From assembly GCA_018969685.1 (NCBI GenBank), contig JAGWXX010000004.1, positions 1 through 58,119 of the forward strand: a DNA stretch of 58,119 bases. The letters run 5' to 3'. The position numbers and the translations under genes were made by a program. Within the stretch, counting starts at the first letter, position 1, and each line of letters starts with the position of its first letter. Below, in pieces: positions 1 to 58,119 of this stretch. Source of the DNA: Acidobacteriota bacterium. GTDB taxonomy: Bacteria > Actinomycetota > Acidimicrobiia > Acidimicrobiales > Ilumatobacteraceae. Below the pieces are notes generated by a model, which saw only the letters and a list, made by a program, of their open reading frames with translations, made no database searches and had not been told where the DNA came from.

Positions 1-2
1 CC

Positions 3-2051
3 AACGGCACCTCGTACGTGCTCGGCGTGCGCACCGTGAACGCCGTCGGTGAGTCGAGCCTCCAGACGACCGCCGGCGCCAGCGCCGTGACGACCCCGTC
101 GACCTTGACCGGTCTGACCGGGAACCCGAACCTCTCGTCGACCACCAGCGTCGACCTGGCCTGGACCGCGGTGACGAACACCGCGATCAACGGCTACAAC
201 ATCTACCGTCTCAACCCGGTGAACTCGCTCTACGAACTCTCGACCACCGCGTCGTCGAACTCGAAGACGATCACCGGTCTGACCGCCGGTACGTCGTACT
301 CGTTCAAGGTCGCCGCGTACAACGACGCGACCGAGGGCGGTCTCTCCACCGCGGTGTCGGTGACCCCGATCGGCGCGCCGGCTGCGGTGTCGAGCCTGAC
401 CGCGTCGACGGCCACGGCGAGCACCTTGTCGTTCACCTGGACCAACAACTCGACCTCGGCCGCTCCGTACACGCGGATCGATTACGTCCTGAGCAACGGC
501 GCCAGCACGGTCGCCTCCGGTCAGCTGTCCTCGAGCGCCACGAGCAAGACCTTCACCGTCGCCGCCGACGGCATCGTCAACGGCACCTCCTACACGTTGC
601 GCCTGGTTCCGCAGAACTACGTGTCGCTCAACGTCGGCGGTCTCTACGCGTCGCTCCCGACCGCCCCGCAGTCGGCCACGCTCGCCAGCACCGCGTACGC
701 CGCCCCGGCGTCGCTCCCGACGATCTCCACGACCGTCGGCAGCACCCAGGTGGCGCTCTCCTGGACGTCGGTGACGACGAGCGCGGGCGCCCCGGTCGAC
801 ACGCTCGTCGTGCAGACCTGCACGAACTCGGCGATGACCACCGGCTGCTCCAGCGACACGATGGCCTCCTCGTCGACGACGAGCTACACCAAGACCGGTC
901 TGACCAACGGCACGGATTACTACTTCCGTCTCCGGGCGACGAACTCGGCCGGCACCACGGACGGCACGGCGACCGCCGCGACGACCCCGATCACCGCGCC
1001 AGCCGCAGCCACCGGCGTCACCCCGACGCAAGGTAACGCCCAGTCGGCGATCACCTGGACCAACGGCGCCTCCACCGCCGCGGCCCCGAGGGCGTCGATG
1101 TCGCTCAAGACCTGCACCAACTCGGCGATGACCACCGGCTGCACGACCGACTCGCTGACCACGTCGGCGACGAGCTACACCAAGACCGGTCTGTCCAACG
1201 GCACCACCTACTACTTCCAGGTGATCTCGTCGAACTCGGTCGCGGACACCGCCTCGACCACGTCCTCGGGCATCACCCCGTACGCCGGGCCGGGCTCGGC
1301 CCCGACCCTCACCGGTTCGGCCTGTCACGACGCGACCGCCTCCTCCCCGTGCGTCGGCGGTCAGACGGCCCGCCTCTCCTGGACCGCAGTGACCGCAACC
1401 GCGGCCTCGCCGGTGTCGGGCTACTACGTCGAGCAGCTCTCGAGCGGTGTCTGGAACGTCATCGCGACCGTGTCCTCTGCGACCACGTCGCGTGACGTGA
1501 CCGGCCTCACCAACGGCACCAGCTACGACTTCCGTGTCGCCGCGTACAACGCGACGGCGACCGGGAACTACTCGTCGACGGTGACGGTCACTCCGTTCAC
1601 CAAGCCGGGTGCGCCCACTGGAGTGACGGTCAGCACCAGCTCGGTGAACTTCACCGCCCCCGTCTCCAACGGTGGGTCCGCCATCACCGGTTACACGGCG
1701 CAGTGTTCAGACACGAACTTCGGTACCGTGCAGCGCACCTACACGGGTGCGAGCTCGCCGATCTCCACGGCGAGCAACGCCTTCGCGGTGAACACGAACT
1801 ACTACTGCCGAGTGTACGCGACGAACGCCGCGGGTAACTCCTCGAACAGCACGGTGTCCGCGGTGTACAACCACTACTCGTACTACAACCACTACGGGTA
1901 CTACAACCACTACGGGTACTACAACCACTACGGGTACTACAACCACTACGGGTACTACAACCACTACGGGTACTACGCCCACTACGGGTACTACGCCCAC
2001 TACGGGTACTACGCCCACTACGGGTACTACGCCCACTACGGGTACCTCTGA
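3..2051 (+). CDS. Secreted/surface protein with tandem fibronectin type III domains and a Tyr/His-rich repeat tail (5' end outside window)
   Basis: Reading frame is open from the first bases (NGTSYVLGVRTVNAVGES). Repeated FN3 hallmarks (LSWT..., GLTNGTSYDFRVAAYNA, VTP) and a C-terminal (Y-N/A-H-Y-G-Y)n tail before TGA. Confidence 0.85.
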   Translation, partial: NGTSYVLGVRTVNAVGESSLQTTAGASAVTTPSTLTGLTGNPNLSSTTSVDLAWTAVTNTAINGYNIYRLNPVNSLYELSTTASSNSKTITGLTAGTSYSFKVAAYNDATEGGLSTAVSVTPIGAPAAVSSLTASTATASTLSFTWTNNSTSAAPYTRIDYVLSNGASTVASGQLSSSATSKTFTVAADGIVNGTSYTLRLVPQNYVSLNVGGLYASLPTAPQSATLASTAYAAPASLPTISTTVGSTQVALSWTSVTTSAGAPVDTLVVQTCTNSAMTTGCSSDTMASSSTTSYTKTGLTNGTDYYFRLRATNSAGTTDGTATAATTPITAPAAATGVTPTQGNAQSAITWTNGASTAAAPRASMSLKTCTNSAMTTGCTTDSLTTSATSYTKTGLSNGTTYYFQVISSNSVADTASTTSSGITPYAGPGSAPTLTGSACHDATASSPCVGGQTARLSWTAVTATAASPVSGYYVEQLSSGVWNVIATVSSATTSRDVTGLTNGTSYDFRVAAYNATATGNYSSTVTVTPFTKPGAPTGVTVSTSSVNFTAPVSNGGSAITGYTAQCSDTNFGTVQRTYTGASSPISTASNAFAVNTNYYCRVYATNAAGNSSNSTVSAVYNHYSYYNHYGYYNHYGYYNHYGYYNHYGYYNHYGYYAHYGYYAHYGYYAHYGYYAHYGYL
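1866..2045 (+). repeat. 18-nt in-frame tandem repeat, 10 units, encoding YNHYSY/YNHYGY/YAHYGY
   Basis: tacaaccactacgggtac repeated nearly perfectly; the first unit has tcg for ggg and the last four units have gcc for aac. Confidence 0.95.
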
Positions 2052-2101
2052 TCGGTGACCCGGGCCCCGCGAGGGGTTCCGGGTTCCGCTCGGCTGGCGG
2101 C

Positions 2102-2152
2102 AAAGCCCCGGGCTTCACCAGGTCCTCCGACCGGTGGGGTCCGGGGCTTTTC
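2102..2152 (+). terminator. Intrinsic terminator after the FN3 gene
   Basis: Inverted repeat AAAGCCCCGG ... CCGGGGCTTTT downstream of the stop at 2051. Confidence 0.75.
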
Positions 2153-2612
2153 GCTGCCCGGCACTCCGAGCGTTCGCGGCGTCCGGCTCGCGCCGTAGTT
2201 CCCTACCGGCGTCCCCGGTCAGGAGCGTACGTCGCCTTCCGGTCGGAGAGGAGCGACCCGGGGAGTGCCGTCCGGCGGCCCGGCGGAGAGTGCCGAGGGG
2301 TCACCGTCGTCTCGTCGGAGTCTTTGTACCTGCGCCTGATCGCCGGCGTGGACCCATCCTGCGTCAGAGGGTTGCGCACAGGACGCCGCCCCGTCCCGCC
2401 GATCGAGCGTGCGGCGGCGGTTCCGTCATCGTCGAGAAGAGGCGTCAGGGGGTTCGCTGCAGGCGGGCTGCTCGCGCGGCCGGGGGCGTCTCGCGGTCCT
2501 GCCGGCAACAGTGCTCGGGGCGTTTCCGGGTCCTCGCCGCTTCACCGCCATGGCCTGTGTCGCCGTCCGGCGTCAGGTCGCCCCGGCGCGGGACCGGCCG
2601 TTCCCTGCCGGT

Positions 2613-4319
2613 TCACTTCGCGGGTTCGTCGACGCGCTGTCGCTTGTTGGTGGCGACGTTCGTGAGTTTCAAGATCCGTCCGGTGAGCGGGAACGTGATC
2701 GTGACCTGGGGCACTGCCTCGGTGCCCGCCCATGCCCCTTCGGTCAGGGGGAGGGAGAGGAGGACGCCTTCGCCGATCTGGTCGGCGTCGCTGCGTACGG
2801 TCACGGTCCGGTTGTCGATGTCGGTCACATCGATGCGCACCCCGAGCGCGCTGCGGCCGGTTCCGACGGTTTCGATGCTCCCGGAGCCGCGCAGGTCCAG
2901 GTGCAGGTAACGTTTGGCGGCGTTGCTGTTGAGCCAGAGCTGGGCCCGCGTTTCGCCTCTTCCGGTCATGGCGATGTCGGGCATGCCGTTCCCGTCGAGG
3001 TCGGCGGCACGTAGCGAGCTGACCGCGCCGGTCCCGATGGTCTCCCCAGCGACGAACCCGCCGGTGTCCGATGCCCGGTAGACGGTCACGTCCCCGGTCC
3101 CGTCCGGGGTTTCCCGTGACACCACGATGTCGACGGAACGGTTCGCGTCGATGTCGGCGAGCGCGACGTCGCTCGCGTTGCGGATGTCCTTGATGGAGAG
3201 GTTCTCGCTCATGGCGAACGTTCGGGCCGGTTTCTGCAGAAAGATGCCGACACCCCCGTAGAAACTCATGCCGGGCAGGAGCGTGCAGGGCCGCCCGTTG
3301 AGCTGGACCGGACAGAGGTTCCCGAATGCGCTGCCGAGGGTCACGTCGTAGCTCACCGCCAGGTCGACCATCCCGTCCCCGTCGACGTCGCCGACGTCGA
3401 GACCGGTGACCCCGATGGGGACGCGGAACTCGAGAGGCAGCGTCTTGCCCCAGTTCGGCGCCGTGCTCCCCCAGTGGACGGCGACGCTGCCGCGCCGGTC
3501 GACCAGGACGATGTCGAGTTCTCCGTCCCCGTCGACGTCGCCGACGTGGCCGTCGACGAGATGGTCGGGCAGGAAGAGCGCTGCGGCGGCGCCCGCGACC
3601 CTCGCGATGCGTGCCGCCTTGTTCAGGTCGAAGGTTCCGGGGGATTCCCATCCGCGGTTGAAGAAGATGTCCACTCCGCGCACGGTCTGCGCCGAGGCGT
3701 TCTGGTCGTCCCCGCCGAGGGAGCGGGTGCTGCTCACGACGAGGTCAAGCCAGCCGTCGCGGTCGGCGTCGATCGGGAGGACGAGGTTCACCCCGGTGAC
3801 ACCGTCCAGCCCGCGCACGGCGGCGGTGTCGGTCAGCCCGCCCGCCGGGTTCTGCGAGAACACGTGCAGGAGCGCCGCCGGCCCGGAACCGACGACGTGT
3901 TCGTCGAACCCGTCGTTGTCAAGATCGATGCTCGTCCCCGCGGTGAGCACGGAGAAGATCTCAGGGTCGTCGACCTCGACCGGCTCGGCCGAGCCGCTCG
4001 CCCCCTGCCATCCGCCGTCGACGAGGAAGCGCGTTCCTTCGCTGTCGAGCACGACCGGCGTGCGTGCGCCGAGCGAGACGCGGCAGGCGAACAGTTCCGC
4101 GGCTTTCTCGATGCCGTCACAGGCTGCGAGCGCGTTCTCGCCTCCGGCGAGGACGAGCGCCTCTTCGGCAGGTTCTCCGGGGACGCTCGTTGACGGGCTT
4201 CGCGTCGCGGTGCCGGCGAACATGCTGCTGAGCGCGCCGCCTCCGACCGCGACCAGGAGCGTTCCGGCGACGATGATCCAGCGGAACCTCAGCCAGAAGT
4301 AGAGGATGCGTTCTCCCAT
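2613..4319 (-). CDS. Membrane-anchored FG-GAP/VCBS (integrin-like) repeat protein
   Basis: N-terminal TM segment (IIVAGTLLVAVGGGAL) and several Ca-binding-like repeats: DVDGDGELDIVL, DVDGDGMVDLAVSYD, DIDANRSVDIVV, DLDGNGMPDIAM. Confidence 0.8.
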   Translation of the reverse strand: MGERILYFWLRFRWIIVAGTLLVAVGGGALSSMFAGTATRSPSTSVPGEPAEEALVLAGGENALAACDGIEKAAELFACRVSLGARTPVVLDSEGTRFLVDGGWQGASGSAEPVEVDDPEIFSVLTAGTSIDLDNDGFDEHVVGSGPAALLHVFSQNPAGGLTDTAAVRGLDGVTGVNLVLPIDADRDGWLDLVVSSTRSLGGDDQNASAQTVRGVDIFFNRGWESPGTFDLNKAARIARVAGAAAALFLPDHLVDGHVGDVDGDGELDIVLVDRRGSVAVHWGSTAPNWGKTLPLEFRVPIGVTGLDVGDVDGDGMVDLAVSYDVTLGSAFGNLCPVQLNGRPCTLLPGMSFYGGVGIFLQKPARTFAMSENLSIKDIRNASDVALADIDANRSVDIVVSRETPDGTGDVTVYRASDTGGFVAGETIGTGAVSSLRAADLDGNGMPDIAMTGRGETRAQLWLNSNAAKRYLHLDLRGSGSIETVGTGRSALGVRIDVTDIDNRTVTVRSDADQIGEGVLLSLPLTEGAWAGTEAVPQVTITFPLTGRILKLTNVATNKRQRVDEPAK

Positions 4320-4337
4320 TGCCGGAACTGTCGTGCG

Positions 4338-4356
4338 CCTTGACCGAGGGTCAAGG
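4338..4356. promoter_or_regulatory. Palindrome CCTTGACC-GAG-GGTCAAGG overlapping the -35 of the FG-GAP gene
   Basis: Perfect 8-bp inverted repeat. The minus-strand TTGACC (4349-4354) is 16 nt from GACAGT (4327-4332), which is 7 nt from the ATG. Confidence 0.55.
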
Positions 4357-4376
4357 TATCCGACCGGCTCCGGGGT

Positions 4377-4979
4377 CTAGGGGAGTTCCGGGTTCGCTCC
4401 GGGCGGGGTTCCGGTCAGATCGACGTGCTTGGCGAGTTCCAGGAAGAACGTGTCCCAGAAGACGCTGGTGGAACCGAGGCCCGATCCGGCGATGGGGAGG
4501 GCTTCGTTGTCGGGGAGTTCGAGGGACCCTTCGAGGCAGAAGGTGACGGCGTCGCGGACCGAGAGGAGCCAGACGTCGAACGCCTCGGCAACGGCGGCGT
4601 TCGAGGGTTTCTCGATCTTCTCGAGTTTTACCAGTTCCGCGAGCATCTGTTTGCAGCGGAAACGCAGGAGCGTGACGTCTCGCACCGGGGGTGCGGTGAA
4701 TATGGCGAGGAGTTTGCCTATGGCGGGTCCGTGTTCGTCGTTCCACGCGGTGAGTTCGGGGTCGATGCGTTCGGGGCGGGGGACGGTGACCGACGGTGCC
4801 GGCGGCGCGACGCTCGTGCTGCTCTCGGTGGTGGGCGCGTCGGCGGCGGGTTCTGTGCCGGTCAAAAGACTCACGCCGAGGACGACGGCGAGCAGCAGGC
4901 TCACACCGACGATGACGGCGACGATGACGCGGTTTCCGATGGTCTCGCCGGCGTCTGGTTGCTGCGGGTTCTGGTTCAT
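4377..4979 (-). CDS. Single-TM hypothetical protein (MNQNPQQPDAGETIGNRVIVAVIVGVSLLLAVVLG...)
   Basis: ATG at 4979 overlaps the uvrC stop by 4 bp; in frame to the stop at 4377. The longer track ORF (to 5678) is antisense-like read-through. Confidence 0.7.
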   Translation of the reverse strand: MNQNPQQPDAGETIGNRVIVAVIVGVSLLLAVVLGVSLLTGTEPAADAPTTESSTSVAPPAPSVTVPRPERIDPELTAWNDEHGPAIGKLLAIFTAPPVRDVTLLRFRCKQMLAELVKLEKIEKPSNAAVAEAFDVWLLSVRDAVTFCLEGSLELPDNEALPIAGSGLGSTSVFWDTFFLELAKHVDLTGTPPGANPELP

Positions 4980-6814
4980 GGGGTTGACTGTGGCGGGGCG
5001 TCGTCGGGTGTCATAGGGGCCGGAACGCGCGTTCCGGTGAACGCTTCCCGGATGCGGGCTGCCAGTGAGGGCCCGACGCCGGGGACCGTGGCGAGCTCCT
5101 CGACGGGTGCGGCGGCGACGGCGTCGAGCGTGCCGAAACGCGACAGGAGCGCCGCCCGTCGGGCGGGTCCGAGACCGCGGATCCCATCGAGTCCGGTGCG
5201 TACGGCTGCGCGTTCGCGCTGTCGCCGGTTCCCGCCGAGAGCGTGCCGGTGCGCCTCGTCCCGGGCGTGACGGAGCAGCAGGCCGAGCGCCGAGTTCGGT
5301 TCGGGGCGTACGGCAACGTCCGCGCCTTCGGGCCAGAGTTCCTCGAACCGTTTCGCCAGACCCATGATCGGGACGCTGCCCGGGTTCGAGTCGTCGCCGA
5401 GGGCGGTCGCGATAGCGGCCGCTTCGCCGCGTCCTTCGACGGCCGCTTTCACCTGTCCAGGCCCGCCGTCGACGAGGAGCAGGTCGGGCAGGGCGTCGTG
5501 ACCCATGCCGCCGGGCCGGAGTCGTCGGGAGACGAGCATGCGCGTGGCCGCGTAGTCGTCCCCGCCGAGATCGCGGAGGTTGAGGCGACGGTAGAGGTCC
5601 TTGCGCGGCGCGCCGTCGACGAAGGTGACGACCGAGCCGACGGTGTGCCGGCCGTTGGTGTGGGAGATGTCGGTGCACTCGATGCGGCGCACCGGTGCCC
5701 CGGCGCCGACGATCTCGGCGATGCGGGCCGCGGCCGCGGCGTTCTCGGCGGGGTCGTCTCGCCGGAGCGAGGTGCTCACGAGGGATTCCTCGGCCTGGGT
5801 GGTGGCGAACGCGAGGACGGCCCGCTCGGCATCGCCGCGCGGCGCTCGGGTGCCGCCGACAGGGTGCCCGGTCAGGAGATCCCGTGTGCTGTCACGTTCC
5901 GGCAGGAGCGCGAGCACGGTCTCGAGGAGTTCGGTCCCGGTGAGACCGGGGTCGTCTGCGGCTGCCCATTGCTCGACTTCCGTGACGACGCCGCCTCGCA
6001 CGCTGACGAGCGCCGCGGCGATGCGTTCCCCGCTGCGGGAGACGGCGAGCGCGTCGACGTCGGTGGTCTCACCGGCGACGCGTTGGCGCCGTCCGAGGGT
6101 CGCGAAGGCCTCGAGCTGGTCGCGTCGCCGGGCTGCGGCCTCGAAGTTCAATGCCTCGGCGAAGGTCCGCATCTCTTTCTCGAGCCGTCCGGCGAGCGCC
6201 GGGTCCGGTCGTTCGAGGTTCTCTTTGAGCGCGACGGCCGCCTGACGGTGCGTCTCGGCGTCGACCGTCCCGACGCATGGCGCGAGGCATTTCCCGGTCT
6301 CGCCGAGCAGGCAGGCGCGTCCGGTTCTCGCGGCGTTCTTGTACGTGTTCTCGTCGCAGGTGCGGACTCCGAACAGGGTCATCAGTGCGTCGAGAAGGTC
6401 GCGATTCGACGTGCCGGGGTAGGGCCCGAACGTCTCGGCGTTCGCCGGGCGTCGTCCCCGCCACACGGAGAGTCGCGGGACGGGGCCTCGGCTGACGGAG
6501 ATTCCGCCGTAGCCGTCCCCGGTGCGGAGCCGCACGTTGTACGGCGGCTGTTTCGCGTGGACCCATTCGCGTTCGAGGACGAGGGCCTCGGTCTCGCTCG
6601 CGCAGAGCACCCAGCGTACGGCCGTCGCGTTCGCGAGCATGCGTCGTGTTCGCGGGTGCAGGTCCTCGGGATCTCCGGGGAAGTAGCTCGCGATCCGTTG
6701 GGCGAGGTCTTTCGCTTTCCCGACGTAGAGGACGCGGCCGGTGGTGTCGGAGAACTCGTACACCCCGGGGGCGCGGGGCACGTCGGTCGGTCGGGTGACG
6801 CTCACGTTTCTCAT
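4976..6814 (-). CDS. uvrC: Excinuclease ABC subunit C
   Basis: GIY-YIG start (PGVYEFSDTTGRVLYVGKAKDLAQRIASYF), KCLAPCVG, UvrC homology region and C-terminal HhH (LATVPGVGPSLAARIREAF). Start MRNVSV chosen; an upstream in-frame start at 6838 exists. Confidence 0.95.
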   Translation of the reverse strand: MRNVSVTRPTDVPRAPGVYEFSDTTGRVLYVGKAKDLAQRIASYFPGDPEDLHPRTRRMLANATAVRWVLCASETEALVLEREWVHAKQPPYNVRLRTGDGYGGISVSRGPVPRLSVWRGRRPANAETFGPYPGTSNRDLLDALMTLFGVRTCDENTYKNAARTGRACLLGETGKCLAPCVGTVDAETHRQAAVALKENLERPDPALAGRLEKEMRTFAEALNFEAAARRRDQLEAFATLGRRQRVAGETTDVDALAVSRSGERIAAALVSVRGGVVTEVEQWAAADDPGLTGTELLETVLALLPERDSTRDLLTGHPVGGTRAPRGDAERAVLAFATTQAEESLVSTSLRRDDPAENAAAAARIAEIVGAGAPVRRIECTDISHTNGRHTVGSVVTFVDGAPRKDLYRRLNLRDLGGDDYAATRMLVSRRLRPGGMGHDALPDLLLVDGGPGQVKAAVEGRGEAAAIATALGDDSNPGSVPIMGLAKRFEELWPEGADVAVRPEPNSALGLLLRHARDEAHRHALGGNRRQRERAAVRTGLDGIRGLGPARRAALLSRFGTLDAVAAAPVEELATVPGVGPSLAARIREAFTGTRVPAPMTPDDAPPQSTP

Positions 6815-6876
6815 GGTCCGCCCGGTGTCGCCTTCCACCGGGAGCCCGGGGGATCGCCCCAGTCGCTACATGCAAG

Positions 6877-6904
6877 AACGCCGCCTCTTTCGAGGCGGCG
6901 TTCG
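6877..6904 (-). terminator. Hairpin downstream of the 6924-8096 gene
   Basis: GAACGCCGCCTC-TTTC-GAGGCGGCGTTC, perfect 12-bp stem. Confidence 0.65.
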
Positions 6905-6923
6905 TGGTTTTCGGGCCGGTGTG

Positions 6924-8096
6924 CTACACCGCGGATGCGGCGCGTACGGCGGATTCGAGTTTGGTGAACTCGCTGTCGAGGGTGTTCGGCTCCCAGAGGG
7001 CGGCCACCGTTTCGAGGAGGTCCGGGTCGCAACCTTCGACGATCTCGACGGTGTCGCTGCTCCATCGCTTCTCGCTGACCTGGAGGAAGGTCGCGACGAC
7101 CTCGGGTACCAGCGCGAGCCGGGTCAGGTTGCGCCGGACGCCCGGGTGGGCGGCCAGCAGCGACCGTGATTCGTCGCGTGCGATGTTTCCGTAGATGCCG
7201 ACGAGCTTGGTGCCGGTCTGCGCCGTCAGGTGCGCGTAGTTCATCTCCCAGAGGGGGATGAGACGCTCGGTGAGGCGTTTCCGCAGCTCTTCCCGCCACG
7301 CGGTGAAGGACCAGTCGGACAAGGTCACGACCCCTGCGGGCGCCTCGACGGGGAAGTCGAGTTGTTTCGGGTCGGCGAGCACCGCGTCGTCGAGCAGCCC
7401 GAACGCCGATTCGTCGGCTTTCGTCCTGCCTTCCGGCCGGTGGCGGTTCCACCGGAGGTAGATCCGCCCGAGGAGGTGCTCGAAGTTCGAGGTCTTCGAC
7501 GCGTTCGGACCGAACACGAGCAGGTCGGTCTGCTCGATGCCGGGGACGTTGGTCTCGTCTCGCAGCACGACGCGTCGCGACAGGGCGCTCGCGGCCCAGG
7601 TGACGGCTCCGTCACGCAACTTGTCCGCGGCACCGAGTGCCTGGACGCGCAGCGCCTTGAGGCGTTCCCTGCTCGCCGCGACGGACGTGGACACGTGGTC
7701 GGCCTCGTCGTCCCGGAGGGATGCGAGTTGTTCCTCGACGGTCTCGAGGTGGCTGAGCGCCGTGCCGATGTCGTCCGTGCCTGCTTTCGCGATCTCGACC
7801 TCGGCGAGGCCGAGACCTTTCGCTATCGCGTACGCCTTGGCGTAGCCGCGGGCGCTGCCGGTGGTGAGCGTCTCGTCGACGTCGCAGCAGCTCTTGCAGC
7901 AGCGTTTCTTCACCGCCTGCACGATGCTGAGCTGGAGCGACTCGCTGCCCCAGGTCTCGCACTTGTAGCAGCTCTTGCGTGCGTGGAGGCTGCCGCGTGG
8001 TCCGTTGCGGTACCACGTGCGTTCCTTGGTGAGCTCGTCGTGGTTGTCGAGGTGCGCCAGGGCTGCCTCGACGTCTTCGCGGAATCGGTTGGCCAT
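6924..8096 (-). CDS. Hypothetical protein with N-terminal Cys clusters (SCYKCETW ... RCCKSCCD)
   Basis: ATG at 8096 preceded by SD (gaagaggagcccgac); divergent from the HExxH-VWA gene. Confidence 0.7.
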   Translation of the reverse strand: MANRFREDVEAALAHLDNHDELTKERTWYRNGPRGSLHARKSCYKCETWGSESLQLSIVQAVKKRCCKSCCDVDETLTTGSARGYAKAYAIAKGLGLAEVEIAKAGTDDIGTALSHLETVEEQLASLRDDEADHVSTSVAASRERLKALRVQALGAADKLRDGAVTWAASALSRRVVLRDETNVPGIEQTDLLVFGPNASKTSNFEHLLGRIYLRWNRHRPEGRTKADESAFGLLDDAVLADPKQLDFPVEAPAGVVTLSDWSFTAWREELRKRLTERLIPLWEMNYAHLTAQTGTKLVGIYGNIARDESRSLLAAHPGVRRNLTRLALVPEVVATFLQVSEKRWSSDTVEIVEGCDPDLLETVAALWEPNTLDSEFTKLESAVRAASAV

Positions 8097-8188
8097 GTCG
8101 GGCTCCTCTTCTCGTTCGGCCTGTTTCCAGGCGGGTGGGTGGTTCGCCCGGGGGATCCGTGTGGATTTCGCGTCCCGAGGCTCTTTCG

Positions 8189-8216
8189 ACTGTGGTCGCC
8201 CCGCCGCCCCGGGCAA
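8189..8216 (-). promoter_or_regulatory. Predicted promoter of the 6924-8096 gene: TTGCCC-N16-CACAGT
   Basis: Minus-strand TTGCCC (8211-8216), 16-nt spacer, CACAGT (8189-8194); mirrors the plus-strand promoter. Confidence 0.55.
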
Positions 8217-8234
8217 CCGGTGCTGCGCGGGCGT

Positions 8235-8262
8235 TTGCCCGGTTGGCCGCGGCCCCGACAGT
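8235..8262 (+). promoter_or_regulatory. Predicted promoter of the HExxH-VWA gene: TTGCCC-N16-GACAGT
   Basis: TTGCCC 8235-8240, GACAGT 8257-8262. The two -35s form an inverted repeat CCGGGCAA...TTGCCCGG. Confidence 0.55.
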
Positions 8263-8315
8263 CCTGAACGTTCAATCTCACAAACCCCGGCGACGAGCCG
8301 GAGAAGGAGTCCCTC

Positions 8316-9701
8316 ATGGACCCGAAATTGGAGAAGAAGCGCCTCCTCGAGGAGATCCCCATCGAAGCGGAGATCATCGAGCAGGCCCAGGAGATCCTCA
8401 TCAAGGCCCGCCGCAAGGTTGGTCTCGGTCCGTCGGTGATCACGTCGATCGTCGTCGGTCTCTGCCACTTCGCGTGGACGAGGACCATCCCGACGTTCGC
8501 GGTGAAGCTCACCGGTGACGGCAACCCGATGCTGATGGTGAACCCTGATTTCGCCCTCAAGATCGGTCCCGACCAGGCGGTCTTCGCGCTCACGCACGAG
8601 GCCTACCACCTGCTGCTCGTCCACCTCTACGTCGATCCGGCGCTGATGCAGAATCAGAACTGGGTGACGGCGACGGAGGCGTGCATCAACCACCGCATCA
8701 CCAAGCATCTCGGTCTGCCGCTCATCTCGGTGGACGGCAAGGTCGCGATCGTCGACCCCGAGTCGGTGTACTCGCGTTGGCGCAAGGCCATGCAGACGGC
8801 GAACCTCCCGGTCGTTTCGAAGGAGCAGTTCTTCGAGACCGACCTCGGTTGCTTCTCGTACCTCGAGCAGTGCCCGAAGGAGATCCCTCCGTACGGTCGC
8901 GGTCAGCAGCCCGGCGAAGGCCAGGGCGGCTGCGTGCACGCGGACCACGGCAAGGACGGCGACGGCCAGGGCAACAACCCTGCCCCGCTCGATCCCACCG
9001 AGGTCGGCAAGTTCATGGAGAAGGTCCTGGGCCAGTCGGTCCAGGCCGCCAAGAACGGCCGCAAGGGCGCGAAGGAAGAGATCCTGAACTGGGTCGACGC
9101 CTCGCCTGAAGCCTCGAAGATGTGGGGCGACGTCGGTGCCGGTTCGCTGCGAGGCGAGACGACCACCAGTCGCAAGACCGATCTCTGGGAGAAGTGGACT
9201 GCCGACGCGATGGCCTCCCGCATGGCGGAAGGTGCGCGCTGGCGCTACAACAAGAAGCTCCCGTTCGATCCTCGGGTCTCGGCCAACGGCCGCGAACCGA
9301 AGAAGCACGGCTCGGTGTTCGTGGATGCCTCAGGCTCCATGCACCAGTCCTTCCTCGACAAGGTCGCGGCTCTCATCGGAGAGCTCGACAACATCGAGGT
9401 CGAGTGGCACAGCTTCGACGGTGAAGTCTGGCCGTTCAACGCCGGGGAAGGTTTCCGCGGCGGTGGTGGCACCAGCTTCCAGATCATCGACGATCACCTC
9501 CAGGGCACCGGTCATCGCCATGACGGCGAGGGCTGCTGCGAGGAGGACCAGGACTTCGTCCTGGTGATCACGGACGGGTACGCCCCGCACATCCAGCCGA
9601 CCGATCCCGACAAGTGGATCTGGCTCGTCACCCCCGGTGGCGACACCTGGGCGCAGGATGCAGGCATGCTCTGCCGTGAGGCCGATCTCGAGAACGAGTG
9701 A
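8316..9701 (+). CDS. VWA-like protein with N-terminal HExxH metallopeptidase-like domain (DUF2201-type architecture)
   Basis: HExxH (ALTHEAYHLLLVHL), VWA MIDAS-like DASGSM (GSVFVDASGSMHQSF) and GGGGTSF; SD gagaaggag. Confidence 0.8.
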   Translation: MDPKLEKKRLLEEIPIEAEIIEQAQEILIKARRKVGLGPSVITSIVVGLCHFAWTRTIPTFAVKLTGDGNPMLMVNPDFALKIGPDQAVFALTHEAYHLLLVHLYVDPALMQNQNWVTATEACINHRITKHLGLPLISVDGKVAIVDPESVYSRWRKAMQTANLPVVSKEQFFETDLGCFSYLEQCPKEIPPYGRGQQPGEGQGGCVHADHGKDGDGQGNNPAPLDPTEVGKFMEKVLGQSVQAAKNGRKGAKEEILNWVDASPEASKMWGDVGAGSLRGETTTSRKTDLWEKWTADAMASRMAEGARWRYNKKLPFDPRVSANGREPKKHGSVFVDASGSMHQSFLDKVAALIGELDNIEVEWHSFDGEVWPFNAGEGFRGGGGTSFQIIDDHLQGTGHRHDGEGCCEEDQDFVLVITDGYAPHIQPTDPDKWIWLVTPGGDTWAQDAGMLCREADLENE

Positions 9702-9737
9702 CCTCACTCCCCGAAAAATCCACGGTCTCCGTGGTAG

Positions 9738-9768
9738 GCGCCCCGGCTTCGGCCGGGGCGCTTCCCTT
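9738..9768 (+). terminator. Intrinsic terminator
   Basis: GCGCCCCGGC-TTCG-GCCGGGGCGC followed by ttcccttttc. Confidence 0.8.
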
Positions 9769-10012
9769 TTCCCGGGGATGTTTCAGAGAAGCCCTTCGTT
9801 CGCCGTCCTGCACGGTGATTGCGCCCCGCTCACCCATCCGGACCGACCCCCTCGCCTTGCGGCCCTGACCAAAGCCACGACGGTCCAGTGAGCAGTTCAT
9901 CCGATCTGCGTCACACGCTCTATCCGAGAAATACCACGTGGTCGCGCTGTTGGCCACGCGGCCACTGCTCGACCCCAGTCACCGGCACCCGCCGGAGAAG
10001 GAGGTCACGAAA

Positions 10013-11887
10013 GTGGCTGCTTCAACCAACACCGCCGTTTCGCACGGCACCGTGAACCTGCAGGACACGCTCTCGCGTGTTCGCACCGCCATGGAAGCGT
10101 ACGTCGCCGGCTTCGAGCCGAACGCCACGTACAAGTCCGCCCCGGAAGCGGGGGAGTACATGAAGCTCCCCATCGTGCGCGGTCTCGTGCACGCGCTCAC
10201 CGGTCAGCGCTACTACATGGTGGGCTCTGCCGGTATCGGCAAGACGTCCTTCCTGAAGGCGGTCGGCAAGGCTCTCGGCTATGACGTCATCGTCATCAAC
10301 GCCGCGAACCTCTCGGTCGAGAACCTCCAGGTTCCGTTCCCGACGTGGTCGGAGGAGATGAGCATGCAGGTTCTGCGTCCGCTCATCTTCGGCCGTTTCG
10401 TCAGCGACAAGCCGAAGCTCATCTTCATCGATGAGATCGGTCGCGCCGACAACGGTCTCGCCAACACCCTCATGGAGCTTCTCCAGGAAGGCACGTTGTG
10501 CGGCAACCCGATCCCGAACCTCGCCACCGTGGTCGCTGCGGACAACCCGCAGGGCAAGAACTACGGGCGCATGGCCGGTCTCGACTTCAGTCAGGCCGAC
10601 CGATTCGTCGCCGTGGAGTTGGACGCCAAGTCCACCCCGTGGCGTCGTGCGCTGGCGGAGGAGTTCGCCGACGTCGACCTGACCAAGGTCTTCTCGACCT
10701 ACGACACGCTCGACGCGGAGATCCGAGAGGTTCTCAACCCGCGCGTGCTCGCCTTCACGATCCGAGCCCTTCTCGAAGGGTTCCCGGGGCACTTCGCCCT
10801 GCCGATCGTGACGGGTGTGCGTCGTCAGCTCGTCTCCCGGGCCGGCGAGGACGTCACCAAGAACGTCCTCGACCGCATCGCGGCTGCCCTCGGCACCGTG
10901 AACCGTGAGATGATCCCGAACGTCGTGGAGAAGTCGGTCGAGTTCGCCGTCAAGTACGGGCAGAACGTCTACATCCAGGGTCGCCCCGGTATCGGGAAGA
11001 CCTCGAGCATCAAGGCGATGCTCGCGAAGATGGACATGAAGGTCCACTACGACTCGGCAGCAGTGCTGAGCCCGGAAGACCTCAACGTGCCCTTCCCTTC
11101 GAAGGATGGCAAGACCCTCGATCTGGTGCCGGCGGAGAAGTTCGCCGATGCCGAGCCGTGGGTCTGGCTGGTCGACGAGATCGCGCGCGGTTCACGCCGC
11201 ACGCAGAACGCGATCATGGAGCCGATCCAGGAACGCACCGTCGGCGGGCAGAAGACGAACATCGTCTGCACCATCGCCCTCAACAACCCGCGAGAAGTCG
11301 CCGGCTTCAAGCTCGATGTGGGCAAGAACGACCTGGCTCAGGCCAGCCGTTTCGCCCTCAGCATCGAGATCGACGCCGAGAACATCGCGTTCGGTCCGTA
11401 CTTGAAGTCCAAGTACGGCGAGGACGTCGCCACCCCGTTCATCGAATGGTGGGAAGACGACCTCGACGACGTGGGTCGCGTGCTCTGCACGCCCCGCGCG
11501 CTCGAGCGCATGATCGGCCTCTACGAGGCCGGTAACGACCTCCAGTGGGGTCTGCCCTACCTCAACGGCGAGTACGTGAAGGTCCCTCTCGTGGATCTGC
11601 ACGCTCGTCTCGAGAAGCGCCCTCTCGCACGTCTCAAGGCGATCGTCGCCGATGTGGATCGCTACGAGGAGGAGCTCAAGAAGGGCAAGGACGAGGCCAG
11701 CACGGAGCACTCCACGGTGTTCTGGGCCTTCTACAAGGCCGACGTGGCCGCCCTCGAGGCGGTTCGCGACGTCTGCGTGAGGCTCTACGCAGTGTTGGAT
11801 CGCCAGCACCGCATCGACCTCATCCGTCAAGGCGCGGAGCGCCAGCGCTTCTGGAACGGTGTCCTCAAGGACTCGTCGAAGAAGTAG
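10013..11887 (+). CDS. MoxR-type AAA+ ATPase with two AAA modules
   Basis: Two Walker A motifs (GSAGIGKTS, GRPGIGKTS) and Walker B FIDEIGRAD / LVDEIARGS. GTG start preceded by gagaaggaggt. Confidence 0.85.
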   Translation: MAASTNTAVSHGTVNLQDTLSRVRTAMEAYVAGFEPNATYKSAPEAGEYMKLPIVRGLVHALTGQRYYMVGSAGIGKTSFLKAVGKALGYDVIVINAANLSVENLQVPFPTWSEEMSMQVLRPLIFGRFVSDKPKLIFIDEIGRADNGLANTLMELLQEGTLCGNPIPNLATVVAADNPQGKNYGRMAGLDFSQADRFVAVELDAKSTPWRRALAEEFADVDLTKVFSTYDTLDAEIREVLNPRVLAFTIRALLEGFPGHFALPIVTGVRRQLVSRAGEDVTKNVLDRIAAALGTVNREMIPNVVEKSVEFAVKYGQNVYIQGRPGIGKTSSIKAMLAKMDMKVHYDSAAVLSPEDLNVPFPSKDGKTLDLVPAEKFADAEPWVWLVDEIARGSRRTQNAIMEPIQERTVGGQKTNIVCTIALNNPREVAGFKLDVGKNDLAQASRFALSIEIDAENIAFGPYLKSKYGEDVATPFIEWWEDDLDDVGRVLCTPRALERMIGLYEAGNDLQWGLPYLNGEYVKVPLVDLHARLEKRPLARLKAIVADVDRYEEELKKGKDEASTEHSTVFWAFYKADVAALEAVRDVCVRLYAVLDRQHRIDLIRQGAERQRFWNGVLKDSSKK

Positions 11888-11910
11888 CAGGCCTTCAAGC
11901 CAGCCACTTG

Positions 11911-11945
11911 AACCGGCCCATCCCGAAAGGGGTGGGCCGGTTCTT
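11911..11945 (+). terminator. Intrinsic terminator after the double-AAA gene
   Basis: AACCGGCCCATCCC-GAAA-GGGGTGGGCCGGTT followed by ctt. Confidence 0.85.
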
Positions 11946-11966
11946 CGCATTTCCGGGGAGGTGCCG

Positions 11967-12026
11967 GCACGCCTTCGGACAGCACGCCTTCGGGCAGCAC
12001 GTCTTCGGACAGCACGTCTTCGAGGG
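11967..12026. repeat. 15-nt imperfect tandem repeat, 4 units (gcacgYcttcggaca)
   Basis: gcacgccttcggaca / gcacgccttcgggca / gcacgtcttcggaca / gcacgtcttcgaggg; intergenic. Confidence 0.85.
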
Positions 12027-12048
12027 CCTCGGGCGGTGCGCCGCCGGG

Positions 12049-12678
12049 TCAGGCGGCGGGAAGGATGAGACTGAACACGGCCCCAGGGGCGTCGAGCAGG
12101 CGGAGCGTGCCGTGCATCTGCTCGGCCAGACGGCGGGAGAGGGCGAGGCCGATGCCGTCGCCGTTGTGGTTGCCGAAGCTGGCGCCGGTGTCGAAGACTC
12201 GTTCTTTGAGTTCGTCCGGAACGCCCTCGCCGCGGTCCTCGACCTCGACGGTGACGCTGCCGCCCGTCCGGTAGGCACGCACCTCGACGGCCTGGCCGGC
12301 CGGGGAGTGTCGCAGCGCGTTCGCCAGGAGGTTCACCATGATCTGGGTCAGGAGTACGCGGTCGCCGCGTACGCCGAGGTCCCCGCTGGCCTGCACGCGG
12401 AACGCGTCGTCGCGGCTGGCGGCCCGCACCAGGCGGACGGCGTCACCGACGGCGTCCGCGAGGTCGACCCGGTCCTCGGTGTCGCCGGCTGCGGGCGCGT
12501 GTCCGGCCAGGCCGCGGTGGAGGATGCCCGAGAGGTGCTCGAGGACCGAGAGGTAGGTTTCCCTGGCGGAGTCCTCGACGTTGGACGACATCGCGGCGAG
12601 CGCGGCGAGCGGGGTCCGTATCTCGTGGAGGATCTCCCGGAGGGGTTGCGGGGTGTTCGCTCCGGCCGTCACGGTCAT
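12049..12678 (-). CDS. Compact soluble sensor histidine kinase (HisKA + HATPase_c)
   Basis: H-box LHEIRTPLAALA, N-box QIMVNLLANALRHSP, G-boxes EDRGEGVP and GDGIGLALSRRLAEQMHG. Confidence 0.85.
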   Translation of the reverse strand: MTVTAGANTPQPLREILHEIRTPLAALAAMSSNVEDSARETYLSVLEHLSGILHRGLAGHAPAAGDTEDRVDLADAVGDAVRLVRAASRDDAFRVQASGDLGVRGDRVLLTQIMVNLLANALRHSPAGQAVEVRAYRTGGSVTVEVEDRGEGVPDELKERVFDTGASFGNHNGDGIGLALSRRLAEQMHGTLRLLDAPGAVFSLILPAA

Positions 12679-12775
12679 CGACCGTTCCGGGTCCCGGCGC
12701 AGGCGTCAACGAACCTGCGGGGGGACCCGCGGCGGTCGATATGTCGTCCCGCCCGGTCCGGCCACCGTGAACGGC

Positions 12776-13789
12776 ATGACCCACACACGTCGAGAGAAGA
12801 GTTCGTCGGCTCGCCGCCGTGCGCGCGCGCTCGAGGTGACCCGCGAGCTTTCCGGTCTCGCGCCGCTCTCCGACGAGGCGCTCGAGGTCGCCCGTCGCGG
12901 CCTCGTCGAGGGTCTGAGCGCCCCGCGTTTCGACCGTCTCCAGGCCGACGTGTTCGACGCGTGGTCGGCCACCGTCGCCAACAACGCCACCGGGGGCTCG
13001 GACGTCTCCCGTGACCGTCGCGAGGAGTTCCTCGCGGAGGCCCGGTTGTGGCTCATCGAACAGCTCCGCGCGTTCGAGCCCAAAGATGGCGGGGGTTCCT
13101 GTGGTGCGTTCATTCGCGCCCGCCAGAACTGGTTCCGTTCCGCGGTGCGTCGCAGCGCGAACGGGCAGACCATCAGCCACGGCCGCTACGCCGTTCTCGG
13201 CGCCGTCGGCGCCGTCGGTGAGGAGTTCCAGGCCGTCGAGCACCGGGCGCCGGGCGCCGCGGAGCTCAAGGCGCTCGTCGCCGCCCGTCTCGCCGCCCAG
13301 GTCCGCGAGAAGATCCTCTCCACCGAGGCCGGCGCGGGCCTCGACGAGGCCGCTCTCGCCGAGGAGGTCCGCCGCCGTCTCTCCAAGGACGGTGTCACCG
13401 CCGCCCTCGAGCATTTCGACGAGGTTCGCCTCGAGGCGCGCCCGGACCTGCCTCTGCAGGTCCTCGACGCCGACGACGACGCCCCGCACTGGGGTGTTCC
13501 CGTCCCGACGGTAGAGGCTCCGGAGATCGGCGTCCGCGACGAGGAGGAGACGTTCGAGGCATTGCTCGCGGTGGCGCTCGGCGACCGCCAGTGGGCGCGC
13601 ACCGCGTTCGGTCAGCGTGCCGGCGAGACCGCGTCGGGTGCGGACGCCGAGAGCGACGCCAAGACCCTCAAGGATCTCGCGCGGGAGGCCGGACACAGCA
13701 CCGCCGAGCTCAAGGACGTGCTCGAGGCGGCCCGCTGTCGGGTGCTCGCCCCGCATGCCCAGTGGGCGCATCTCGCCCCCGGTCTCTGA
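12776..13789 (+). CDS. Putative divergent sigma-70-like factor
   Basis: Region-2-like LWLIEQLRAFEPKDGGGSCGAFIRARQNWFRSAVRR, then region-3/4-like helices. Start follows CACCGT-N7-ATG. Confidence 0.4.
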   Translation: MTHTRREKSSSARRRARALEVTRELSGLAPLSDEALEVARRGLVEGLSAPRFDRLQADVFDAWSATVANNATGGSDVSRDRREEFLAEARLWLIEQLRAFEPKDGGGSCGAFIRARQNWFRSAVRRSANGQTISHGRYAVLGAVGAVGEEFQAVEHRAPGAAELKALVAARLAAQVREKILSTEAGAGLDEAALAEEVRRRLSKDGVTAALEHFDEVRLEARPDLPLQVLDADDDAPHWGVPVPTVEAPEIGVRDEEETFEALLAVALGDRQWARTAFGQRAGETASGADAESDAKTLKDLAREAGHSTAELKDVLEAARCRVLAPHAQWAHLAPGL

Positions 13790-13861
13790 GCCGCCGTACC
13801 GGTCTTCCGGGGGTCCCGACGATCCCTGCGTTCCGTCGGGACCGGGTGACAGTGGCCGTTC

Positions 13862-14035
13862 GTGGCGAACTCCAATGCGACTCCTTCCAGTTACGGCTAC
13901 TTCGGCTTGTTCCTCGGTACGGTCAGCATCGTCTGTGGTGTGCTCATCGGGAACACGTTCTTCTTCGGTCTCGGTGCCGCGTCCACGGTTTTCGGTGTCG
14001 GGTACCTCGCGGTGCAACGCAAGCGCTCCCGCTGA
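13862..14035 (+). CDS. Small 57-aa membrane protein (MANSNATPSSYGYFGLFLGTVSIVCGVLIGNTFFFGLGAASTVFGVGYLAVQRKRSR)
   Basis: Read directly from sequence, absent from the track because of length. Two hydrophobic segments; GACAGT 8 nt before the GTG start. Confidence 0.6.
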   Translation: MANSNATPSSYGYFGLFLGTVSIVCGVLIGNTFFFGLGAASTVFGVGYLAVQRKRSR

Positions 14036-14114
14036 GCGCTCGGTCGCGGCGCTTCTGTAGCGTGCGCGGCCGCCCGGTGCTGTTTCGTGCGTTCTTCGGC
14101 GGTTTCCGTCCGGG

Positions 14115-16112
14115 TCAGCGCTTGCCGTCGCCGGCGGCGAGGACCTCGATGACGGCGATCCGTACCTGTTCGCAGAGCGAGGTCGGACCTTCGCGGTCGG
14201 CCGCGGGGAGTTCCCGGCAGATGCGTTCGACGGCGCTGACGTCGTAATCGATGGTGGTGGCGACCGCGGCGATGTAGAAACGTACGCACTCGTTGCGTGC
14301 CCCGTCGTTCCCGGCCGCGTCGCAGACGGCGATGGCGTCGCGGGCGGGGATGCCGACCCCGGCGGCGGCACGGGCCAGTCCCCGGTAGCACGGTTCGACG
14401 TGTCCGGTGGTGCCGCACCATGTGCCGAGCTCGCGGAGGCTCTCGACCGGCGCGGAGGCGTCGAGGGTGTTGCCGACGTACTCGATGCATTCGGTCGCCC
14501 AGCGCTCGGGGATGTTCAGGCAGACGTCGCGCGGCCTGCTGACTCTCGGGGTGACGGCGGCGTTCGGGTCGGCGGTCGCGGTGGCGAACCATTCCATGGT
14601 CACCCCGGTGCCGCAGCCGTTGGAGGCGATGCGCAGGCGCTCTCCGGTGAGGTTCGTGTTCAGGGCCAGCGCGTCGCAGAACTCGAGGGACCGGACCATG
14701 TCGTTGTTGGTGCGTCGTGCGGCGGCGTGTCCGATGCCGTGGTTGCACTGCATGTAGAAGAGTTCTTCGGCGCTCGCGAACTCCTCGCAGAGGGTGGGGA
14801 CGGCCTCCAGGAATGTCTGGTCGTCGAATCCGCCGGCGGCTCCTTCGACGATGCCGTGGTAGTACCCGAAGTCGCAGACGTCGTAGCCGTCCCGGAACGC
14901 GTCGGCGAGGTTTCCGTTGACCCGGAGGCTTTCGCGGCCGATCGCGTGGGATGCCTCGTGGCAGAAGAAGCGGGCGCGGCTCTCGGTGCCGAGGAGCCGT
15001 TTGAGGGTGTCGAGGGCGACGACGATGCTCTCGGAGCGTGCCGTGGCGACGAGGGACTCGTCGAGACAGCGCTGGATCTGTAGGCGGTTGGTGCCGGCCA
15101 GACAGCTGGCGGCCGGTCGGGTCTCCGCGGCGAGGGGGTCGATACGGGTCCGGACCTCGAGCGCGAGGGCGCTCGAGGTGAGCAGGACGAACGCCACGAG
15201 GGTTACCGTAAGCGGTACGGCCGACGTCTTCTCACCGCGTTTGCCGGCGAGAATCCTGGTGACGTTCAGCGGGAGGACGACGGAAAGGAACATCGTCAGC
15301 GCCGCCAGCGCCAGGAGCGACGCACCGGCGAACGGGTTCGCCGGTGTGTTGCGCACGATCGCGGCAACGGCCCCGGCAGGCAGGAGGGTGAGACCGGTGA
15401 CGGTCATCGCCCGAGCCGTGTTCGATGGTACGTGCGAGTCGTTCTCGTCGGGGATGTCCACGGCCGCGTGTCGTGAGCCGGCCCCGGCGGCCAGGAGTGC
15501 CGCTCCGGCCGCTCCGGCCGCCGTGAGAAGGAAGGTGATGCTGCCGCCCAGTGTGCTCGGCGGCGCGAGGAGTGCTGCGCCGCCGAGGGCGAGGACGGAG
15601 GCGACCGTCCAGCTCAGGGCTGGTCGGTTGGTGGAGCTGGCGGCTGTCCGGGTGGTGGAGCGTGCGAGGGCGAGGGCGACGACGATGAGCAGTGTGCCGA
15701 TCGCGAACGCCGTCAGGGGACGAGGGTCTTTCCCGATGCCGGCGATGGTCGCGTCCGGGGTCCCGACGCTGAACGTGCTCCAGCCGTTGCCGTTCTCCGA
15801 ACGCCATTCGAGTATGTAGGTGCCGTCCTCGAGTACGGGCGGGAGTGCCCGGACGACGCCGGGGACGCGTTCGATCGCGCCGGTGAAGGCGACGGGGTTC
15901 CCGTCGGCGTCGCGGAGTTCGAGAGTGACCGGGCCGTCGCCGGGGAGTTCGAGGAGGATGCGTTCGGGGGTTCCGCGGAGTATTTCGCCGTCAGCCGGGG
16001 TGGGCGTCCCGTTGCCGTGGGCGTGCGCGGTCCCGGAACCCAGGAGAACGCCCGCCGCGACGAGCAGTCCGAGAAACGCGCCTCGTCGGCCTCGGGTGCG
16101 CGGATGGGGCAT
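14115..16112 (-). CDS. Membrane protein: CopC-like domain, multi-TM region, C-terminal Cys/His-rich domain
   Basis: Signal peptide ending AHAHGNGTPTPADG, CopC-like beta domain (TYILEWRS...), many TMs, then CHEASHAIGRE...CDFGYYHGIVEG...CNHGIGHAAARR. Confidence 0.75.
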   Translation of the reverse strand: MPHPRTRGRRGAFLGLLVAAGVLLGSGTAHAHGNGTPTPADGEILRGTPERILLELPGDGPVTLELRDADGNPVAFTGAIERVPGVVRALPPVLEDGTYILEWRSENGNGWSTFSVGTPDATIAGIGKDPRPLTAFAIGTLLIVVALALARSTTRTAASSTNRPALSWTVASVLALGGAALLAPPSTLGGSITFLLTAAGAAGAALLAAGAGSRHAAVDIPDENDSHVPSNTARAMTVTGLTLLPAGAVAAIVRNTPANPFAGASLLALAALTMFLSVVLPLNVTRILAGKRGEKTSAVPLTVTLVAFVLLTSSALALEVRTRIDPLAAETRPAASCLAGTNRLQIQRCLDESLVATARSESIVVALDTLKRLLGTESRARFFCHEASHAIGRESLRVNGNLADAFRDGYDVCDFGYYHGIVEGAAGGFDDQTFLEAVPTLCEEFASAEELFYMQCNHGIGHAAARRTNNDMVRSLEFCDALALNTNLTGERLRIASNGCGTGVTMEWFATATADPNAAVTPRVSRPRDVCLNIPERWATECIEYVGNTLDASAPVESLRELGTWCGTTGHVEPCYRGLARAAAGVGIPARDAIAVCDAAGNDGARNECVRFYIAAVATTIDYDVSAVERICRELPAADREGPTSLCEQVRIAVIEVLAAGDGKR

Positions 16113-16119
16113 GGGCCCG

Positions 16120-16147
16120 ACTGTGTCACCGGTCGTCGAGGTGGCAA
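16120..16147 (-). promoter_or_regulatory. Predicted leaderless promoter TTGCCA-N16-CACAGT-N7-ATG
   Basis: Minus strand: TTGCCA 16142-16147, CACAGT 16120-16125, ATG at 16112. Confidence 0.5.
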
Positions 16148-16182
16148 CGAGCAGCGCCGCGTCCGTCGGTGCGCCGGAAAGG

Positions 16183-16210
16183 TTGCGTTCCCGTCCCCCG
16201 GGGTCACGGT
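16183..16210 (+). promoter_or_regulatory. Predicted leaderless uvrB promoter TTGCGT-N16-CACGGT-N7-GTG
   Basis: TTGCGT 16183-16188, CACGGT 16205-16210, GTG 16218. Confidence 0.5.
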
Positions 16211-16217
16211 GGGGCAG

Positions 16218-18242
16218 GTGCCTTCCGACCGCTCGTTGTTCACCGTCCGGGCACCGTTCGCACCCTCGGGGGACCAGCCGGCGGCGATCCGGGGGGTGCT
16301 CGAGCGCTTCGGGCGCGGCGACACGGCGGTGACCCTTGCCGGCGCGACCGGTACCGGGAAGTCCGCGAGCACGGCGTGGGTCATCGAGGCGTTGAACCTG
16401 CCCACGTTGGTGCTCGCGCCGAACAAGGTCCTCGCCGCCCAATTGGCCAGCGAACTGCGCGAACTCCTGCCCGACGCGTACGTGGGGTTTTTCGTCTCGC
16501 ACTTCGCCTACTACCGACCGGAAGCGTACGTGCCTTCCTCGGACACGTTCATCGAGAAGGACTCGGCCGTCGACAGCGAGATCGAGCGTCTCCGGCACGA
16601 AGTCACGGTGAACCTCCTGACTCGTCGGGATGTGGTGGTGGTCGCGTCGGTCTCCGCGATATACGGACTCGGCCGCCCGGAGGAGTATCGCCGCCGGCTG
16701 CTACGGGTCTCCGTCGGCGAGCAGCGTGACCGGGACGAGGTCGTCCGTCACCTCGTCGGCATGGAGTACACCCGGAACGACGTGGTGCTCGAACGCGGAC
16801 GGATCCGCGTTCGCGGCGACGTTCTCGACGTCGTCCCTGCGTCCGGCGAGGACGCCTACCGGATCGAGTTCTTCGGCGACGTCATCGAGTCGCTCGCCGT
16901 CGTCGATCCGGTCTCCGGGATGGTCAGGGAGAGGCCTTCGTCGCTGGTGGTGCCTCCGGCGTCGCATCACGTCTTCGACCCGGCGCTGAAGGAAGCGGTG
17001 CTCGCCGACGTGCGTGCCGAGCTGACCGGACGTCTCGCCGAGCTCGAGGGCGCGGGGCGTCTCCTCGAGGCGCAGCGGCTGCGTCAGCGCACCGAGGAGG
17101 ACATCGAATCCATAGAGACGGTAGGTTTCTGCCGCGGCATCGAGAACTACTCGCGGCATTTCGACCGCCGGGCGGCGGGGCAGCGTCCGTCCTGTCTGCT
17201 GGACTTCTTCTCCGAGGATTTTCTCCTGGTGGTCGACGAGTCGCACGTCACCGTCCCGCAGATCGCGGCGATGTATGAGGGGGACCGTTCCCGGAAGTCC
17301 ACGCTCGTCGAGTACGGGTTCCGGCTCCCGTCCGCGCTCGACAACCGCCCGTTGAAAGCCGACGAGTTCTGGTCGATGGTGCCGAGGGCCCTGCTGCTGT
17401 CGGCGACGCCGGGTCCGTGGGAGGCCGAGGTCTGCGAATCGGGTTTCGTCGACCAGGTCATCCGTCCCACCGGTCTGATCGATCCCGCGGTCACGGTGCT
17501 TCCACAGGAGAACCGTCTCGAGGATCTCCTCTCGCGGATCAGGGACCATGACGGCCGCGGGAACCGCACGCTCGTGACGACCCTGACCAAGAGACAGGCC
17601 GAGCAGCTCACCGAGTTCCTCGCCGCCCAAGGTCTCCGGGTGCGTTATCTCCATTCCGACGTCGACACGGTCTCGCGCATCGCGACGCTCCGTGACCTCC
17701 GGCGCGGCGCTCTCCAGGTCGTCGTCGGTGTGAACCTGCTCCGCGAAGGTCTCGACCTGCCCGAGGTGGGGCTCGTCGCGGTCCTCGACGCGGACGCGCA
17801 GGGGTTCCTTCGTTCGGCGACCTCGCTCGTACAGACGATCGGCCGCGCCGCGCGCAACCCGGAGGGCGAGGTGCTCCTCTACGCGGATGTCATCACCCCG
17901 GCGATGCGGGCCGCGATCGACGAGACCGACCGGAGGCGTCGCATTCAGATCGCGCACAACGAGGCGAACGGGATCGTGCCGACGCGCCTGGTCAAGACCT
18001 TGCGTGACGTCATCGGCGACGCCTCCGGAGGCGTCGCCGATGAGGAGGTCCCCGTCGCCTCGTCGGCTCCCGACACGGTGTCCGACATCCGGTCCCGTCT
18101 CGACGTCGCCCTCGTCGAGATGCGCGAATGCGCAGGCCGTCTCGCGTTCGAGGAGGCGGCCGTCTGGCGAGAGGAGGCGTCCGCGCTGCGCCGGCTGCTC
18201 CTGGAGCTCGAGGATCTCGGGGTCTCGGAACCTGCTCTTTGA
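16218..18242 (+). CDS. uvrB: Excinuclease ABC subunit B
   Basis: GATGTGKSAST, VSHFAYYRPEAYVPSSDTFIEKD, VASVSAIYGLG, helicase motifs (LLDFFSEDFLLVVDESH, LLSATPGPWE) and C-terminal UVR-like region. Confidence 0.95.
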   Translation: MPSDRSLFTVRAPFAPSGDQPAAIRGVLERFGRGDTAVTLAGATGTGKSASTAWVIEALNLPTLVLAPNKVLAAQLASELRELLPDAYVGFFVSHFAYYRPEAYVPSSDTFIEKDSAVDSEIERLRHEVTVNLLTRRDVVVVASVSAIYGLGRPEEYRRRLLRVSVGEQRDRDEVVRHLVGMEYTRNDVVLERGRIRVRGDVLDVVPASGEDAYRIEFFGDVIESLAVVDPVSGMVRERPSSLVVPPASHHVFDPALKEAVLADVRAELTGRLAELEGAGRLLEAQRLRQRTEEDIESIETVGFCRGIENYSRHFDRRAAGQRPSCLLDFFSEDFLLVVDESHVTVPQIAAMYEGDRSRKSTLVEYGFRLPSALDNRPLKADEFWSMVPRALLLSATPGPWEAEVCESGFVDQVIRPTGLIDPAVTVLPQENRLEDLLSRIRDHDGRGNRTLVTTLTKRQAEQLTEFLAAQGLRVRYLHSDVDTVSRIATLRDLRRGALQVVVGVNLLREGLDLPEVGLVAVLDADAQGFLRSATSLVQTIGRAARNPEGEVLLYADVITPAMRAAIDETDRRRRIQIAHNEANGIVPTRLVKTLRDVIGDASGGVADEEVPVASSAPDTVSDIRSRLDVALVEMRECAGRLAFEEAAVWREEASALRRLLLELEDLGVSEPAL

Positions 18243-18334
18243 CAGACGGTTGCCGCCGCCGACGGTCGCTCTCGCTCCGGTCACACCGGAGACCGGTCGT
18301 CGTGACCGGCACCCGAACGGCAAGGAGTATCGAG

Positions 18335-18556
18335 ATGCCTGATTCCACTGGTTCCCGCGTCACCAACCAAGCTGCTGTCGTCGCCGTCCGCGCGACGGTC
18401 GGCAGCGGCTGCTCGGAGGATCTCGCCGTCGAGATCGTCGAAGTCGTGCGCCCACACCTGGAAGCTCCGATCTTCTCGATCGTGAAGGCCCTCCAGAAGG
18501 AGCTCTCCGACGCGCGCGCGGAGATCGCGCGTTTGCAGCAGCCACCGGCGAACTGA
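18335..18556 (+). CDS. Small hypothetical protein, 73 aa
   Basis: ATG with upstream caaggag; TTGACA-N16-GACGGT at 18239-18266. Confidence 0.6.
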   Translation: MPDSTGSRVTNQAAVVAVRATVGSGCSEDLAVEIVEVVRPHLEAPIFSIVKALQKELSDARAEIARLQQPPAN

Positions 18557-18686
18557 GCCGCGTTTCCGGGGAACCCGGCTACGGGTACGCCGCGCGCCGC
18601 CCGCGCGCACGACATTCGCCAACGCCCGCCCAACCGCAGGGTGTTCGTACCCGGACCGTCGTGCCGCACGTCGTACGGTCGGCAGT

Positions 18687-19139
18687 ATGGGTCACCCCGA
18701 TCTGCAGCTGGTGCTCTCGTTCAAAGGTGTCCTCGAACTGCGCGACAGCGAGGAACTGGTTCGTGTGCGTCTGGGCGCCCGGTCACTCGATCCGCTCGCG
18801 GTTCGTCTCGCCGTCGATTCCCAGGACGGGACGGCGAACTGGGTTTTCGCCCGCGATCTGCTCGTACGGGGTCTGCACGAGTGCGCCGGCGAGGGGTCCG
18901 TGCAGGTCAGGCCGTGTCCGCATCCGTCCCGCCGGGCGATGCTCGACGTCGTCCTCGAGGGTGGGGACGGTTTCGCGCGCCTCCTTCTTCCGCGCGGCCC
19001 GGTCACGCACTTCTTGGATTCCTCCGACGCGTTCACGCACGGGGAGCTCTCCCAGGAGCTCCTGGTGAAGGATCTTGCCGCGGAACTCGCCGATATTCTC
19101 TCCCCGGAGGGCGGCCAGGACCCTTTCGGCGAAGACTGA
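18687..19139 (+). CDS. SsgA-family sporulation/cell-division regulator-like protein
   Basis: SsgA-like core: LAVRLAVDSQDGTANWVFARDLLVRGLHECAGEGSVQVRP; leaderless TACGGT-N7-ATG. Confidence 0.8.
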   Translation: MGHPDLQLVLSFKGVLELRDSEELVRVRLGARSLDPLAVRLAVDSQDGTANWVFARDLLVRGLHECAGEGSVQVRPCPHPSRRAMLDVVLEGGDGFARLLLPRGPVTHFLDSSDAFTHGELSQELLVKDLAAELADILSPEGGQDPFGED

Positions 19140-19366
19140 CGGTCGATTCCCGCGAGTCTGTGGGGTTTCAGCCAGTAGCAGGTTTTGTGCAATCTGTGCG
19201 TTTCGTGCCTGGGCGCATCGGGCGGGAGACGGTGGGGTTCTGACGGTGTGGTTCACGTTCCGGGGCACCGGGGCGGCCTCTCCGGGTCAGATGCCTGGTG
19301 CAGGGGAAGGGATCAACGACCGCACCTTCCGGTCACCTAACCCGGGGAAACCCAAGGAGACATACC

Positions 19367-19738
19367 ATGATCACCCGCACCAAGAAGGCGTTCACCCTTC
19401 TCGAATTGATCGTCGTGTTGCTCGTTCTCGGCATTCTTGCCGCGATCGCAGTCCCGACCTTCAACACCGTGAAGACGAACTCCGCCAAGCGCTCCGCGCA
19501 GACCACCGCTGAGGGCATCGCCCGCAACGCGGATGCCATCGCAGCTTCTTCCGCTGACGGTGGTGCCGTGTCCGGCGCTGACCTGAACACCGCTGTCGGC
19601 GAAGCCGATGTCGAGGGCATCACCGGTTGGACCGGCGCCGCCGACACCGCCTACGACACCGTCATCAGTGGCAACACCATCACCTGCACCTTCACCTTGG
19701 GCTCGTCCACCACGGCGACCTCGGTCAGCTGCGCCTGA
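19367..19738 (+). CDS. Type IV prepilin-like protein
   Basis: Type III signal MITRTKK-A-FTLLELIVVLLVLGILAAIAVPTF, then small Thr/Ala-rich domain. Confidence 0.9.
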   Translation: MITRTKKAFTLLELIVVLLVLGILAAIAVPTFNTVKTNSAKRSAQTTAEGIARNADAIAASSADGGAVSGADLNTAVGEADVEGITGWTGAADTAYDTVISGNTITCTFTLGSSTTATSVSCA

Positions 19739-19785
19739 TCTTCCTGATCAGTTGAGGGCTCAGGTTCGCCTGTAGCTCTCAGGGC

Positions 19786-19833
19786 AAAGCCCCCCGACCC
19801 GTCCCGCGCGAGCGGGAGAATCGGGGGGCTTTT
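19786..19833 (+). terminator. Intrinsic terminator after the prepilin gene
   Basis: AAAGCCCCCCGA ... TCGGGGGGCTTTT. Confidence 0.85.
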
Positions 19834-19890
19834 CCTGTGTACGGGGAGGATCGGGGGAGGAGTCCCTGCGCAGCGCCCCGGCTCAGTGGC

Positions 19891-20364
19891 TCAGAGCGCG
19901 CCGAGGAGGGTGACGACGAGGAGCGCGCCGACGAGCAGAACGATCAGGCCGATCAGCGCGCTCCTGCGGACTCCCCGTACGGAAGGCCGATGGCCGACGG
20001 TGTTCTCGGTGATGCTCGTGGAACCCCGCAACTGACCCGCGCTGCGCAGCGCGTCCTGGTCGACCTCGTAGAGCCGCACCCGGGGGTCGTCTCCGCGCCC
20101 GCCGCCCAGATCGGCCGGGGTGAATCCGGCGACCCCGTACGCGGGAGGGTTCGCGCTCGTCATCTCACCGAACTGGTTGCGGTACTGCCAGCCGCCGGTG
20201 TCCGGATCGATCGACCACTCCAGACCGTTGTCGTCCCTGGCGATGAGGGTCAGGACCCGCCTCCGTGCCTCCGCCGGAGGGATGCGCCCGGCACGGAAAT
20301 CGGTCATCACGTCGTCGTACGCTGCAGCGATACGGGCCAAGTTCGGGTGCAGGGGACGATCCAT
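19891..20364 (-). CDS. Hypothetical protein with C-terminal TM
   Basis: MDRPLHPNLARIAAAYDDVMTDFRAGRI... ending ALIGLIVLLVGALLVVTLLGAL. Confidence 0.65.
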   Translation of the reverse strand: MDRPLHPNLARIAAAYDDVMTDFRAGRIPPAEARRRVLTLIARDDNGLEWSIDPDTGGWQYRNQFGEMTSANPPAYGVAGFTPADLGGGRGDDPRVRLYEVDQDALRSAGQLRGSTSITENTVGHRPSVRGVRRSALIGLIVLLVGALLVVTLLGAL

Positions 20365-20430
20365 CACCTGCAGCATCGGCCCTGCACGTCTGCGATTGCC
20401 GCTCCGGGCCGCCGGGACACGTTCCTCCCC

Positions 20431-21807
20431 GTGAGCACCGCCCCGCTTCCCCACGACCCGGATCGCGCGTCCACGACGTTCCGTCTCGGTCACCTCTCCG
20501 ACACGCACATCGGGTACGAGGCGTACAAGGCGCTCAGCGCCTCCGGGGAGAACCAGCGCAGCGTCGACGTCGCCAAGGCGTTCGTCACCGCCGTCAGCGA
20601 GATCGTCGAGTCCGATCCGCCGCTCGTCATCCATTCCGGCGACCTCGCCGACCGCACCGTCATCCCGATCCGCCTCATCCTCCTCATCCGTCAGCAGCTC
20701 CAACGTCTCGCCGGCATCCGTCCTGACGGCACGCGCCGCCAGGTGGTCCTGCTGGCCGGGAATCACGAGCTCCCGCGCCAGCGCAAGGAGGCGTGCTTCC
20801 TCCATCTCTTCGACGGTCTTCCTGGTGTGCAGGTCGTGACCCGGGACTACACCCAGCTGCGCTTCCCCGACAGCGGGATCTCCGCCGGCCGTGACCCGCT
20901 CCTCGAGGACGTCGTGGTGCACGCCCTGCCGCACGACGCGCTCAAGACCACCGATTTCGATCTCGTCCGTCCGCTCCCCGGTACGGTCAACATCCTCACC
21001 GCGCACGGTGTCGCCGGCGGCAGCGAGCTCTACCTCCGCTCGCTCGGCCGCGAGTTCACCATCCCGACCGAGGTGCTCGCCCGTGCCTGGGAGTACGGCG
21101 CTCTCGGTCACTGGCACAAGCAGGGCCCCGTCCCCTTGATGGCCACCGGGGCCGGTGCCGACACCGAGAAGGGTCGCGTCTGGTACGCCGGCTCGAGTGA
21201 GAACATGGGTTTCGGCGACCTCAAGGAGAACGGCACCCGCCGTGGCTGGCTGAACGTCACCGTCCGCGCCGGTCGAGACCCGGTCGTCGAGCGTCGTTTC
21301 GTTCCCATCCGTTCGATGCTCCGACTCCCCGTCCTCGACGGGAAGGGTCTCGATCCGAACGCGATCACCGACGCGCTCGTCGAGCGCGTCCGCGCCGCGT
21401 CCACCAGCGGGGCGGTCGTCGGACAGATCGTCGAGAACGTGCCACGAGACGTCTGGTCGCTCGTCGACGTGGCCAAGGTCCGCAGCAGCGCCGGTGACGC
21501 CCTGCACTACGAGGTCTCGCTCCGGTCGCGCCAACGCGAGATCGCCAAGGACGGCGAGGCGCCGGCCAAGCCGCTCGCCCGCGGTCTCGGCGACGTCGAG
21601 GCGGTACTCGTCGAGCGGGCCAACGAACTCCTCGCCGAGCACGAACGCGAGGGCGCGCTCGTCCTGGCGCGCGAGCTCCTCGCCCTCGAGCTCGAACGGA
21701 CGGCGTCAGCCGATGCATCGGTCGCCGCGGAGACCCTCGAGGAGTCGACAGCGGAGGCCGTCGTCGACGGGAAACAGGCAGACGAGTCGAAGGTGGTCGT
21801 GTCATGA
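20431..21807 (+). CDS. sbcD: Mre11/SbcD-type nuclease subunit
   Basis: HLSDTHIGYE, HSGDLADR, LLAGNHELP, AHGVAG, GHWHKQ metallophosphoesterase motifs; GTG start at TTGCCG-N16-CACGTT-N7. Confidence 0.9.
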   Translation: MSTAPLPHDPDRASTTFRLGHLSDTHIGYEAYKALSASGENQRSVDVAKAFVTAVSEIVESDPPLVIHSGDLADRTVIPIRLILLIRQQLQRLAGIRPDGTRRQVVLLAGNHELPRQRKEACFLHLFDGLPGVQVVTRDYTQLRFPDSGISAGRDPLLEDVVVHALPHDALKTTDFDLVRPLPGTVNILTAHGVAGGSELYLRSLGREFTIPTEVLARAWEYGALGHWHKQGPVPLMATGAGADTEKGRVWYAGSSENMGFGDLKENGTRRGWLNVTVRAGRDPVVERRFVPIRSMLRLPVLDGKGLDPNAITDALVERVRAASTSGAVVGQIVENVPRDVWSLVDVAKVRSSAGDALHYEVSLRSRQREIAKDGEAPAKPLARGLGDVEAVLVERANELLAEHEREGALVLARELLALELERTASADASVAAETLEESTAEAVVDGKQADESKVVVS

Positions 21808-24116
21808 TCAAGTCGCTGCACGCGGTGAACTTCCGCAGACACGCCGACCTGGACCTGCGCTTCGACGACGATCGTCAGCTGGTGCTCATCGCCGGTGCGA
21901 ACGGCGTCGGGAAGAGCTCGATCCTCGAGGCGATCACGTTCGCCCTCTGGGGCGAGGGTCGCCACGGACGCCGCAACCTCGACACCCTGGTGCGTCGCGG
22001 CGCCGAGTTCGAGGGGATGAGCGTCGAGCTCACCTTCACGATCGCCGACGAGACCTACCGGGTGCACCGCCGCCGTGACGGCAAGAGCGTGACCGCGGTC
22101 CTCTACGCCAACGACATCCCGTTAGTCGAAGGCCCCCAGGCGGTGACCTCCGAGATCGCCTCGCTGCTCGGCATGGACGCCGCCGGGTTCCGTCTCGCCG
22201 TCATCGCCCAGCAGAAGGACCTCGACGGTCTCGCCAGCCTTCGTCCGGCAGAAAGGGCGCAGATGGTCACCCGTCTGCTGCGCCTCGACGCGCTCACTGC
22301 CGCTCGTAACGTCGCCGCCGCCAGATTCCGCTCCGAACGCGACATCGCCGCGGCGTTGCGCGGCGCCGACCCCGAAGAGCAGCTCCTCGCGCTCGCCGAG
22401 GCGCGCGACGCGCTCTCCTCGGTCGAGATCGAGATCAACCAGAGCCGCAGCGCGCTCGCCGCGTACGACGAGGTGCTCCTGGCGAACGCCGACGTCGAGG
22501 AACGCTGGAACGCCGCCGCGCGCGACGTCGCCCGCCTCGAGGGCGCGCTCGCCCAGCTGGAGGCTCGGCGTCTCGTCCTGCAGCGCAGCCTCGACGCCCT
22601 CGTGATCCCCGACGTCATCGCATCCGTCGTCGATCTCGACGGTCTTCCCGAGGAGCTCGCCGCCCTCGAGCGCGACGTCGCCCGCGGCGAGGCTCTCTCC
22701 CAGAACCTGCGTCAACGGGAAGTCGCCGCCGAGGAGCTCGAGCGGGTCATCGCCCGACTCGAGGAGATCGAGGCTCGTCAGCGGGTGCTCGCCGCCTACG
22801 ACGTAGCCGTCGCCGAAAATGATCTCGCGGGTGTCCGGGCGCGCCGCGGCGAGCTCGACGCTCGTTTCAACGAGCTCCGTCTCACCCTCGGTTCCCTCCA
22901 GGGTTCCGCAGCAGCGCTCCGCGAGCGCCTCGAGGACGCCGTCGATCTCGGGGTCGAGTGCGACCTCTGCGGTCAGGACGTGAGCGAGGAGCACCGTCTC
23001 TCCCACGCCGACCGTCTCGCCGGCGAGCTCGCCGCCCTCGACATGCGTATCGAGGAGGTCAAGGACGAGGGGCGGAAGGTCGCCGAGGCAGTCGACGAGC
23101 TCCGTGTCGCCGACGACGAGGCGCAGCGCGCTCTCGAGGAGGCCCGGAACGCGCTCGCCGAGACCGATCGTCTCGCCAAGGAGGTCGCCGACCTCGAGCG
23201 CAGACAGGGCATCTACTCCGGGCAGCTCGAGCGTCTCGACGTTACGCCGGTCGATCTCGACGCGCTCGTGTCTCGTCGCGAGGAGATCACCGAGATGCTC
23301 TCGCGCTCGGCCGAGCACACCCGTCAGGTAGAGGCCAGGAGCGCGGCGTTGACCCGCCACAAGGCGCTCGCGGAGGAGGCGCGCACCCTCGACGAGGAGA
23401 TCCGCGCCCACGCCGACGATCTCGCCCGGGTCCGTCCCGACGCCGATCTCACCGAACGTCACCGTCTCCGCGCCTCTGCCGTCGAACGGCGCGCCGCCGA
23501 GTCGGAGATGCTTCGTCATTGGGAGACCGAGGATGCCGTGGTACGCACCCGGATCGCGGGTCTCGAGGAGCGTATCGAAGAGGCCCGCTCGCAGGATGCG
23601 CGCCGCCAGACGCACCAGCAGGCCGCGCTCCACGCCGCGGCGGCGGCCCGTCTGCTCGGCGACGTCTCCGAACGTCTCGCGGTGCAGATCCGCCCGTCCC
23701 TCGAGGGCGCGGTCTCCTCGCTGCTCGCCACGATGAGCGAGGGCAGGTTCGCCGCGGTCAGGATCTCCGACGAGTACACGATCACCGTCGAGGATGACGG
23801 ACGTTTCCGTCCTCTCGGGGAGCTCTCCGGCGGGGAGATCGACCTGGTCGCTCTCGCCGTTCGCCTCGCCCTCGCCCAGGTGGTCTCCGAACGTCACGGT
23901 TCCGGTGGTCCGGGGTTCCTCATCCTCGACGAGTGCTTCGCCAGTCAGGACAGCCAGCGCCGTCAGTCGATCCTCGCGGCGCTGCGCAATCTGCGCGACG
24001 TCTACTCGCAGATCTTCCTCATCAGTCACGTCGAGAACATCGAGGATTCCGCCGACATGGTCGTCTCGGTGGTCACCGACGAGACGCGCAGCGAGACCGA
24101 GGTGCTCGTCTCGTGA
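21804..24116 (+). CDS. sbcC: Rad50/SbcC-type ATPase
   Basis: IAGANGVGKSSILEAITFALWG, zinc hook CDLC, signature LSGGEIDLVALAVRLALAQV, Walker B FLILDECFASQD. 4-bp overlap with sbcD. Confidence 0.92.
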   Translation: MIKSLHAVNFRRHADLDLRFDDDRQLVLIAGANGVGKSSILEAITFALWGEGRHGRRNLDTLVRRGAEFEGMSVELTFTIADETYRVHRRRDGKSVTAVLYANDIPLVEGPQAVTSEIASLLGMDAAGFRLAVIAQQKDLDGLASLRPAERAQMVTRLLRLDALTAARNVAAARFRSERDIAAALRGADPEEQLLALAEARDALSSVEIEINQSRSALAAYDEVLLANADVEERWNAAARDVARLEGALAQLEARRLVLQRSLDALVIPDVIASVVDLDGLPEELAALERDVARGEALSQNLRQREVAAEELERVIARLEEIEARQRVLAAYDVAVAENDLAGVRARRGELDARFNELRLTLGSLQGSAAALRERLEDAVDLGVECDLCGQDVSEEHRLSHADRLAGELAALDMRIEEVKDEGRKVAEAVDELRVADDEAQRALEEARNALAETDRLAKEVADLERRQGIYSGQLERLDVTPVDLDALVSRREEITEMLSRSAEHTRQVEARSAALTRHKALAEEARTLDEEIRAHADDLARVRPDADLTERHRLRASAVERRAAESEMLRHWETEDAVVRTRIAGLEERIEEARSQDARRQTHQQAALHAAAAARLLGDVSERLAVQIRPSLEGAVSSLLATMSEGRFAAVRISDEYTITVEDDGRFRPLGELSGGEIDLVALAVRLALAQVVSERHGSGGPGFLILDECFASQDSQRRQSILAALRNLRDVYSQIFLISHVENIEDSADMVVSVVTDETRSETEVLVS

Positions 24117-24155
24117 ACGAGCATCTCCGCGTCTCGACGACCCCGTCAACCCGCC

Positions 24156-24178
24156 CGGAAAAAGCGGTTGCTTTTCCG
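24156..24178 (+). terminator. Possible terminator after sbcC
   Basis: CGGAAAAAGC-GGTT-GCTTTTCCG. Confidence 0.5.
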
Positions 24179-24273
24179 CCGCGACCCGGACAGTACCGGC
24201 CGGATCGCGACACCACGATCTCCCGGACCGACCGGGAAGCGACAAACCCGACCAACGAAAAAGGAGCACGTGT

Positions 24274-24630
24274 ATGACTACGAACGCCGGGGCCATGGAC
24301 CTGAGTTTTCTCGGGAGCGATGACGATCTGTGGTTGGACGAGGCCGCCTGCGCCGGCCTGCCGATCGAGTCGTTCTTCGTCCAGGCGGGCCACATCATCG
24401 ACGAGGAGGTGCTCAACGTCTGCCGCGCCTGCCCGGTGCGTCTCGACTGCCTCAAGCACGCCTACAACCCCGATCTCAACATCACCGGCGGGTATTTCGG
24501 GGGGATGTCCCCCGGGCAGCGCCGCGAGATGTCCTACGCCGATGCGGTGGCGTTCTGCGCGACCGACGTCGTGGTCTCCCCCGCGGCCGAGGAACCGGCG
24601 CTCGACGCCGAGCCGGTCATCTACAGCTGA
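24274..24630 (+). CDS. WhiB-family Fe-S transcriptional regulator (variant)
   Basis: Four Cys (AACAGL ... NVCRACPVRLDCLKHA) followed by GGYFGGMSPGQRRE in place of G[VI]WGG; SD aaaaagga. Confidence 0.85.
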   Translation: MTTNAGAMDLSFLGSDDDLWLDEAACAGLPIESFFVQAGHIIDEEVLNVCRACPVRLDCLKHAYNPDLNITGGYFGGMSPGQRREMSYADAVAFCATDVVVSPAAEEPALDAEPVIYS

Positions 24631-24639
24631 GCGTTGCTT

Positions 24640-25470
24640 CTACTTCCCGTCCGGGCTGACGATCGTCCCTCGGCGGGGACTTCCGGGTCGTTCGGCGAGG
24701 ACGATCGTCTCCGGGTCGTTCGCGATGAGCCCGCGCCGGCTCGCTTCCGTCGCCGCCAGTCGGGACGATCGCATCCCCAGCCGCGCCGCGGCCTTCGCCG
24801 CGTGACTCTTCACGGTCGATTCCGCCAGGCCGAGCGCCTGCGCCACGCTGCGGACGCTGTGCCCCTGCAGGACGAGTTCGAGCACCTCTCGTTCGCGGCG
24901 GGGGAGCACGAACGTCTCCGACCCGGTTTCGCGCCGTAACCAGGCGAGCAGGGGCGGTGCGGTGATCTCGTCGAGGAGGAGACCGTCCGCGAAGACGGCC
25001 CCTATCCGCGTCATCAGCAGATGCGGCGAGCTGTACTTGCTCAGGAGGGCGTTCACGCCGAACCGCAGGGTCTCGGCGAGCACGTCCAGGTCGCCTTCGC
25101 CGGTGATCGTGACGACGAGCACGTCCGCCCGAATCTGACGGGCTTCGCACAGGAACTCGCCCAGTGCCATGTCCGGCAGCGAGATCTCGGTCACGATCAC
25201 GCCTACGTGCTGCCGGCGCAGGGTCTCGAGCGCCTCCCCGCCGCTCACGACGGCGCCGGCGAGCCGGTGTCCGTGCGACGTGAGGAGGGCGGCGACGGCT
25301 CGCCGGGCGAGGTCGTCGGGTTCGACGAGGAGGACGGGGAGCAGAAAGGGTGTCGGTGGGGTCGGCTCCGGAGCGTACGCATTCGATTCGGGCACCGGTC
25401 CTCCGCACGTGATCTCGGGACTGACGATCGCGAACCTACTACACGATGGCCTGTCCGGGTTTACGCGCAT
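24640..25470 (-). CDS. LuxR/NarL-type response regulator
   Basis: Receiver-like domain and HTH_LuxR (LPRREREVLELVLQGHSVRSVAQALGLAESTVKSHAAKAAARLG). Confidence 0.8.
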   Translation of the reverse strand: MRVNPDRPSCSRFAIVSPEITCGGPVPESNAYAPEPTPPTPFLLPVLLVEPDDLARRAVAALLTSHGHRLAGAVVSGGEALETLRRQHVGVIVTEISLPDMALGEFLCEARQIRADVLVVTITGEGDLDVLAETLRFGVNALLSKYSSPHLLMTRIGAVFADGLLLDEITAPPLLAWLRRETGSETFVLPRREREVLELVLQGHSVRSVAQALGLAESTVKSHAAKAAARLGMRSSRLAATEASRRGLIANDPETIVLAERPGSPRRGTIVSPDGK

Positions 25471-25541
25471 AGCTGCATAACGGTAGGTGGCTGAACGGCG
25501 ACTGACGGCGGCGAGGACGCTCGTTCTCGCCGGAAAAGCGA

Positions 25542-25569
25542 AGACCGCCGCCCGGTGGGGCGGCGGTCT
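25542..25569 (-). terminator. Intrinsic terminator
   Basis: AGACCGCCGCCC-GGTG-GGGCGGCGGTCT just downstream of the 25582 stop. Confidence 0.75.
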
Positions 25570-25581
25570 CTGTCGTGCCCT

Positions 25582-27075
25582 CTAGAGGAGGGTGAGTTGC
25601 TCGGGGGTGTTCGACGCGCTCGTTCGTACGGGCGTTTCCTGCGGCGTGGTGCCGAGGAGACCGTGGACCGTGTCGACGAGACCGGTGAAGGTGTCCGACC
25701 AGTCGCTCGCGAGCGTGAGGAACGTTTCCCACGACGCGCGCTTCTCCGGGCCGGCGAACGCCTGCTCCAGGAGCGGGTACACCATGGCTGCGATGCCGGT
25801 GTCGTTCAGGTTCCGTCCGATGTGGTCGTCGTGGAGCGTGACGATCTCTGCAGCGATCGCGGGGTCGGCGTTTCCGCCGATCACCAGGCCGGTGACCAGT
25901 TCGGCGGCGGTCAGGTCGACCGCTCCGTCGTGGTTCGCTGCCCGCCAGCGAGGGTTCGCGGCGAGTACCGGGATGATGCCCGGTCGCGGCCCGTTCACCG
26001 AGTAGCTCGCGGTGAGCCACCGGTTGAGGGTGAGCACGCCGCCGAGTCGGAGCAGTCCGACGAGTCGTGTGTCGTCGAGCCGGTGCCGGAGTCCTTCGAG
26101 CAGGTCGTGCAACGGGAATTTCCCGAGCCCGCCGACGACGAGGATGCGGTCGACGAGTGCCGTCTCGGCCTCTCGGGACAGCGCCCGCCGGTCGAGCACT
26201 TCGACGACGTGTCGAAGTTTTTCGACGTCGCTGGTGGCGAACGCCTGGGCGAGCACGTGATCCGATGCGCCGTGGAGCACAGCGGTGTGCAGCTGGGCGA
26301 CGTCACCGTCGGCGAGGATGTCGGCGGCGCCGTCCTCGACCCGTTCGAAGAGCCGGGTGTCGAACCCGAAGTGCCGGTATACCCGGGTCTCGGGGTCGTC
26401 ACGCCAGGCGCGCCAACGCGTCGCGAGCTCCTGTGTCAGGTGCTTGCGGTCGGTCAGGATGATCTGCAACGACCGTTCGGTCACCGCTGGTCGCGCGTCG
26501 AGGATCTCGCTCAGGCTGACGCCCGGCACGAAACCGTCGTGGGCCGCTTTGGCGACGAGGGCGACGAACGACAGGGGTGCCGTGCGCGCGAGTCGTACCG
26601 CCATGGCGGGCTCTGCTGTCAGCCGGGGAATGAGATCCGCGGCGGGCAGGTCGAGCGTCTCGAGGTCCCGCTCTCCATGCTCGGCCGAGAACCGGTCGAA
26701 CACGTCGAGGAGCTCGGCGAGGGTGAGTCGTTCCGCGCAGTCGACGAGGTCGTTGTCGCGCCGTTCGAACTTCCACACCGTGAGCCCGACGATGACGTCG
26801 CGCGGGGTGTTCGGGTTCTCCAGCAGCTCCTGGCGGACCGAGACGCGGGGGTCCTTCGCGAACTTGCGCAGGATCTCCGGGTCGACGGTGCGGGACCGGG
26901 CGACGGCGACTGCACGGGAGAGGTCTCCCTTGTAGTGCTTTGCCGCCGCCTCGTCGGTCGGACCGACGCCGTGCTTGTTTCTCTGCAGCCATCGCGCGTG
27001 TCCGAAGAGGACGTCGGCGATCTCAGGGTCCCGGACGTTGGTCCAGAACGCGTCGGCTACGTGTTGGAGGGACAT
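25582..27075 (-). CDS. LRV/HEAT-like alpha-helical repeat protein
   Basis: MSLQHVADAFWTNVRDPE...; repeats such as FAKDPRVSVRQELLENPNTPRDVIVGL; SD gaaggagacgac. C-terminus resembles that of the 51794-53059 protein. Confidence 0.65.
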   Translation of the reverse strand: MSLQHVADAFWTNVRDPEIADVLFGHARWLQRNKHGVGPTDEAAAKHYKGDLSRAVAVARSRTVDPEILRKFAKDPRVSVRQELLENPNTPRDVIVGLTVWKFERRDNDLVDCAERLTLAELLDVFDRFSAEHGERDLETLDLPAADLIPRLTAEPAMAVRLARTAPLSFVALVAKAAHDGFVPGVSLSEILDARPAVTERSLQIILTDRKHLTQELATRWRAWRDDPETRVYRHFGFDTRLFERVEDGAADILADGDVAQLHTAVLHGASDHVLAQAFATSDVEKLRHVVEVLDRRALSREAETALVDRILVVGGLGKFPLHDLLEGLRHRLDDTRLVGLLRLGGVLTLNRWLTASYSVNGPRPGIIPVLAANPRWRAANHDGAVDLTAAELVTGLVIGGNADPAIAAEIVTLHDDHIGRNLNDTGIAAMVYPLLEQAFAGPEKRASWETFLTLASDWSDTFTGLVDTVHGLLGTTPQETPVRTSASNTPEQLTLL

Positions 27076-27191
27076 GTCGTCTCCTTCTCCGTGGGTGATC
27101 GCAAACGATCGTGAGTGGGTGGCCGTTGGCCGGTGCCCACCGTCGGCGCAGCGGTTCCTTCGACCAGCCGTCCGGGACGACCGGGACCGGC

Positions 27192-27542
27192 TCAGCCGAG
27201 CGCGTCGAAGTCGGGGAGTTCCCGGTAGTTCACGAGCGACCAGACGCTGCCGAGCCGCGTCTCGCGCCGGGCGAAGCGGGGCCGCCCGTCCTGGCGCGCC
27301 AGGGCCGCCGGGTCGTTGCAGTCGTCCCCCACGCGGTGGGCGTCGAATGCGGCGTTGCTGGCGAAGTGGCGGCAGCACGACGCGCAGTGGGCTTCGCGGT
27401 GCGAGCGCCAGTAGCGGTGGCAGTCTTGGCAGTGGCTCTCGGCGGGGAGGTCGGTGCCCCACCACCCGTGCGCGTCGGCGTGCGCGCACGCCTTGCAGAC
27501 GAGGGTGCCGCTGCTGTCGGTGTCCGGTCCGGTCGTGTCCAT
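27192..27542 (-). CDS. Cys-rich putative zinc-finger protein
   Basis: CKACAHAD...CQDCHRYW...CASCCRHFASNAAFDAHRVGDDCNDP; GACGGT 8 nt before the ATG. Confidence 0.65.
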   Translation of the reverse strand: MDTTGPDTDSSGTLVCKACAHADAHGWWGTDLPAESHCQDCHRYWRSHREAHCASCCRHFASNAAFDAHRVGDDCNDPAALARQDGRPRFARRETRLGSVWSLVNYRELPDFDALG

Positions 27543-27644
27543 CGGGAGGAACCGTCACGGGAACCGCACCGCCGCGCACGGGGCCCGCCCGGTGGGGGCC
27601 GCGTGGTCTGTGGCAGGTTTACCGGTCCCGGAACAGTCGACGGC

Positions 27645-28067
27645 ATGCGTTGGCAACGTGACGACATCCCGGGTGCTCTCGCCGCCTGGGCGGTCGCCGT
27701 CTCGGCGTTGCTCGTGGTGGTGAACCCGTCGCCGCTGCTGCGCGCCGCGCTCGCGCTGCTCGCCCCCGCGGTGGTGGTGCTCGCCTTCCTCACGAGCCTG
27801 CAGCAGGGGAGCTGCCCGAGTTGCCACGCGCCGCGCCGTCGCCAGAGCAGGGTCAACGGCGAGCCGCACGTCGAGAGCGCGTCGCGCACCAGGTCGTCGC
27901 GCTCGCAGGTGGGTGTCGACACCGGCTGGAACGTCGATCTCCCGGTGCAGTTCACCTGCAGCCGCTGCGGCAACAGTCGTCGCGTCGTCACGACGCGTTT
28001 CGTCGCCCGTGAGCGCGCGTCGACGGCGAACGAGGCCGTGCTCATCGCCCAGCGCGAACCGCACTGA
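27645..28067 (+). CDS. Two-TM protein with zinc-ribbon-like CPSC/CSRC pair
   Basis: Hydrophobic N-terminus, SCPSCHAP...TCSRCGNS; AACAGT-N7-ATG. Confidence 0.6.
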   Translation: MRWQRDDIPGALAAWAVAVSALLVVVNPSPLLRAALALLAPAVVVLAFLTSLQQGSCPSCHAPRRRQSRVNGEPHVESASRTRSSRSQVGVDTGWNVDLPVQFTCSRCGNSRRVVTTRFVARERASTANEAVLIAQREPH

Positions 28068-28100
28068 GCGGCCCGGGGAGGACCACGCTCCGCCGGCGAA

Positions 28101-29396
28101 CTAGGCTCGCCGCGCCCGTGCAGCGACCGCGGGTGACTCGTTCGGTGCGGGGTCCCACGGGCTGCGTCCGACGTCGATCACCTCGAGCCGCGGGAGAATC
28201 ACCGCCCGCCGGGTCCCGTCGCGGATCGTGCGGAGCAGCTCGATGCCGACGGTGCTCGCCAGCAGGAGCGTCGACGCCGGGAGCAAAACGGTGACCCCTC
28301 CGGTGAGCGGTCCGCCGATCGAGGATGCGAGCGTCATCGGCATCAGCAGCAGGAGCAGCGCGATCGCGGCACTGTTGCTCATGCCGCTGATGCGGTCCGC
28401 GGTCGGCCAGCCGGGCCGTGTCCCGTCGAGGAAGTAGTTCTTCCGGGCGAGGTCGTTGGCCACGTCCACCGGGTCGAGGGTGACGCGCAGTTGCAGGCGG
28501 GCGAGACCGACGACGAGGAGGAAGTAGAGGAGCGTCTCGACCGGGGCGCCGCCCGAGAGGAGGTCGGCGCGTCCGGCGAGCGCGAGAAGCGGCCGCGCGA
28601 GCCCGGTGACGACGCCCAGGAGTGTGGCGGCGAAGATCAAGGTGATCGTGCCGCCTTGGAGGATGTGGGCGCGCAGTTCGATCGGCGGCGCCTGCCCGGT
28701 GATGTCGAGCCTGCCGGCCCGTACCAGGAGCATGTGGTGGCTGCGCATGCCGACGACGGCGAGGAGCGTGCCGACGACGAGGAGTGCAGCCGCCCACGCG
28801 AGCATGGACGCGGTGAGCTCCGGGAGCAGCACGCGAAGCTGCGCCCCGCTGCTCGCGAGAAGGTTCGCCAACAGCAGCACGGAGACTCCCGAGCCGATCC
28901 CGTGCCGGGAGATGCTCCCGGCTATGAGACCGGTGAGGAGGAACCCGACGAGCAGGAGCGCATAGGTGGTGAGCAACGGTCCGAATCCTCCGGCGATCGC
29001 GCTCACCGCGCCGTGGCGCACCTCGTGGTGGCCGAGAGCGATGACGAGCGCCTGCAGGGAGGCGATGACGAGCATCGTCGCCCGGGTGATCCGGCGGAGC
29101 CGTTCCGGCGAGGCGCCGTCCCGCCCGGTGTCGCGGAGCCACGGGAGCGAGCTTCGCAGGAGCTGTATGACGAGGCCTGCGGTGACGTAGGGGATGATTC
29201 CCACGGCGAAGAAGCTCACCGAGCTGAGCGGCGTTCCGACGACGTGCTGCCAGAGCGCGTCGCCCGGGGTGTTCTTGATGTTCTCGAGGACCTCGCCGCG
29301 GATCGTCGGGAGCGGTACGGCACACCCGATCCGGTAGAGAGCGACCCCGGCCAGGGTCAGCAGGCCTCGGCGCACGAACTCGATACGGGTACCCAC
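28101..29396 (-). CDS. Divergent SecY-family translocon channel protein (orphan secY)
   Basis: SecY-like N-terminus (GVALYRIGCAVPLPTI), SFFAVGIIPYVTAGLVIQLL, SRHGIGSGVSVLL, DPVDVANDLARKNYFLDGTRPGWPTADRI, NSAAIALLLLLMPMTLASS. GTG at 29396 with GACGAT-N7. Confidence 0.85.
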   Translation of the reverse strand: MGTRIEFVRRGLLTLAGVALYRIGCAVPLPTIRGEVLENIKNTPGDALWQHVVGTPLSSVSFFAVGIIPYVTAGLVIQLLRSSLPWLRDTGRDGASPERLRRITRATMLVIASLQALVIALGHHEVRHGAVSAIAGGFGPLLTTYALLLVGFLLTGLIAGSISRHGIGSGVSVLLLANLLASSGAQLRVLLPELTASMLAWAAALLVVGTLLAVVGMRSHHMLLVRAGRLDITGQAPPIELRAHILQGGTITLIFAATLLGVVTGLARPLLALAGRADLLSGGAPVETLLYFLLVVGLARLQLRVTLDPVDVANDLARKNYFLDGTRPGWPTADRISGMSNSAAIALLLLLMPMTLASSIGGPLTGGVTVLLPASTLLLASTVGIELLRTIRDGTRRAVILPRLEVIDVGRSPWDPAPNESPAVAARARRA

Positions 29397-29497
29397 GCCG
29401 TCGATCGTCCCCGCGGGCGCCGCGTCGTCACGGGCCTCTTCGCGCAGTGCGCGCGACCATCCCTGACGTCGTGTCCCGGCGGGGAACGGTCCGGTCC

Positions 29498-29986
29498 GTG
29501 GACGACCGTGCCGGCTCTGACGAGAGCTCCGACGAAAGAACCGTGGAGGGCCGACCCGTCGCATCCGCCCCGGCCGGCGGCGTCGATGCCGGGACGGTGA
29601 CGCGCGGTCCGGACGCCGGCGGGTTCTCTCGGGCGTTCCGGGGGCTCTCCTCGTTGCGGGTGCCATCGTTTCGTTCCGTCCTCGTGACCGCGTTTTCGCT
29701 CGCTGCGTTGTTGTCAGCGTCGACGGCGTTCCTCGTGGGGTTCGACGCGGTTCTCGCACGAGTGCTCTCGGGTCCCCGTCTCCCGTTCGCCGGCGTCTTC
29801 GGCGCGGCTGGTCTTCTCATCGCTGGTCTCGCGCTCTCGTTGCTCCTCGCGACCGCGCTCGACGGTCCGACCGAGCCCCGCACGTATCTCGAGCGTCGAC
29901 CTCGTCGCGTCGTCGGGGGGCTCCTTCTGCTGGTGGTGGCCGCCGCCTGTGCGTTGGCCTGGGCGTCCGGCGCCGCGGTTCGCTGA
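29498..29986 (+). CDS. SecE-like membrane protein with C-terminal two-helix extension (possible SecE-SecG fusion)
   Basis: SecE-like LRVPSFRSVLVTAFSLAALLSASTAFLVGFDAVLARVL, then two more TM segments; AACGGT-N7-GTG. Divergent from the secY-like gene. Confidence 0.5.
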   Translation: MDDRAGSDESSDERTVEGRPVASAPAGGVDAGTVTRGPDAGGFSRAFRGLSSLRVPSFRSVLVTAFSLAALLSASTAFLVGFDAVLARVLSGPRLPFAGVFGAAGLLIAGLALSLLLATALDGPTEPRTYLERRPRRVVGGLLLLVVAAACALAWASGAAVR

Positions 29987-30026
29987 GCGTCGGTCAGACG
30001 GCGACAGGGCGCGTCACGCAGCTCCG

Positions 30027-30212
30027 TTAACGAGGCAGTGATCCGACCCCGCCGCAACGCCGGCAGATGCCGTCGCGGTCGACTCCGTTCCCGCCGCACC
30101 GTCCGCAGGGGACGAGGCCGGCGGTGACGATCCGGGCCGCGGCGAAGGAGGACGCCGTCGCGTGGTCGCGTCCACCGCTGACGGGGAGGGGTGCGGCGTT
30201 GCGCGTGTCCAC
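30027..30212 (-). CDS. Small protein with CGRCGGNG...CRRCGGVG motifs (DnaJ-type Cys-rich)
   Basis: GTG at 30212 follows AACGGTccggtcc, identical to the element before 29498; ends VPCGRCGGNGVDRDGICRRCGGVGSLPR. Confidence 0.45.
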   Translation of the reverse strand: MDTRNAAPLPVSGGRDHATASSFAAARIVTAGLVPCGRCGGNGVDRDGICRRCGGVGSLPR

Positions 30213-30242
30213 GGACCGGACCGTTGCCGCGTCACCCGGGAG

Positions 30243-30277
30243 AAAAACAAAGAGCGCAACCTTGCGGCTGCGCTCTT
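30243..30277 (-). terminator. Intrinsic terminator
   Basis: Minus strand AAGAGCGCA...TGCGCTCTT followed by TGTTTTTCT. Confidence 0.75.
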
Positions 30278-30304
30278 GTACGTCGATGCTGCTCGACGTC
30301 GTCG

Positions 30305-30577
30305 TCAGGCGATCTCCGCGAGAAGTTCGCGGAGCGTGCGCTTGACGGCGTGGGTGACGTCTTTGCGGTTCTGGTTTCCCGCTCCGACGACTGCGTCGAT
30401 GCCCATGTCGATCGTCGCGCCTTCGGCGACGTGTCCGAGCACGGTCATCGCGGTCGCCCACTGCTGGGCGGCGACGTCGTCATAGGGGTCGGTGAGCGGG
30501 AGCTCGCCTTCGGGGAGGAAGAGGTCGACGACGCTCTTCCCGGACTGCTGCTCTCGCAGCTTCTTGCTTGTGGCCAT
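30305..30577 (-). CDS. Small hypothetical protein, 90 aa
   Basis: MATSKKLREQQSGKSVVDLF...; SD agaggtg; TTGCGT-N16-GACGGT at 30628-30655 (minus). Confidence 0.65.
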   Translation of the reverse strand: MATSKKLREQQSGKSVVDLFLPEGELPLTDPYDDVAAQQWATAMTVLGHVAEGATIDMGIDAVVGAGNQNRKDVTHAVKRTLRELLAEIA

Positions 30578-30893
30578 AACACCTCTGAATGGTTGGATGG
30601 AAGGCACCGATCGGTGCCGCGTCCATGACCGTCAGGGCGCCGACCCGCCACGCAACGGCGGTCGCCGTGCCGGTGACCGGTGGCCGCATCTTCTGCGCGT
30701 CAAGGACGCGCGGGAGGCGCCGGCAGGCCGTCGCTGGCAGACTCGCAGGCATGAACCAACGGCTCGACCAGGCCCGCGTCGTCGCACCAGGGGCGCTCAC
30801 GGCCTTCCCGGTACGACGGCGGTACGAAAGTTTGTGGCAGATCCTGACCGATTCCCACCGAGAGTGGCAGACCCGCTACGGGTCTCTCTGCGA

Positions 30894-31000
30894 TGTTTCC
30901 GCAGGTCAGGCCGCATTTTGCCCGGTGCCCTCGGCGCGATTCGAACGCGCGCACACGGCTCCGGAGTGTGTTCCTCGTTCGCGGTGTTTCCCCAGGTCAG
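30894..31000. repeat. Direct repeats TGTTTCCSCAGGTCAG (30894-30909, 30985-31000) flanking the tRNA fragment
   Basis: 15 of 16 nt identical, 91-nt period. Confidence 0.75.
30926..30966 (-). other. Truncated tRNA-Arg(CCG) 3' fragment, putative integrase attachment core
   Basis: Minus strand reads CTCCGGA-GCCGT-GTGC-GCGCG-TTCGAAT-CGCGC-CGAGGGC-A: anticodon loop, 3' anticodon stem, variable loop, T-arm, acceptor 3' strand. No matching 5' half. Confidence 0.75.
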
Positions 31001-31179
31001 AGGCGGTGCGCAGACGGCACACATGGCCCGGTACGAAAGTTGTACGGCAACTGTCGTGCCGTTTCGAGGGTTTCCGGGGGGCTGATTTTCCACACCGTTC
31101 GATTGCACGTTTGGCTCTTTCCCGGACCGCCTCCTGCGCCGGACACGGGGAGGTTCCCCCACCGGTGGAGGTCGCGTCG

Positions 31180-31356
31180 ATGGACGAGCTGTTCACCGTC
31201 GAGGAGGTGTGCCGGCGTCTCGGTGTGAGTGCCGACACCTGGTACAAGTGGCGTGCCCGGCGTATGACGCCGCGGCTGATCCGGTTGCCCAACGGCTCCT
31301 ACCGCGTGCGTGCCGCGGATCTCGCCGCGTGGCTCGCCGCACGGGAGGCCTCCTGA
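31180..31356 (+). CDS. Excisionase/MerR-like HTH protein
   Basis: MDELFTVEEVCRRLGVSADTWYKWRARRMTPRLIRLPNGSYRVRAADLAAWLA; stop overlaps the integrase start. Confidence 0.8.
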   Translation: MDELFTVEEVCRRLGVSADTWYKWRARRMTPRLIRLPNGSYRVRAADLAAWLAAREAS

Positions 31357-32822
31357 TGCGTCGCCCGCCGTCACCGAAGGTCGCGATCTACAAGGTGCGC
31401 GACCGGCGCAAGTCCCGTCCGACGTCGAACCCGTTCGTGCTCGACTGGCGCGTCGACGGCCGGTCGCGCACGCGCGCGTTCCCGACCAGGCTCGCCGCCG
31501 AGCAGTTCCGCAGCGAGCTCTACGCGTCGCTCGTCGCGCACGAACGTTTCGACCCGGCGACGGGCCTTCCGGTCTCCTGGCACCGCCCGGACGTCGCGAG
31601 CTTCTACGAGTGGTGCCGCGAATGGTTGGCCGGGGAGTGGGCGACGTGGTCGCCGCGCACGCGCATCGCCGCCGTCGAGGCGCTCGCCTACGTCGTGCCG
31701 GTCGCGGTGCACCGCGCCGCGCCGGCGCTGTCGGGCAAGGACGCGAAGGCGCTGCGGTCCTATCTCGGCGAGGTGCTCCCTCCCGCGCCGAAGGGTCGTC
31801 CGGTCGACGCGTTCGGCGACCCGTACCAGCCCGAGCGTGTCGAGCGTTTCGAGACGTTCCTCGACCGGTGGTCCCCGCGTCTCGACGAGCTCGACCGGCG
31901 CCTGCTCGCCGACGCCGAGTCCCGTCTCGCGGTCCGCGCCGACGGACGACCGCGCGGCTCGTCGTTCTCCCGGTACGTCAAGATCGCCAGGCAGTGCCTC
32001 GAACGTGCCGTGGAGCTCGACCTTCTCGCCGCGAACCCGTGGCCGCCGCGCTCGAGGGGGCACGCCAACCGCAAGGCGGTGAGGAAGGCCGCCGGCCGCG
32101 GTTCGGGCCCGCTGGTCGACGTCGAGACGCTGCCCTCGGTCGTCGAGTTCACCCGTCTGGTCGACTCGATGGTCAGTCACCAGCCGGCGAGCCTGCAGTA
32201 CCGGGTGATGTGCGAGACGATGTTCTACGGGGGGCTCCGACCATCCGAGGTCGTCGACCTCCGTCTCGAGGACTGTCGTTTCCCCGCGGAGCCCGACGGG
32301 TTCGGCGAGATCCGCGTGCGCCGAGCGTTCGTGGGTCTCGAGGAACCGGGCGATCCGAAGACCGGCGAGCGCCGGGTGCAGATACCACCGGTGCTCGCGG
32401 CGTCGCTCGCCGGTCACGCCGAGCGGTCGGGGATCGTCGAGGGTTTCTTGTTCCGCACCCGGTCCGGTTCGCGGCCGACCGGTTCGAACTGGGACCGCAT
32501 CCTGCACCGCGCGTGCGCGAAGTCCGGTCTGCGCCCGTTGCGCCCCTACGACCTGCGTCACGCCTGCGCCACGAACTGGCTCAACGCCGGCGTGTCCCAA
32601 GGGGACTGCGCTGCGCGTCTCGGGCACAGCGTCGAGACGCTGCACCGCTTCTACGTCGGGGTGCTCAGCGGCGACGTGGTCGCCAACAACGCGCGCATCG
32701 CCGCGTTCCTCGCGGCGTCCGCGGAGCGTCCTCCGCCGCGTCTGGTCGTGGTGAACGGCTCCGGGCCGGCACCCGGACCGGGTTCGGGTCCGCGCCCTCG
32801 ACGCCCTCGCCGGGCCGGTTGA
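31356..32822 (+). CDS. Tyrosine recombinase/integrase
   Basis: Catalytic motifs GGLRPSEVVDLR, YDLRHACATNWL, LGHSVETLHRFYVG. Confidence 0.9.
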   Translation: MRRPPSPKVAIYKVRDRRKSRPTSNPFVLDWRVDGRSRTRAFPTRLAAEQFRSELYASLVAHERFDPATGLPVSWHRPDVASFYEWCREWLAGEWATWSPRTRIAAVEALAYVVPVAVHRAAPALSGKDAKALRSYLGEVLPPAPKGRPVDAFGDPYQPERVERFETFLDRWSPRLDELDRRLLADAESRLAVRADGRPRGSSFSRYVKIARQCLERAVELDLLAANPWPPRSRGHANRKAVRKAAGRGSGPLVDVETLPSVVEFTRLVDSMVSHQPASLQYRVMCETMFYGGLRPSEVVDLRLEDCRFPAEPDGFGEIRVRRAFVGLEEPGDPKTGERRVQIPPVLAASLAGHAERSGIVEGFLFRTRSGSRPTGSNWDRILHRACAKSGLRPLRPYDLRHACATNWLNAGVSQGDCAARLGHSVETLHRFYVGVLSGDVVANNARIAAFLAASAERPPPRLVVVNGSGPAPGPGSGPRPRRPRRAG

Positions 32823-32832
32823 GCGTCCCTGC

Positions 32833-33309
32833 TCAGCCGCGCCGGCGGAAGAAGCGCCGGCGGTTCTCCGCCGCGCCCTCGTCGGACGTCTCGTCGGACG
32901 TCTCGGCTACCCCGTCGCCGGCTGCGGTCGCGTCGCCGTCCGGGTCGTCGCTTCTCCGCGCGTCGACCTGGTCGGGTTGGTCGACGGTTCGCGCCGTCCG
33001 CCCGTTCTGGGCGACGGTGAGCCGGACGAGGGCCACTGCGTCGTCGAGGGCGATGGGCACGAGTCGTCCGTCGTCGCGCCGTCGTAGCAGGTGCCGGGGG
33101 AACAGCGAGCTCAGGCGCAGCCCGGCGACCACGAGCGGGTTCTCGTGGGCGTCGACGACCCCGCTGGCGCGGAGTCGTCCCCAGTCGCAGGCGTCGGCGA
33201 ACTCGTCGGGGGTGAGCGCGTCGACGACGGTCTCCTCGTCGAACAGCGGGGTCCAGCGTTCGGCGATCCGCCGCCTCAGGCCGCCGCGTTTCTGGTCGTC
33301 GTCGCGCAC
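32833..33309 (-). CDS. Hypothetical protein
   Basis: Convergent with the integrase; CACGGT-N8-GTG start. Confidence 0.5.
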   Translation of the reverse strand: MRDDDQKRGGLRRRIAERWTPLFDEETVVDALTPDEFADACDWGRLRASGVVDAHENPLVVAGLRLSSLFPRHLLRRRDDGRLVPIALDDAVALVRLTVAQNGRTARTVDQPDQVDARRSDDPDGDATAAGDGVAETSDETSDEGAAENRRRFFRRRG

Positions 33310-33431
33310 GAGGATCGACCGTGTCCGGGTCCGTTTCTTCGTCCGGGGTCCGCCTGTTTGACGCTCGCGCCGCGCGTCGCACGGTCGGTACCCGACATCC
33401 GTCGAAGCCCGAGAAGCACAAGGAGTGCCCC

Positions 33432-34340
33432 ATGAACCGAACCCGTCGTCTCGCCGTCCTCACCGCCCCGCTGCTGCTCCTGGCCGCGTGCTCGTCCGGG
33501 GATGCCTCGCCGACCCCGTCGGACGACCCGGCCGTCACGACGACCGGATCCGCGGATGCCTCTTCCGCGGACACGACGGCGATGACCGACATGGCGGGCA
33601 AGGACGCCGCGCAGGGCGAGGACGGTCACGACCACGACCACGGCGCCGCAGGCGCGGGGACGTCACCGACCGCCGAGGGTTTCACGATCGTGCCGGTCAC
33701 CGCGTCGTTCGACTCCGGTTACTCCGGTGAGTTCGCGTTCTCGATCGTCACCGAGGGGACCACCACCGCGGTCACCGAGTTCGAGACGCATCACGAGAAG
33801 CCGCTGCACCTCATCCTGGTCAACCACGAGCTGACCGCGTACCTCCACCTGCACCCGGAGCTGGGTGACGACGGCGTGTGGCGCACCCCGGTCGCCTTCC
33901 CGGTCGACGGGTTCTGGCGCGTGGTCGCCGATTTCGTCTCCGCCGGCACGCCGGTGCTGCTCGGCACCGACGTCGTGGTCGGCTCGCAGCCGATGACGAT
34001 GTCGAACTTCACCGAAGAGGTGCGCGACGCGCAGAACGGCCCCTACACCGCGGTCCTCTCCGGGGACACCGCGCACGAGGGGTCGCGTCCGTTGAAGGTG
34101 ACCTTCACCCGCGACGGCGCAGCGGTCACGACCGTGAACCCGTACCTCGGCGCGAACGCCCACATGGTCGCGTTCTCCCCGGCGCTCGAGTACGCGCACA
34201 TGCACCCCAACGACGGTTTCGTCGACGGCACGATGACCTTCACCGCCCCGGCGCTCGCCCACGGCTTCCACAAGCTGTTCCTGCAGGCCGACTTCGACGG
34301 GGAGATCCGTCTCTTCGAGTTCGTCATCGAAGGCAAGTGA
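33432..34340 (+). CDS. His-rich lipoprotein with duplicated HLHP/HMHP motifs
   Basis: Lipobox LLLLAACSS; HDHDHG; HLILVNHELTAYLHLHPELG and AHMVAFSPALEYAHMHPND. Confidence 0.75.
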   Translation: MNRTRRLAVLTAPLLLLAACSSGDASPTPSDDPAVTTTGSADASSADTTAMTDMAGKDAAQGEDGHDHDHGAAGAGTSPTAEGFTIVPVTASFDSGYSGEFAFSIVTEGTTTAVTEFETHHEKPLHLILVNHELTAYLHLHPELGDDGVWRTPVAFPVDGFWRVVADFVSAGTPVLLGTDVVVGSQPMTMSNFTEEVRDAQNGPYTAVLSGDTAHEGSRPLKVTFTRDGAAVTTVNPYLGANAHMVAFSPALEYAHMHPNDGFVDGTMTFTAPALAHGFHKLFLQADFDGEIRLFEFVIEGK

Positions 34341-34347
34341 CCCCGTC

Positions 34348-34971
34348 GTGAGGTCGCGTGCCACCTGGTTCGCCGGCGCCGCCGTCGCAGTGGCCGTCGC
34401 CGTCGCGCTCGTCGTCGCCGTCACCCAGACCGAGGACGTCGAGCAGGGCGCGACGGGGACGGTCAGCGAGGTGCAGGCCGTCACGGTGAGCGGCGAGGCC
34501 CTGCCGGTGCTGTCGGCGGATCCCGGGAACGACGCGGCGGTCGGCAGGACCGCCCCGGTGCTCGACGGGCTCGGGTTCACCGGGAACGAGGTCACGACCG
34601 CTCCGGGTGTGCCGACGCTCGTGGTGTTCCTCGCCCACTGGTGTCCGCACTGCCAGGCCGAGGTTCCGGTGTTGGTCCGTGCCGCGGAGATCGGCGCGTT
34701 CCCGTCGGGACTGGACGTGGTCGCGGTGGCGACGTCGACCGATCCGTCGCGTCCGAACTACCCGCCATCGGAGTGGCTCGCCGCCGAGAAGTGGCCGCCG
34801 CTCTGGCCGGTGCTCGCCGACGACGCCGCAGGTTCGGCCGGCGCGGCCTTCGGCCTCTCGGGGTTCCCGTTCATGGTCCTCGTCGACGCCGGCGGCACCG
34901 TGCTGTGGCGTCACAGCGGGGAGATCGCGCTCGAGGACCTGCAGGCGTCGCTCGAAGACCTCTTGGGCTGA
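34348..34971 (+). CDS. TlpA/ResA-like thioredoxin-fold protein
   Basis: N-terminal TM, VVFLAHWCPHCQAEVPVL, GFPFMVLVDAGGTVLWRHSG. Confidence 0.85.
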   Translation: MRSRATWFAGAAVAVAVAVALVVAVTQTEDVEQGATGTVSEVQAVTVSGEALPVLSADPGNDAAVGRTAPVLDGLGFTGNEVTTAPGVPTLVVFLAHWCPHCQAEVPVLVRAAEIGAFPSGLDVVAVATSTDPSRPNYPPSEWLAAEKWPPLWPVLADDAAGSAGAAFGLSGFPFMVLVDAGGTVLWRHSGEIALEDLQASLEDLLG

Positions 34972-35048
34972 CCGGGCCGGCGCAACCGGCGTTCACGCCG
35001 GGTGAGGACCCTTGACCCGCCGCGTGCCTCCCGGGACCGTGGGTTCAC

Positions 35049-35750
35049 ATGACCGATCAAGCCGCCGAGATGCAACAGCCTGAAGAGGCAGAGCTGACAC
35101 GCAAGGAACGAAACGCCGCCCGCCGCGCCGAGTTCGAAGCGAAGAAAGCGGCAAAGGCCGCCGAGAAAGCTGCTGCGAAAGACGCCAAAGAACAGGAGAC
35201 CGGGCAGAAGAAGGCCGAGAAGCTCGCCGCGAAAGAGGCTGCCCGTGCTGCCAAGAAATCCCGCAAGAGCGCAGGCAAGGAATCGTCCGAGGAGTCGTCC
35301 GAGGAGTCGTCGGGAGCCGGCATGGGCGAGTCCGATGGCGCCGCGGGTCAGGGCGCCCGCCGCAAGTCCCGCAAGGAGCGCCCGCAGAAGCCCGCCAAGG
35401 ATCCGTACCGTCCGCGGTTCGCGACCGCGCCGACGAAGGTTCGCGCGTTCACCGTTCTCGCGTTGACGTTCGCCGTGGTCCATGCGCTCGGTGGCGTGCT
35501 CTTGTTCCTCGAGTCGACCTCCTCGCCGGTCCTCGGTGTCGTGCCCGACGACGCTTCCGCGCTCGCGTACGTCGGCGCGGCCCTCTCCATGCTCGTCGCG
35601 TTCCTCTGGGCGGTGTCGGCGTTTCTGCTCTGCGCGGGCCGTCTGCTCGGCAAGCGCCTCGCCGTCGTGGCCGTGGTGCTCGGTCTGCCGCTCTCGCTGG
35701 TCGCCGCGCCGTTCTTGTTCAGCCACGACGTGCGCGACTGGGCGCTCTGA
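35049..35750 (+). CDS. Lys/Ala/Glu-rich N-terminus plus C-terminal multi-TM protein
   Basis: Leaderless TTGACC-N17-GACCGT-N8-ATG; low-complexity charged region followed by about four TMs. Confidence 0.7.
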   Translation: MTDQAAEMQQPEEAELTRKERNAARRAEFEAKKAAKAAEKAAAKDAKEQETGQKKAEKLAAKEAARAAKKSRKSAGKESSEESSEESSGAGMGESDGAAGQGARRKSRKERPQKPAKDPYRPRFATAPTKVRAFTVLALTFAVVHALGGVLLFLESTSSPVLGVVPDDASALAYVGAALSMLVAFLWAVSAFLLCAGRLLGKRLAVVAVVLGLPLSLVAAPFLFSHDVRDWAL

Positions 35751-35807
35751 CGCGCCGTCTCACCGGCTGCGGATTCGTGACGTCGAACACCGGTCGTTGA
35801 ACGCAGA

Positions 35808-35845
35808 AGAGCCGGACCTGTGACGGTCCGGCTCTCGTGGTTTTT
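35808..35845 (+). terminator. Intrinsic terminator, convergent region
   Basis: AGAGCCGGACC-TGTGAC-GGTCCGGCTCT then cgtggttttt. Confidence 0.8.
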
Positions 35846-35885
35846 CGGGTTGTTCTTCCCGGGATCCCGGTAGGGATCCGGCGGG

Positions 35886-36314
35886 TCAGAGGTACGTGCC
35901 CGGGCGCTTCGCGGCGGGTATGCCTTCGACGCCTGCGACGGTGGCTTTCGCCTTCGCGGTCATCTCGACCGCGGCGGCTCCGGCGAGCTCCTCGGCGACG
36001 AGGAACTTCGGGGTCTGGTGCACGAGGTCGATCCAACGTGCGAGCTGGGCGGCGGCGAAGAAGATGCCGTCGACGCTCACGGTTTCCGGGTCGATGTCCG
36101 GGCACCAGCGGTGCATTTCCTCGGAGACGTCTCCGTTGAGGGTGTTCTTCAGCGCGGCGCGCAGCTGTTCGTACTGCTTGGCCATGCCGGTGACGGTGTC
36201 ACGGCTGACGTTGCCCTGTTCGTGCAGGGCCTTCGAGGTGTCGCGGAGCTGGTCGATCATTCCGCTGTAGCGGAAGAGTTGCTCCAGGTCGTTGATCAGG
36301 GGATTCTCTGTCAT
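35886..36314 (-). CDS. bpa: Bpa-like bacterial proteasome activator
   Basis: Helical core SGMIDQL...LKNTLNGDVSEEMHRWCPDI...AQLARWIDLVHQTPKFLVAEELAGAA and C-terminal GTYL, resembling the GQYL terminus of Bpa; SD gaaggagc. Confidence 0.7.
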   Translation of the reverse strand: MTENPLINDLEQLFRYSGMIDQLRDTSKALHEQGNVSRDTVTGMAKQYEQLRAALKNTLNGDVSEEMHRWCPDIDPETVSVDGIFFAAAQLARWIDLVHQTPKFLVAEELAGAAAVEMTAKAKATVAGVEGIPAAKRPGTYL

Positions 36315-36444
36315 GGGTGCTCCTTCGTGGAGGTGTGTGGGGTGCTCCCGACCGTCGTCGCCGTCTCGCCGCCCCCAAGACGGACGGACGTCGCCGCGTG
36401 GACGGTTCGCGGCGCGCCCCCGTCCGTCCGGGACCGTCGGGTTC

Positions 36445-37167
36445 GTGCAATCTGACTCCGGCGACGATCCTGCGAAGACGCCTGCGCCGCGCGGCTCCGA
36501 GCGCATCGTCGCCGTCGTCGCCGCGTTGGTGCTCTTCGCGGTGCTCCTCGGAGGGTTCGCGCGGCTGGGGGCGGTTCTCGGGTTCGACGAGCCGGTGTCG
36601 GCCCCGCCGCCGTCTGCTCCGCCGGCGCCCTCGTCGACGTTGCCCGCTCCCGGGGTCGCGAGCGCGACCGGGTCGCTGCCGCCGCTCGCCCCGTCATCGT
36701 CCGTGGCGAACCCACTCGTTCCGTCGACGCTGCCCGGTCAGCCCGGCACCGGTTCGACGTTGCCGCCGCCCGGCGTGACGACGAGCGTGCCGGCGTCAGA
36801 TCTCCCGCCGCGCTGGCCGGTGTCGCTCCCGGATCCGGGTGAGCACCGTGTGCTCGCCGTCGAGAGCGGGGAGGAGGACCGCTGGCTGCTCGCGGTGCCC
36901 GGCAACGTCCCGCTCGCCGGCGGCCGCTTCGTCGCCGGTCTCGAGGATCTCGACTGGGAGGTCGACGCGGTGGCGACGCCGCGGACGCTGACCGCGGTGG
37001 GCACTCGCGGTCAGGAGCGCGTCTCGGTGACGATCCGTCCCGGAGGCGACGCGTTGCCGTCGGGGTGGCTGCTGCTCGACGTGGTCTACCAGCCGACGGT
37101 CCCCGCGTTCGAGCCGCCTCCGACGTCGGTCGTCCCGCCCGAGGACGAGGTGACCAAGCGTTCCTGA
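36445..37167 (+). CDS. Single-TM protein with Pro/Ser-rich linker
   Basis: GACCGT-N7-GTG; TM near N-terminus and long P/S/T linker. Confidence 0.65.
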   Translation: MQSDSGDDPAKTPAPRGSERIVAVVAALVLFAVLLGGFARLGAVLGFDEPVSAPPPSAPPAPSSTLPAPGVASATGSLPPLAPSSSVANPLVPSTLPGQPGTGSTLPPPGVTTSVPASDLPPRWPVSLPDPGEHRVLAVESGEEDRWLLAVPGNVPLAGGRFVAGLEDLDWEVDAVATPRTLTAVGTRGQERVSVTIRPGGDALPSGWLLLDVVYQPTVPAFEPPPTSVVPPEDEVTKRS

Positions 37168-37183
37168 CGGCGTCGCGGGCCGC

Positions 37184-37720
37184 TCAGCGGTCGACGAGCG
37201 TGACGGTGATCGTCGTGCCGCGATGCATGTTCACCAGGAGGAGCATCCCGTTCCAGGTGCCGGTGATCGTGGTGAACTCGCTCTGCGGGTTCTCGATCTG
37301 CTCGGCGTCGATGTCCGCCCCGCCGGCGGCCATCTCGGCCAGGAGCGTGGCTCGTTGCATCGGCCCGGCCTCGGGTCTGACGCGCATCCCCCATGTCCGT
37401 ACCCGTTCGGCGGGAAGACCGAAGACCGCGGCCTGCGCGTCGTTTGCTTCGATCCGGTACTCGAGGGTGGCGTCCTCGAGGGTGAACGGCGCGTCGTCGG
37501 GAAGGCGGAGCGGACCGTCGCCGGCCACGCGGGTCACGGGTTCGTCGGAGGAGTCCGCCAGGATCTGCTCGTCGTGGTCGAGGTCGCCCTTCCGACCGGC
37601 CGGTTCGTGCAGCAGCAGCCATCCGCCGCCGCAGACCGCGGCAGCGACGAGCAGGCCGAGCAGAGACCGTAGGGCCTGCTGTCCGCGCGCCGTCCGGCGG
37701 TGTCGTGTCGCGTCGGTCAT
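37184..37720 (-). CDS. Single-TM hypothetical protein
   Basis: MTDATRHRRTARGQQALRSLLGLLVAAAVCGGGWLLL... Confidence 0.6.
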   Translation of the reverse strand: MTDATRHRRTARGQQALRSLLGLLVAAAVCGGGWLLLHEPAGRKGDLDHDEQILADSSDEPVTRVAGDGPLRLPDDAPFTLEDATLEYRIEANDAQAAVFGLPAERVRTWGMRVRPEAGPMQRATLLAEMAAGGADIDAEQIENPQSEFTTITGTWNGMLLLVNMHRGTTITVTLVDR

Positions 37721-37808
37721 CGTGCGAGTCGACGGTCGGTAGGACGCGGCGGCGGGCAAGAGACCGCGCAGCGTGCATACCGACCCGGGGAGGAGGACCG
37801 TCGAGACC

Positions 37809-39278
37809 ATGACCAGGTCCCGCCGCCTTCGCCGCCGCGTCCTGTGCGGCGCCCTGGGTCTCGTCGCGACGCTCCTGGCCGCCTCCTCCCCGGGTCTCGC
37901 CGTTCCGCCGTCGGCCGTCGCCGACCCGCCGCTCGGCTCGCCGCACCCGCGCGTCCCGGGCATGTACTTCTTCGGTGAGTACGGATGGGGGCGCCTGACG
38001 TTCGAGTCCCTGCCGCCGCGCCCGACGACGGTGCTGATGAACACGCCGTGGTACTCGGACTGGACGTCGCGCCCCCGGATCGAGTTGGCGGAGTCGCTCC
38101 TCGGCCACCCCGTCGTCGATCGCGAGTCACCGTTGATACCGGAGTTCGTCGACGGGTACTGGCAGGGGTGCCGCTATGTCGACGAGGAGACCGGGGAGAT
38201 CGCCGGGTACGACGATGCGCCGTGCGAGCATCGCAACAAGTGGGCCGACGGCCCCCAGGACGGTTTCTCCTTCTGTTTCTACAAGTACTGCCAGTCGATC
38301 GGTCACCGCAGCCAGGGCGGCTGGTCGACGTTTCTCGCCCACAGCGAGCTTTGGTCGCGCGTCGAGTACGTGTCGCCGCCGCCGGTGCTCGGCTTCGTGC
38401 CGTGCGGCACGGCCTGCGATCTCGTCCCGCCGACGACCGTCGCGAAGACACCCCCGACGACCGTCGCGAAGGGAGCGCCGACATCGACCGTCAAGCCGAC
38501 CACGTCACCGACCTCCCCGACCGGCCCTGGTGTCGCCCCGGCCGACCCGTGCACCGTTCCCGGTGTCGACTGCACCCGCTCGCTCTGCGACCGGGCCGGG
38601 AACTGCGCGCCGGTGTGCGGGAACGTCCCGTGCGTCCCGCCGTCGGTGTGCGTGACCTCGCCGCAGGAACCCGCGTGTGCGGTCGAGGTCGATCTCCGGG
38701 ACGTGCGCGCCGTCGTGGTCCTCGACGTGCCCGAGGTGTTCGTCGCCCGCGGCGTCACCGACCCGCAGCGGGTCAGCGTCGTGGACGTCTCGCTCAGCTG
38801 CGCCGGTCGCGCGTGCGCGACGCGCCCCGATCTCGACGCCTCGTCGCTCGAGGTGACCGGCCCGCTCAGGCTCGCCTCGCTGAGCCCGCGGTACCGTGAG
38901 TGCCGCAGCGCCGTCGTGGCGTCGTGCGAGTTCCGCCTCGTCGAGGTCGACGCCACCCCGCGGGTGGAACCCGGCGACAGGGTGGTACCGGTGTTCTTCT
39001 CGCCGACGCGCACCGGTGAGCGGCTGCGCGTGTACCTCGACGGTCCGCGTGCCGTCGTCGACGTGCTCGCGCTCCTGCCGGTTCGCGCCTGGAGACAGAC
39101 CTCCGCCGGGTTCGTCCTCGAGGAGACCGGTGCGACCGCGTGGCAGTTCGCCCGGTCGGTCGAGATCCCTGTCCGCGTCGTGGCGCGGATCGCGACGAGC
39201 GACGGAGCCGTCTACGACGCCACACCGGGTCTCGAGGGGTTCCGGCGTCTCGTCATCGGGACGGTCGGACGAGAGTGA
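37809..39278 (+). CDS. Secreted Cys-rich hypothetical protein
   Basis: Signal peptide, many Cys, Thr/Pro linker (TTVAKTPPTTVAK), GACCGT-N7-ATG. Confidence 0.65.
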   Translation: MTRSRRLRRRVLCGALGLVATLLAASSPGLAVPPSAVADPPLGSPHPRVPGMYFFGEYGWGRLTFESLPPRPTTVLMNTPWYSDWTSRPRIELAESLLGHPVVDRESPLIPEFVDGYWQGCRYVDEETGEIAGYDDAPCEHRNKWADGPQDGFSFCFYKYCQSIGHRSQGGWSTFLAHSELWSRVEYVSPPPVLGFVPCGTACDLVPPTTVAKTPPTTVAKGAPTSTVKPTTSPTSPTGPGVAPADPCTVPGVDCTRSLCDRAGNCAPVCGNVPCVPPSVCVTSPQEPACAVEVDLRDVRAVVVLDVPEVFVARGVTDPQRVSVVDVSLSCAGRACATRPDLDASSLEVTGPLRLASLSPRYRECRSAVVASCEFRLVEVDATPRVEPGDRVVPVFFSPTRTGERLRVYLDGPRAVVDVLALLPVRAWRQTSAGFVLEETGATAWQFARSVEIPVRVVARIATSDGAVYDATPGLEGFRRLVIGTVGRE

Positions 39279-39312
39279 GCGTTCCCGGGCCCCCGTTCCG
39301 GTAGGAGGGGGT

Positions 39313-39681
39313 TCACCCGTCGACGGTCGTCGGTGCCGGCTCGGTCGGTCCGAGCAGTTCCAGGCAGGCGTCCTGGGCGGCGCGCATCTCCGCGTCGGTC
39401 TCCGCTCCGTCGGGCCGTATCCGCAGGAGGCGTTCCTCTACGCACGCACCGAACGCACCGAGCGGCGCCGTCTCCGTGCGCTCGCCCGGCTCGAGCATGA
39501 GCGTGTTCCCCGTCCGCGCCCCCGGCACCGACGGGCCGCCTCCGCGGCGTTCGACGACGAGGAGCACGGCGAGGAGCAGGAGCCCGACCGCCACGCCGGC
39601 GGCGACTGCCGGGGCGTAGGTCTTCGCGTCGCTCTCGAGGATGCGTCGCGGTTCGTGGAGCGGCCGTCTGCGGTGTAGCAC
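39313..39681 (-). CDS. Single-TM hypothetical protein
   Basis: GTG at 39681 follows CACAGT-N8; TM YAPAVAAGVAVGLLLLAVLLVVE. Confidence 0.5.
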   Translation of the reverse strand: MLHRRRPLHEPRRILESDAKTYAPAVAAGVAVGLLLLAVLLVVERRGGGPSVPGARTGNTLMLEPGERTETAPLGAFGACVEERLLRIRPDGAETDAEMRAAQDACLELLGPTEPAPTTVDG

Positions 39682-39763
39682 GCGCCGCCACTGTGCGAGC
39701 GGGGATCCGCCCGTGCCGTGATGCCCCCGTGCCCGCGGGAGGGACTTCCCGACCGTACTCGTG

Positions 39764-40780
39764 GTGATGCACGCTCTTCCTTCGGACGTGTCGGTGACGG
39801 AACCAGAACGTCTTGACGCCACCGCGCTCGACCTCGCCGCAGGTCGTCTCCACGACGCCCGCCGCGAGGTCGAGAAGGTCATCGTCGGCCAGCGGGACCT
39901 CCTCGACCGGGTCCTTCTCGGCATCCTCGCCGGCGGTCACCTGCTCATCGAAGGCGTACCCGGTTTGGCCAAGACCCGGACGGTGCGCTGCTTCGCCGAG
40001 GTTCTCGGCGGATCCTGGCAGCGCGTCCAGTTCACCCCGGACCTGGTCCCCGCCGACCTCGTCGGAACCCGGGTCTGGCTTCCCTCGGAAGGCAGGTTCA
40101 CCCGCGAGATCGGTCCGGTCTCGGCGAATTTCGTGCTCGCCGACGAGATCAACCGGGCCCCGGCGAAGGTCCAGTCGGCGTTGCTGCAGGCGATGGAGGA
40201 GCAGCAGGTCACGATCGGGCGCGAGACCGTCGCCCTGCCCGAGCCGTTCCTCGTGCTCGCCACCCAGAACCCGCTCGAGTCCGAGGGCACCTACCCGTTG
40301 CCGGAGGCGCAGACCGACCGGTTCATGTTCCGCGTCGTTCTCGAGTACCCCTCCCCGGCGGAGGAGCTCGAGATCATCCGTCGGCAACTCGTCGGGGTCT
40401 CGTCGCCGTCGCGCGTCCTCGACGTGGACTTCCTCCTCGAGGCCCGTGCGCTCGTCCGTCGCGTCTACCTGCCGAAAGACGTCGCCGCGGCCGCGGTCGA
40501 GCTCGTCGGCATGACCCGTGACGCAGGGAACCACGTCAAGGAACTCGACGGCATGCTCGACGCCGGGGCCGGTGTACGCGGATCGCTCGCCCTCACCGCG
40601 GCCGCGCAGGCGCGCGCCCTCCTCGAGGGCCGTCACGAGGTGAACCGCGGCGACCTCGCGGACCTCGCCCTCGACACGCTCGCCCACCGGCTCAACCTCT
40701 CCTATCGCGCGCCGGTCGAAGGGCTCACCCAGCGTCGGGTGATGCAACTCCTGCTCGAGCGCAGCGGCCTGCTCGGGTGA
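39764..40780 (+). CDS. MoxR-family AAA+ ATPase
   Basis: VIVGQRDLLDRVLLGILAGGHLLIEGVPGLAKT, DEINRAPAKVQSALLQAMEEQQVT, LATQNPLESEGTYPLPEAQTDRF. Confidence 0.95.
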   Translation: MMHALPSDVSVTEPERLDATALDLAAGRLHDARREVEKVIVGQRDLLDRVLLGILAGGHLLIEGVPGLAKTRTVRCFAEVLGGSWQRVQFTPDLVPADLVGTRVWLPSEGRFTREIGPVSANFVLADEINRAPAKVQSALLQAMEEQQVTIGRETVALPEPFLVLATQNPLESEGTYPLPEAQTDRFMFRVVLEYPSPAEELEIIRRQLVGVSSPSRVLDVDFLLEARALVRRVYLPKDVAAAAVELVGMTRDAGNHVKELDGMLDAGAGVRGSLALTAAAQARALLEGRHEVNRGDLADLALDTLAHRLNLSYRAPVEGLTQRRVMQLLLERSGLLG

Positions 40781-41634
40781 CCCCGATGCGTCCGTTGAAC
40801 GTCGCCCTCGTCGCCCGCTGCGATCTCCCGGTCGGGGACCAGCGCCGCCGCTCGCGTCCCGGTCTCGCACCATCGCGGCGACCGGGTCCCGGGTCGGATC
40901 TGCACGTCTCGCGCGAGTACGAGCCCGGCGACGATCCCCGCCGCATCGACTGGAACGCCTCGGCCCGCAGCACCTCGCTGCAGGTGCGCACGACCACCGC
41001 CGAGGTCGCGCTCGACGTGCATCTCTGCCCGTCGCCGTCGCCGTCGATGCGTTTCGGTACCAGTGGGCGCAAGCACGAGACGGGCGCGGAGGCGCTCCGC
41101 TTCGTCGCCGCCGTCGCCGCCCGGCGCAACGAGCAGGTGTTCTTCCACGGCTCGCCCGGGCGTCCGGTGCGGCTCCCGGCCCGCCGCGGTCTCGGCGTAC
41201 TCGAAGGCCTGCTCGCCACCCCGCCGGAATGGTCGAGCGACGGCGACCTGCTCGCGCTGCTCGCCGGTCTCGGCCCCGCGCGCGGTCCGTCCCTGGTGGT
41301 CGCGACGATCGACGTCGCCACCTCCGAGCGCGAGCTCGCCGCGCTGCGCCTGCTCGCGACGACCCGCGACGTCCTCGCCGTGCTGGTGCTCGACCCCGCC
41401 GAGATCGAGCTTCCCGAGGCGGGGCGGTTGCGGCTGGGTCCACCGTCACCCGGTGCCGGTGTGCTCGTCGACACGTCGAACGCGAAGGTCCGCGCCGTCT
41501 ACCGCGAGCGTGTCGACGCGCATCTCGCCGGCGTCCGCCGACTCTGCCGTGCCCCGGGCATGGATCTCGTCGAGGTGAGGACCGATCGGGACGTGGAGGG
41601 GATGCTCGTGGCACAGCTTCCGCGCCGACGATGA
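40777..41634 (+). CDS. DUF58 family protein
   Basis: SREYEPGDDPRRIDWNASARSTSLQVR; 4-bp overlap with moxR. Confidence 0.9.
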   Translation: MTPMRPLNVALVARCDLPVGDQRRRSRPGLAPSRRPGPGSDLHVSREYEPGDDPRRIDWNASARSTSLQVRTTTAEVALDVHLCPSPSPSMRFGTSGRKHETGAEALRFVAAVAARRNEQVFFHGSPGRPVRLPARRGLGVLEGLLATPPEWSSDGDLLALLAGLGPARGPSLVVATIDVATSERELAALRLLATTRDVLAVLVLDPAEIELPEAGRLRLGPPSPGAGVLVDTSNAKVRAVYRERVDAHLAGVRRLCRAPGMDLVEVRTDRDVEGMLVAQLPRRR

Positions 41635-42656
41635 GGGAGATTCCGGATCTCGGCCTCGGTGGTCTGACCCTGCTCGAACCTCTCTGGGCCCCGCTCGTGT
41701 TGCTGCCGTTCCTCGCTGCCTGGGTGACGCTCGTGCAGCGGCGGCGCCGGACCGTGCGTTTCACCGGGATGCGTTTCCTCGACGATCTCGCCCCGCCCGG
41801 TCGCGGTCTCTTCGCGACCGTCGCGACGACGATCGCCGTCGCGAGCCTCGTCCTGACCTTGAGCGAGCCGCGCCTCGCCTCGGTCGATACGACGGCCCGG
41901 GCCAACGTCATGCTCGTCATCGACGTCTCCGGGTCGATGTCGGCGACCGACGTGGCGCCGTCGCGCCTGCGGGTCGCCACCGACGCCGCCGCCGCCTTCG
42001 TCACGTCCCTGCCGGACGGATGGAAGAGCGGGGTGGTCGCGTTCAGCGAGCGCGCGTTCGTGCTCTCGCCGCCGACCGCGGACCGGGCCTCGGTGCTGCG
42101 CGCGCTCGGCGGGCTCACCGCCCAGGGCGGAACCGCCACCGGTGACGCGCTCGATCTCGCGATCGACGTCGGACGCGCCGGGGGGCCCGAGAGGCTCGAC
42201 GAGGCGATCGCGTCCAAGGACGCCCTGGTGAACCCGTCGGCGACGGTCGTGGTCCTGCTCTCCGACGGCGCCCAGACCGCGGGGTCGATCGAGGTCCTCA
42301 CCTCGGCCGAGCGTGCGCGTTCTCTCGGCATCCCGGTGCACGCGATCGCGTTCGGTACCGACGACGGTTCGATCGACATCATGTACCCCGACGGGAAGGT
42401 CCGGCCCCTCGACGTCCCGCCGGATTTCGCCACCTCTGCCAAGATCGCGCAGACGACCGGCGGGGAGTTCTTCACCGCGGTGACCGCCCGGGAACTCGAC
42501 CTGGTGTACCGCTCGGTGACCGAGGTGCTCGAGCAGGAGGAGAACCTCGACGACCTCACGCCGTATCTGGTGCTCTTCGGGACGGTCCTTCTCGTGCTCG
42601 CCGCCGTCCCCGACCTCGTTTCCCTGCGTAGACGTCGTCGAGAGGGGCGCCCGTGA
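41631..42656 (+). CDS. VWA-domain membrane protein (BatA-like)
   Basis: MLVIDVSGSMSATDV MIDAS and terminal TM helices; 4-bp overlap. Confidence 0.9.
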   Translation: MREIPDLGLGGLTLLEPLWAPLVLLPFLAAWVTLVQRRRRTVRFTGMRFLDDLAPPGRGLFATVATTIAVASLVLTLSEPRLASVDTTARANVMLVIDVSGSMSATDVAPSRLRVATDAAAAFVTSLPDGWKSGVVAFSERAFVLSPPTADRASVLRALGGLTAQGGTATGDALDLAIDVGRAGGPERLDEAIASKDALVNPSATVVVLLSDGAQTAGSIEVLTSAERARSLGIPVHAIAFGTDDGSIDIMYPDGKVRPLDVPPDFATSAKIAQTTGGEFFTAVTARELDLVYRSVTEVLEQEENLDDLTPYLVLFGTVLLVLAAVPDLVSLRRRRREGRP

Positions 42657-43333
42657 ACGCGTTCCGCGATCGTTTTGCGACCGTTCCCGCGAGGATCTTC
42701 GCGCCCGTCGTCGTGCTGCTCGTCGCGTCGCTGCTCGCCGCCTGCTCGTCGCTCCCGCTCAGCCGGAGCTATCTCGGCAACACCACCTACGGCACGAGCG
42801 TCATCGCCCCGGGCGACTGGAAGAGTTTCGACGCCGACGCAGTGCTCGCGGACGCCCCGGACGCCGAGCAGGCGTTCATCGAGGCGTTCGGTCCGGAAGG
42901 TGTCGACCCGACCAGACCGATGTTCGGCGACGTCCCCGGCGGCCTGCTCGTCGTGAACCTCTATCCCGGGATCGACGCCGGCCGGCTCGCCGCGCGCAAC
43001 GCGCTGTTCACCGATCTCGACGCGGCGATCGCCTCCGGCGCGGTGAGCGTCCTGGCCGAGTCCTCCGGCATCGTCGACGGTCTCTGGGAACGCCGCACCT
43101 TGACGCTCGAGGTGCGTCTCGACGAGACCGGCAGCCGCGACACCGCCCAGGTCCCCGGGACAGTCGTACGGGTGCTGCAGGAGACGATGCTCGGGACCCG
43201 CTCGAGCGGCAAGGACGCCGCCGGTGTCGAGCTCTTCCCGCTCAAGACGCTGATCCTCGGGTGCACCGCGGAGTGTTTCGCGGCGAACGAGTCGGTGCTG
43301 CGTGACGTGAAGGATTCCTGGAGGGTCGAGTGA
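42653..43333 (+). CDS. Putative lipoprotein
   Basis: Lipobox SLLAACSS; 4-bp overlaps at both ends. Confidence 0.75.
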   Translation: MNAFRDRFATVPARIFAPVVVLLVASLLAACSSLPLSRSYLGNTTYGTSVIAPGDWKSFDADAVLADAPDAEQAFIEAFGPEGVDPTRPMFGDVPGGLLVVNLYPGIDAGRLAARNALFTDLDAAIASGAVSVLAESSGIVDGLWERRTLTLEVRLDETGSRDTAQVPGTVVRVLQETMLGTRSSGKDAAGVELFPLKTLILGCTAECFAANESVLRDVKDSWRVE

Positions 43334-45657
43334 ACGCCTCCTCGCCGCATCTCGGTTCGCTCCTCGGCAAGGCGTCCCGCCCGTTGCGCAGCGTGCTGCT
43401 GCTCTGGGTCCTTCTCGCGGCCGCCACGTACTGGGGCACGCCTCGCATCAGCGTTCGTGACTCGTTCGCCACCGCGTACAACGACAACGGGTTCCTGCAG
43501 CTCTTCCTCGGTCTCGCGCTCGGTTCCGGCGCGCTCCAGGTGCTCATGCGTCTGCTTCCGTCGGTGCGCGAGGCGCTGCTCGCGGCGCTCTCCGGTCTGC
43601 TGCCGTCCCGCCTGCGCGCCCTGCCGCTCTACACCCGCAGGCAGCTCAAGGGCGCGCTCCGGCTGATGGTCCTCGTGGGGCTGTTCTTCTGGGTGCTCTC
43701 GAAGATCCGCGGTGGTCGTACCGGACAGCTCATCTCGGCGGGTCTTTCCCAGTTGCCGTTGCAGCTGCCGGCGTGGCTGTTCCAGGGGGCCCTGACGCTC
43801 GGTATCGTGGCTGGTCAGTTCCTGCTGCTGTTCTTCGTCCTTTCCCGCGGCGGTATCGCGGTCTACCTCCCCGAGGAGATCAAGACGAACTTCTCGATGG
43901 TCTGGGGGCAGGACGCGGTGCTCGGGAAGGTCAAAGAGGTCGTGACTTACCTCAAGTCGCCGGAGATCATCGAGTCCCGCGGCGGTCACGTACCGGGCGG
44001 AGTGCTCCTGTGGGGGCCGCCAGGTACCGGGAAAACCCTGATCGCCGAGGCGGTCGCCGGAGAGACGGCGACGCCGTTCGTCCTCGTCGAACCGGCGGCG
44101 TTCCAGAACATGTTCGTCGGCATCGGACCGTTGAAGGTGCGGAACCTCTACAAGAAGCTCCGCAAGCTCTCGGAGGTCTACGGCGGCGTCGTGGTCTTCT
44201 TCGACGAGGCCGACGTGCTCGGTTCACGTTCGCGGGGTCAGGCCGACGCCGGTCTGCGAGCCGAGCCGCAGGAGGTCGGCCCCGAGCGCCTGAAGGTGGT
44301 GGCGATGGGAGGCGATCTCGGGATCTTGAACTCGATCCTGGCGAACATGCAGGGAGTGCGCACCCCGAAAGGGCTGCTCAACCGGGTACGCCGCTCGCTC
44401 GGTCTGCCGGTCTCACCCCCGCCGAAGTACCGGATCCTGCACATGATGGCGACGAACATGCCCAACGCCCTCGACCCGGCGCTGCTGCGCCCGGGTCGCA
44501 TCGACAGGATCTTCCGCGTCGGCTACCCGTCGCGCGAGGGTCGCATACGCACCTTCCAGGGGTACCTGGCGAAGGTTCGTCACAACCTCAGCGACGAGCA
44601 GGTAGCCGAGCTCGCGGTGATGACGACCAACGCCACCGGCGCGGTCATCAAGGACATCGTGAACGAGGCGCTCATCTCCTCGCTCCGCGAGGGTCGCGAC
44701 GAGATCACCTGGGTCGACTTCCTCAACGCCAAGCGCCTCAAGGAGTTCGGCCCGCCCGAAGGGGTCGAGTACGTTCCCTTCGAACGTCACGCCGTCGCCG
44801 TGCACGAGGCGTGCCACGCCTTCGCGGCATGGAAGCTCCGCAACCACCTGACCATCGACACCGTCACGATCGAGAAGGGCCAGGACTACCTCGGCATGGT
44901 CGCGTCCCGGCCGACCGAGGACCTCTTCACGCGCTGGCGCTCCGAGTACCGCATCGACATCGCCGTCGCGCTCTCGTCGCTGGCCGGCGAGCGGCTCTTC
45001 TTCGACGGCGACTCCACCAGCGGCGTCGCCGGGGATCTCGACCAGGCCACCCGTCTCGCCGCGCTGATGACCGGCCGCTGGGGCATGGGCGAGAGCATCG
45101 CGAGCCGCAACGCCCTCGTCGAGAGCGGCATGACCGATGACGTCCTCGACTCGCCGCGCCGTGTCGAGGACCTGCTCCGCGAGGTGTTCGACGAGGTCTC
45201 GCAGATGATCGTGAAGGACCGCCAGCTGGTCCTCGCGCTCGCGCACGCGCTCGAGCATCTCAAGACGCTCGCAGGACCCGACGTCGTCGCGCTCTTCGAA
45301 CGTCGCCCGGGTCTCTTCCTCGACGGCCGCGTCTACGCGGGCGAGACCGCGGGCCGCATCCTCGAGGAGTACCACGAGGAGCTGAAAGCAAGCCGTTTCG
45401 CGATGGTCGTGACGCGCACTCCGGCGGAGGTCGCGGCCGTGCTCCGTTCGAGGTTCGTTCCCGGGGAGTGGCCGGTTCCGCCCGAGACGAACGTTCCGGC
45501 GGGTACGGAGGTCGGCTCCGGGTCGTCGGACGTTCCGGCTCCTTCGAACGAGGACGCCGATAGTGCATCCAGGGACTCTCGCGAAGACGACGCCTGGGGC
45601 GAGTGGCCGGCACCGGGGGGCGGTACCGGCCAGTTGGACAACCCCGACGAGGGATGA
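43330..45657 (+). CDS. FtsH-like AAA+ metalloprotease (divergent)
   Basis: WGPPGTGKTLIAEAVAGE, VVFFDEADVLGSRSRG, AVHEACHAF (HExxH), SSLAGERLFFDGDSTSGVAGDLDQAT. Confidence 0.88.
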   Translation: MNASSPHLGSLLGKASRPLRSVLLLWVLLAAATYWGTPRISVRDSFATAYNDNGFLQLFLGLALGSGALQVLMRLLPSVREALLAALSGLLPSRLRALPLYTRRQLKGALRLMVLVGLFFWVLSKIRGGRTGQLISAGLSQLPLQLPAWLFQGALTLGIVAGQFLLLFFVLSRGGIAVYLPEEIKTNFSMVWGQDAVLGKVKEVVTYLKSPEIIESRGGHVPGGVLLWGPPGTGKTLIAEAVAGETATPFVLVEPAAFQNMFVGIGPLKVRNLYKKLRKLSEVYGGVVVFFDEADVLGSRSRGQADAGLRAEPQEVGPERLKVVAMGGDLGILNSILANMQGVRTPKGLLNRVRRSLGLPVSPPPKYRILHMMATNMPNALDPALLRPGRIDRIFRVGYPSREGRIRTFQGYLAKVRHNLSDEQVAELAVMTTNATGAVIKDIVNEALISSLREGRDEITWVDFLNAKRLKEFGPPEGVEYVPFERHAVAVHEACHAFAAWKLRNHLTIDTVTIEKGQDYLGMVASRPTEDLFTRWRSEYRIDIAVALSSLAGERLFFDGDSTSGVAGDLDQATRLAALMTGRWGMGESIASRNALVESGMTDDVLDSPRRVEDLLREVFDEVSQMIVKDRQLVLALAHALEHLKTLAGPDVVALFERRPGLFLDGRVYAGETAGRILEEYHEELKASRFAMVVTRTPAEVAAVLRSRFVPGEWPVPPETNVPAGTEVGSGSSDVPAPSNEDADSASRDSREDDAWGEWPAPGGGTGQLDNPDEG

Positions 45658-45669
45658 ACCGTAGGGGGC

Positions 45670-46548
45670 GTGCCGCTCCGTGATCGTCTTCGTCTGCTTG
45701 CTCCGCAGGGACTCTCCACCAGCCAGTGGCAGCAGCGTCACCGCATCGTCCTCGCCGCCCTCCTGATACCCCTCGTCCCGTTGGTGTGGTTCCTCGGCCG
45801 AGGGGTTCTCCCGGCCGATCTCGCCACGACGTACCTCATCCTGGTCTTCCTGCAGCTGATGCTGGCGTTCACCCCGCGTATCGCACCGACGGTGCGGCAG
45901 GTGTTCGCCGCCGGGTCGCTGCTCACCGCGTCGTCGGTCCTCGTCGAGTCCTCCGCGAGGATCCCGGCCGCGCACCTGGTATTCGTCCTCGTGCTGTGCG
46001 TGCTGACGCTCTACCAGGACGCCCTGACCTACATCGGCGCGGTCGGGTACCTCGCCCTCTACTACCTCGGTCTTGGTTGGCTCGACCCGGGGTTCATCTA
46101 CCCGAAGACCATGGATCGTTCCGCGGCGGTGTCGTGGTCGCTCACGTTCTTCTTCGTCGCCGTCGGCGCGTCGCTGATCGGGGTCCTCGGCTGGTTGCTG
46201 AACTCCCGCAGCATGCGCGAGTCCGAGGCGCTCAAGGTCGCGTTGGCCGAGGCCGGGCTGCGCGAGCGTCAGGCCCGCGAGCTCAACGACACGGTCGTCC
46301 AGCACCTGGCCACCGCGGTGTACGCGAGCGAGGAGGGTGACACCGTCACGTCGGCGACCGCGGCGCGCGAAGGGCTCGCGGCCGCACGACTTCTCGTGGC
46401 GTCGTTGCGGTCGCCGACGTGGCTCAGGGACAAGATGCTCCTGCGGGACACCGCGTCCCAGGACGTCGCCGCCGGTACGCAGGAGTCGCCGCCGACCACC
46501 GCCTCCGTACAGGACGTCGAGCACGTCTCCGGGGAGGACTCTCGATGA
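45670..46548 (+). CDS. Multi-TM sensor-like protein with degenerate DHp segment
   Basis: About six TMs then RQARELNDTVVQHLATAVYA, resembling HisKA_3 with the phosphoacceptor His replaced by Asn; no ATPase domain. Confidence 0.6.
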   Translation: MPLRDRLRLLAPQGLSTSQWQQRHRIVLAALLIPLVPLVWFLGRGVLPADLATTYLILVFLQLMLAFTPRIAPTVRQVFAAGSLLTASSVLVESSARIPAAHLVFVLVLCVLTLYQDALTYIGAVGYLALYYLGLGWLDPGFIYPKTMDRSAAVSWSLTFFFVAVGASLIGVLGWLLNSRSMRESEALKVALAEAGLRERQARELNDTVVQHLATAVYASEEGDTVTSATAAREGLAAARLLVASLRSPTWLRDKMLLRDTASQDVAAGTQESPPTTASVQDVEHVSGEDSR

Positions 46549-46910
46549 GTCTCGTCCGGGTGGTCGTGGCCGACGATGCGGAGGTCCTCCGGTCGTTGCT
46601 CTGCCGCGCCATCGACCGTGACGGACGCCTGGAAGTCGTCGCCGAGGCCGCCAACGGCCGCGAGGCCGTCGAGCACGTGCGGGCACTGCGGCCGGACGTG
46701 CTCCTGCTCGATCTCTCCATGCCGGTGCTCGACGGTATGGAGGTCCTGCGCGAGCTCGCCGGCGCGGTGCCCGTCGTGGTGCTCACCGGGTACGGCGAGA
46801 GCGATCTCGGCGGGCAGTGTCGCGATCTCGGTGCCCGCGGCTTCGTCGAGAAAGGGGCTCCGATGCAGGCGGTCTGTGACGCGCTGGTCGCGGCAGCGGT
46901 CGGGTCGTGA
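46545..46910 (+). CDS. Stand-alone receiver-domain response regulator
   Basis: VVVADDAEVLR, LLLDLSMPVLDGMEVLREL, VVLTGYGES, GARGFVEKG. Confidence 0.9.
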   Translation: MSLVRVVVADDAEVLRSLLCRAIDRDGRLEVVAEAANGREAVEHVRALRPDVLLLDLSMPVLDGMEVLRELAGAVPVVVLTGYGESDLGGQCRDLGARGFVEKGAPMQAVCDALVAAAVGS

Positions 46911-47521
46911 CGTCGTCTCCGGACGCCCAGGCAGCGACGGTGTGGCTCGCCCCGTGGGAGCCCTCGTCCCACCTGCGTGCGGTGCGTCATCAGGTCAACA
47001 ATCTCCTCGCTCCCGTGGTCGTCGCCGCCGAGCTGCTCGACGACGGCTCGGAGACCGCCCGTCTGCTCGGCCGTTCCGTCGCCCGGCTCCGCGACGTCTC
47101 CAACAGGGCGGGCGAGCTCCTGCGCATGGGCGCCCCCGCCCTGCGCGCCGTGTCGGTCGACGATCTCGCCGCCGTCTGCGGGTTCGACCCCGCGCCGGAC
47201 GCAACACGCCGGACGTTGTTCGCCGACCCCGAGCGGTTGCTCGCCAACGTGCTCACGGAGCTCTCGGGTCTGCGCGCCGAGCGCGCCGAGGACCCGGGCG
47301 CCGAGGTGTTCTGCGACGTTCTCGACGACTCGTTCCGCATCGGGTTCGTCCTGCCGGGGTGGATCGCGGTCGTCGATCCGGCCGACATCGTGGTCCCGTT
47401 CACCCTCTCCGGGGTCGACGTCCGCCTGGCCGTCGCCTGCCGGGAGATCGCCCTGCAGCAGGGCAGGGTCGGTTACGAATCCGCGACGCGTACGCTCGTA
47501 TTCCAACTACCGCTCAGGTGA
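46907..47521 (+). CDS. Degenerate histidine-kinase-like protein
   Basis: VRHQVNNLLAPVVVAAELL (HisKA-like H-x2-NNLL) and eroded HATPase_c (DPERLLANVLTELSGLRA, VACREIALQQGRVGYE...LVFQLPL). Confidence 0.55.
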   Translation: MTSSPDAQAATVWLAPWEPSSHLRAVRHQVNNLLAPVVVAAELLDDGSETARLLGRSVARLRDVSNRAGELLRMGAPALRAVSVDDLAAVCGFDPAPDATRRTLFADPERLLANVLTELSGLRAERAEDPGAEVFCDVLDDSFRIGFVLPGWIAVVDPADIVVPFTLSGVDVRLAVACREIALQQGRVGYESATRTLVFQLPLR

Positions 47522-47585
47522 GCGTCGCGGCCCCGGTCGGAGCGTTCGTCACCGTCTCTCCCGTGCCGCCGCGTCGTCCGCGGGT

Positions 47586-48296
47586 TCAGGGAACGAGTCG
47601 GTAGCCCACTCCGCGCACGGCGCAGAGGTGCCGCGGATTGTCGTGGCTGTCCCCGATCTTGCGCCGCAGGCGTCGGACGTGCTCGGTGACGGTGGCCTCG
47701 GTGCGGGACTTCTCCGCATTCCGCCAGACGTTCTTGAGGAGCTGCGCCCGGGTGAAGGCGATCCGCTGGTTGCGGGCGAGGAAGACGAGCAGGTCGAATT
47801 CGCGCGCGGTCAGCGAGAGCGGCTTGCCGGCCTTGGTGACCTCGTGGGCGTCGACGTCGATGGTGACCTCCCCGAAGCTCAGCACGTTCAAGCCGGCGGC
47901 GGTCACCGACCCGACGCGTCGCAGGACGGAGCGGACCCGCAGGGCGAGCTCGCGGGGGCTGAAGGGCTTGGTGACGTAGTCGTCGGCACCGACGTCGAGC
48001 CCGCCCACGCGGTCGAGTTCACTGTCACGACCGGAGCAGACCACGATGGGGATGTCGTCGTTCCGCCGCAGTTCGGAGAGCAGTTCGAGACCGTCGCTGT
48101 CGGGCAGCCCGAGGTCGAGGACGACGAGGTCGGGTCGGTGGTTCGCGATGATGTGCCGTGCCCGGGCGGCGTCGGCCGCTTCGGTGCAGAGGAACCCGGC
48201 CCAGCGCAGTGCGGCGACGATCGCTTCCCGGGTGTTGGGGTCGTCCTCGACCACGAGAACCTTCTGCTTGTCGGTGTCGGCTACGGCGTTCCCCAC
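47586..48296 (-). CDS. OmpR/PhoB-type response regulator
   Basis: Receiver (VLVVEDDPNTRE, LVVLDLGLPDSDG, GADDYVTKPFSPREL) plus winged helix (LTAREFDLLVFLARN...VTEHVRRLRRKIG...VRGVGYRLV). Confidence 0.92.
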   Translation of the reverse strand: MGNAVADTDKQKVLVVEDDPNTREAIVAALRWAGFLCTEAADAARARHIIANHRPDLVVLDLGLPDSDGLELLSELRRNDDIPIVVCSGRDSELDRVGGLDVGADDYVTKPFSPRELALRVRSVLRRVGSVTAAGLNVLSFGEVTIDVDAHEVTKAGKPLSLTAREFDLLVFLARNQRIAFTRAQLLKNVWRNAEKSRTEATVTEHVRRLRRKIGDSHDNPRHLCAVRGVGYRLVP

Positions 48297-48447
48297 GTCT
48301 CCGACAGTCCGGTGTGCGTGCCGTGCGTCAAGAACCGTTCGTCGTTCAGGGCCTCGCCCCAATGCCGTTCTCCGGGGTCCGCGCACGGTCGAGATGCCCG
48401 TCGCCGCACCGTTACGCGCGTCCGGCGTCGAATCCGAGGAGGAGCAA

Positions 48448-48771
48448 GTGTCCACGATCCAACGAACGTCAGTGCCCCGGGCGTCAACGGCGACGCAGGA
48501 GCTGCGCCTCGAGGAGCTTCTCGGTGCGGCGTTCGACGACCTCTGGGCGGTCGTCGTCGTCAACGACGACGTCACCACGTTCGCAACGGTCATCACCGCC
48601 CTCGTTGAGATCTTCCACCACACGCCGCAGGCCGCCGAGGCGTTGGCGTGGACGGTGCATCGGAGCGGGCGCGCGCAGGTCGCCGTCGGCGACCGAGCGT
48701 TCGCCACCGACGGGACGACCCGCCTGCACCAGCGCGGGATCCAAGCGGTGGCCGAACCTCTCGGAGGCTGA
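48448..48771 (+). CDS. clpS: ClpS-family adaptor
   Basis: WAVVVVNDDVTTFATVITALVEIFHHTPQAAEALAWTVHRSGRAQVAVGDR; SD gaggagg. Confidence 0.85.
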   Translation: MSTIQRTSVPRASTATQELRLEELLGAAFDDLWAVVVVNDDVTTFATVITALVEIFHHTPQAAEALAWTVHRSGRAQVAVGDRAFATDGTTRLHQRGIQAVAEPLGG

Positions 48772-48829
48772 TCCGGCAGGACGCCTGCGGAACCGTGCGG
48801 TCGCCGGTCCGGAGAACACAGTCCTGGCG

Positions 48830-49909
48830 GTGGAACCTTCCAGCGATCGTCGCGGCCCGCGCCGGGTCGTCCTGCTCGCCGGCGTCCTGCTGCTCGCCGT
48901 CGCGATCCCGGTTCTCGCCGTGCGGTTCGCCGGCTCACCGCCGCCCATGAGGACGATCGTGGAGCTGCGTTCGGCGCTCGTCGCATGCTCGGACGGCGAC
49001 ATGACCGAGGGCCGGCTCATCGAGCCCGACGTGCAGGACTGCTACTACCGGGTGATGTCGTCGGCGGTGCGCGCCGGGCAGATGATGGACGTCCAGGCCG
49101 CCCTCGCCGAGCAGATCGAGGACACGCCCGGCATCTACTCGGCGTGCCACAGCGTCGGTCACCGCGTCGGCAAAGAGGCGTTCGCGAAGTACAAGGACAT
49201 CGCCGAGCTCATCCGCACCAACGATACGACGACCTGTCAGTACGCGTTCGGCCACGGGATACTCGACGGTTTCGCGTTCTCCGACCCCTCCGACGAGGAG
49301 TTCCGCGCCGCGGCGTCGGCCTGCGTCGCCATGCGGCTGCTGGGCCCGGAGGGCAACAAGGTCTACAAACTCTGCTCGGACGGCCTCGGCCACGCGGCCT
49401 GGACCTCCACCGAGGACGTCTGGGACGCCGTCGCGCGCTGCCGCATGCTCGACGACCCGCTGGCGCGTGCGACCTGCGGGGAGGGGATCATGATGCAGAT
49501 CTACGAACCGGCCGGCTCCGAACCCTCCCGCGACATCGCCCGCGCCCCGCTCGAGGTGCCACAGCTCTGCGTGTCCTGGCCGGACCTCGGTGAGACCCGC
49601 GAGGGGTGCTACTCGGGTTCTGGCTACGTCTACACCCGTGCCGCGTGGGTCCTGCACTATCAGCGCAACTCGAGCCCCGGAGGCGTGCTCAGCGCCGAGC
49701 AGCGTGCGCGCATGCAGACCCTGATGCTGGGCGCGGCCGCGCTCTGCGGCAAGCACCCGGATCCCAAGGGTGTCTCGGTGTGCCTGCGCTCGGTCGCCCA
49801 GCAGGTGCCCCCGAGCGTCTACGAGGACGAATCGCTCACCGACGCCGTCTGCGGGTCGCTGGGTGAGTTCGAGTCGTGGTGCCGCGAGTTCCGTTTCGAG
49901 GTTTCCTGA
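48830..49909 (+). CDS. TM-anchored stand-alone Cys/His-rich domain protein
   Basis: TM then ACHSVGHRVGKEA...CQYAFGHGILDG...CSDGLGHAAW; shares the domain with the 14115 and 55801 genes. CACAGT-N7-GTG. Confidence 0.75.
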   Translation: MEPSSDRRGPRRVVLLAGVLLLAVAIPVLAVRFAGSPPPMRTIVELRSALVACSDGDMTEGRLIEPDVQDCYYRVMSSAVRAGQMMDVQAALAEQIEDTPGIYSACHSVGHRVGKEAFAKYKDIAELIRTNDTTTCQYAFGHGILDGFAFSDPSDEEFRAAASACVAMRLLGPEGNKVYKLCSDGLGHAAWTSTEDVWDAVARCRMLDDPLARATCGEGIMMQIYEPAGSEPSRDIARAPLEVPQLCVSWPDLGETREGCYSGSGYVYTRAAWVLHYQRNSSPGGVLSAEQRARMQTLMLGAAALCGKHPDPKGVSVCLRSVAQQVPPSVYEDESLTDAVCGSLGEFESWCREFRFEVS

Positions 49910-49984
49910 CCCACGGACCTGGGGTACCTGTCCGGCGGCGCCGCGTCGCGCGGATCTCCTAGCCGCGGCTCGGTTCGCCGCCGC

Positions 49985-50782
49985 TCAACGAGAGAGTCGT
50001 CCGGCGAAGATCCAGCCCACGCACTTGCGGTTCTCGGGTCGCTTCTCGGTTGCCAGATGGAGGCGTACGGCGGCCTTCTGGGAGGTCATCGTCCGGTCGA
50101 CGACGACGTACGGCGCGGCGTCGTCGTTGCGTCCTATCCACGGGCGGATGGAGAGACGCATGGTCCCGTTCCCGGCCTTGGCCATGGCGATCGCGGCCTT
50201 GCGCGCGAGACTGCTGGTCGGGTGCGTCTCGAGGACGCGCTCGCCGTCGAAGATCGCGTACCCCGCTTTCCGGGGACCTTTCACACCGGTGGCCTTCACC
50301 TTGTAGCGGCGTCTCGGTTCACCGAGGAGCTCGACGCCGACCAGGCGGGGACGGTCATCCGCGGGCAGTCCCGTGAGGAGGGTCTCCCGCAGCGTGTCGC
50401 CGAGTGGAAGCAGGAGACCCGGCACGTCGGGCAGGGCGTGTTCGATCCCCTCGATCCGGACACGTCGACGTTCGTGTTTCCAGGCGCTCATGGGGGTGAC
50501 GGCGATCGCGAGGAGCGTGCCTCGCTCGCTCGACGGGAGCGCGCGCATCGCCCGGTCGAGTCCGAGGTACGGGTGCGCCGGCTCGGCGATGACGCTGCGC
50601 GGTGCGGCCGGGTCGAGATCGGCGAGCGACGCGACCACGCCGCTGGTCCCGAGCTCGAAGCGCTCGACGGTGACGGCGGCGTCGAGCGCCCGGTCGATGT
50701 CGGCGCCGGGCCCGAACGCGATGAACGCCCCGGACAGGTGGCCGACCATGCTGCGTTCTACGGTGAATCCTGGCTTGCTCAT
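49985..50782 (-). CDS. Hypothetical protein
   Basis: MSKPGFTVERSMVGHLSGAFIAFG...; SD cgaggagc. Confidence 0.65.
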   Translation of the reverse strand: MSKPGFTVERSMVGHLSGAFIAFGPGADIDRALDAAVTVERFELGTSGVVASLADLDPAAPRSVIAEPAHPYLGLDRAMRALPSSERGTLLAIAVTPMSAWKHERRRVRIEGIEHALPDVPGLLLPLGDTLRETLLTGLPADDRPRLVGVELLGEPRRRYKVKATGVKGPRKAGYAIFDGERVLETHPTSSLARKAAIAMAKAGNGTMRLSIRPWIGRNDDAAPYVVVDRTMTSQKAAVRLHLATEKRPENRKCVGWIFAGRLSR

Positions 50783-50914
50783 GGGGTGCTCCTCGTCGTT
50801 GTCGGGTTTCCGCGACGCGGTGTCCGTCCCGGGGCCGCGACTGTCCTGCCATCGTCCTGCTCGGCAGGGTGTTCATCCGTGCCCGCCTCGCCGGTTCGCG
50901 GGACGGTCGGCGGC

Positions 50915-51724
50915 GTGTACCGCCGTCTTCTGGTCCTGCTCTGCTTCGCCGGTCTGGCGCTCGGGGTCGCCTACGTGGGGACCGGGGTTCTCGAGGACGT
51001 GCTGCGATCGGCGCGTTCGGAGACCGCCCGCCGCGTCGAGTCGCTTCCGCCGCCCTCGGCCGACGTTTCCACGCAGTCGACGCCGCCTGCGTCCGTGTCC
51101 GCCCCGGACCAGATCGTCACCGATCCCGGCGTCGTCGCATCGTCGCCTTCGACGTCGGGTGCCTCAGTGCAGGGGTTCGCTCCGGCCGTGGCCGCCGACG
51201 TGGTCGCGAGGTTGAACACCGAGCGTCTCGCCGCCGGCCTCTCCGCGCTGCGTGTCGACGAGACGCTCGCCGCCGAGGCTGCCGCGTGGGCCGAGCAGAT
51301 GACCAGGAACGGTTACGTCCACAGCACCCACGACCGCCTGGTGATGCTCAGCAACGAGTTCGGCGGCGGCGGGATGGCGGAGAACCTGCACGCCCCTGAG
51401 GTCCAGTGCGCCGCCGCGCTGAGCTGCGATCTCGACGACGCCCGTCCGACGTCCGGCGTGCTCCACGTGGACTGGATGCGTTCGTCGTCGCATCGTTCCA
51501 CGATGCTCGATCCCGCCTGGGACCGTGTCGGTGTCGGTGTCTACTGCGACGCCGCCGGCCGCATGTGGGCGACGGCGCTCTTCGTCGCGCCCGCCGGGGT
51601 GGCCGTGTCCGGCGACGACGTGGTGCCGTACCGCGAGCCTTCGGTTTCCGGTAACGACGGGGTGACCTGTACCGGGAGCACGCGCGCCCACAATCCGCGC
51701 TGGCAGCACACGCCGGTCTCCTGA
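50915..51724 (+). CDS. CAP/SCP (PR-1-like) domain protein
   Basis: VVARLNTERLAAGLSALRVDETLAAEAAAWAEQM...ENLHA...VDWMRSSSHRSTMLDPAWDRVGVGVYCD; GACGGT-N7-GTG. Confidence 0.85.
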   Translation: MYRRLLVLLCFAGLALGVAYVGTGVLEDVLRSARSETARRVESLPPPSADVSTQSTPPASVSAPDQIVTDPGVVASSPSTSGASVQGFAPAVAADVVARLNTERLAAGLSALRVDETLAAEAAAWAEQMTRNGYVHSTHDRLVMLSNEFGGGGMAENLHAPEVQCAAALSCDLDDARPTSGVLHVDWMRSSSHRSTMLDPAWDRVGVGVYCDAAGRMWATALFVAPAGVAVSGDDVVPYREPSVSGNDGVTCTGSTRAHNPRWQHTPVS

Positions 51725-51737
51725 GCCGCAGACGCCG

Positions 51738-51770
51738 AAAGGGCGACCCGCGTGTCGCGGATCGCCCTTT
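51738..51770 (+). terminator. Intrinsic terminator, convergent region
   Basis: AAAGGGCGACCCGCG-TGT-CGCGGATCGCCCTTTC. Confidence 0.85.
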
Positions 51771-51793
51771 CTTGGTCCGGTTTCCCGGTGTGT

Positions 51794-53059
51794 TCAGGAC
51801 GCAGTGACCTGCGCCGAGGTTTCGATGCCCTCCATGTTGGCGGCGCTGTCGACGAGGTCGAAGATCGTCGCCTCCCATTCCTCGGAGAGTGCCATCAGGT
51901 ACTCCCATGCGAGATCGTTCGACGCGAGCGCCGTGTCGATCGTCGCGAAGAGGTCGGTGATCGAGACGATGTCGAGTTTCACGACGCCGACCCGACGGAA
52001 GCCGAGGAGGAGTTCTCCGCCCCAGGCGACCCGTTCGAGGACTTTCTCGGCCTCTGCCTTTTCGAGCGCCTGGGCGATCTCGAGCCGGCGTTGCGGTGTG
52101 GCCTTCAGGAGAAGGTCACGCACCGCCCCGTCGCGGGGTCGTCGTGGCGTGCCGCCGATGAGGTGGTTCACCACGAGCTGCACGGGTGACTCCTGCATGA
52201 TCCGCTCGTGGAGCTCGTCGCTCACCTCGGAGTTCGAGGAGAAGTACATCGCGGCGATCTCGGCGGTCTCGAGGATGAGTGCCATGTCGTCGAGTGCGGT
52301 GTACTTCACCGGTGCTGCCGGCGTCGTCGTCGCGCTCAGGTGACCTGCGGTCACCAGGACGTGCTGCGCTCCGGGGGTGAGCCGTCGGCGCAACTGGTTC
52401 TTCGACGTCAAGGCGTTCGCCAGGGCGGTGTCGCCGGCCGGGTTCCCGCTGCACGCCCATCGGGCGACTGCGGTGCTGACCGGCACGGACGGTTCGTCGA
52501 GGACGGCGGACGCGACGCGGTCGCGCAGGTCGTCGTCGATGTTGCCGAGCCGTCCGAGGAGGACGGCCGTGTCGACGCCTTGGCAGCCGATCGCGACGAG
52601 TCGCGGATCGGCGTCGAGGACGCGTTCGATGGGTTCACGCAGCGTCTCGGTCAGGATGGTGACGAGCGCCTGCGTGTCCGCACCGATCGCCTTCGCGACG
52701 AGATCGTCGCGTCGGAGGAGTTCGGCGGCGGCCGCGTCGGCGACCGTCTTGTCGGCGTCGCCGCTCAGGAGCGTGAGCTCCTGCGAGGTCGTCTCGCGGT
52801 TGGCCACCGCACCGAGTCGGACGTTGGCCGACGGGTGCGTGACGAGACGGGCTACGTTCGCCCGTCCGGGTACGAGCCGTCCGAGGGTCGTTCCGGCGTC
52901 GCCGCCGGACTTGAAGGTGAGGAGCTCGTCGAGGAGAGCGCCGGTCGGGATGACGCCGACGTACTCGAGTTGCTCGAGGTCGGCGTTCCGCCAGAGGACG
53001 TCCCCGGACGGGGATGCCTGCATGGGGGTTCCGATCAGGATGTTTGCGAGTGAGACCAT
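51794..53059 (-). CDS. LRV/HEAT-like alpha-helical repeat protein
   Basis: VTHPSANVRLGAVANRETTSQELTLLSGDADKTVADAAAAELLRR; SD aggaggc; TTGCCC-N16-GACGGT at 53103-53130 (minus). Confidence 0.65.
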   Translation of the reverse strand: MVSLANILIGTPMQASPSGDVLWRNADLEQLEYVGVIPTGALLDELLTFKSGGDAGTTLGRLVPGRANVARLVTHPSANVRLGAVANRETTSQELTLLSGDADKTVADAAAAELLRRDDLVAKAIGADTQALVTILTETLREPIERVLDADPRLVAIGCQGVDTAVLLGRLGNIDDDLRDRVASAVLDEPSVPVSTAVARWACSGNPAGDTALANALTSKNQLRRRLTPGAQHVLVTAGHLSATTTPAAPVKYTALDDMALILETAEIAAMYFSSNSEVSDELHERIMQESPVQLVVNHLIGGTPRRPRDGAVRDLLLKATPQRRLEIAQALEKAEAEKVLERVAWGGELLLGFRRVGVVKLDIVSITDLFATIDTALASNDLAWEYLMALSEEWEATIFDLVDSAANMEGIETSAQVTAS

Positions 53060-53182
53060 GATGCCTCCTGGTGCGGCGGGTGCCGCGTGTGTGGTTCCGG
53101 TCACCGTCGTGGCCCCGCCGGCTCGGGCAAAGACCGCGTCACCGGTCCGGTCTCCGCGGCGGTCGCCGGCCTTGCCGGTCGT

Positions 53183-53821
53183 TCAGCCGTCGTTGCCCGG
53201 GGCCGGTGGTTCGCCGACCTCGATGCCTTCCGGTCCGGTCGCGGTGGGTTTGGCCGTCGGCGGCCACGTGGGGTACCAGACCCGGCCGTTGTTCTCCGCG
53301 ACGGTCTCGTCCGGGCAGCCTCCCGCGGTCGAGCAGGGGAGGAGGGCATGGTCGGCGAGCTGGTCGGCGCTGCAGTTCGGTGCGAACACGTTTCCGTACA
53401 CGACCTGCGGGTCGGCGTACGCCCCGGAGATGCGGATGCCCCAGCAGGTGCCCGTGTCGCCGGCGGCGACGAAGATCACATGGTCTTCGCGCGAGAGCAT
53501 GGAGGTGGCCTCGGTCCCGTACCCGAAGTTCAAAGTGGCGCGCTCGCTGCCGATGAAGACGATGTCGCTGATCTCCGGGTTCAAGGTGTCGGTGTCGAGG
53601 TTCCCCCAGCCGTCGTTCGTCCGGGCGAGCGGCGCGACCTCGCCGACGAGCCGTCCCAGCCGTTCCTGCAGGGATGCGTCGTCGTACTTCGCGACGTAGA
53701 GCTCGGTCCCTTCGAGGTTGACGAGCGGGCGTACCGCTTCCTGCTCCGGCGAGGCGCAGGAGGCCAGGAGGGCGGGCAGGATGAGGGCGAAGAGGCCGGT
53801 GAAGAGACGTGCGCGGTTCAC
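53183..53821 (-). CDS. Putative lipoprotein
   Basis: GTG start overlaps the CopC-CopD gene stop by 4 bp; lipobox LPALLASCAS. Confidence 0.7.
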   Translation of the reverse strand: MNRARLFTGLFALILPALLASCASPEQEAVRPLVNLEGTELYVAKYDDASLQERLGRLVGEVAPLARTNDGWGNLDTDTLNPEISDIVFIGSERATLNFGYGTEATSMLSREDHVIFVAAGDTGTCWGIRISGAYADPQVVYGNVFAPNCSADQLADHALLPCSTAGGCPDETVAENNGRVWYPTWPPTAKPTATGPEGIEVGEPPAPGNDG

Positions 53822-55695
53822 GGGACGCTCCGGACGGCGGGTTCGATGATCGCGTCGAGCGTCACCGCGTCGACGCTGCCGTCGTCGAAGGTCACGAGGA
53901 GATCGAGCTTCCAGGTACCCTCGACGCCGAGGTCCCGGGTGCTCAGGAGCCACGAGCCGTCGGGCTGCGGGGAGAACTCCCGCTGGAGCGGCCCGATCTC
54001 GATGCGGGCCAGAGAGAACGCTCCCGTGACGGCGCTCAGCCGGCGGCTCTCCCCGTTCGCGTCGAACGCCGTGAAGAGGAAGCGGTTCTCCGCCCCGGCG
54101 CGTGCGGGCAGGATCTCGAGGACGGCCTCGCCCGGCCCGAAGGGCGCCCGCACCACCGTCGGTTCGAAGTCGTCGAGCGCGAGGCTCAGGCCGAGATCGC
54201 CTTCGCCGCCTCCGAGGTGGCTGTGCCCGCCGCCTGCGAAGTGGTTGCCGCCGGCCGCCGGCGCGGCGCCCGAGGTGAGCGCCGCGGTGGCGACGATGAT
54301 CGCCGCGAGCATGCCGGTCTCGGCGAGGAGGCTCCGTTTCAGGTGGGTCCTGACCGTACCGGTATCGACGGGTCCGACGGGTCCGTCCGGCGTATCGGCA
54401 GCACCTGCCGTCGTCTCCGACGTGCCGGTCGCGTCGCTACCGCCCGCTCGCACCGAACGCCTCAGGGCCGGGACGAGCGCGAAGTGGTTGTACGCGCCGA
54501 TGCCGCCGACGATGGCGACGAGGAGGAACTTCGCCAGGAGCGTGAGCCCGTAGCGATCGGTGAAGAGTTCGGTGGGGGAGGTGAACATGGCGCTCGCGAG
54601 GATGCTGCCACCCACGAAGACGGAGACGACGCTCACGGTCGCGAGCTTGGAGAACCGTTCGACGATCTCGGCGATCACGTCGTCGGCGAGACGGGAGCGT
54701 CGCAGGACGACCCACGCGACCCCCGGGATGCCTCCGAGCCAGACGCTCGCCGCGAGCAGGTGGAGGATTTCGCCGATGCTCCCGGCGATCTTCCACGGCA
54801 CCACGGCGACGTGACCACCCATGGCGAAGGAGAAGGCGACGCCGGCGGCGGCGATCGCCCCGATGAGCGCCCCGACGACACGGGTGCCCTTCTCGGCGAG
54901 CAGGAGCACCGCGGTGCAGAGACCGAAGAGCGCGCTCATGCGCACCAGGAGCGCCGCGCCGGAGGACGACTGCAGCACGATCTGCACGATGATGCCGATC
55001 GAGTCCCACGACCCGCCGTTGAGCAAGAGCGCGTTGTTGAGCAGCGTCAGCGGGGTCAGCACGAGTCCGAGGATGGCGAACACGGTGCTCCCGCGCCGGA
55101 GCAGCGCGCCCAGTTGCGGGTCGGCCCCGACGGCGAGCGGGCCGCTGAGCGCCCAGAGCGCGGCGAGGAGTCCGACGGCGAGCAACACCGAGAGGTAGGT
55201 GCCACCACGCAGCAGGTGGGAGAGCGTGATGAACTTCGCGGTGGGGTCGTCGACCTTCTCGGCGCGTACGGCGCCGCCGGCGTCGGCCGGGTCACCGTAG
55301 AAGAACGTGAAGCTGCCGTTGATACCGTGTCCGTCCTCGGACACCGCCCGCCACGAGACCGCGTACCATCCGGTACCGGTGCGTTCCGGGAGGTCCCAGC
55401 GGACTCGCAGGCCGCCACCTGCGGGTTCGTTCGAGCGTTCCGCCAGTTCGGTGACGGCGCCGCCCGCGTCGATGAGCCGGGTGGAACCTTCGGCGACGGT
55501 GACCTTTTCGTTGAAGACGATCTCGATGAACTCGGGAAGTTCCTGCAGGACGCTCCCGTCGGCCGGGTTCGTCGAGGAGACCGACGCGTGCGCGGACACC
55601 GGAGCGACCGGCGAGAAGAACGTCCCGAGGAGGGCGAGCAGGAGGAGGAGACCTCCGCGGTGCATGGCGCGGGTGCGTTTCAGGTGACGTCTCAC
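53818..55695 (-). CDS. CopC-CopD fusion (YcnJ-like) copper-related membrane protein
   Basis: SAHASVSSTNPADGSVLQELPEFIEIVFNEKV, WRAVSEDGHGINGSFTFF, CopD-like multi-TM region (LHLLAASVWLGGI). AACAGT-N7-GTG. Confidence 0.85.
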   Translation of the reverse strand: MRRHLKRTRAMHRGGLLLLLALLGTFFSPVAPVSAHASVSSTNPADGSVLQELPEFIEIVFNEKVTVAEGSTRLIDAGGAVTELAERSNEPAGGGLRVRWDLPERTGTGWYAVSWRAVSEDGHGINGSFTFFYGDPADAGGAVRAEKVDDPTAKFITLSHLLRGGTYLSVLLAVGLLAALWALSGPLAVGADPQLGALLRRGSTVFAILGLVLTPLTLLNNALLLNGGSWDSIGIIVQIVLQSSSGAALLVRMSALFGLCTAVLLLAEKGTRVVGALIGAIAAAGVAFSFAMGGHVAVVPWKIAGSIGEILHLLAASVWLGGIPGVAWVVLRRSRLADDVIAEIVERFSKLATVSVVSVFVGGSILASAMFTSPTELFTDRYGLTLLAKFLLVAIVGGIGAYNHFALVPALRRSVRAGGSDATGTSETTAGAADTPDGPVGPVDTGTVRTHLKRSLLAETGMLAAIIVATAALTSGAAPAAGGNHFAGGGHSHLGGGEGDLGLSLALDDFEPTVVRAPFGPGEAVLEILPARAGAENRFLFTAFDANGESRRLSAVTGAFSLARIEIGPLQREFSPQPDGSWLLSTRDLGVEGTWKLDLLVTFDDGSVDAVTLDAIIEPAVRSVP

Positions 55696-55800
55696 CGGGA
55701 GCACTGTTGGCTTCGGGGCGAAATCAGCACGGGACAGGCGTATCGTGCCGCTCGTCGGCCGAGGGGATGCAGGGGATGTCGACGAGGCGGGGTCCATGGT

Positions 55801-58119
55801 TCAGCCCTGGCTTCCTGGTGCGGCTTCCTTCGCCGGGTCCACGATGAAGCCCCGCAGGGTCTGCTCGATCTGCACGACCATCGAATCGCGGACGATCTTG
55901 CAGAGGTACCGGTACTCCTCGGGTACCACCGGGCAGAACTCGTCGATCGCGGCCGCGTCGAGCGCGATCGTCGCCACGCTCCCGAGCGCTCGCGTGATGC
56001 ACTCCCGGGCGTAGATGCCGGGCCGGCCACCGGTGCAGATCTCCATGGCGCGCTCGGGGGTGATGTGGGGTGACCAGATGACGTCGCGGCCGATCGACTG
56101 GTAGCAGGGCAGAGGGTTGGGGAGGTTCTTGTCGCACCAGTCGCGCGCCTCGATCTCGCGCTCGGGGAGACCGCCCATCGCGGACGTGCCGTACTCGATG
56201 CAACCGGTGTGGAAGATCGGGTCGAGGCCCACGCACTGACCCAGCAGGGTGTCGGGGTGCCCGACGGGCAGGTTCATCGCGTCGAGAGCCTTTCGTTGGG
56301 TGTTCCACTCCATCGCGACGCCGGTGACGCAGAGACGGAAGATCACCTCGGGGGTGCTCTCCTTCGACGGGTCGTCGTCGTTGGAGAACTCCTCGGGCTT
56401 GTAGAAGACGCGGCAGAAGTCCATGCCTCGTTCCAGGTCGTTGTTCACCCGCCGCGCCGCGGCATGACCGAGACCGTGGATGCATTGGCGGTAGCCGTGG
56501 TTGGTGGTGTCGCCGGTGCCCTCGCAGAGGTTCGGCATCTCCCGGCGGAGCGTCTCGTCGCTGAAGTCGGCGCTGGCCCCTTCGATGACCCCGTGGAGGT
56601 AGCCGTAGTCGCAGGGGTCGGATCCGGCCGCGAAGGCTTTCGGGATGTCCTGGTAGATCTTGAAGCCCATGCGTCCCAGCTTGTGACCGATCGAGTGACA
56701 GTTGGTCTGCATCCAGGAGTCGCCCTCCTGCCAGCGGCGGCTCACCTCGCGGAGCGCGACACCCATGCCGTTGCTCTTGACGATGCCTTCGAAGTAGCGG
56801 TTCACACAGAGCAGCTGGTCGGTGGCCGAGGATGGGTCCATGCATTCGTCGAAGGTCTTCGGCGTGGCGAGCAGGTCGGATCCGGGTTCGGCGCTGAGCG
56901 TGCCGACGGTCGCTTCTTTGACCGGGGAGAGTCCGGCGAGCGACGATCCGAGGAGCACGACGACGGCGATGAGCCAGCCTTCGAGCGCGAAGCTGCGCCG
57001 GAGGCGGGGGGCGCCCGCGTGCCCGGTCGCGTCGGGTTCTGCAGCCGTCGCCGGCGGCAGCGCCGGTGTCTCCGCGGCGCCGTCGTCCAGGTCGTCGGCG
57101 TTCAGGTCGTCGGCGAGAAGGTTGCGCAGCCGGGGAAGTACGCCGCGTGCCGCGTGGTAGATCGCGATCGGTGCGATCCCGAGGAGGACGAGGCCCCATT
57201 TCGCGACGAGGATCTGGCCGTATCGGTACTCGAGGAACGCCAGGAGGTCGGTGATGTTGGCGGCGTGCGTGCGCACGACGGTGAGTGCCACGCCGCTCAG
57301 CATGATGGCTCCGACGGCGATCACCGCGGGCACGGTGAACGACGTCATGAACGCACGGTTCGCGCCCCGGCGCCCGGCGAGGAGGAACGTCGCGAGCGCC
57401 CCGGCCCAGAACGCCGCCCCAAGCAGGTGGACGACGGTGAGCGGTACGAGCAGCCCGGGGAGCAGAGCGGTGCCCATGTGTCCGGTGAGGGTCTCACCGA
57501 CGGCGAACAGCACGAGTCCTGCGGTCGTCGCGACGGTTCCGCGCACCGCGAACAGGGTGGCGACGGAGACGATGACGAGGAGCCAGCCGAGCACCGTCGG
57601 CATCGTGGTGGCGACGCGTCCGAATCCGTAGAGCAGGCCGGAGCCGGCCCCTGCACGTGTCGAGACGACGAGGAGACGCAGCACGGTCATCGCGGCGAGC
57701 CCGAGGGCGAGCCGTCGGTGGAGGCGTCCGGGGTCCGCGCCGAGAAGATCCCGTCGGGCGAGCCAGACGGCGCCGAGCCATCCGGCGAGGATGCCGTAGA
57801 GGGAGAGTCTGGTGAGCGTGTCGCCGAGGGTTCCGAGGAGCCCGGTTCTCGGGGTCAGGTCGCTGATGGGTCCGCCGTCGGGCTGCCCGACCGAGAAGTA
57901 CGACTGCCCGGCGGCGACGTGTCCGTCGGAGCCCACCGATCGCCAGACGAGGACGTAGGTCCCGTAGTCGAGCGCCGGCGGGGTGAGGGTGACGGTGCGG
58001 CCGTCGAAGCGGGGACCGTCGCCGGTGAAGGGGACGGGCGTGCCGTCGCGGTGGGAGAGGGAGATTTCCACCGCGTCGGGGTCGGGGTCGTTGGAGAACC
58101 GTATGGTGAGCGTGGCCGG
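55801..58119 (-). CDS. CopC-CopD fusion with C-terminal Cys/His-rich domain (N-terminus outside window)
   Basis: Frame open to the window edge (ATLTIRFSNDPDPDAVEISLSHRDG...WRSVGSDGHVAAGQSYFSV), CopD-like VVHLLGAAFWAGALATFLL, then NCHSIGHKLGRM...CDYGYLHGVIEG...CIHGLGHAAARR. Confidence 0.82.
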   Translation of the reverse strand, partial: PATLTIRFSNDPDPDAVEISLSHRDGTPVPFTGDGPRFDGRTVTLTPPALDYGTYVLVWRSVGSDGHVAAGQSYFSVGQPDGGPISDLTPRTGLLGTLGDTLTRLSLYGILAGWLGAVWLARRDLLGADPGRLHRRLALGLAAMTVLRLLVVSTRAGAGSGLLYGFGRVATTMPTVLGWLLVIVSVATLFAVRGTVATTAGLVLFAVGETLTGHMGTALLPGLLVPLTVVHLLGAAFWAGALATFLLAGRRGANRAFMTSFTVPAVIAVGAIMLSGVALTVVRTHAANITDLLAFLEYRYGQILVAKWGLVLLGIAPIAIYHAARGVLPRLRNLLADDLNADDLDDGAAETPALPPATAAEPDATGHAGAPRLRRSFALEGWLIAVVVLLGSSLAGLSPVKEATVGTLSAEPGSDLLATPKTFDECMDPSSATDQLLCVNRYFEGIVKSNGMGVALREVSRRWQEGDSWMQTNCHSIGHKLGRMGFKIYQDIPKAFAAGSDPCDYGYLHGVIEGASADFSDETLRREMPNLCEGTGDTTNHGYRQCIHGLGHAAARRVNNDLERGMDFCRVFYKPEEFSNDDDPSKESTPEVIFRLCVTGVAMEWNTQRKALDAMNLPVGHPDTLLGQCVGLDPIFHTGCIEYGTSAMGGLPEREIEARDWCDKNLPNPLPCYQSIGRDVIWSPHITPERAMEICTGGRPGIYARECITRALGSVATIALDAAAIDEFCPVVPEEYRYLCKIVRDSMVVQIEQTLRGFIVDPAKEAAPGSQG

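Follow-up and report, generated by a model that had tools for sequence, protein, structure and literature searches.

The window analysed here, the entire contig C110 (58,119 nt), encodes three proteins that carry a Cys/His domain of ~330 aa absent from the family and structure libraries searched, and this domain probably represents an unrecognised family of metal, likely copper, proteins. As the initial annotation had proposed from a shared motif, the three are true homologues: the gene 3 protein, used as query, matches gene 1 (E=2.9e-37) and gene 2 (E=8.9e-12). The same query finds two further copies in the genome beyond the window, on contigs C23 (1.8e-18) and C124 (1.2e-8), giving five in total. 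The features of the window are listed below; the 5' end of gene 3 is missing because the contig ends there.

16112 (ATG) down to 14115, minus strand: gene 1 (P0002), with signal peptide, CopC-like domain, ~6 TM helices and C-terminal Cys/His domain
15798..16001, minus strand: CopC-like part of gene 1
14136..15119, minus strand: Cys/His domain of gene 1
14946-14963, 14853-14876 and 14727-14747, minus strand: gene 1 His motifs CHEASH, CDFGYYHG and CNHGIGH
48830..49909, plus strand: gene 2 (P0001), with one N-terminal TM anchor (residues 13-31) and Cys/His domain
48941..49906, plus strand: Cys/His domain of gene 2
49145-49162, 49235-49258 and 49373-49393, plus strand: gene 2 His motifs CHSVGH, CQYAFGHG and CSDGLGH
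58119 down to 55801, minus strand: gene 3 (P0003), with CopC, CopD-like region and C-terminal Cys/His domain, truncated at its 5' end
57889..58119, minus strand: residues 1-77 of gene 3, CopC domain; its DGH copper motif (57919-57927) is intact
56941..57354, minus strand: residues 256-393 of gene 3, CopD-like membrane region
55846..56871, minus strand: Cys/His domain of gene 3 (AlphaFold2 model, pLDDT 90.4)
56683-56700, 56590-56613 and 56464-56484, minus strand: gene 3 His motifs CHSIGH, CDYGYLHG and CIHGLGH
56311-56331, minus strand: gene 3 Met position, CVTGVAM
53818..55797, minus strand: P0004, CopC-CopD protein with a His-rich segment

Domain architecture and fold

The motif reads CHEASHAIG / CDFGYYHG / CNHGIGH in gene 1, CHSVGHRVG / CQYAFGHG / CSDGLGH in gene 2 (where Asp in CSDGLGH substitutes for one of five His) and CHSIGHKLG / CDYGYLHG / CIHGLGH in gene 3, and the MEW/CIEY positions of the first and third proteins align as described. 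Gene 2 does consist of a single-TM-anchored copy without CopC/CopD, and the extracytoplasmic location suggested for the Cys/His domain is supported. Of the CopC/CopD fusion reported for the other two proteins, the CopC part holds for gene 3, where it is above the Pfam cut-off (PF04234, E=8e-9), and a probable CopD region scores just under its own (PF05425, 29.5 bits or 1e-6 vs 32.1). For gene 1 only the CopC-like half of the claim stands: this part is sub-threshold in Pfam (E=0.033), yet it shares 47% identity with its counterpart in gene 3 (E=1.6e-7), and Pfam finds no CopD in the region, which contains ~6 TM segments. The similarity to CopC does not extend to the Cys/His domain.

The copper motif of the CopC part varies among these proteins. 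DGH is replaced by NGN in gene 1, and by inspection the motif is missing from three of the five genome copies (gene 1, C23 and C124). Of the CopC Cu(II) ligands of gene 3, DGH is present and the N-terminus is cut off. Three bases past the end of gene 3 starts P0004 (CopC 1.3e-18, CopD 4.6e-16), which is its probable operon partner; together, the two probably form a copper-handling operon.

An existing Pfam family that would explain the Cys/His domain was looked for, and none was matched; NCBIfam, PHROG and PDB likewise gave no match, and literature searches found no description of the motif or of such CopC-CopD fusions. AlphaFold2 models the domain confidently as all-alpha (pLDDT 90-92), and Foldseek against PDB returned no match at E<=0.001 (TM at most 0.34). 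DUF5885 (PF19232) was rejected, with one weak match in P0001 (0.023, 14.6 bits vs a cut-off of 33.2) and none in relatives. A viral or phage origin was also rejected, since neither viral_contigs nor phages yielded relatives and no fold in BFVD matched.

The domain contains about eight Cys pairs, one per helical hairpin. Cys are lost in pairs across the family (Fisher p=4.3e-11 for C10/C22 and 2.3e-5 for C58/C87, P0003 numbering). Because they are kept and lost pairwise, the Cys are almost certainly disulfides, one stapling each hairpin of the scaffold.

Distribution and partner proteins

A total of 144 members was collected from Acidimicrobiia, Rubrobacter, Streptomycetaceae, Gemmatimonadota, Nitrospirota, many Patescibacteria and Woesearchaeota. 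The family thus extends across several phyla and occurs in both bacteria and archaea, and the suggestion that it is a lineage-specific module is rejected on this distribution. In Doudnabacteria-related genomes (Patescibacteria) the domain occurs in tandem arrays of 6-8 highly divergent copies; the median identity of 23 complete copies from Patescibacteria arrays is 19%. Short Streptomyces-like matches and a possible link to heliorhodopsin were also noted.

Most members (93/144) stand alone. The fusions comprise 13 of cupredoxin type, 5 with cytochrome c and 28 of CopC/CopD type, the last count being biased since relatives were found from CopC/CopD-fused queries. Every fused domain that can be named is a copper or electron-transfer protein, and the proposed tie to copper proteins is upheld. 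A cytochrome-b5-like gene lies immediately downstream at 6 loci, a VKOR gene 7 bases downstream at one locus, and cupredoxin and DsbA genes are found within or beside the tandem arrays. The partnerships with cytochrome c and b5 suggest electron transfer, not copper in particular.

The layout of gene 3 resembles that of YcnJ-type copper importers such as that of Bacillus subtilis, in which CopC and CopD are followed in one chain by an extracytoplasmic C-terminal domain. Among the relatives, 26/27 fusions retain both elements of the CopC copper site, the N-terminal His and DGH, and an adjacent CopC-CopD gene is present here. In contrast to YcnJ, the C-terminal domain of gene 3 is an all-alpha Cys/His domain without Pfam match rather than YtkA, whose place it would occupy, and elsewhere it is found by itself or combined with cupredoxin or cytochrome c.

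This parallel raises a rather unlikely alternative, a copper chaperone or cytochrome-oxidase assembly domain that holds and hands on copper, like YtkA/CtaK or Sco for CuA, and performs no redox chemistry itself. The YtkA part of YcnJ supports CuA assembly (PMC13344008), the Kitasatospora purpeofusca member KPHV_86690 adjoins CtaG and lies near CcsB, and the genome containing the window has COX1. However, COX1 was not detectable in 24 of 29 domain-carrying Patescibacteria and archaeal genomes, nor in either Rubrobacter-type MAG tested, although some of these absences may be gaps in the MAGs. As most Patescibacteria and archaea with the domain are without cytochrome oxidase, oxidase assembly alone cannot explain it, and an assembly-only role is weakened. 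Metal delivery would also leave the cytochrome c fusion and cytochrome-b5-like neighbours unexplained. That the domain performs redox catalysis or electron transfer, and does not simply deliver copper, seems to us an even bet.

The histidine set and its probable metal

Five His are conserved more strictly than any other feature of the family. They lie in HxxxH (hairpin 2, helix A), HG (hairpin 2, helix B) and HGxGH (hairpin 3, helix B), with Met usually at the equivalent position of hairpin 4, and are retained in 101-102 of 102 members. All five are present in all 23 complete tandem-array copies, where the Met, Arg/Asp, Thr/Ser and C58-C87 pair drift. Conservation peaks 3-7 residues past the second Cys of each hairpin, and H63, H93, H136 and M187 are 5-6 residues past the Cys opening each helix. 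Since C58 and C87 would be bonded and these residues have this common spacing, they are predicted to lie at equal height on neighbouring helices, and therefore at one metal site. The structural check of the initial annotation was answered in part, by confident models, with the clustering of His read from the helix register. We consider a metal-binding His site very probable. The metal is fairly likely to be copper, given the invariant His and the fused or adjacent copper proteins; the CopC motif loss in three genome copies, the Asp of gene 2 and the majority of stand-alone members speak against this reading.

The same residues could instead be axial ligands of non-covalent heme in a b-type cytochrome or heme carrier, consistent with the c-type cytochrome fusions, the adjacent cytochrome-b5-like genes and the matching helix positions of His, Met and Arg. 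This is improbable: five invariant His exceed the needs of heme, Arg and Met drift where all five His stay, the commonest fusions are to copper proteins, and CxxCH is not among the conserved columns of the domain, being confined to the cytochrome c portion of the fusions. The divergent arrays might also suggest a scaffold for surface recognition or adhesion that contains a structural (e.g. zinc) site and was diversified in Patescibacteria for host-cell contact, but diversification has wholly spared the His set, and most disulfides too, cupredoxins are found in the arrays, and Actinobacterial members are located in copper or electron-transfer proteins, all of which makes this idea quite improbable. 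The earlier proposal of Cys and His as metal or heme ligands survives for His, which are probable metal ligands, but its Cys part, attractive as Cys adjoins His in CHxxxH and C.HG.GH, is contradicted by the pairwise loss and, with C58-C87 gone or shifted in Gemmatirosa, Nitrospirota and tandem-array copies that keep all His, and DsbA/VKOR neighbours in an extracytoplasmic setting, very hard to sustain.

Proposed role and significance

On balance we favour an undescribed disulfide-stapled extracytoplasmic metalloprotein domain with a His site, probably for copper, that works with a copper or electron donor. Its hairpins, each stapled by a disulfide, would form a ~330-residue scaffold on which His (and Met) side chains from neighbouring helices create one site, most likely for copper. 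The CopC/CopD, cupredoxin, cytochrome c or cytochrome-b5-like proteins that are fused to the domain or encoded next to it would then provide this site with copper, exchange electrons with it, or both. More tentatively, the family may be a new class of multi-His extracytoplasmic copper enzyme, possibly with two Cu, in a new disulfide-stapled helical fold with interchangeable donors (cupredoxin, cytochrome c, cytochrome b5) or CopC/CopD supply, expanded in the Patescibacteria arrays.

In Helicobacter Hcp proteins, too, each helical hairpin has one disulfide, and helical hairpins are shared with Sel1/Hcp, TPR and PPR repeats in general. Here, in contrast, no Sel1/TPR/PPR profile matches at E<=1, no PDB fold corresponds, and a five-His set foreign to those families is conserved across repeats. 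Another comparison is with cupredoxin- or cytochrome-c-tethered redox enzymes, such as copper nitrite reductases fused to electron carriers. As in these, an electron carrier is fused to an extracytoplasmic domain with a (here predicted) His site, but none of those in PDB is related to the His-bearing domain by sequence or by fold.

A confidently modelled domain family common to Actinobacteria, Patescibacteria and archaea thus has no entry in the libraries searched, and the cultivated Kitasatospora that carries a member makes it testable now. Should the family prove to be copper redox enzymes, the known classes of metal site would grow by one. The sparse periplasm or surface of Patescibacteria, which are often described as fermenters, and many of which carry the domain and have no respiratory oxidase, would then gain an extracellular redox function.

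Copies in the window and novelty of the domain

The motif that the initial annotation claimed for three proteins of the window was found as described in all three once strands were corrected on translation, and its observation as a whole was confirmed. The motif belongs to an extracytoplasmic Cys/His domain of about 330 residues, numbered here as in gene 3. The relevant genes of the window are as follows.

14115-16112, minus strand: gene 1, with the domain
19298-19738, plus strand: protein with a prepilin-like N-terminus (TLLELIVVLLVLGILAAIAVP); a type IV pilin is possible in this actinobacterial genome
48830-49909, plus strand: gene 2, with the domain
50057-51724, plus strand: secreted CAP-domain protein directly after gene 2 (PF00188, 1.5e-11)
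53818-55797, minus strand: P0004, a full CopC-CopD protein, starting 3 bases after the end of gene 3
55801-58119, minus strand: gene 3, with CopC (8e-9) and a CopD region (1e-6) by Pfam, and the domain

The window is the whole of contig C110 in a genome of 1.96 Mb (124 contigs, 92% complete), and a search of this genome gave five copies of the domain: three in the window, one on contig C23 and one on C124. With gene 3 as query, gene 1 (E=2.9e-37), the C23 copy (1.8e-18), gene 2 (8.9e-12) and the C124 copy (1.2e-8) were recovered, so the kinship of the five is not due to chance. On inspection of the sequences, a CopC-like segment precedes the domain in four of the five copies, and the DGH copper motif is missing from the segments of gene 1 and of the C23 and C124 copies. 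Directly before the C124 copy (8178-9140 of its locus, L152, plus strand) lies a gene for a secreted protein with a GmrSD_C/HNH-like nuclease domain (PF07510, 1.1e-7).

Profile searches found no model for the domain in Pfam, NCBIfam or PHROGs, the PDB held no sequence relative, and the literature searched contained no mention of the motif. AlphaFold2 gave confident all-alpha models for the domain of gene 3 (pLDDT 90.4, pTM 0.89) and for a Patescibacteria member (pLDDT 92.4, pTM 0.86). Foldseek matched neither to a solved fold at E<=0.001 (best TM 0.34), and a library of predicted viral structures held no fold match. Family and fold are thus undescribed in every source searched and the domain is counted as new, its chemistry being a prediction.

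Distribution, fusion partners and neighbours

The domain occurs in 10/198 genomes of the window's order (its own included), 15/297 of the Actinomycetota and 14/287 of the phylum of a Doudnabacteria genome, and in none of the six same-genus or same-family genomes among those listed. Species genomes were also scanned and yielded 125 relatives (80 of them kept), from Acidimicrobiia, Rubrobacter, Thermoleophilia, Gemmatimonadetes, Nitrospirae, Deinococcales, many Patescibacteria lines, Saccharibacteria and three Woesearchaeota; with this spread over phyla, the suggestion of a lineage-specific module was not borne out. The cultivated species Kitasatospora purpeofusca and Gemmatirosa kalamazoonensis both carry members on plasmids, and no relatives were found in viral contigs and phages. 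The window copies fall into two groups on long branches in a tree calculated from 85 members, and the exact position of these groups is uncertain. In three large complete genomes that belong to one actinobacterial family, short ORFs (e.g., G220:C1:4083826-4084041, L147) align with the Kitasatospora member over its first 75 residues alone (CHxxxH to HG) and may represent a truncated or minimal version of the domain.

By sequence motif and length, the 144 distinct members comprise 93 stand-alone proteins, 28 with a CopC/CopD-type N-terminus, 13 with a cupredoxin-type one, 5 with a cytochrome c and 5 others. Pfam backs the CopC/CopD and Cytochrome_CBB3 fusions and, with Cupredoxin_1, L118 (9.8e-9), L124 (1.2e-6) and array members; not all motif calls are so backed (L023, L025 and L184:3686 lack a match). 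The copper ligands of CopC are intact in 26 of 27 CopC-CopD fusions. A gene for a small cytochrome-b5-like membrane protein lies directly downstream in six loci (Rubrobacter, another actinobacterium, Saccharibacteria, Yonathbacteria), two of these six calls exceeding the Pfam cut-off and the rest being weaker, and CtaG (7e-74) is encoded downstream of the Kitasatospora domain gene. The theme common to the partners is copper and electron transfer outside the membrane.

Loci L044, L045 and L047 carry CopC/CopD-fused and cupredoxin-fused copies that share a contig and are separated by no more than about 2 kb. In two Saccharibacteria the domain gene is preceded, at a distance of 43 bases, by a heliorhodopsin gene (PF18761, 2e-93; L081 464-1243, L089 4428-5207); a further heliorhodopsin is encoded about 2 kb away from the L070 member.

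Three Patescibacteria genomes (G571, G780, G783) contain tandem arrays of 6-8 adjacent, highly divergent copies (L184 1-18001, L183, L185), with cupredoxin and DsbA genes within or alongside. One array gene encodes a 796-residue protein of one cupredoxin and two domains.

Conserved cysteines and histidines

The roughly sixteen Cys of the domain form eight consecutive pairs. Among 102 members, both Cys of the first pair are lost in nine and one in two (p=4.3e-11), and C58/C87 are lost together in three (p=2.3e-5), an extra one-sided loss in L143 being only apparent (an alignment gap). Little weight attaches to losses at the remaining pairs, most of which stem from misaligned or partial rows (L143, L096). 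In array copies both Cys of the C58-C87 pair are substituted, and a new Cys often stands two residues ahead of the conserved His. Because the Cys vanish pairwise, the signal/TM topology is extracytoplasmic, and DsbA or VKOR genes are neighbours, the Cys are best read from sequence as disulfides, and not as the ligands first proposed.

H59, H63, H93, H132 and H136 are kept in 101-102 of the 102 members, with Asp replacing H132 in gene 2. All five are present in 23/23 complete array copies (median identity 19%), where only C116, C130 and G135 equal them in constancy, and where Met (17/25), Arg/Asp and Thr/Ser positions and some disulfides vary. In the AlphaFold2 models H59/H63 and H132/H136 are each spaced i,i+4 on one helix. 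Within each hairpin, conservation is highest 3-7 residues past the second Cys; H93, H136 and M187 thereby occupy equivalent positions on successive helices, and these three may share one site.

A predicted metal site

The serious rival is that the domain is a pure copper carrier. Bacillus subtilis YcnJ is a CopC-CopD-YtkA protein in which CopC and CopD residues are required under copper starvation and the YtkA part aids CuA assembly (PMC13344008). Gene 3 has the identical layout, with the new domain where YcnJ has YtkA, and copper delivery is taken seriously for this reason. However, COX1 was undetected in 24 of the 29 domain-bearing genomes from Patescibacteria or archaea and in two Rubrobacter-type MAGs, incompleteness of MAGs being a caveat to both, and a cytochrome c fusion or a neighbouring cytochrome b5 is not what one would expect of a pure carrier. 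On these two grounds we favour a predicted five-His metal site, most likely of copper, that would exchange electrons with the partner domain; the link to metal is the part of the initial interpretation that stands.
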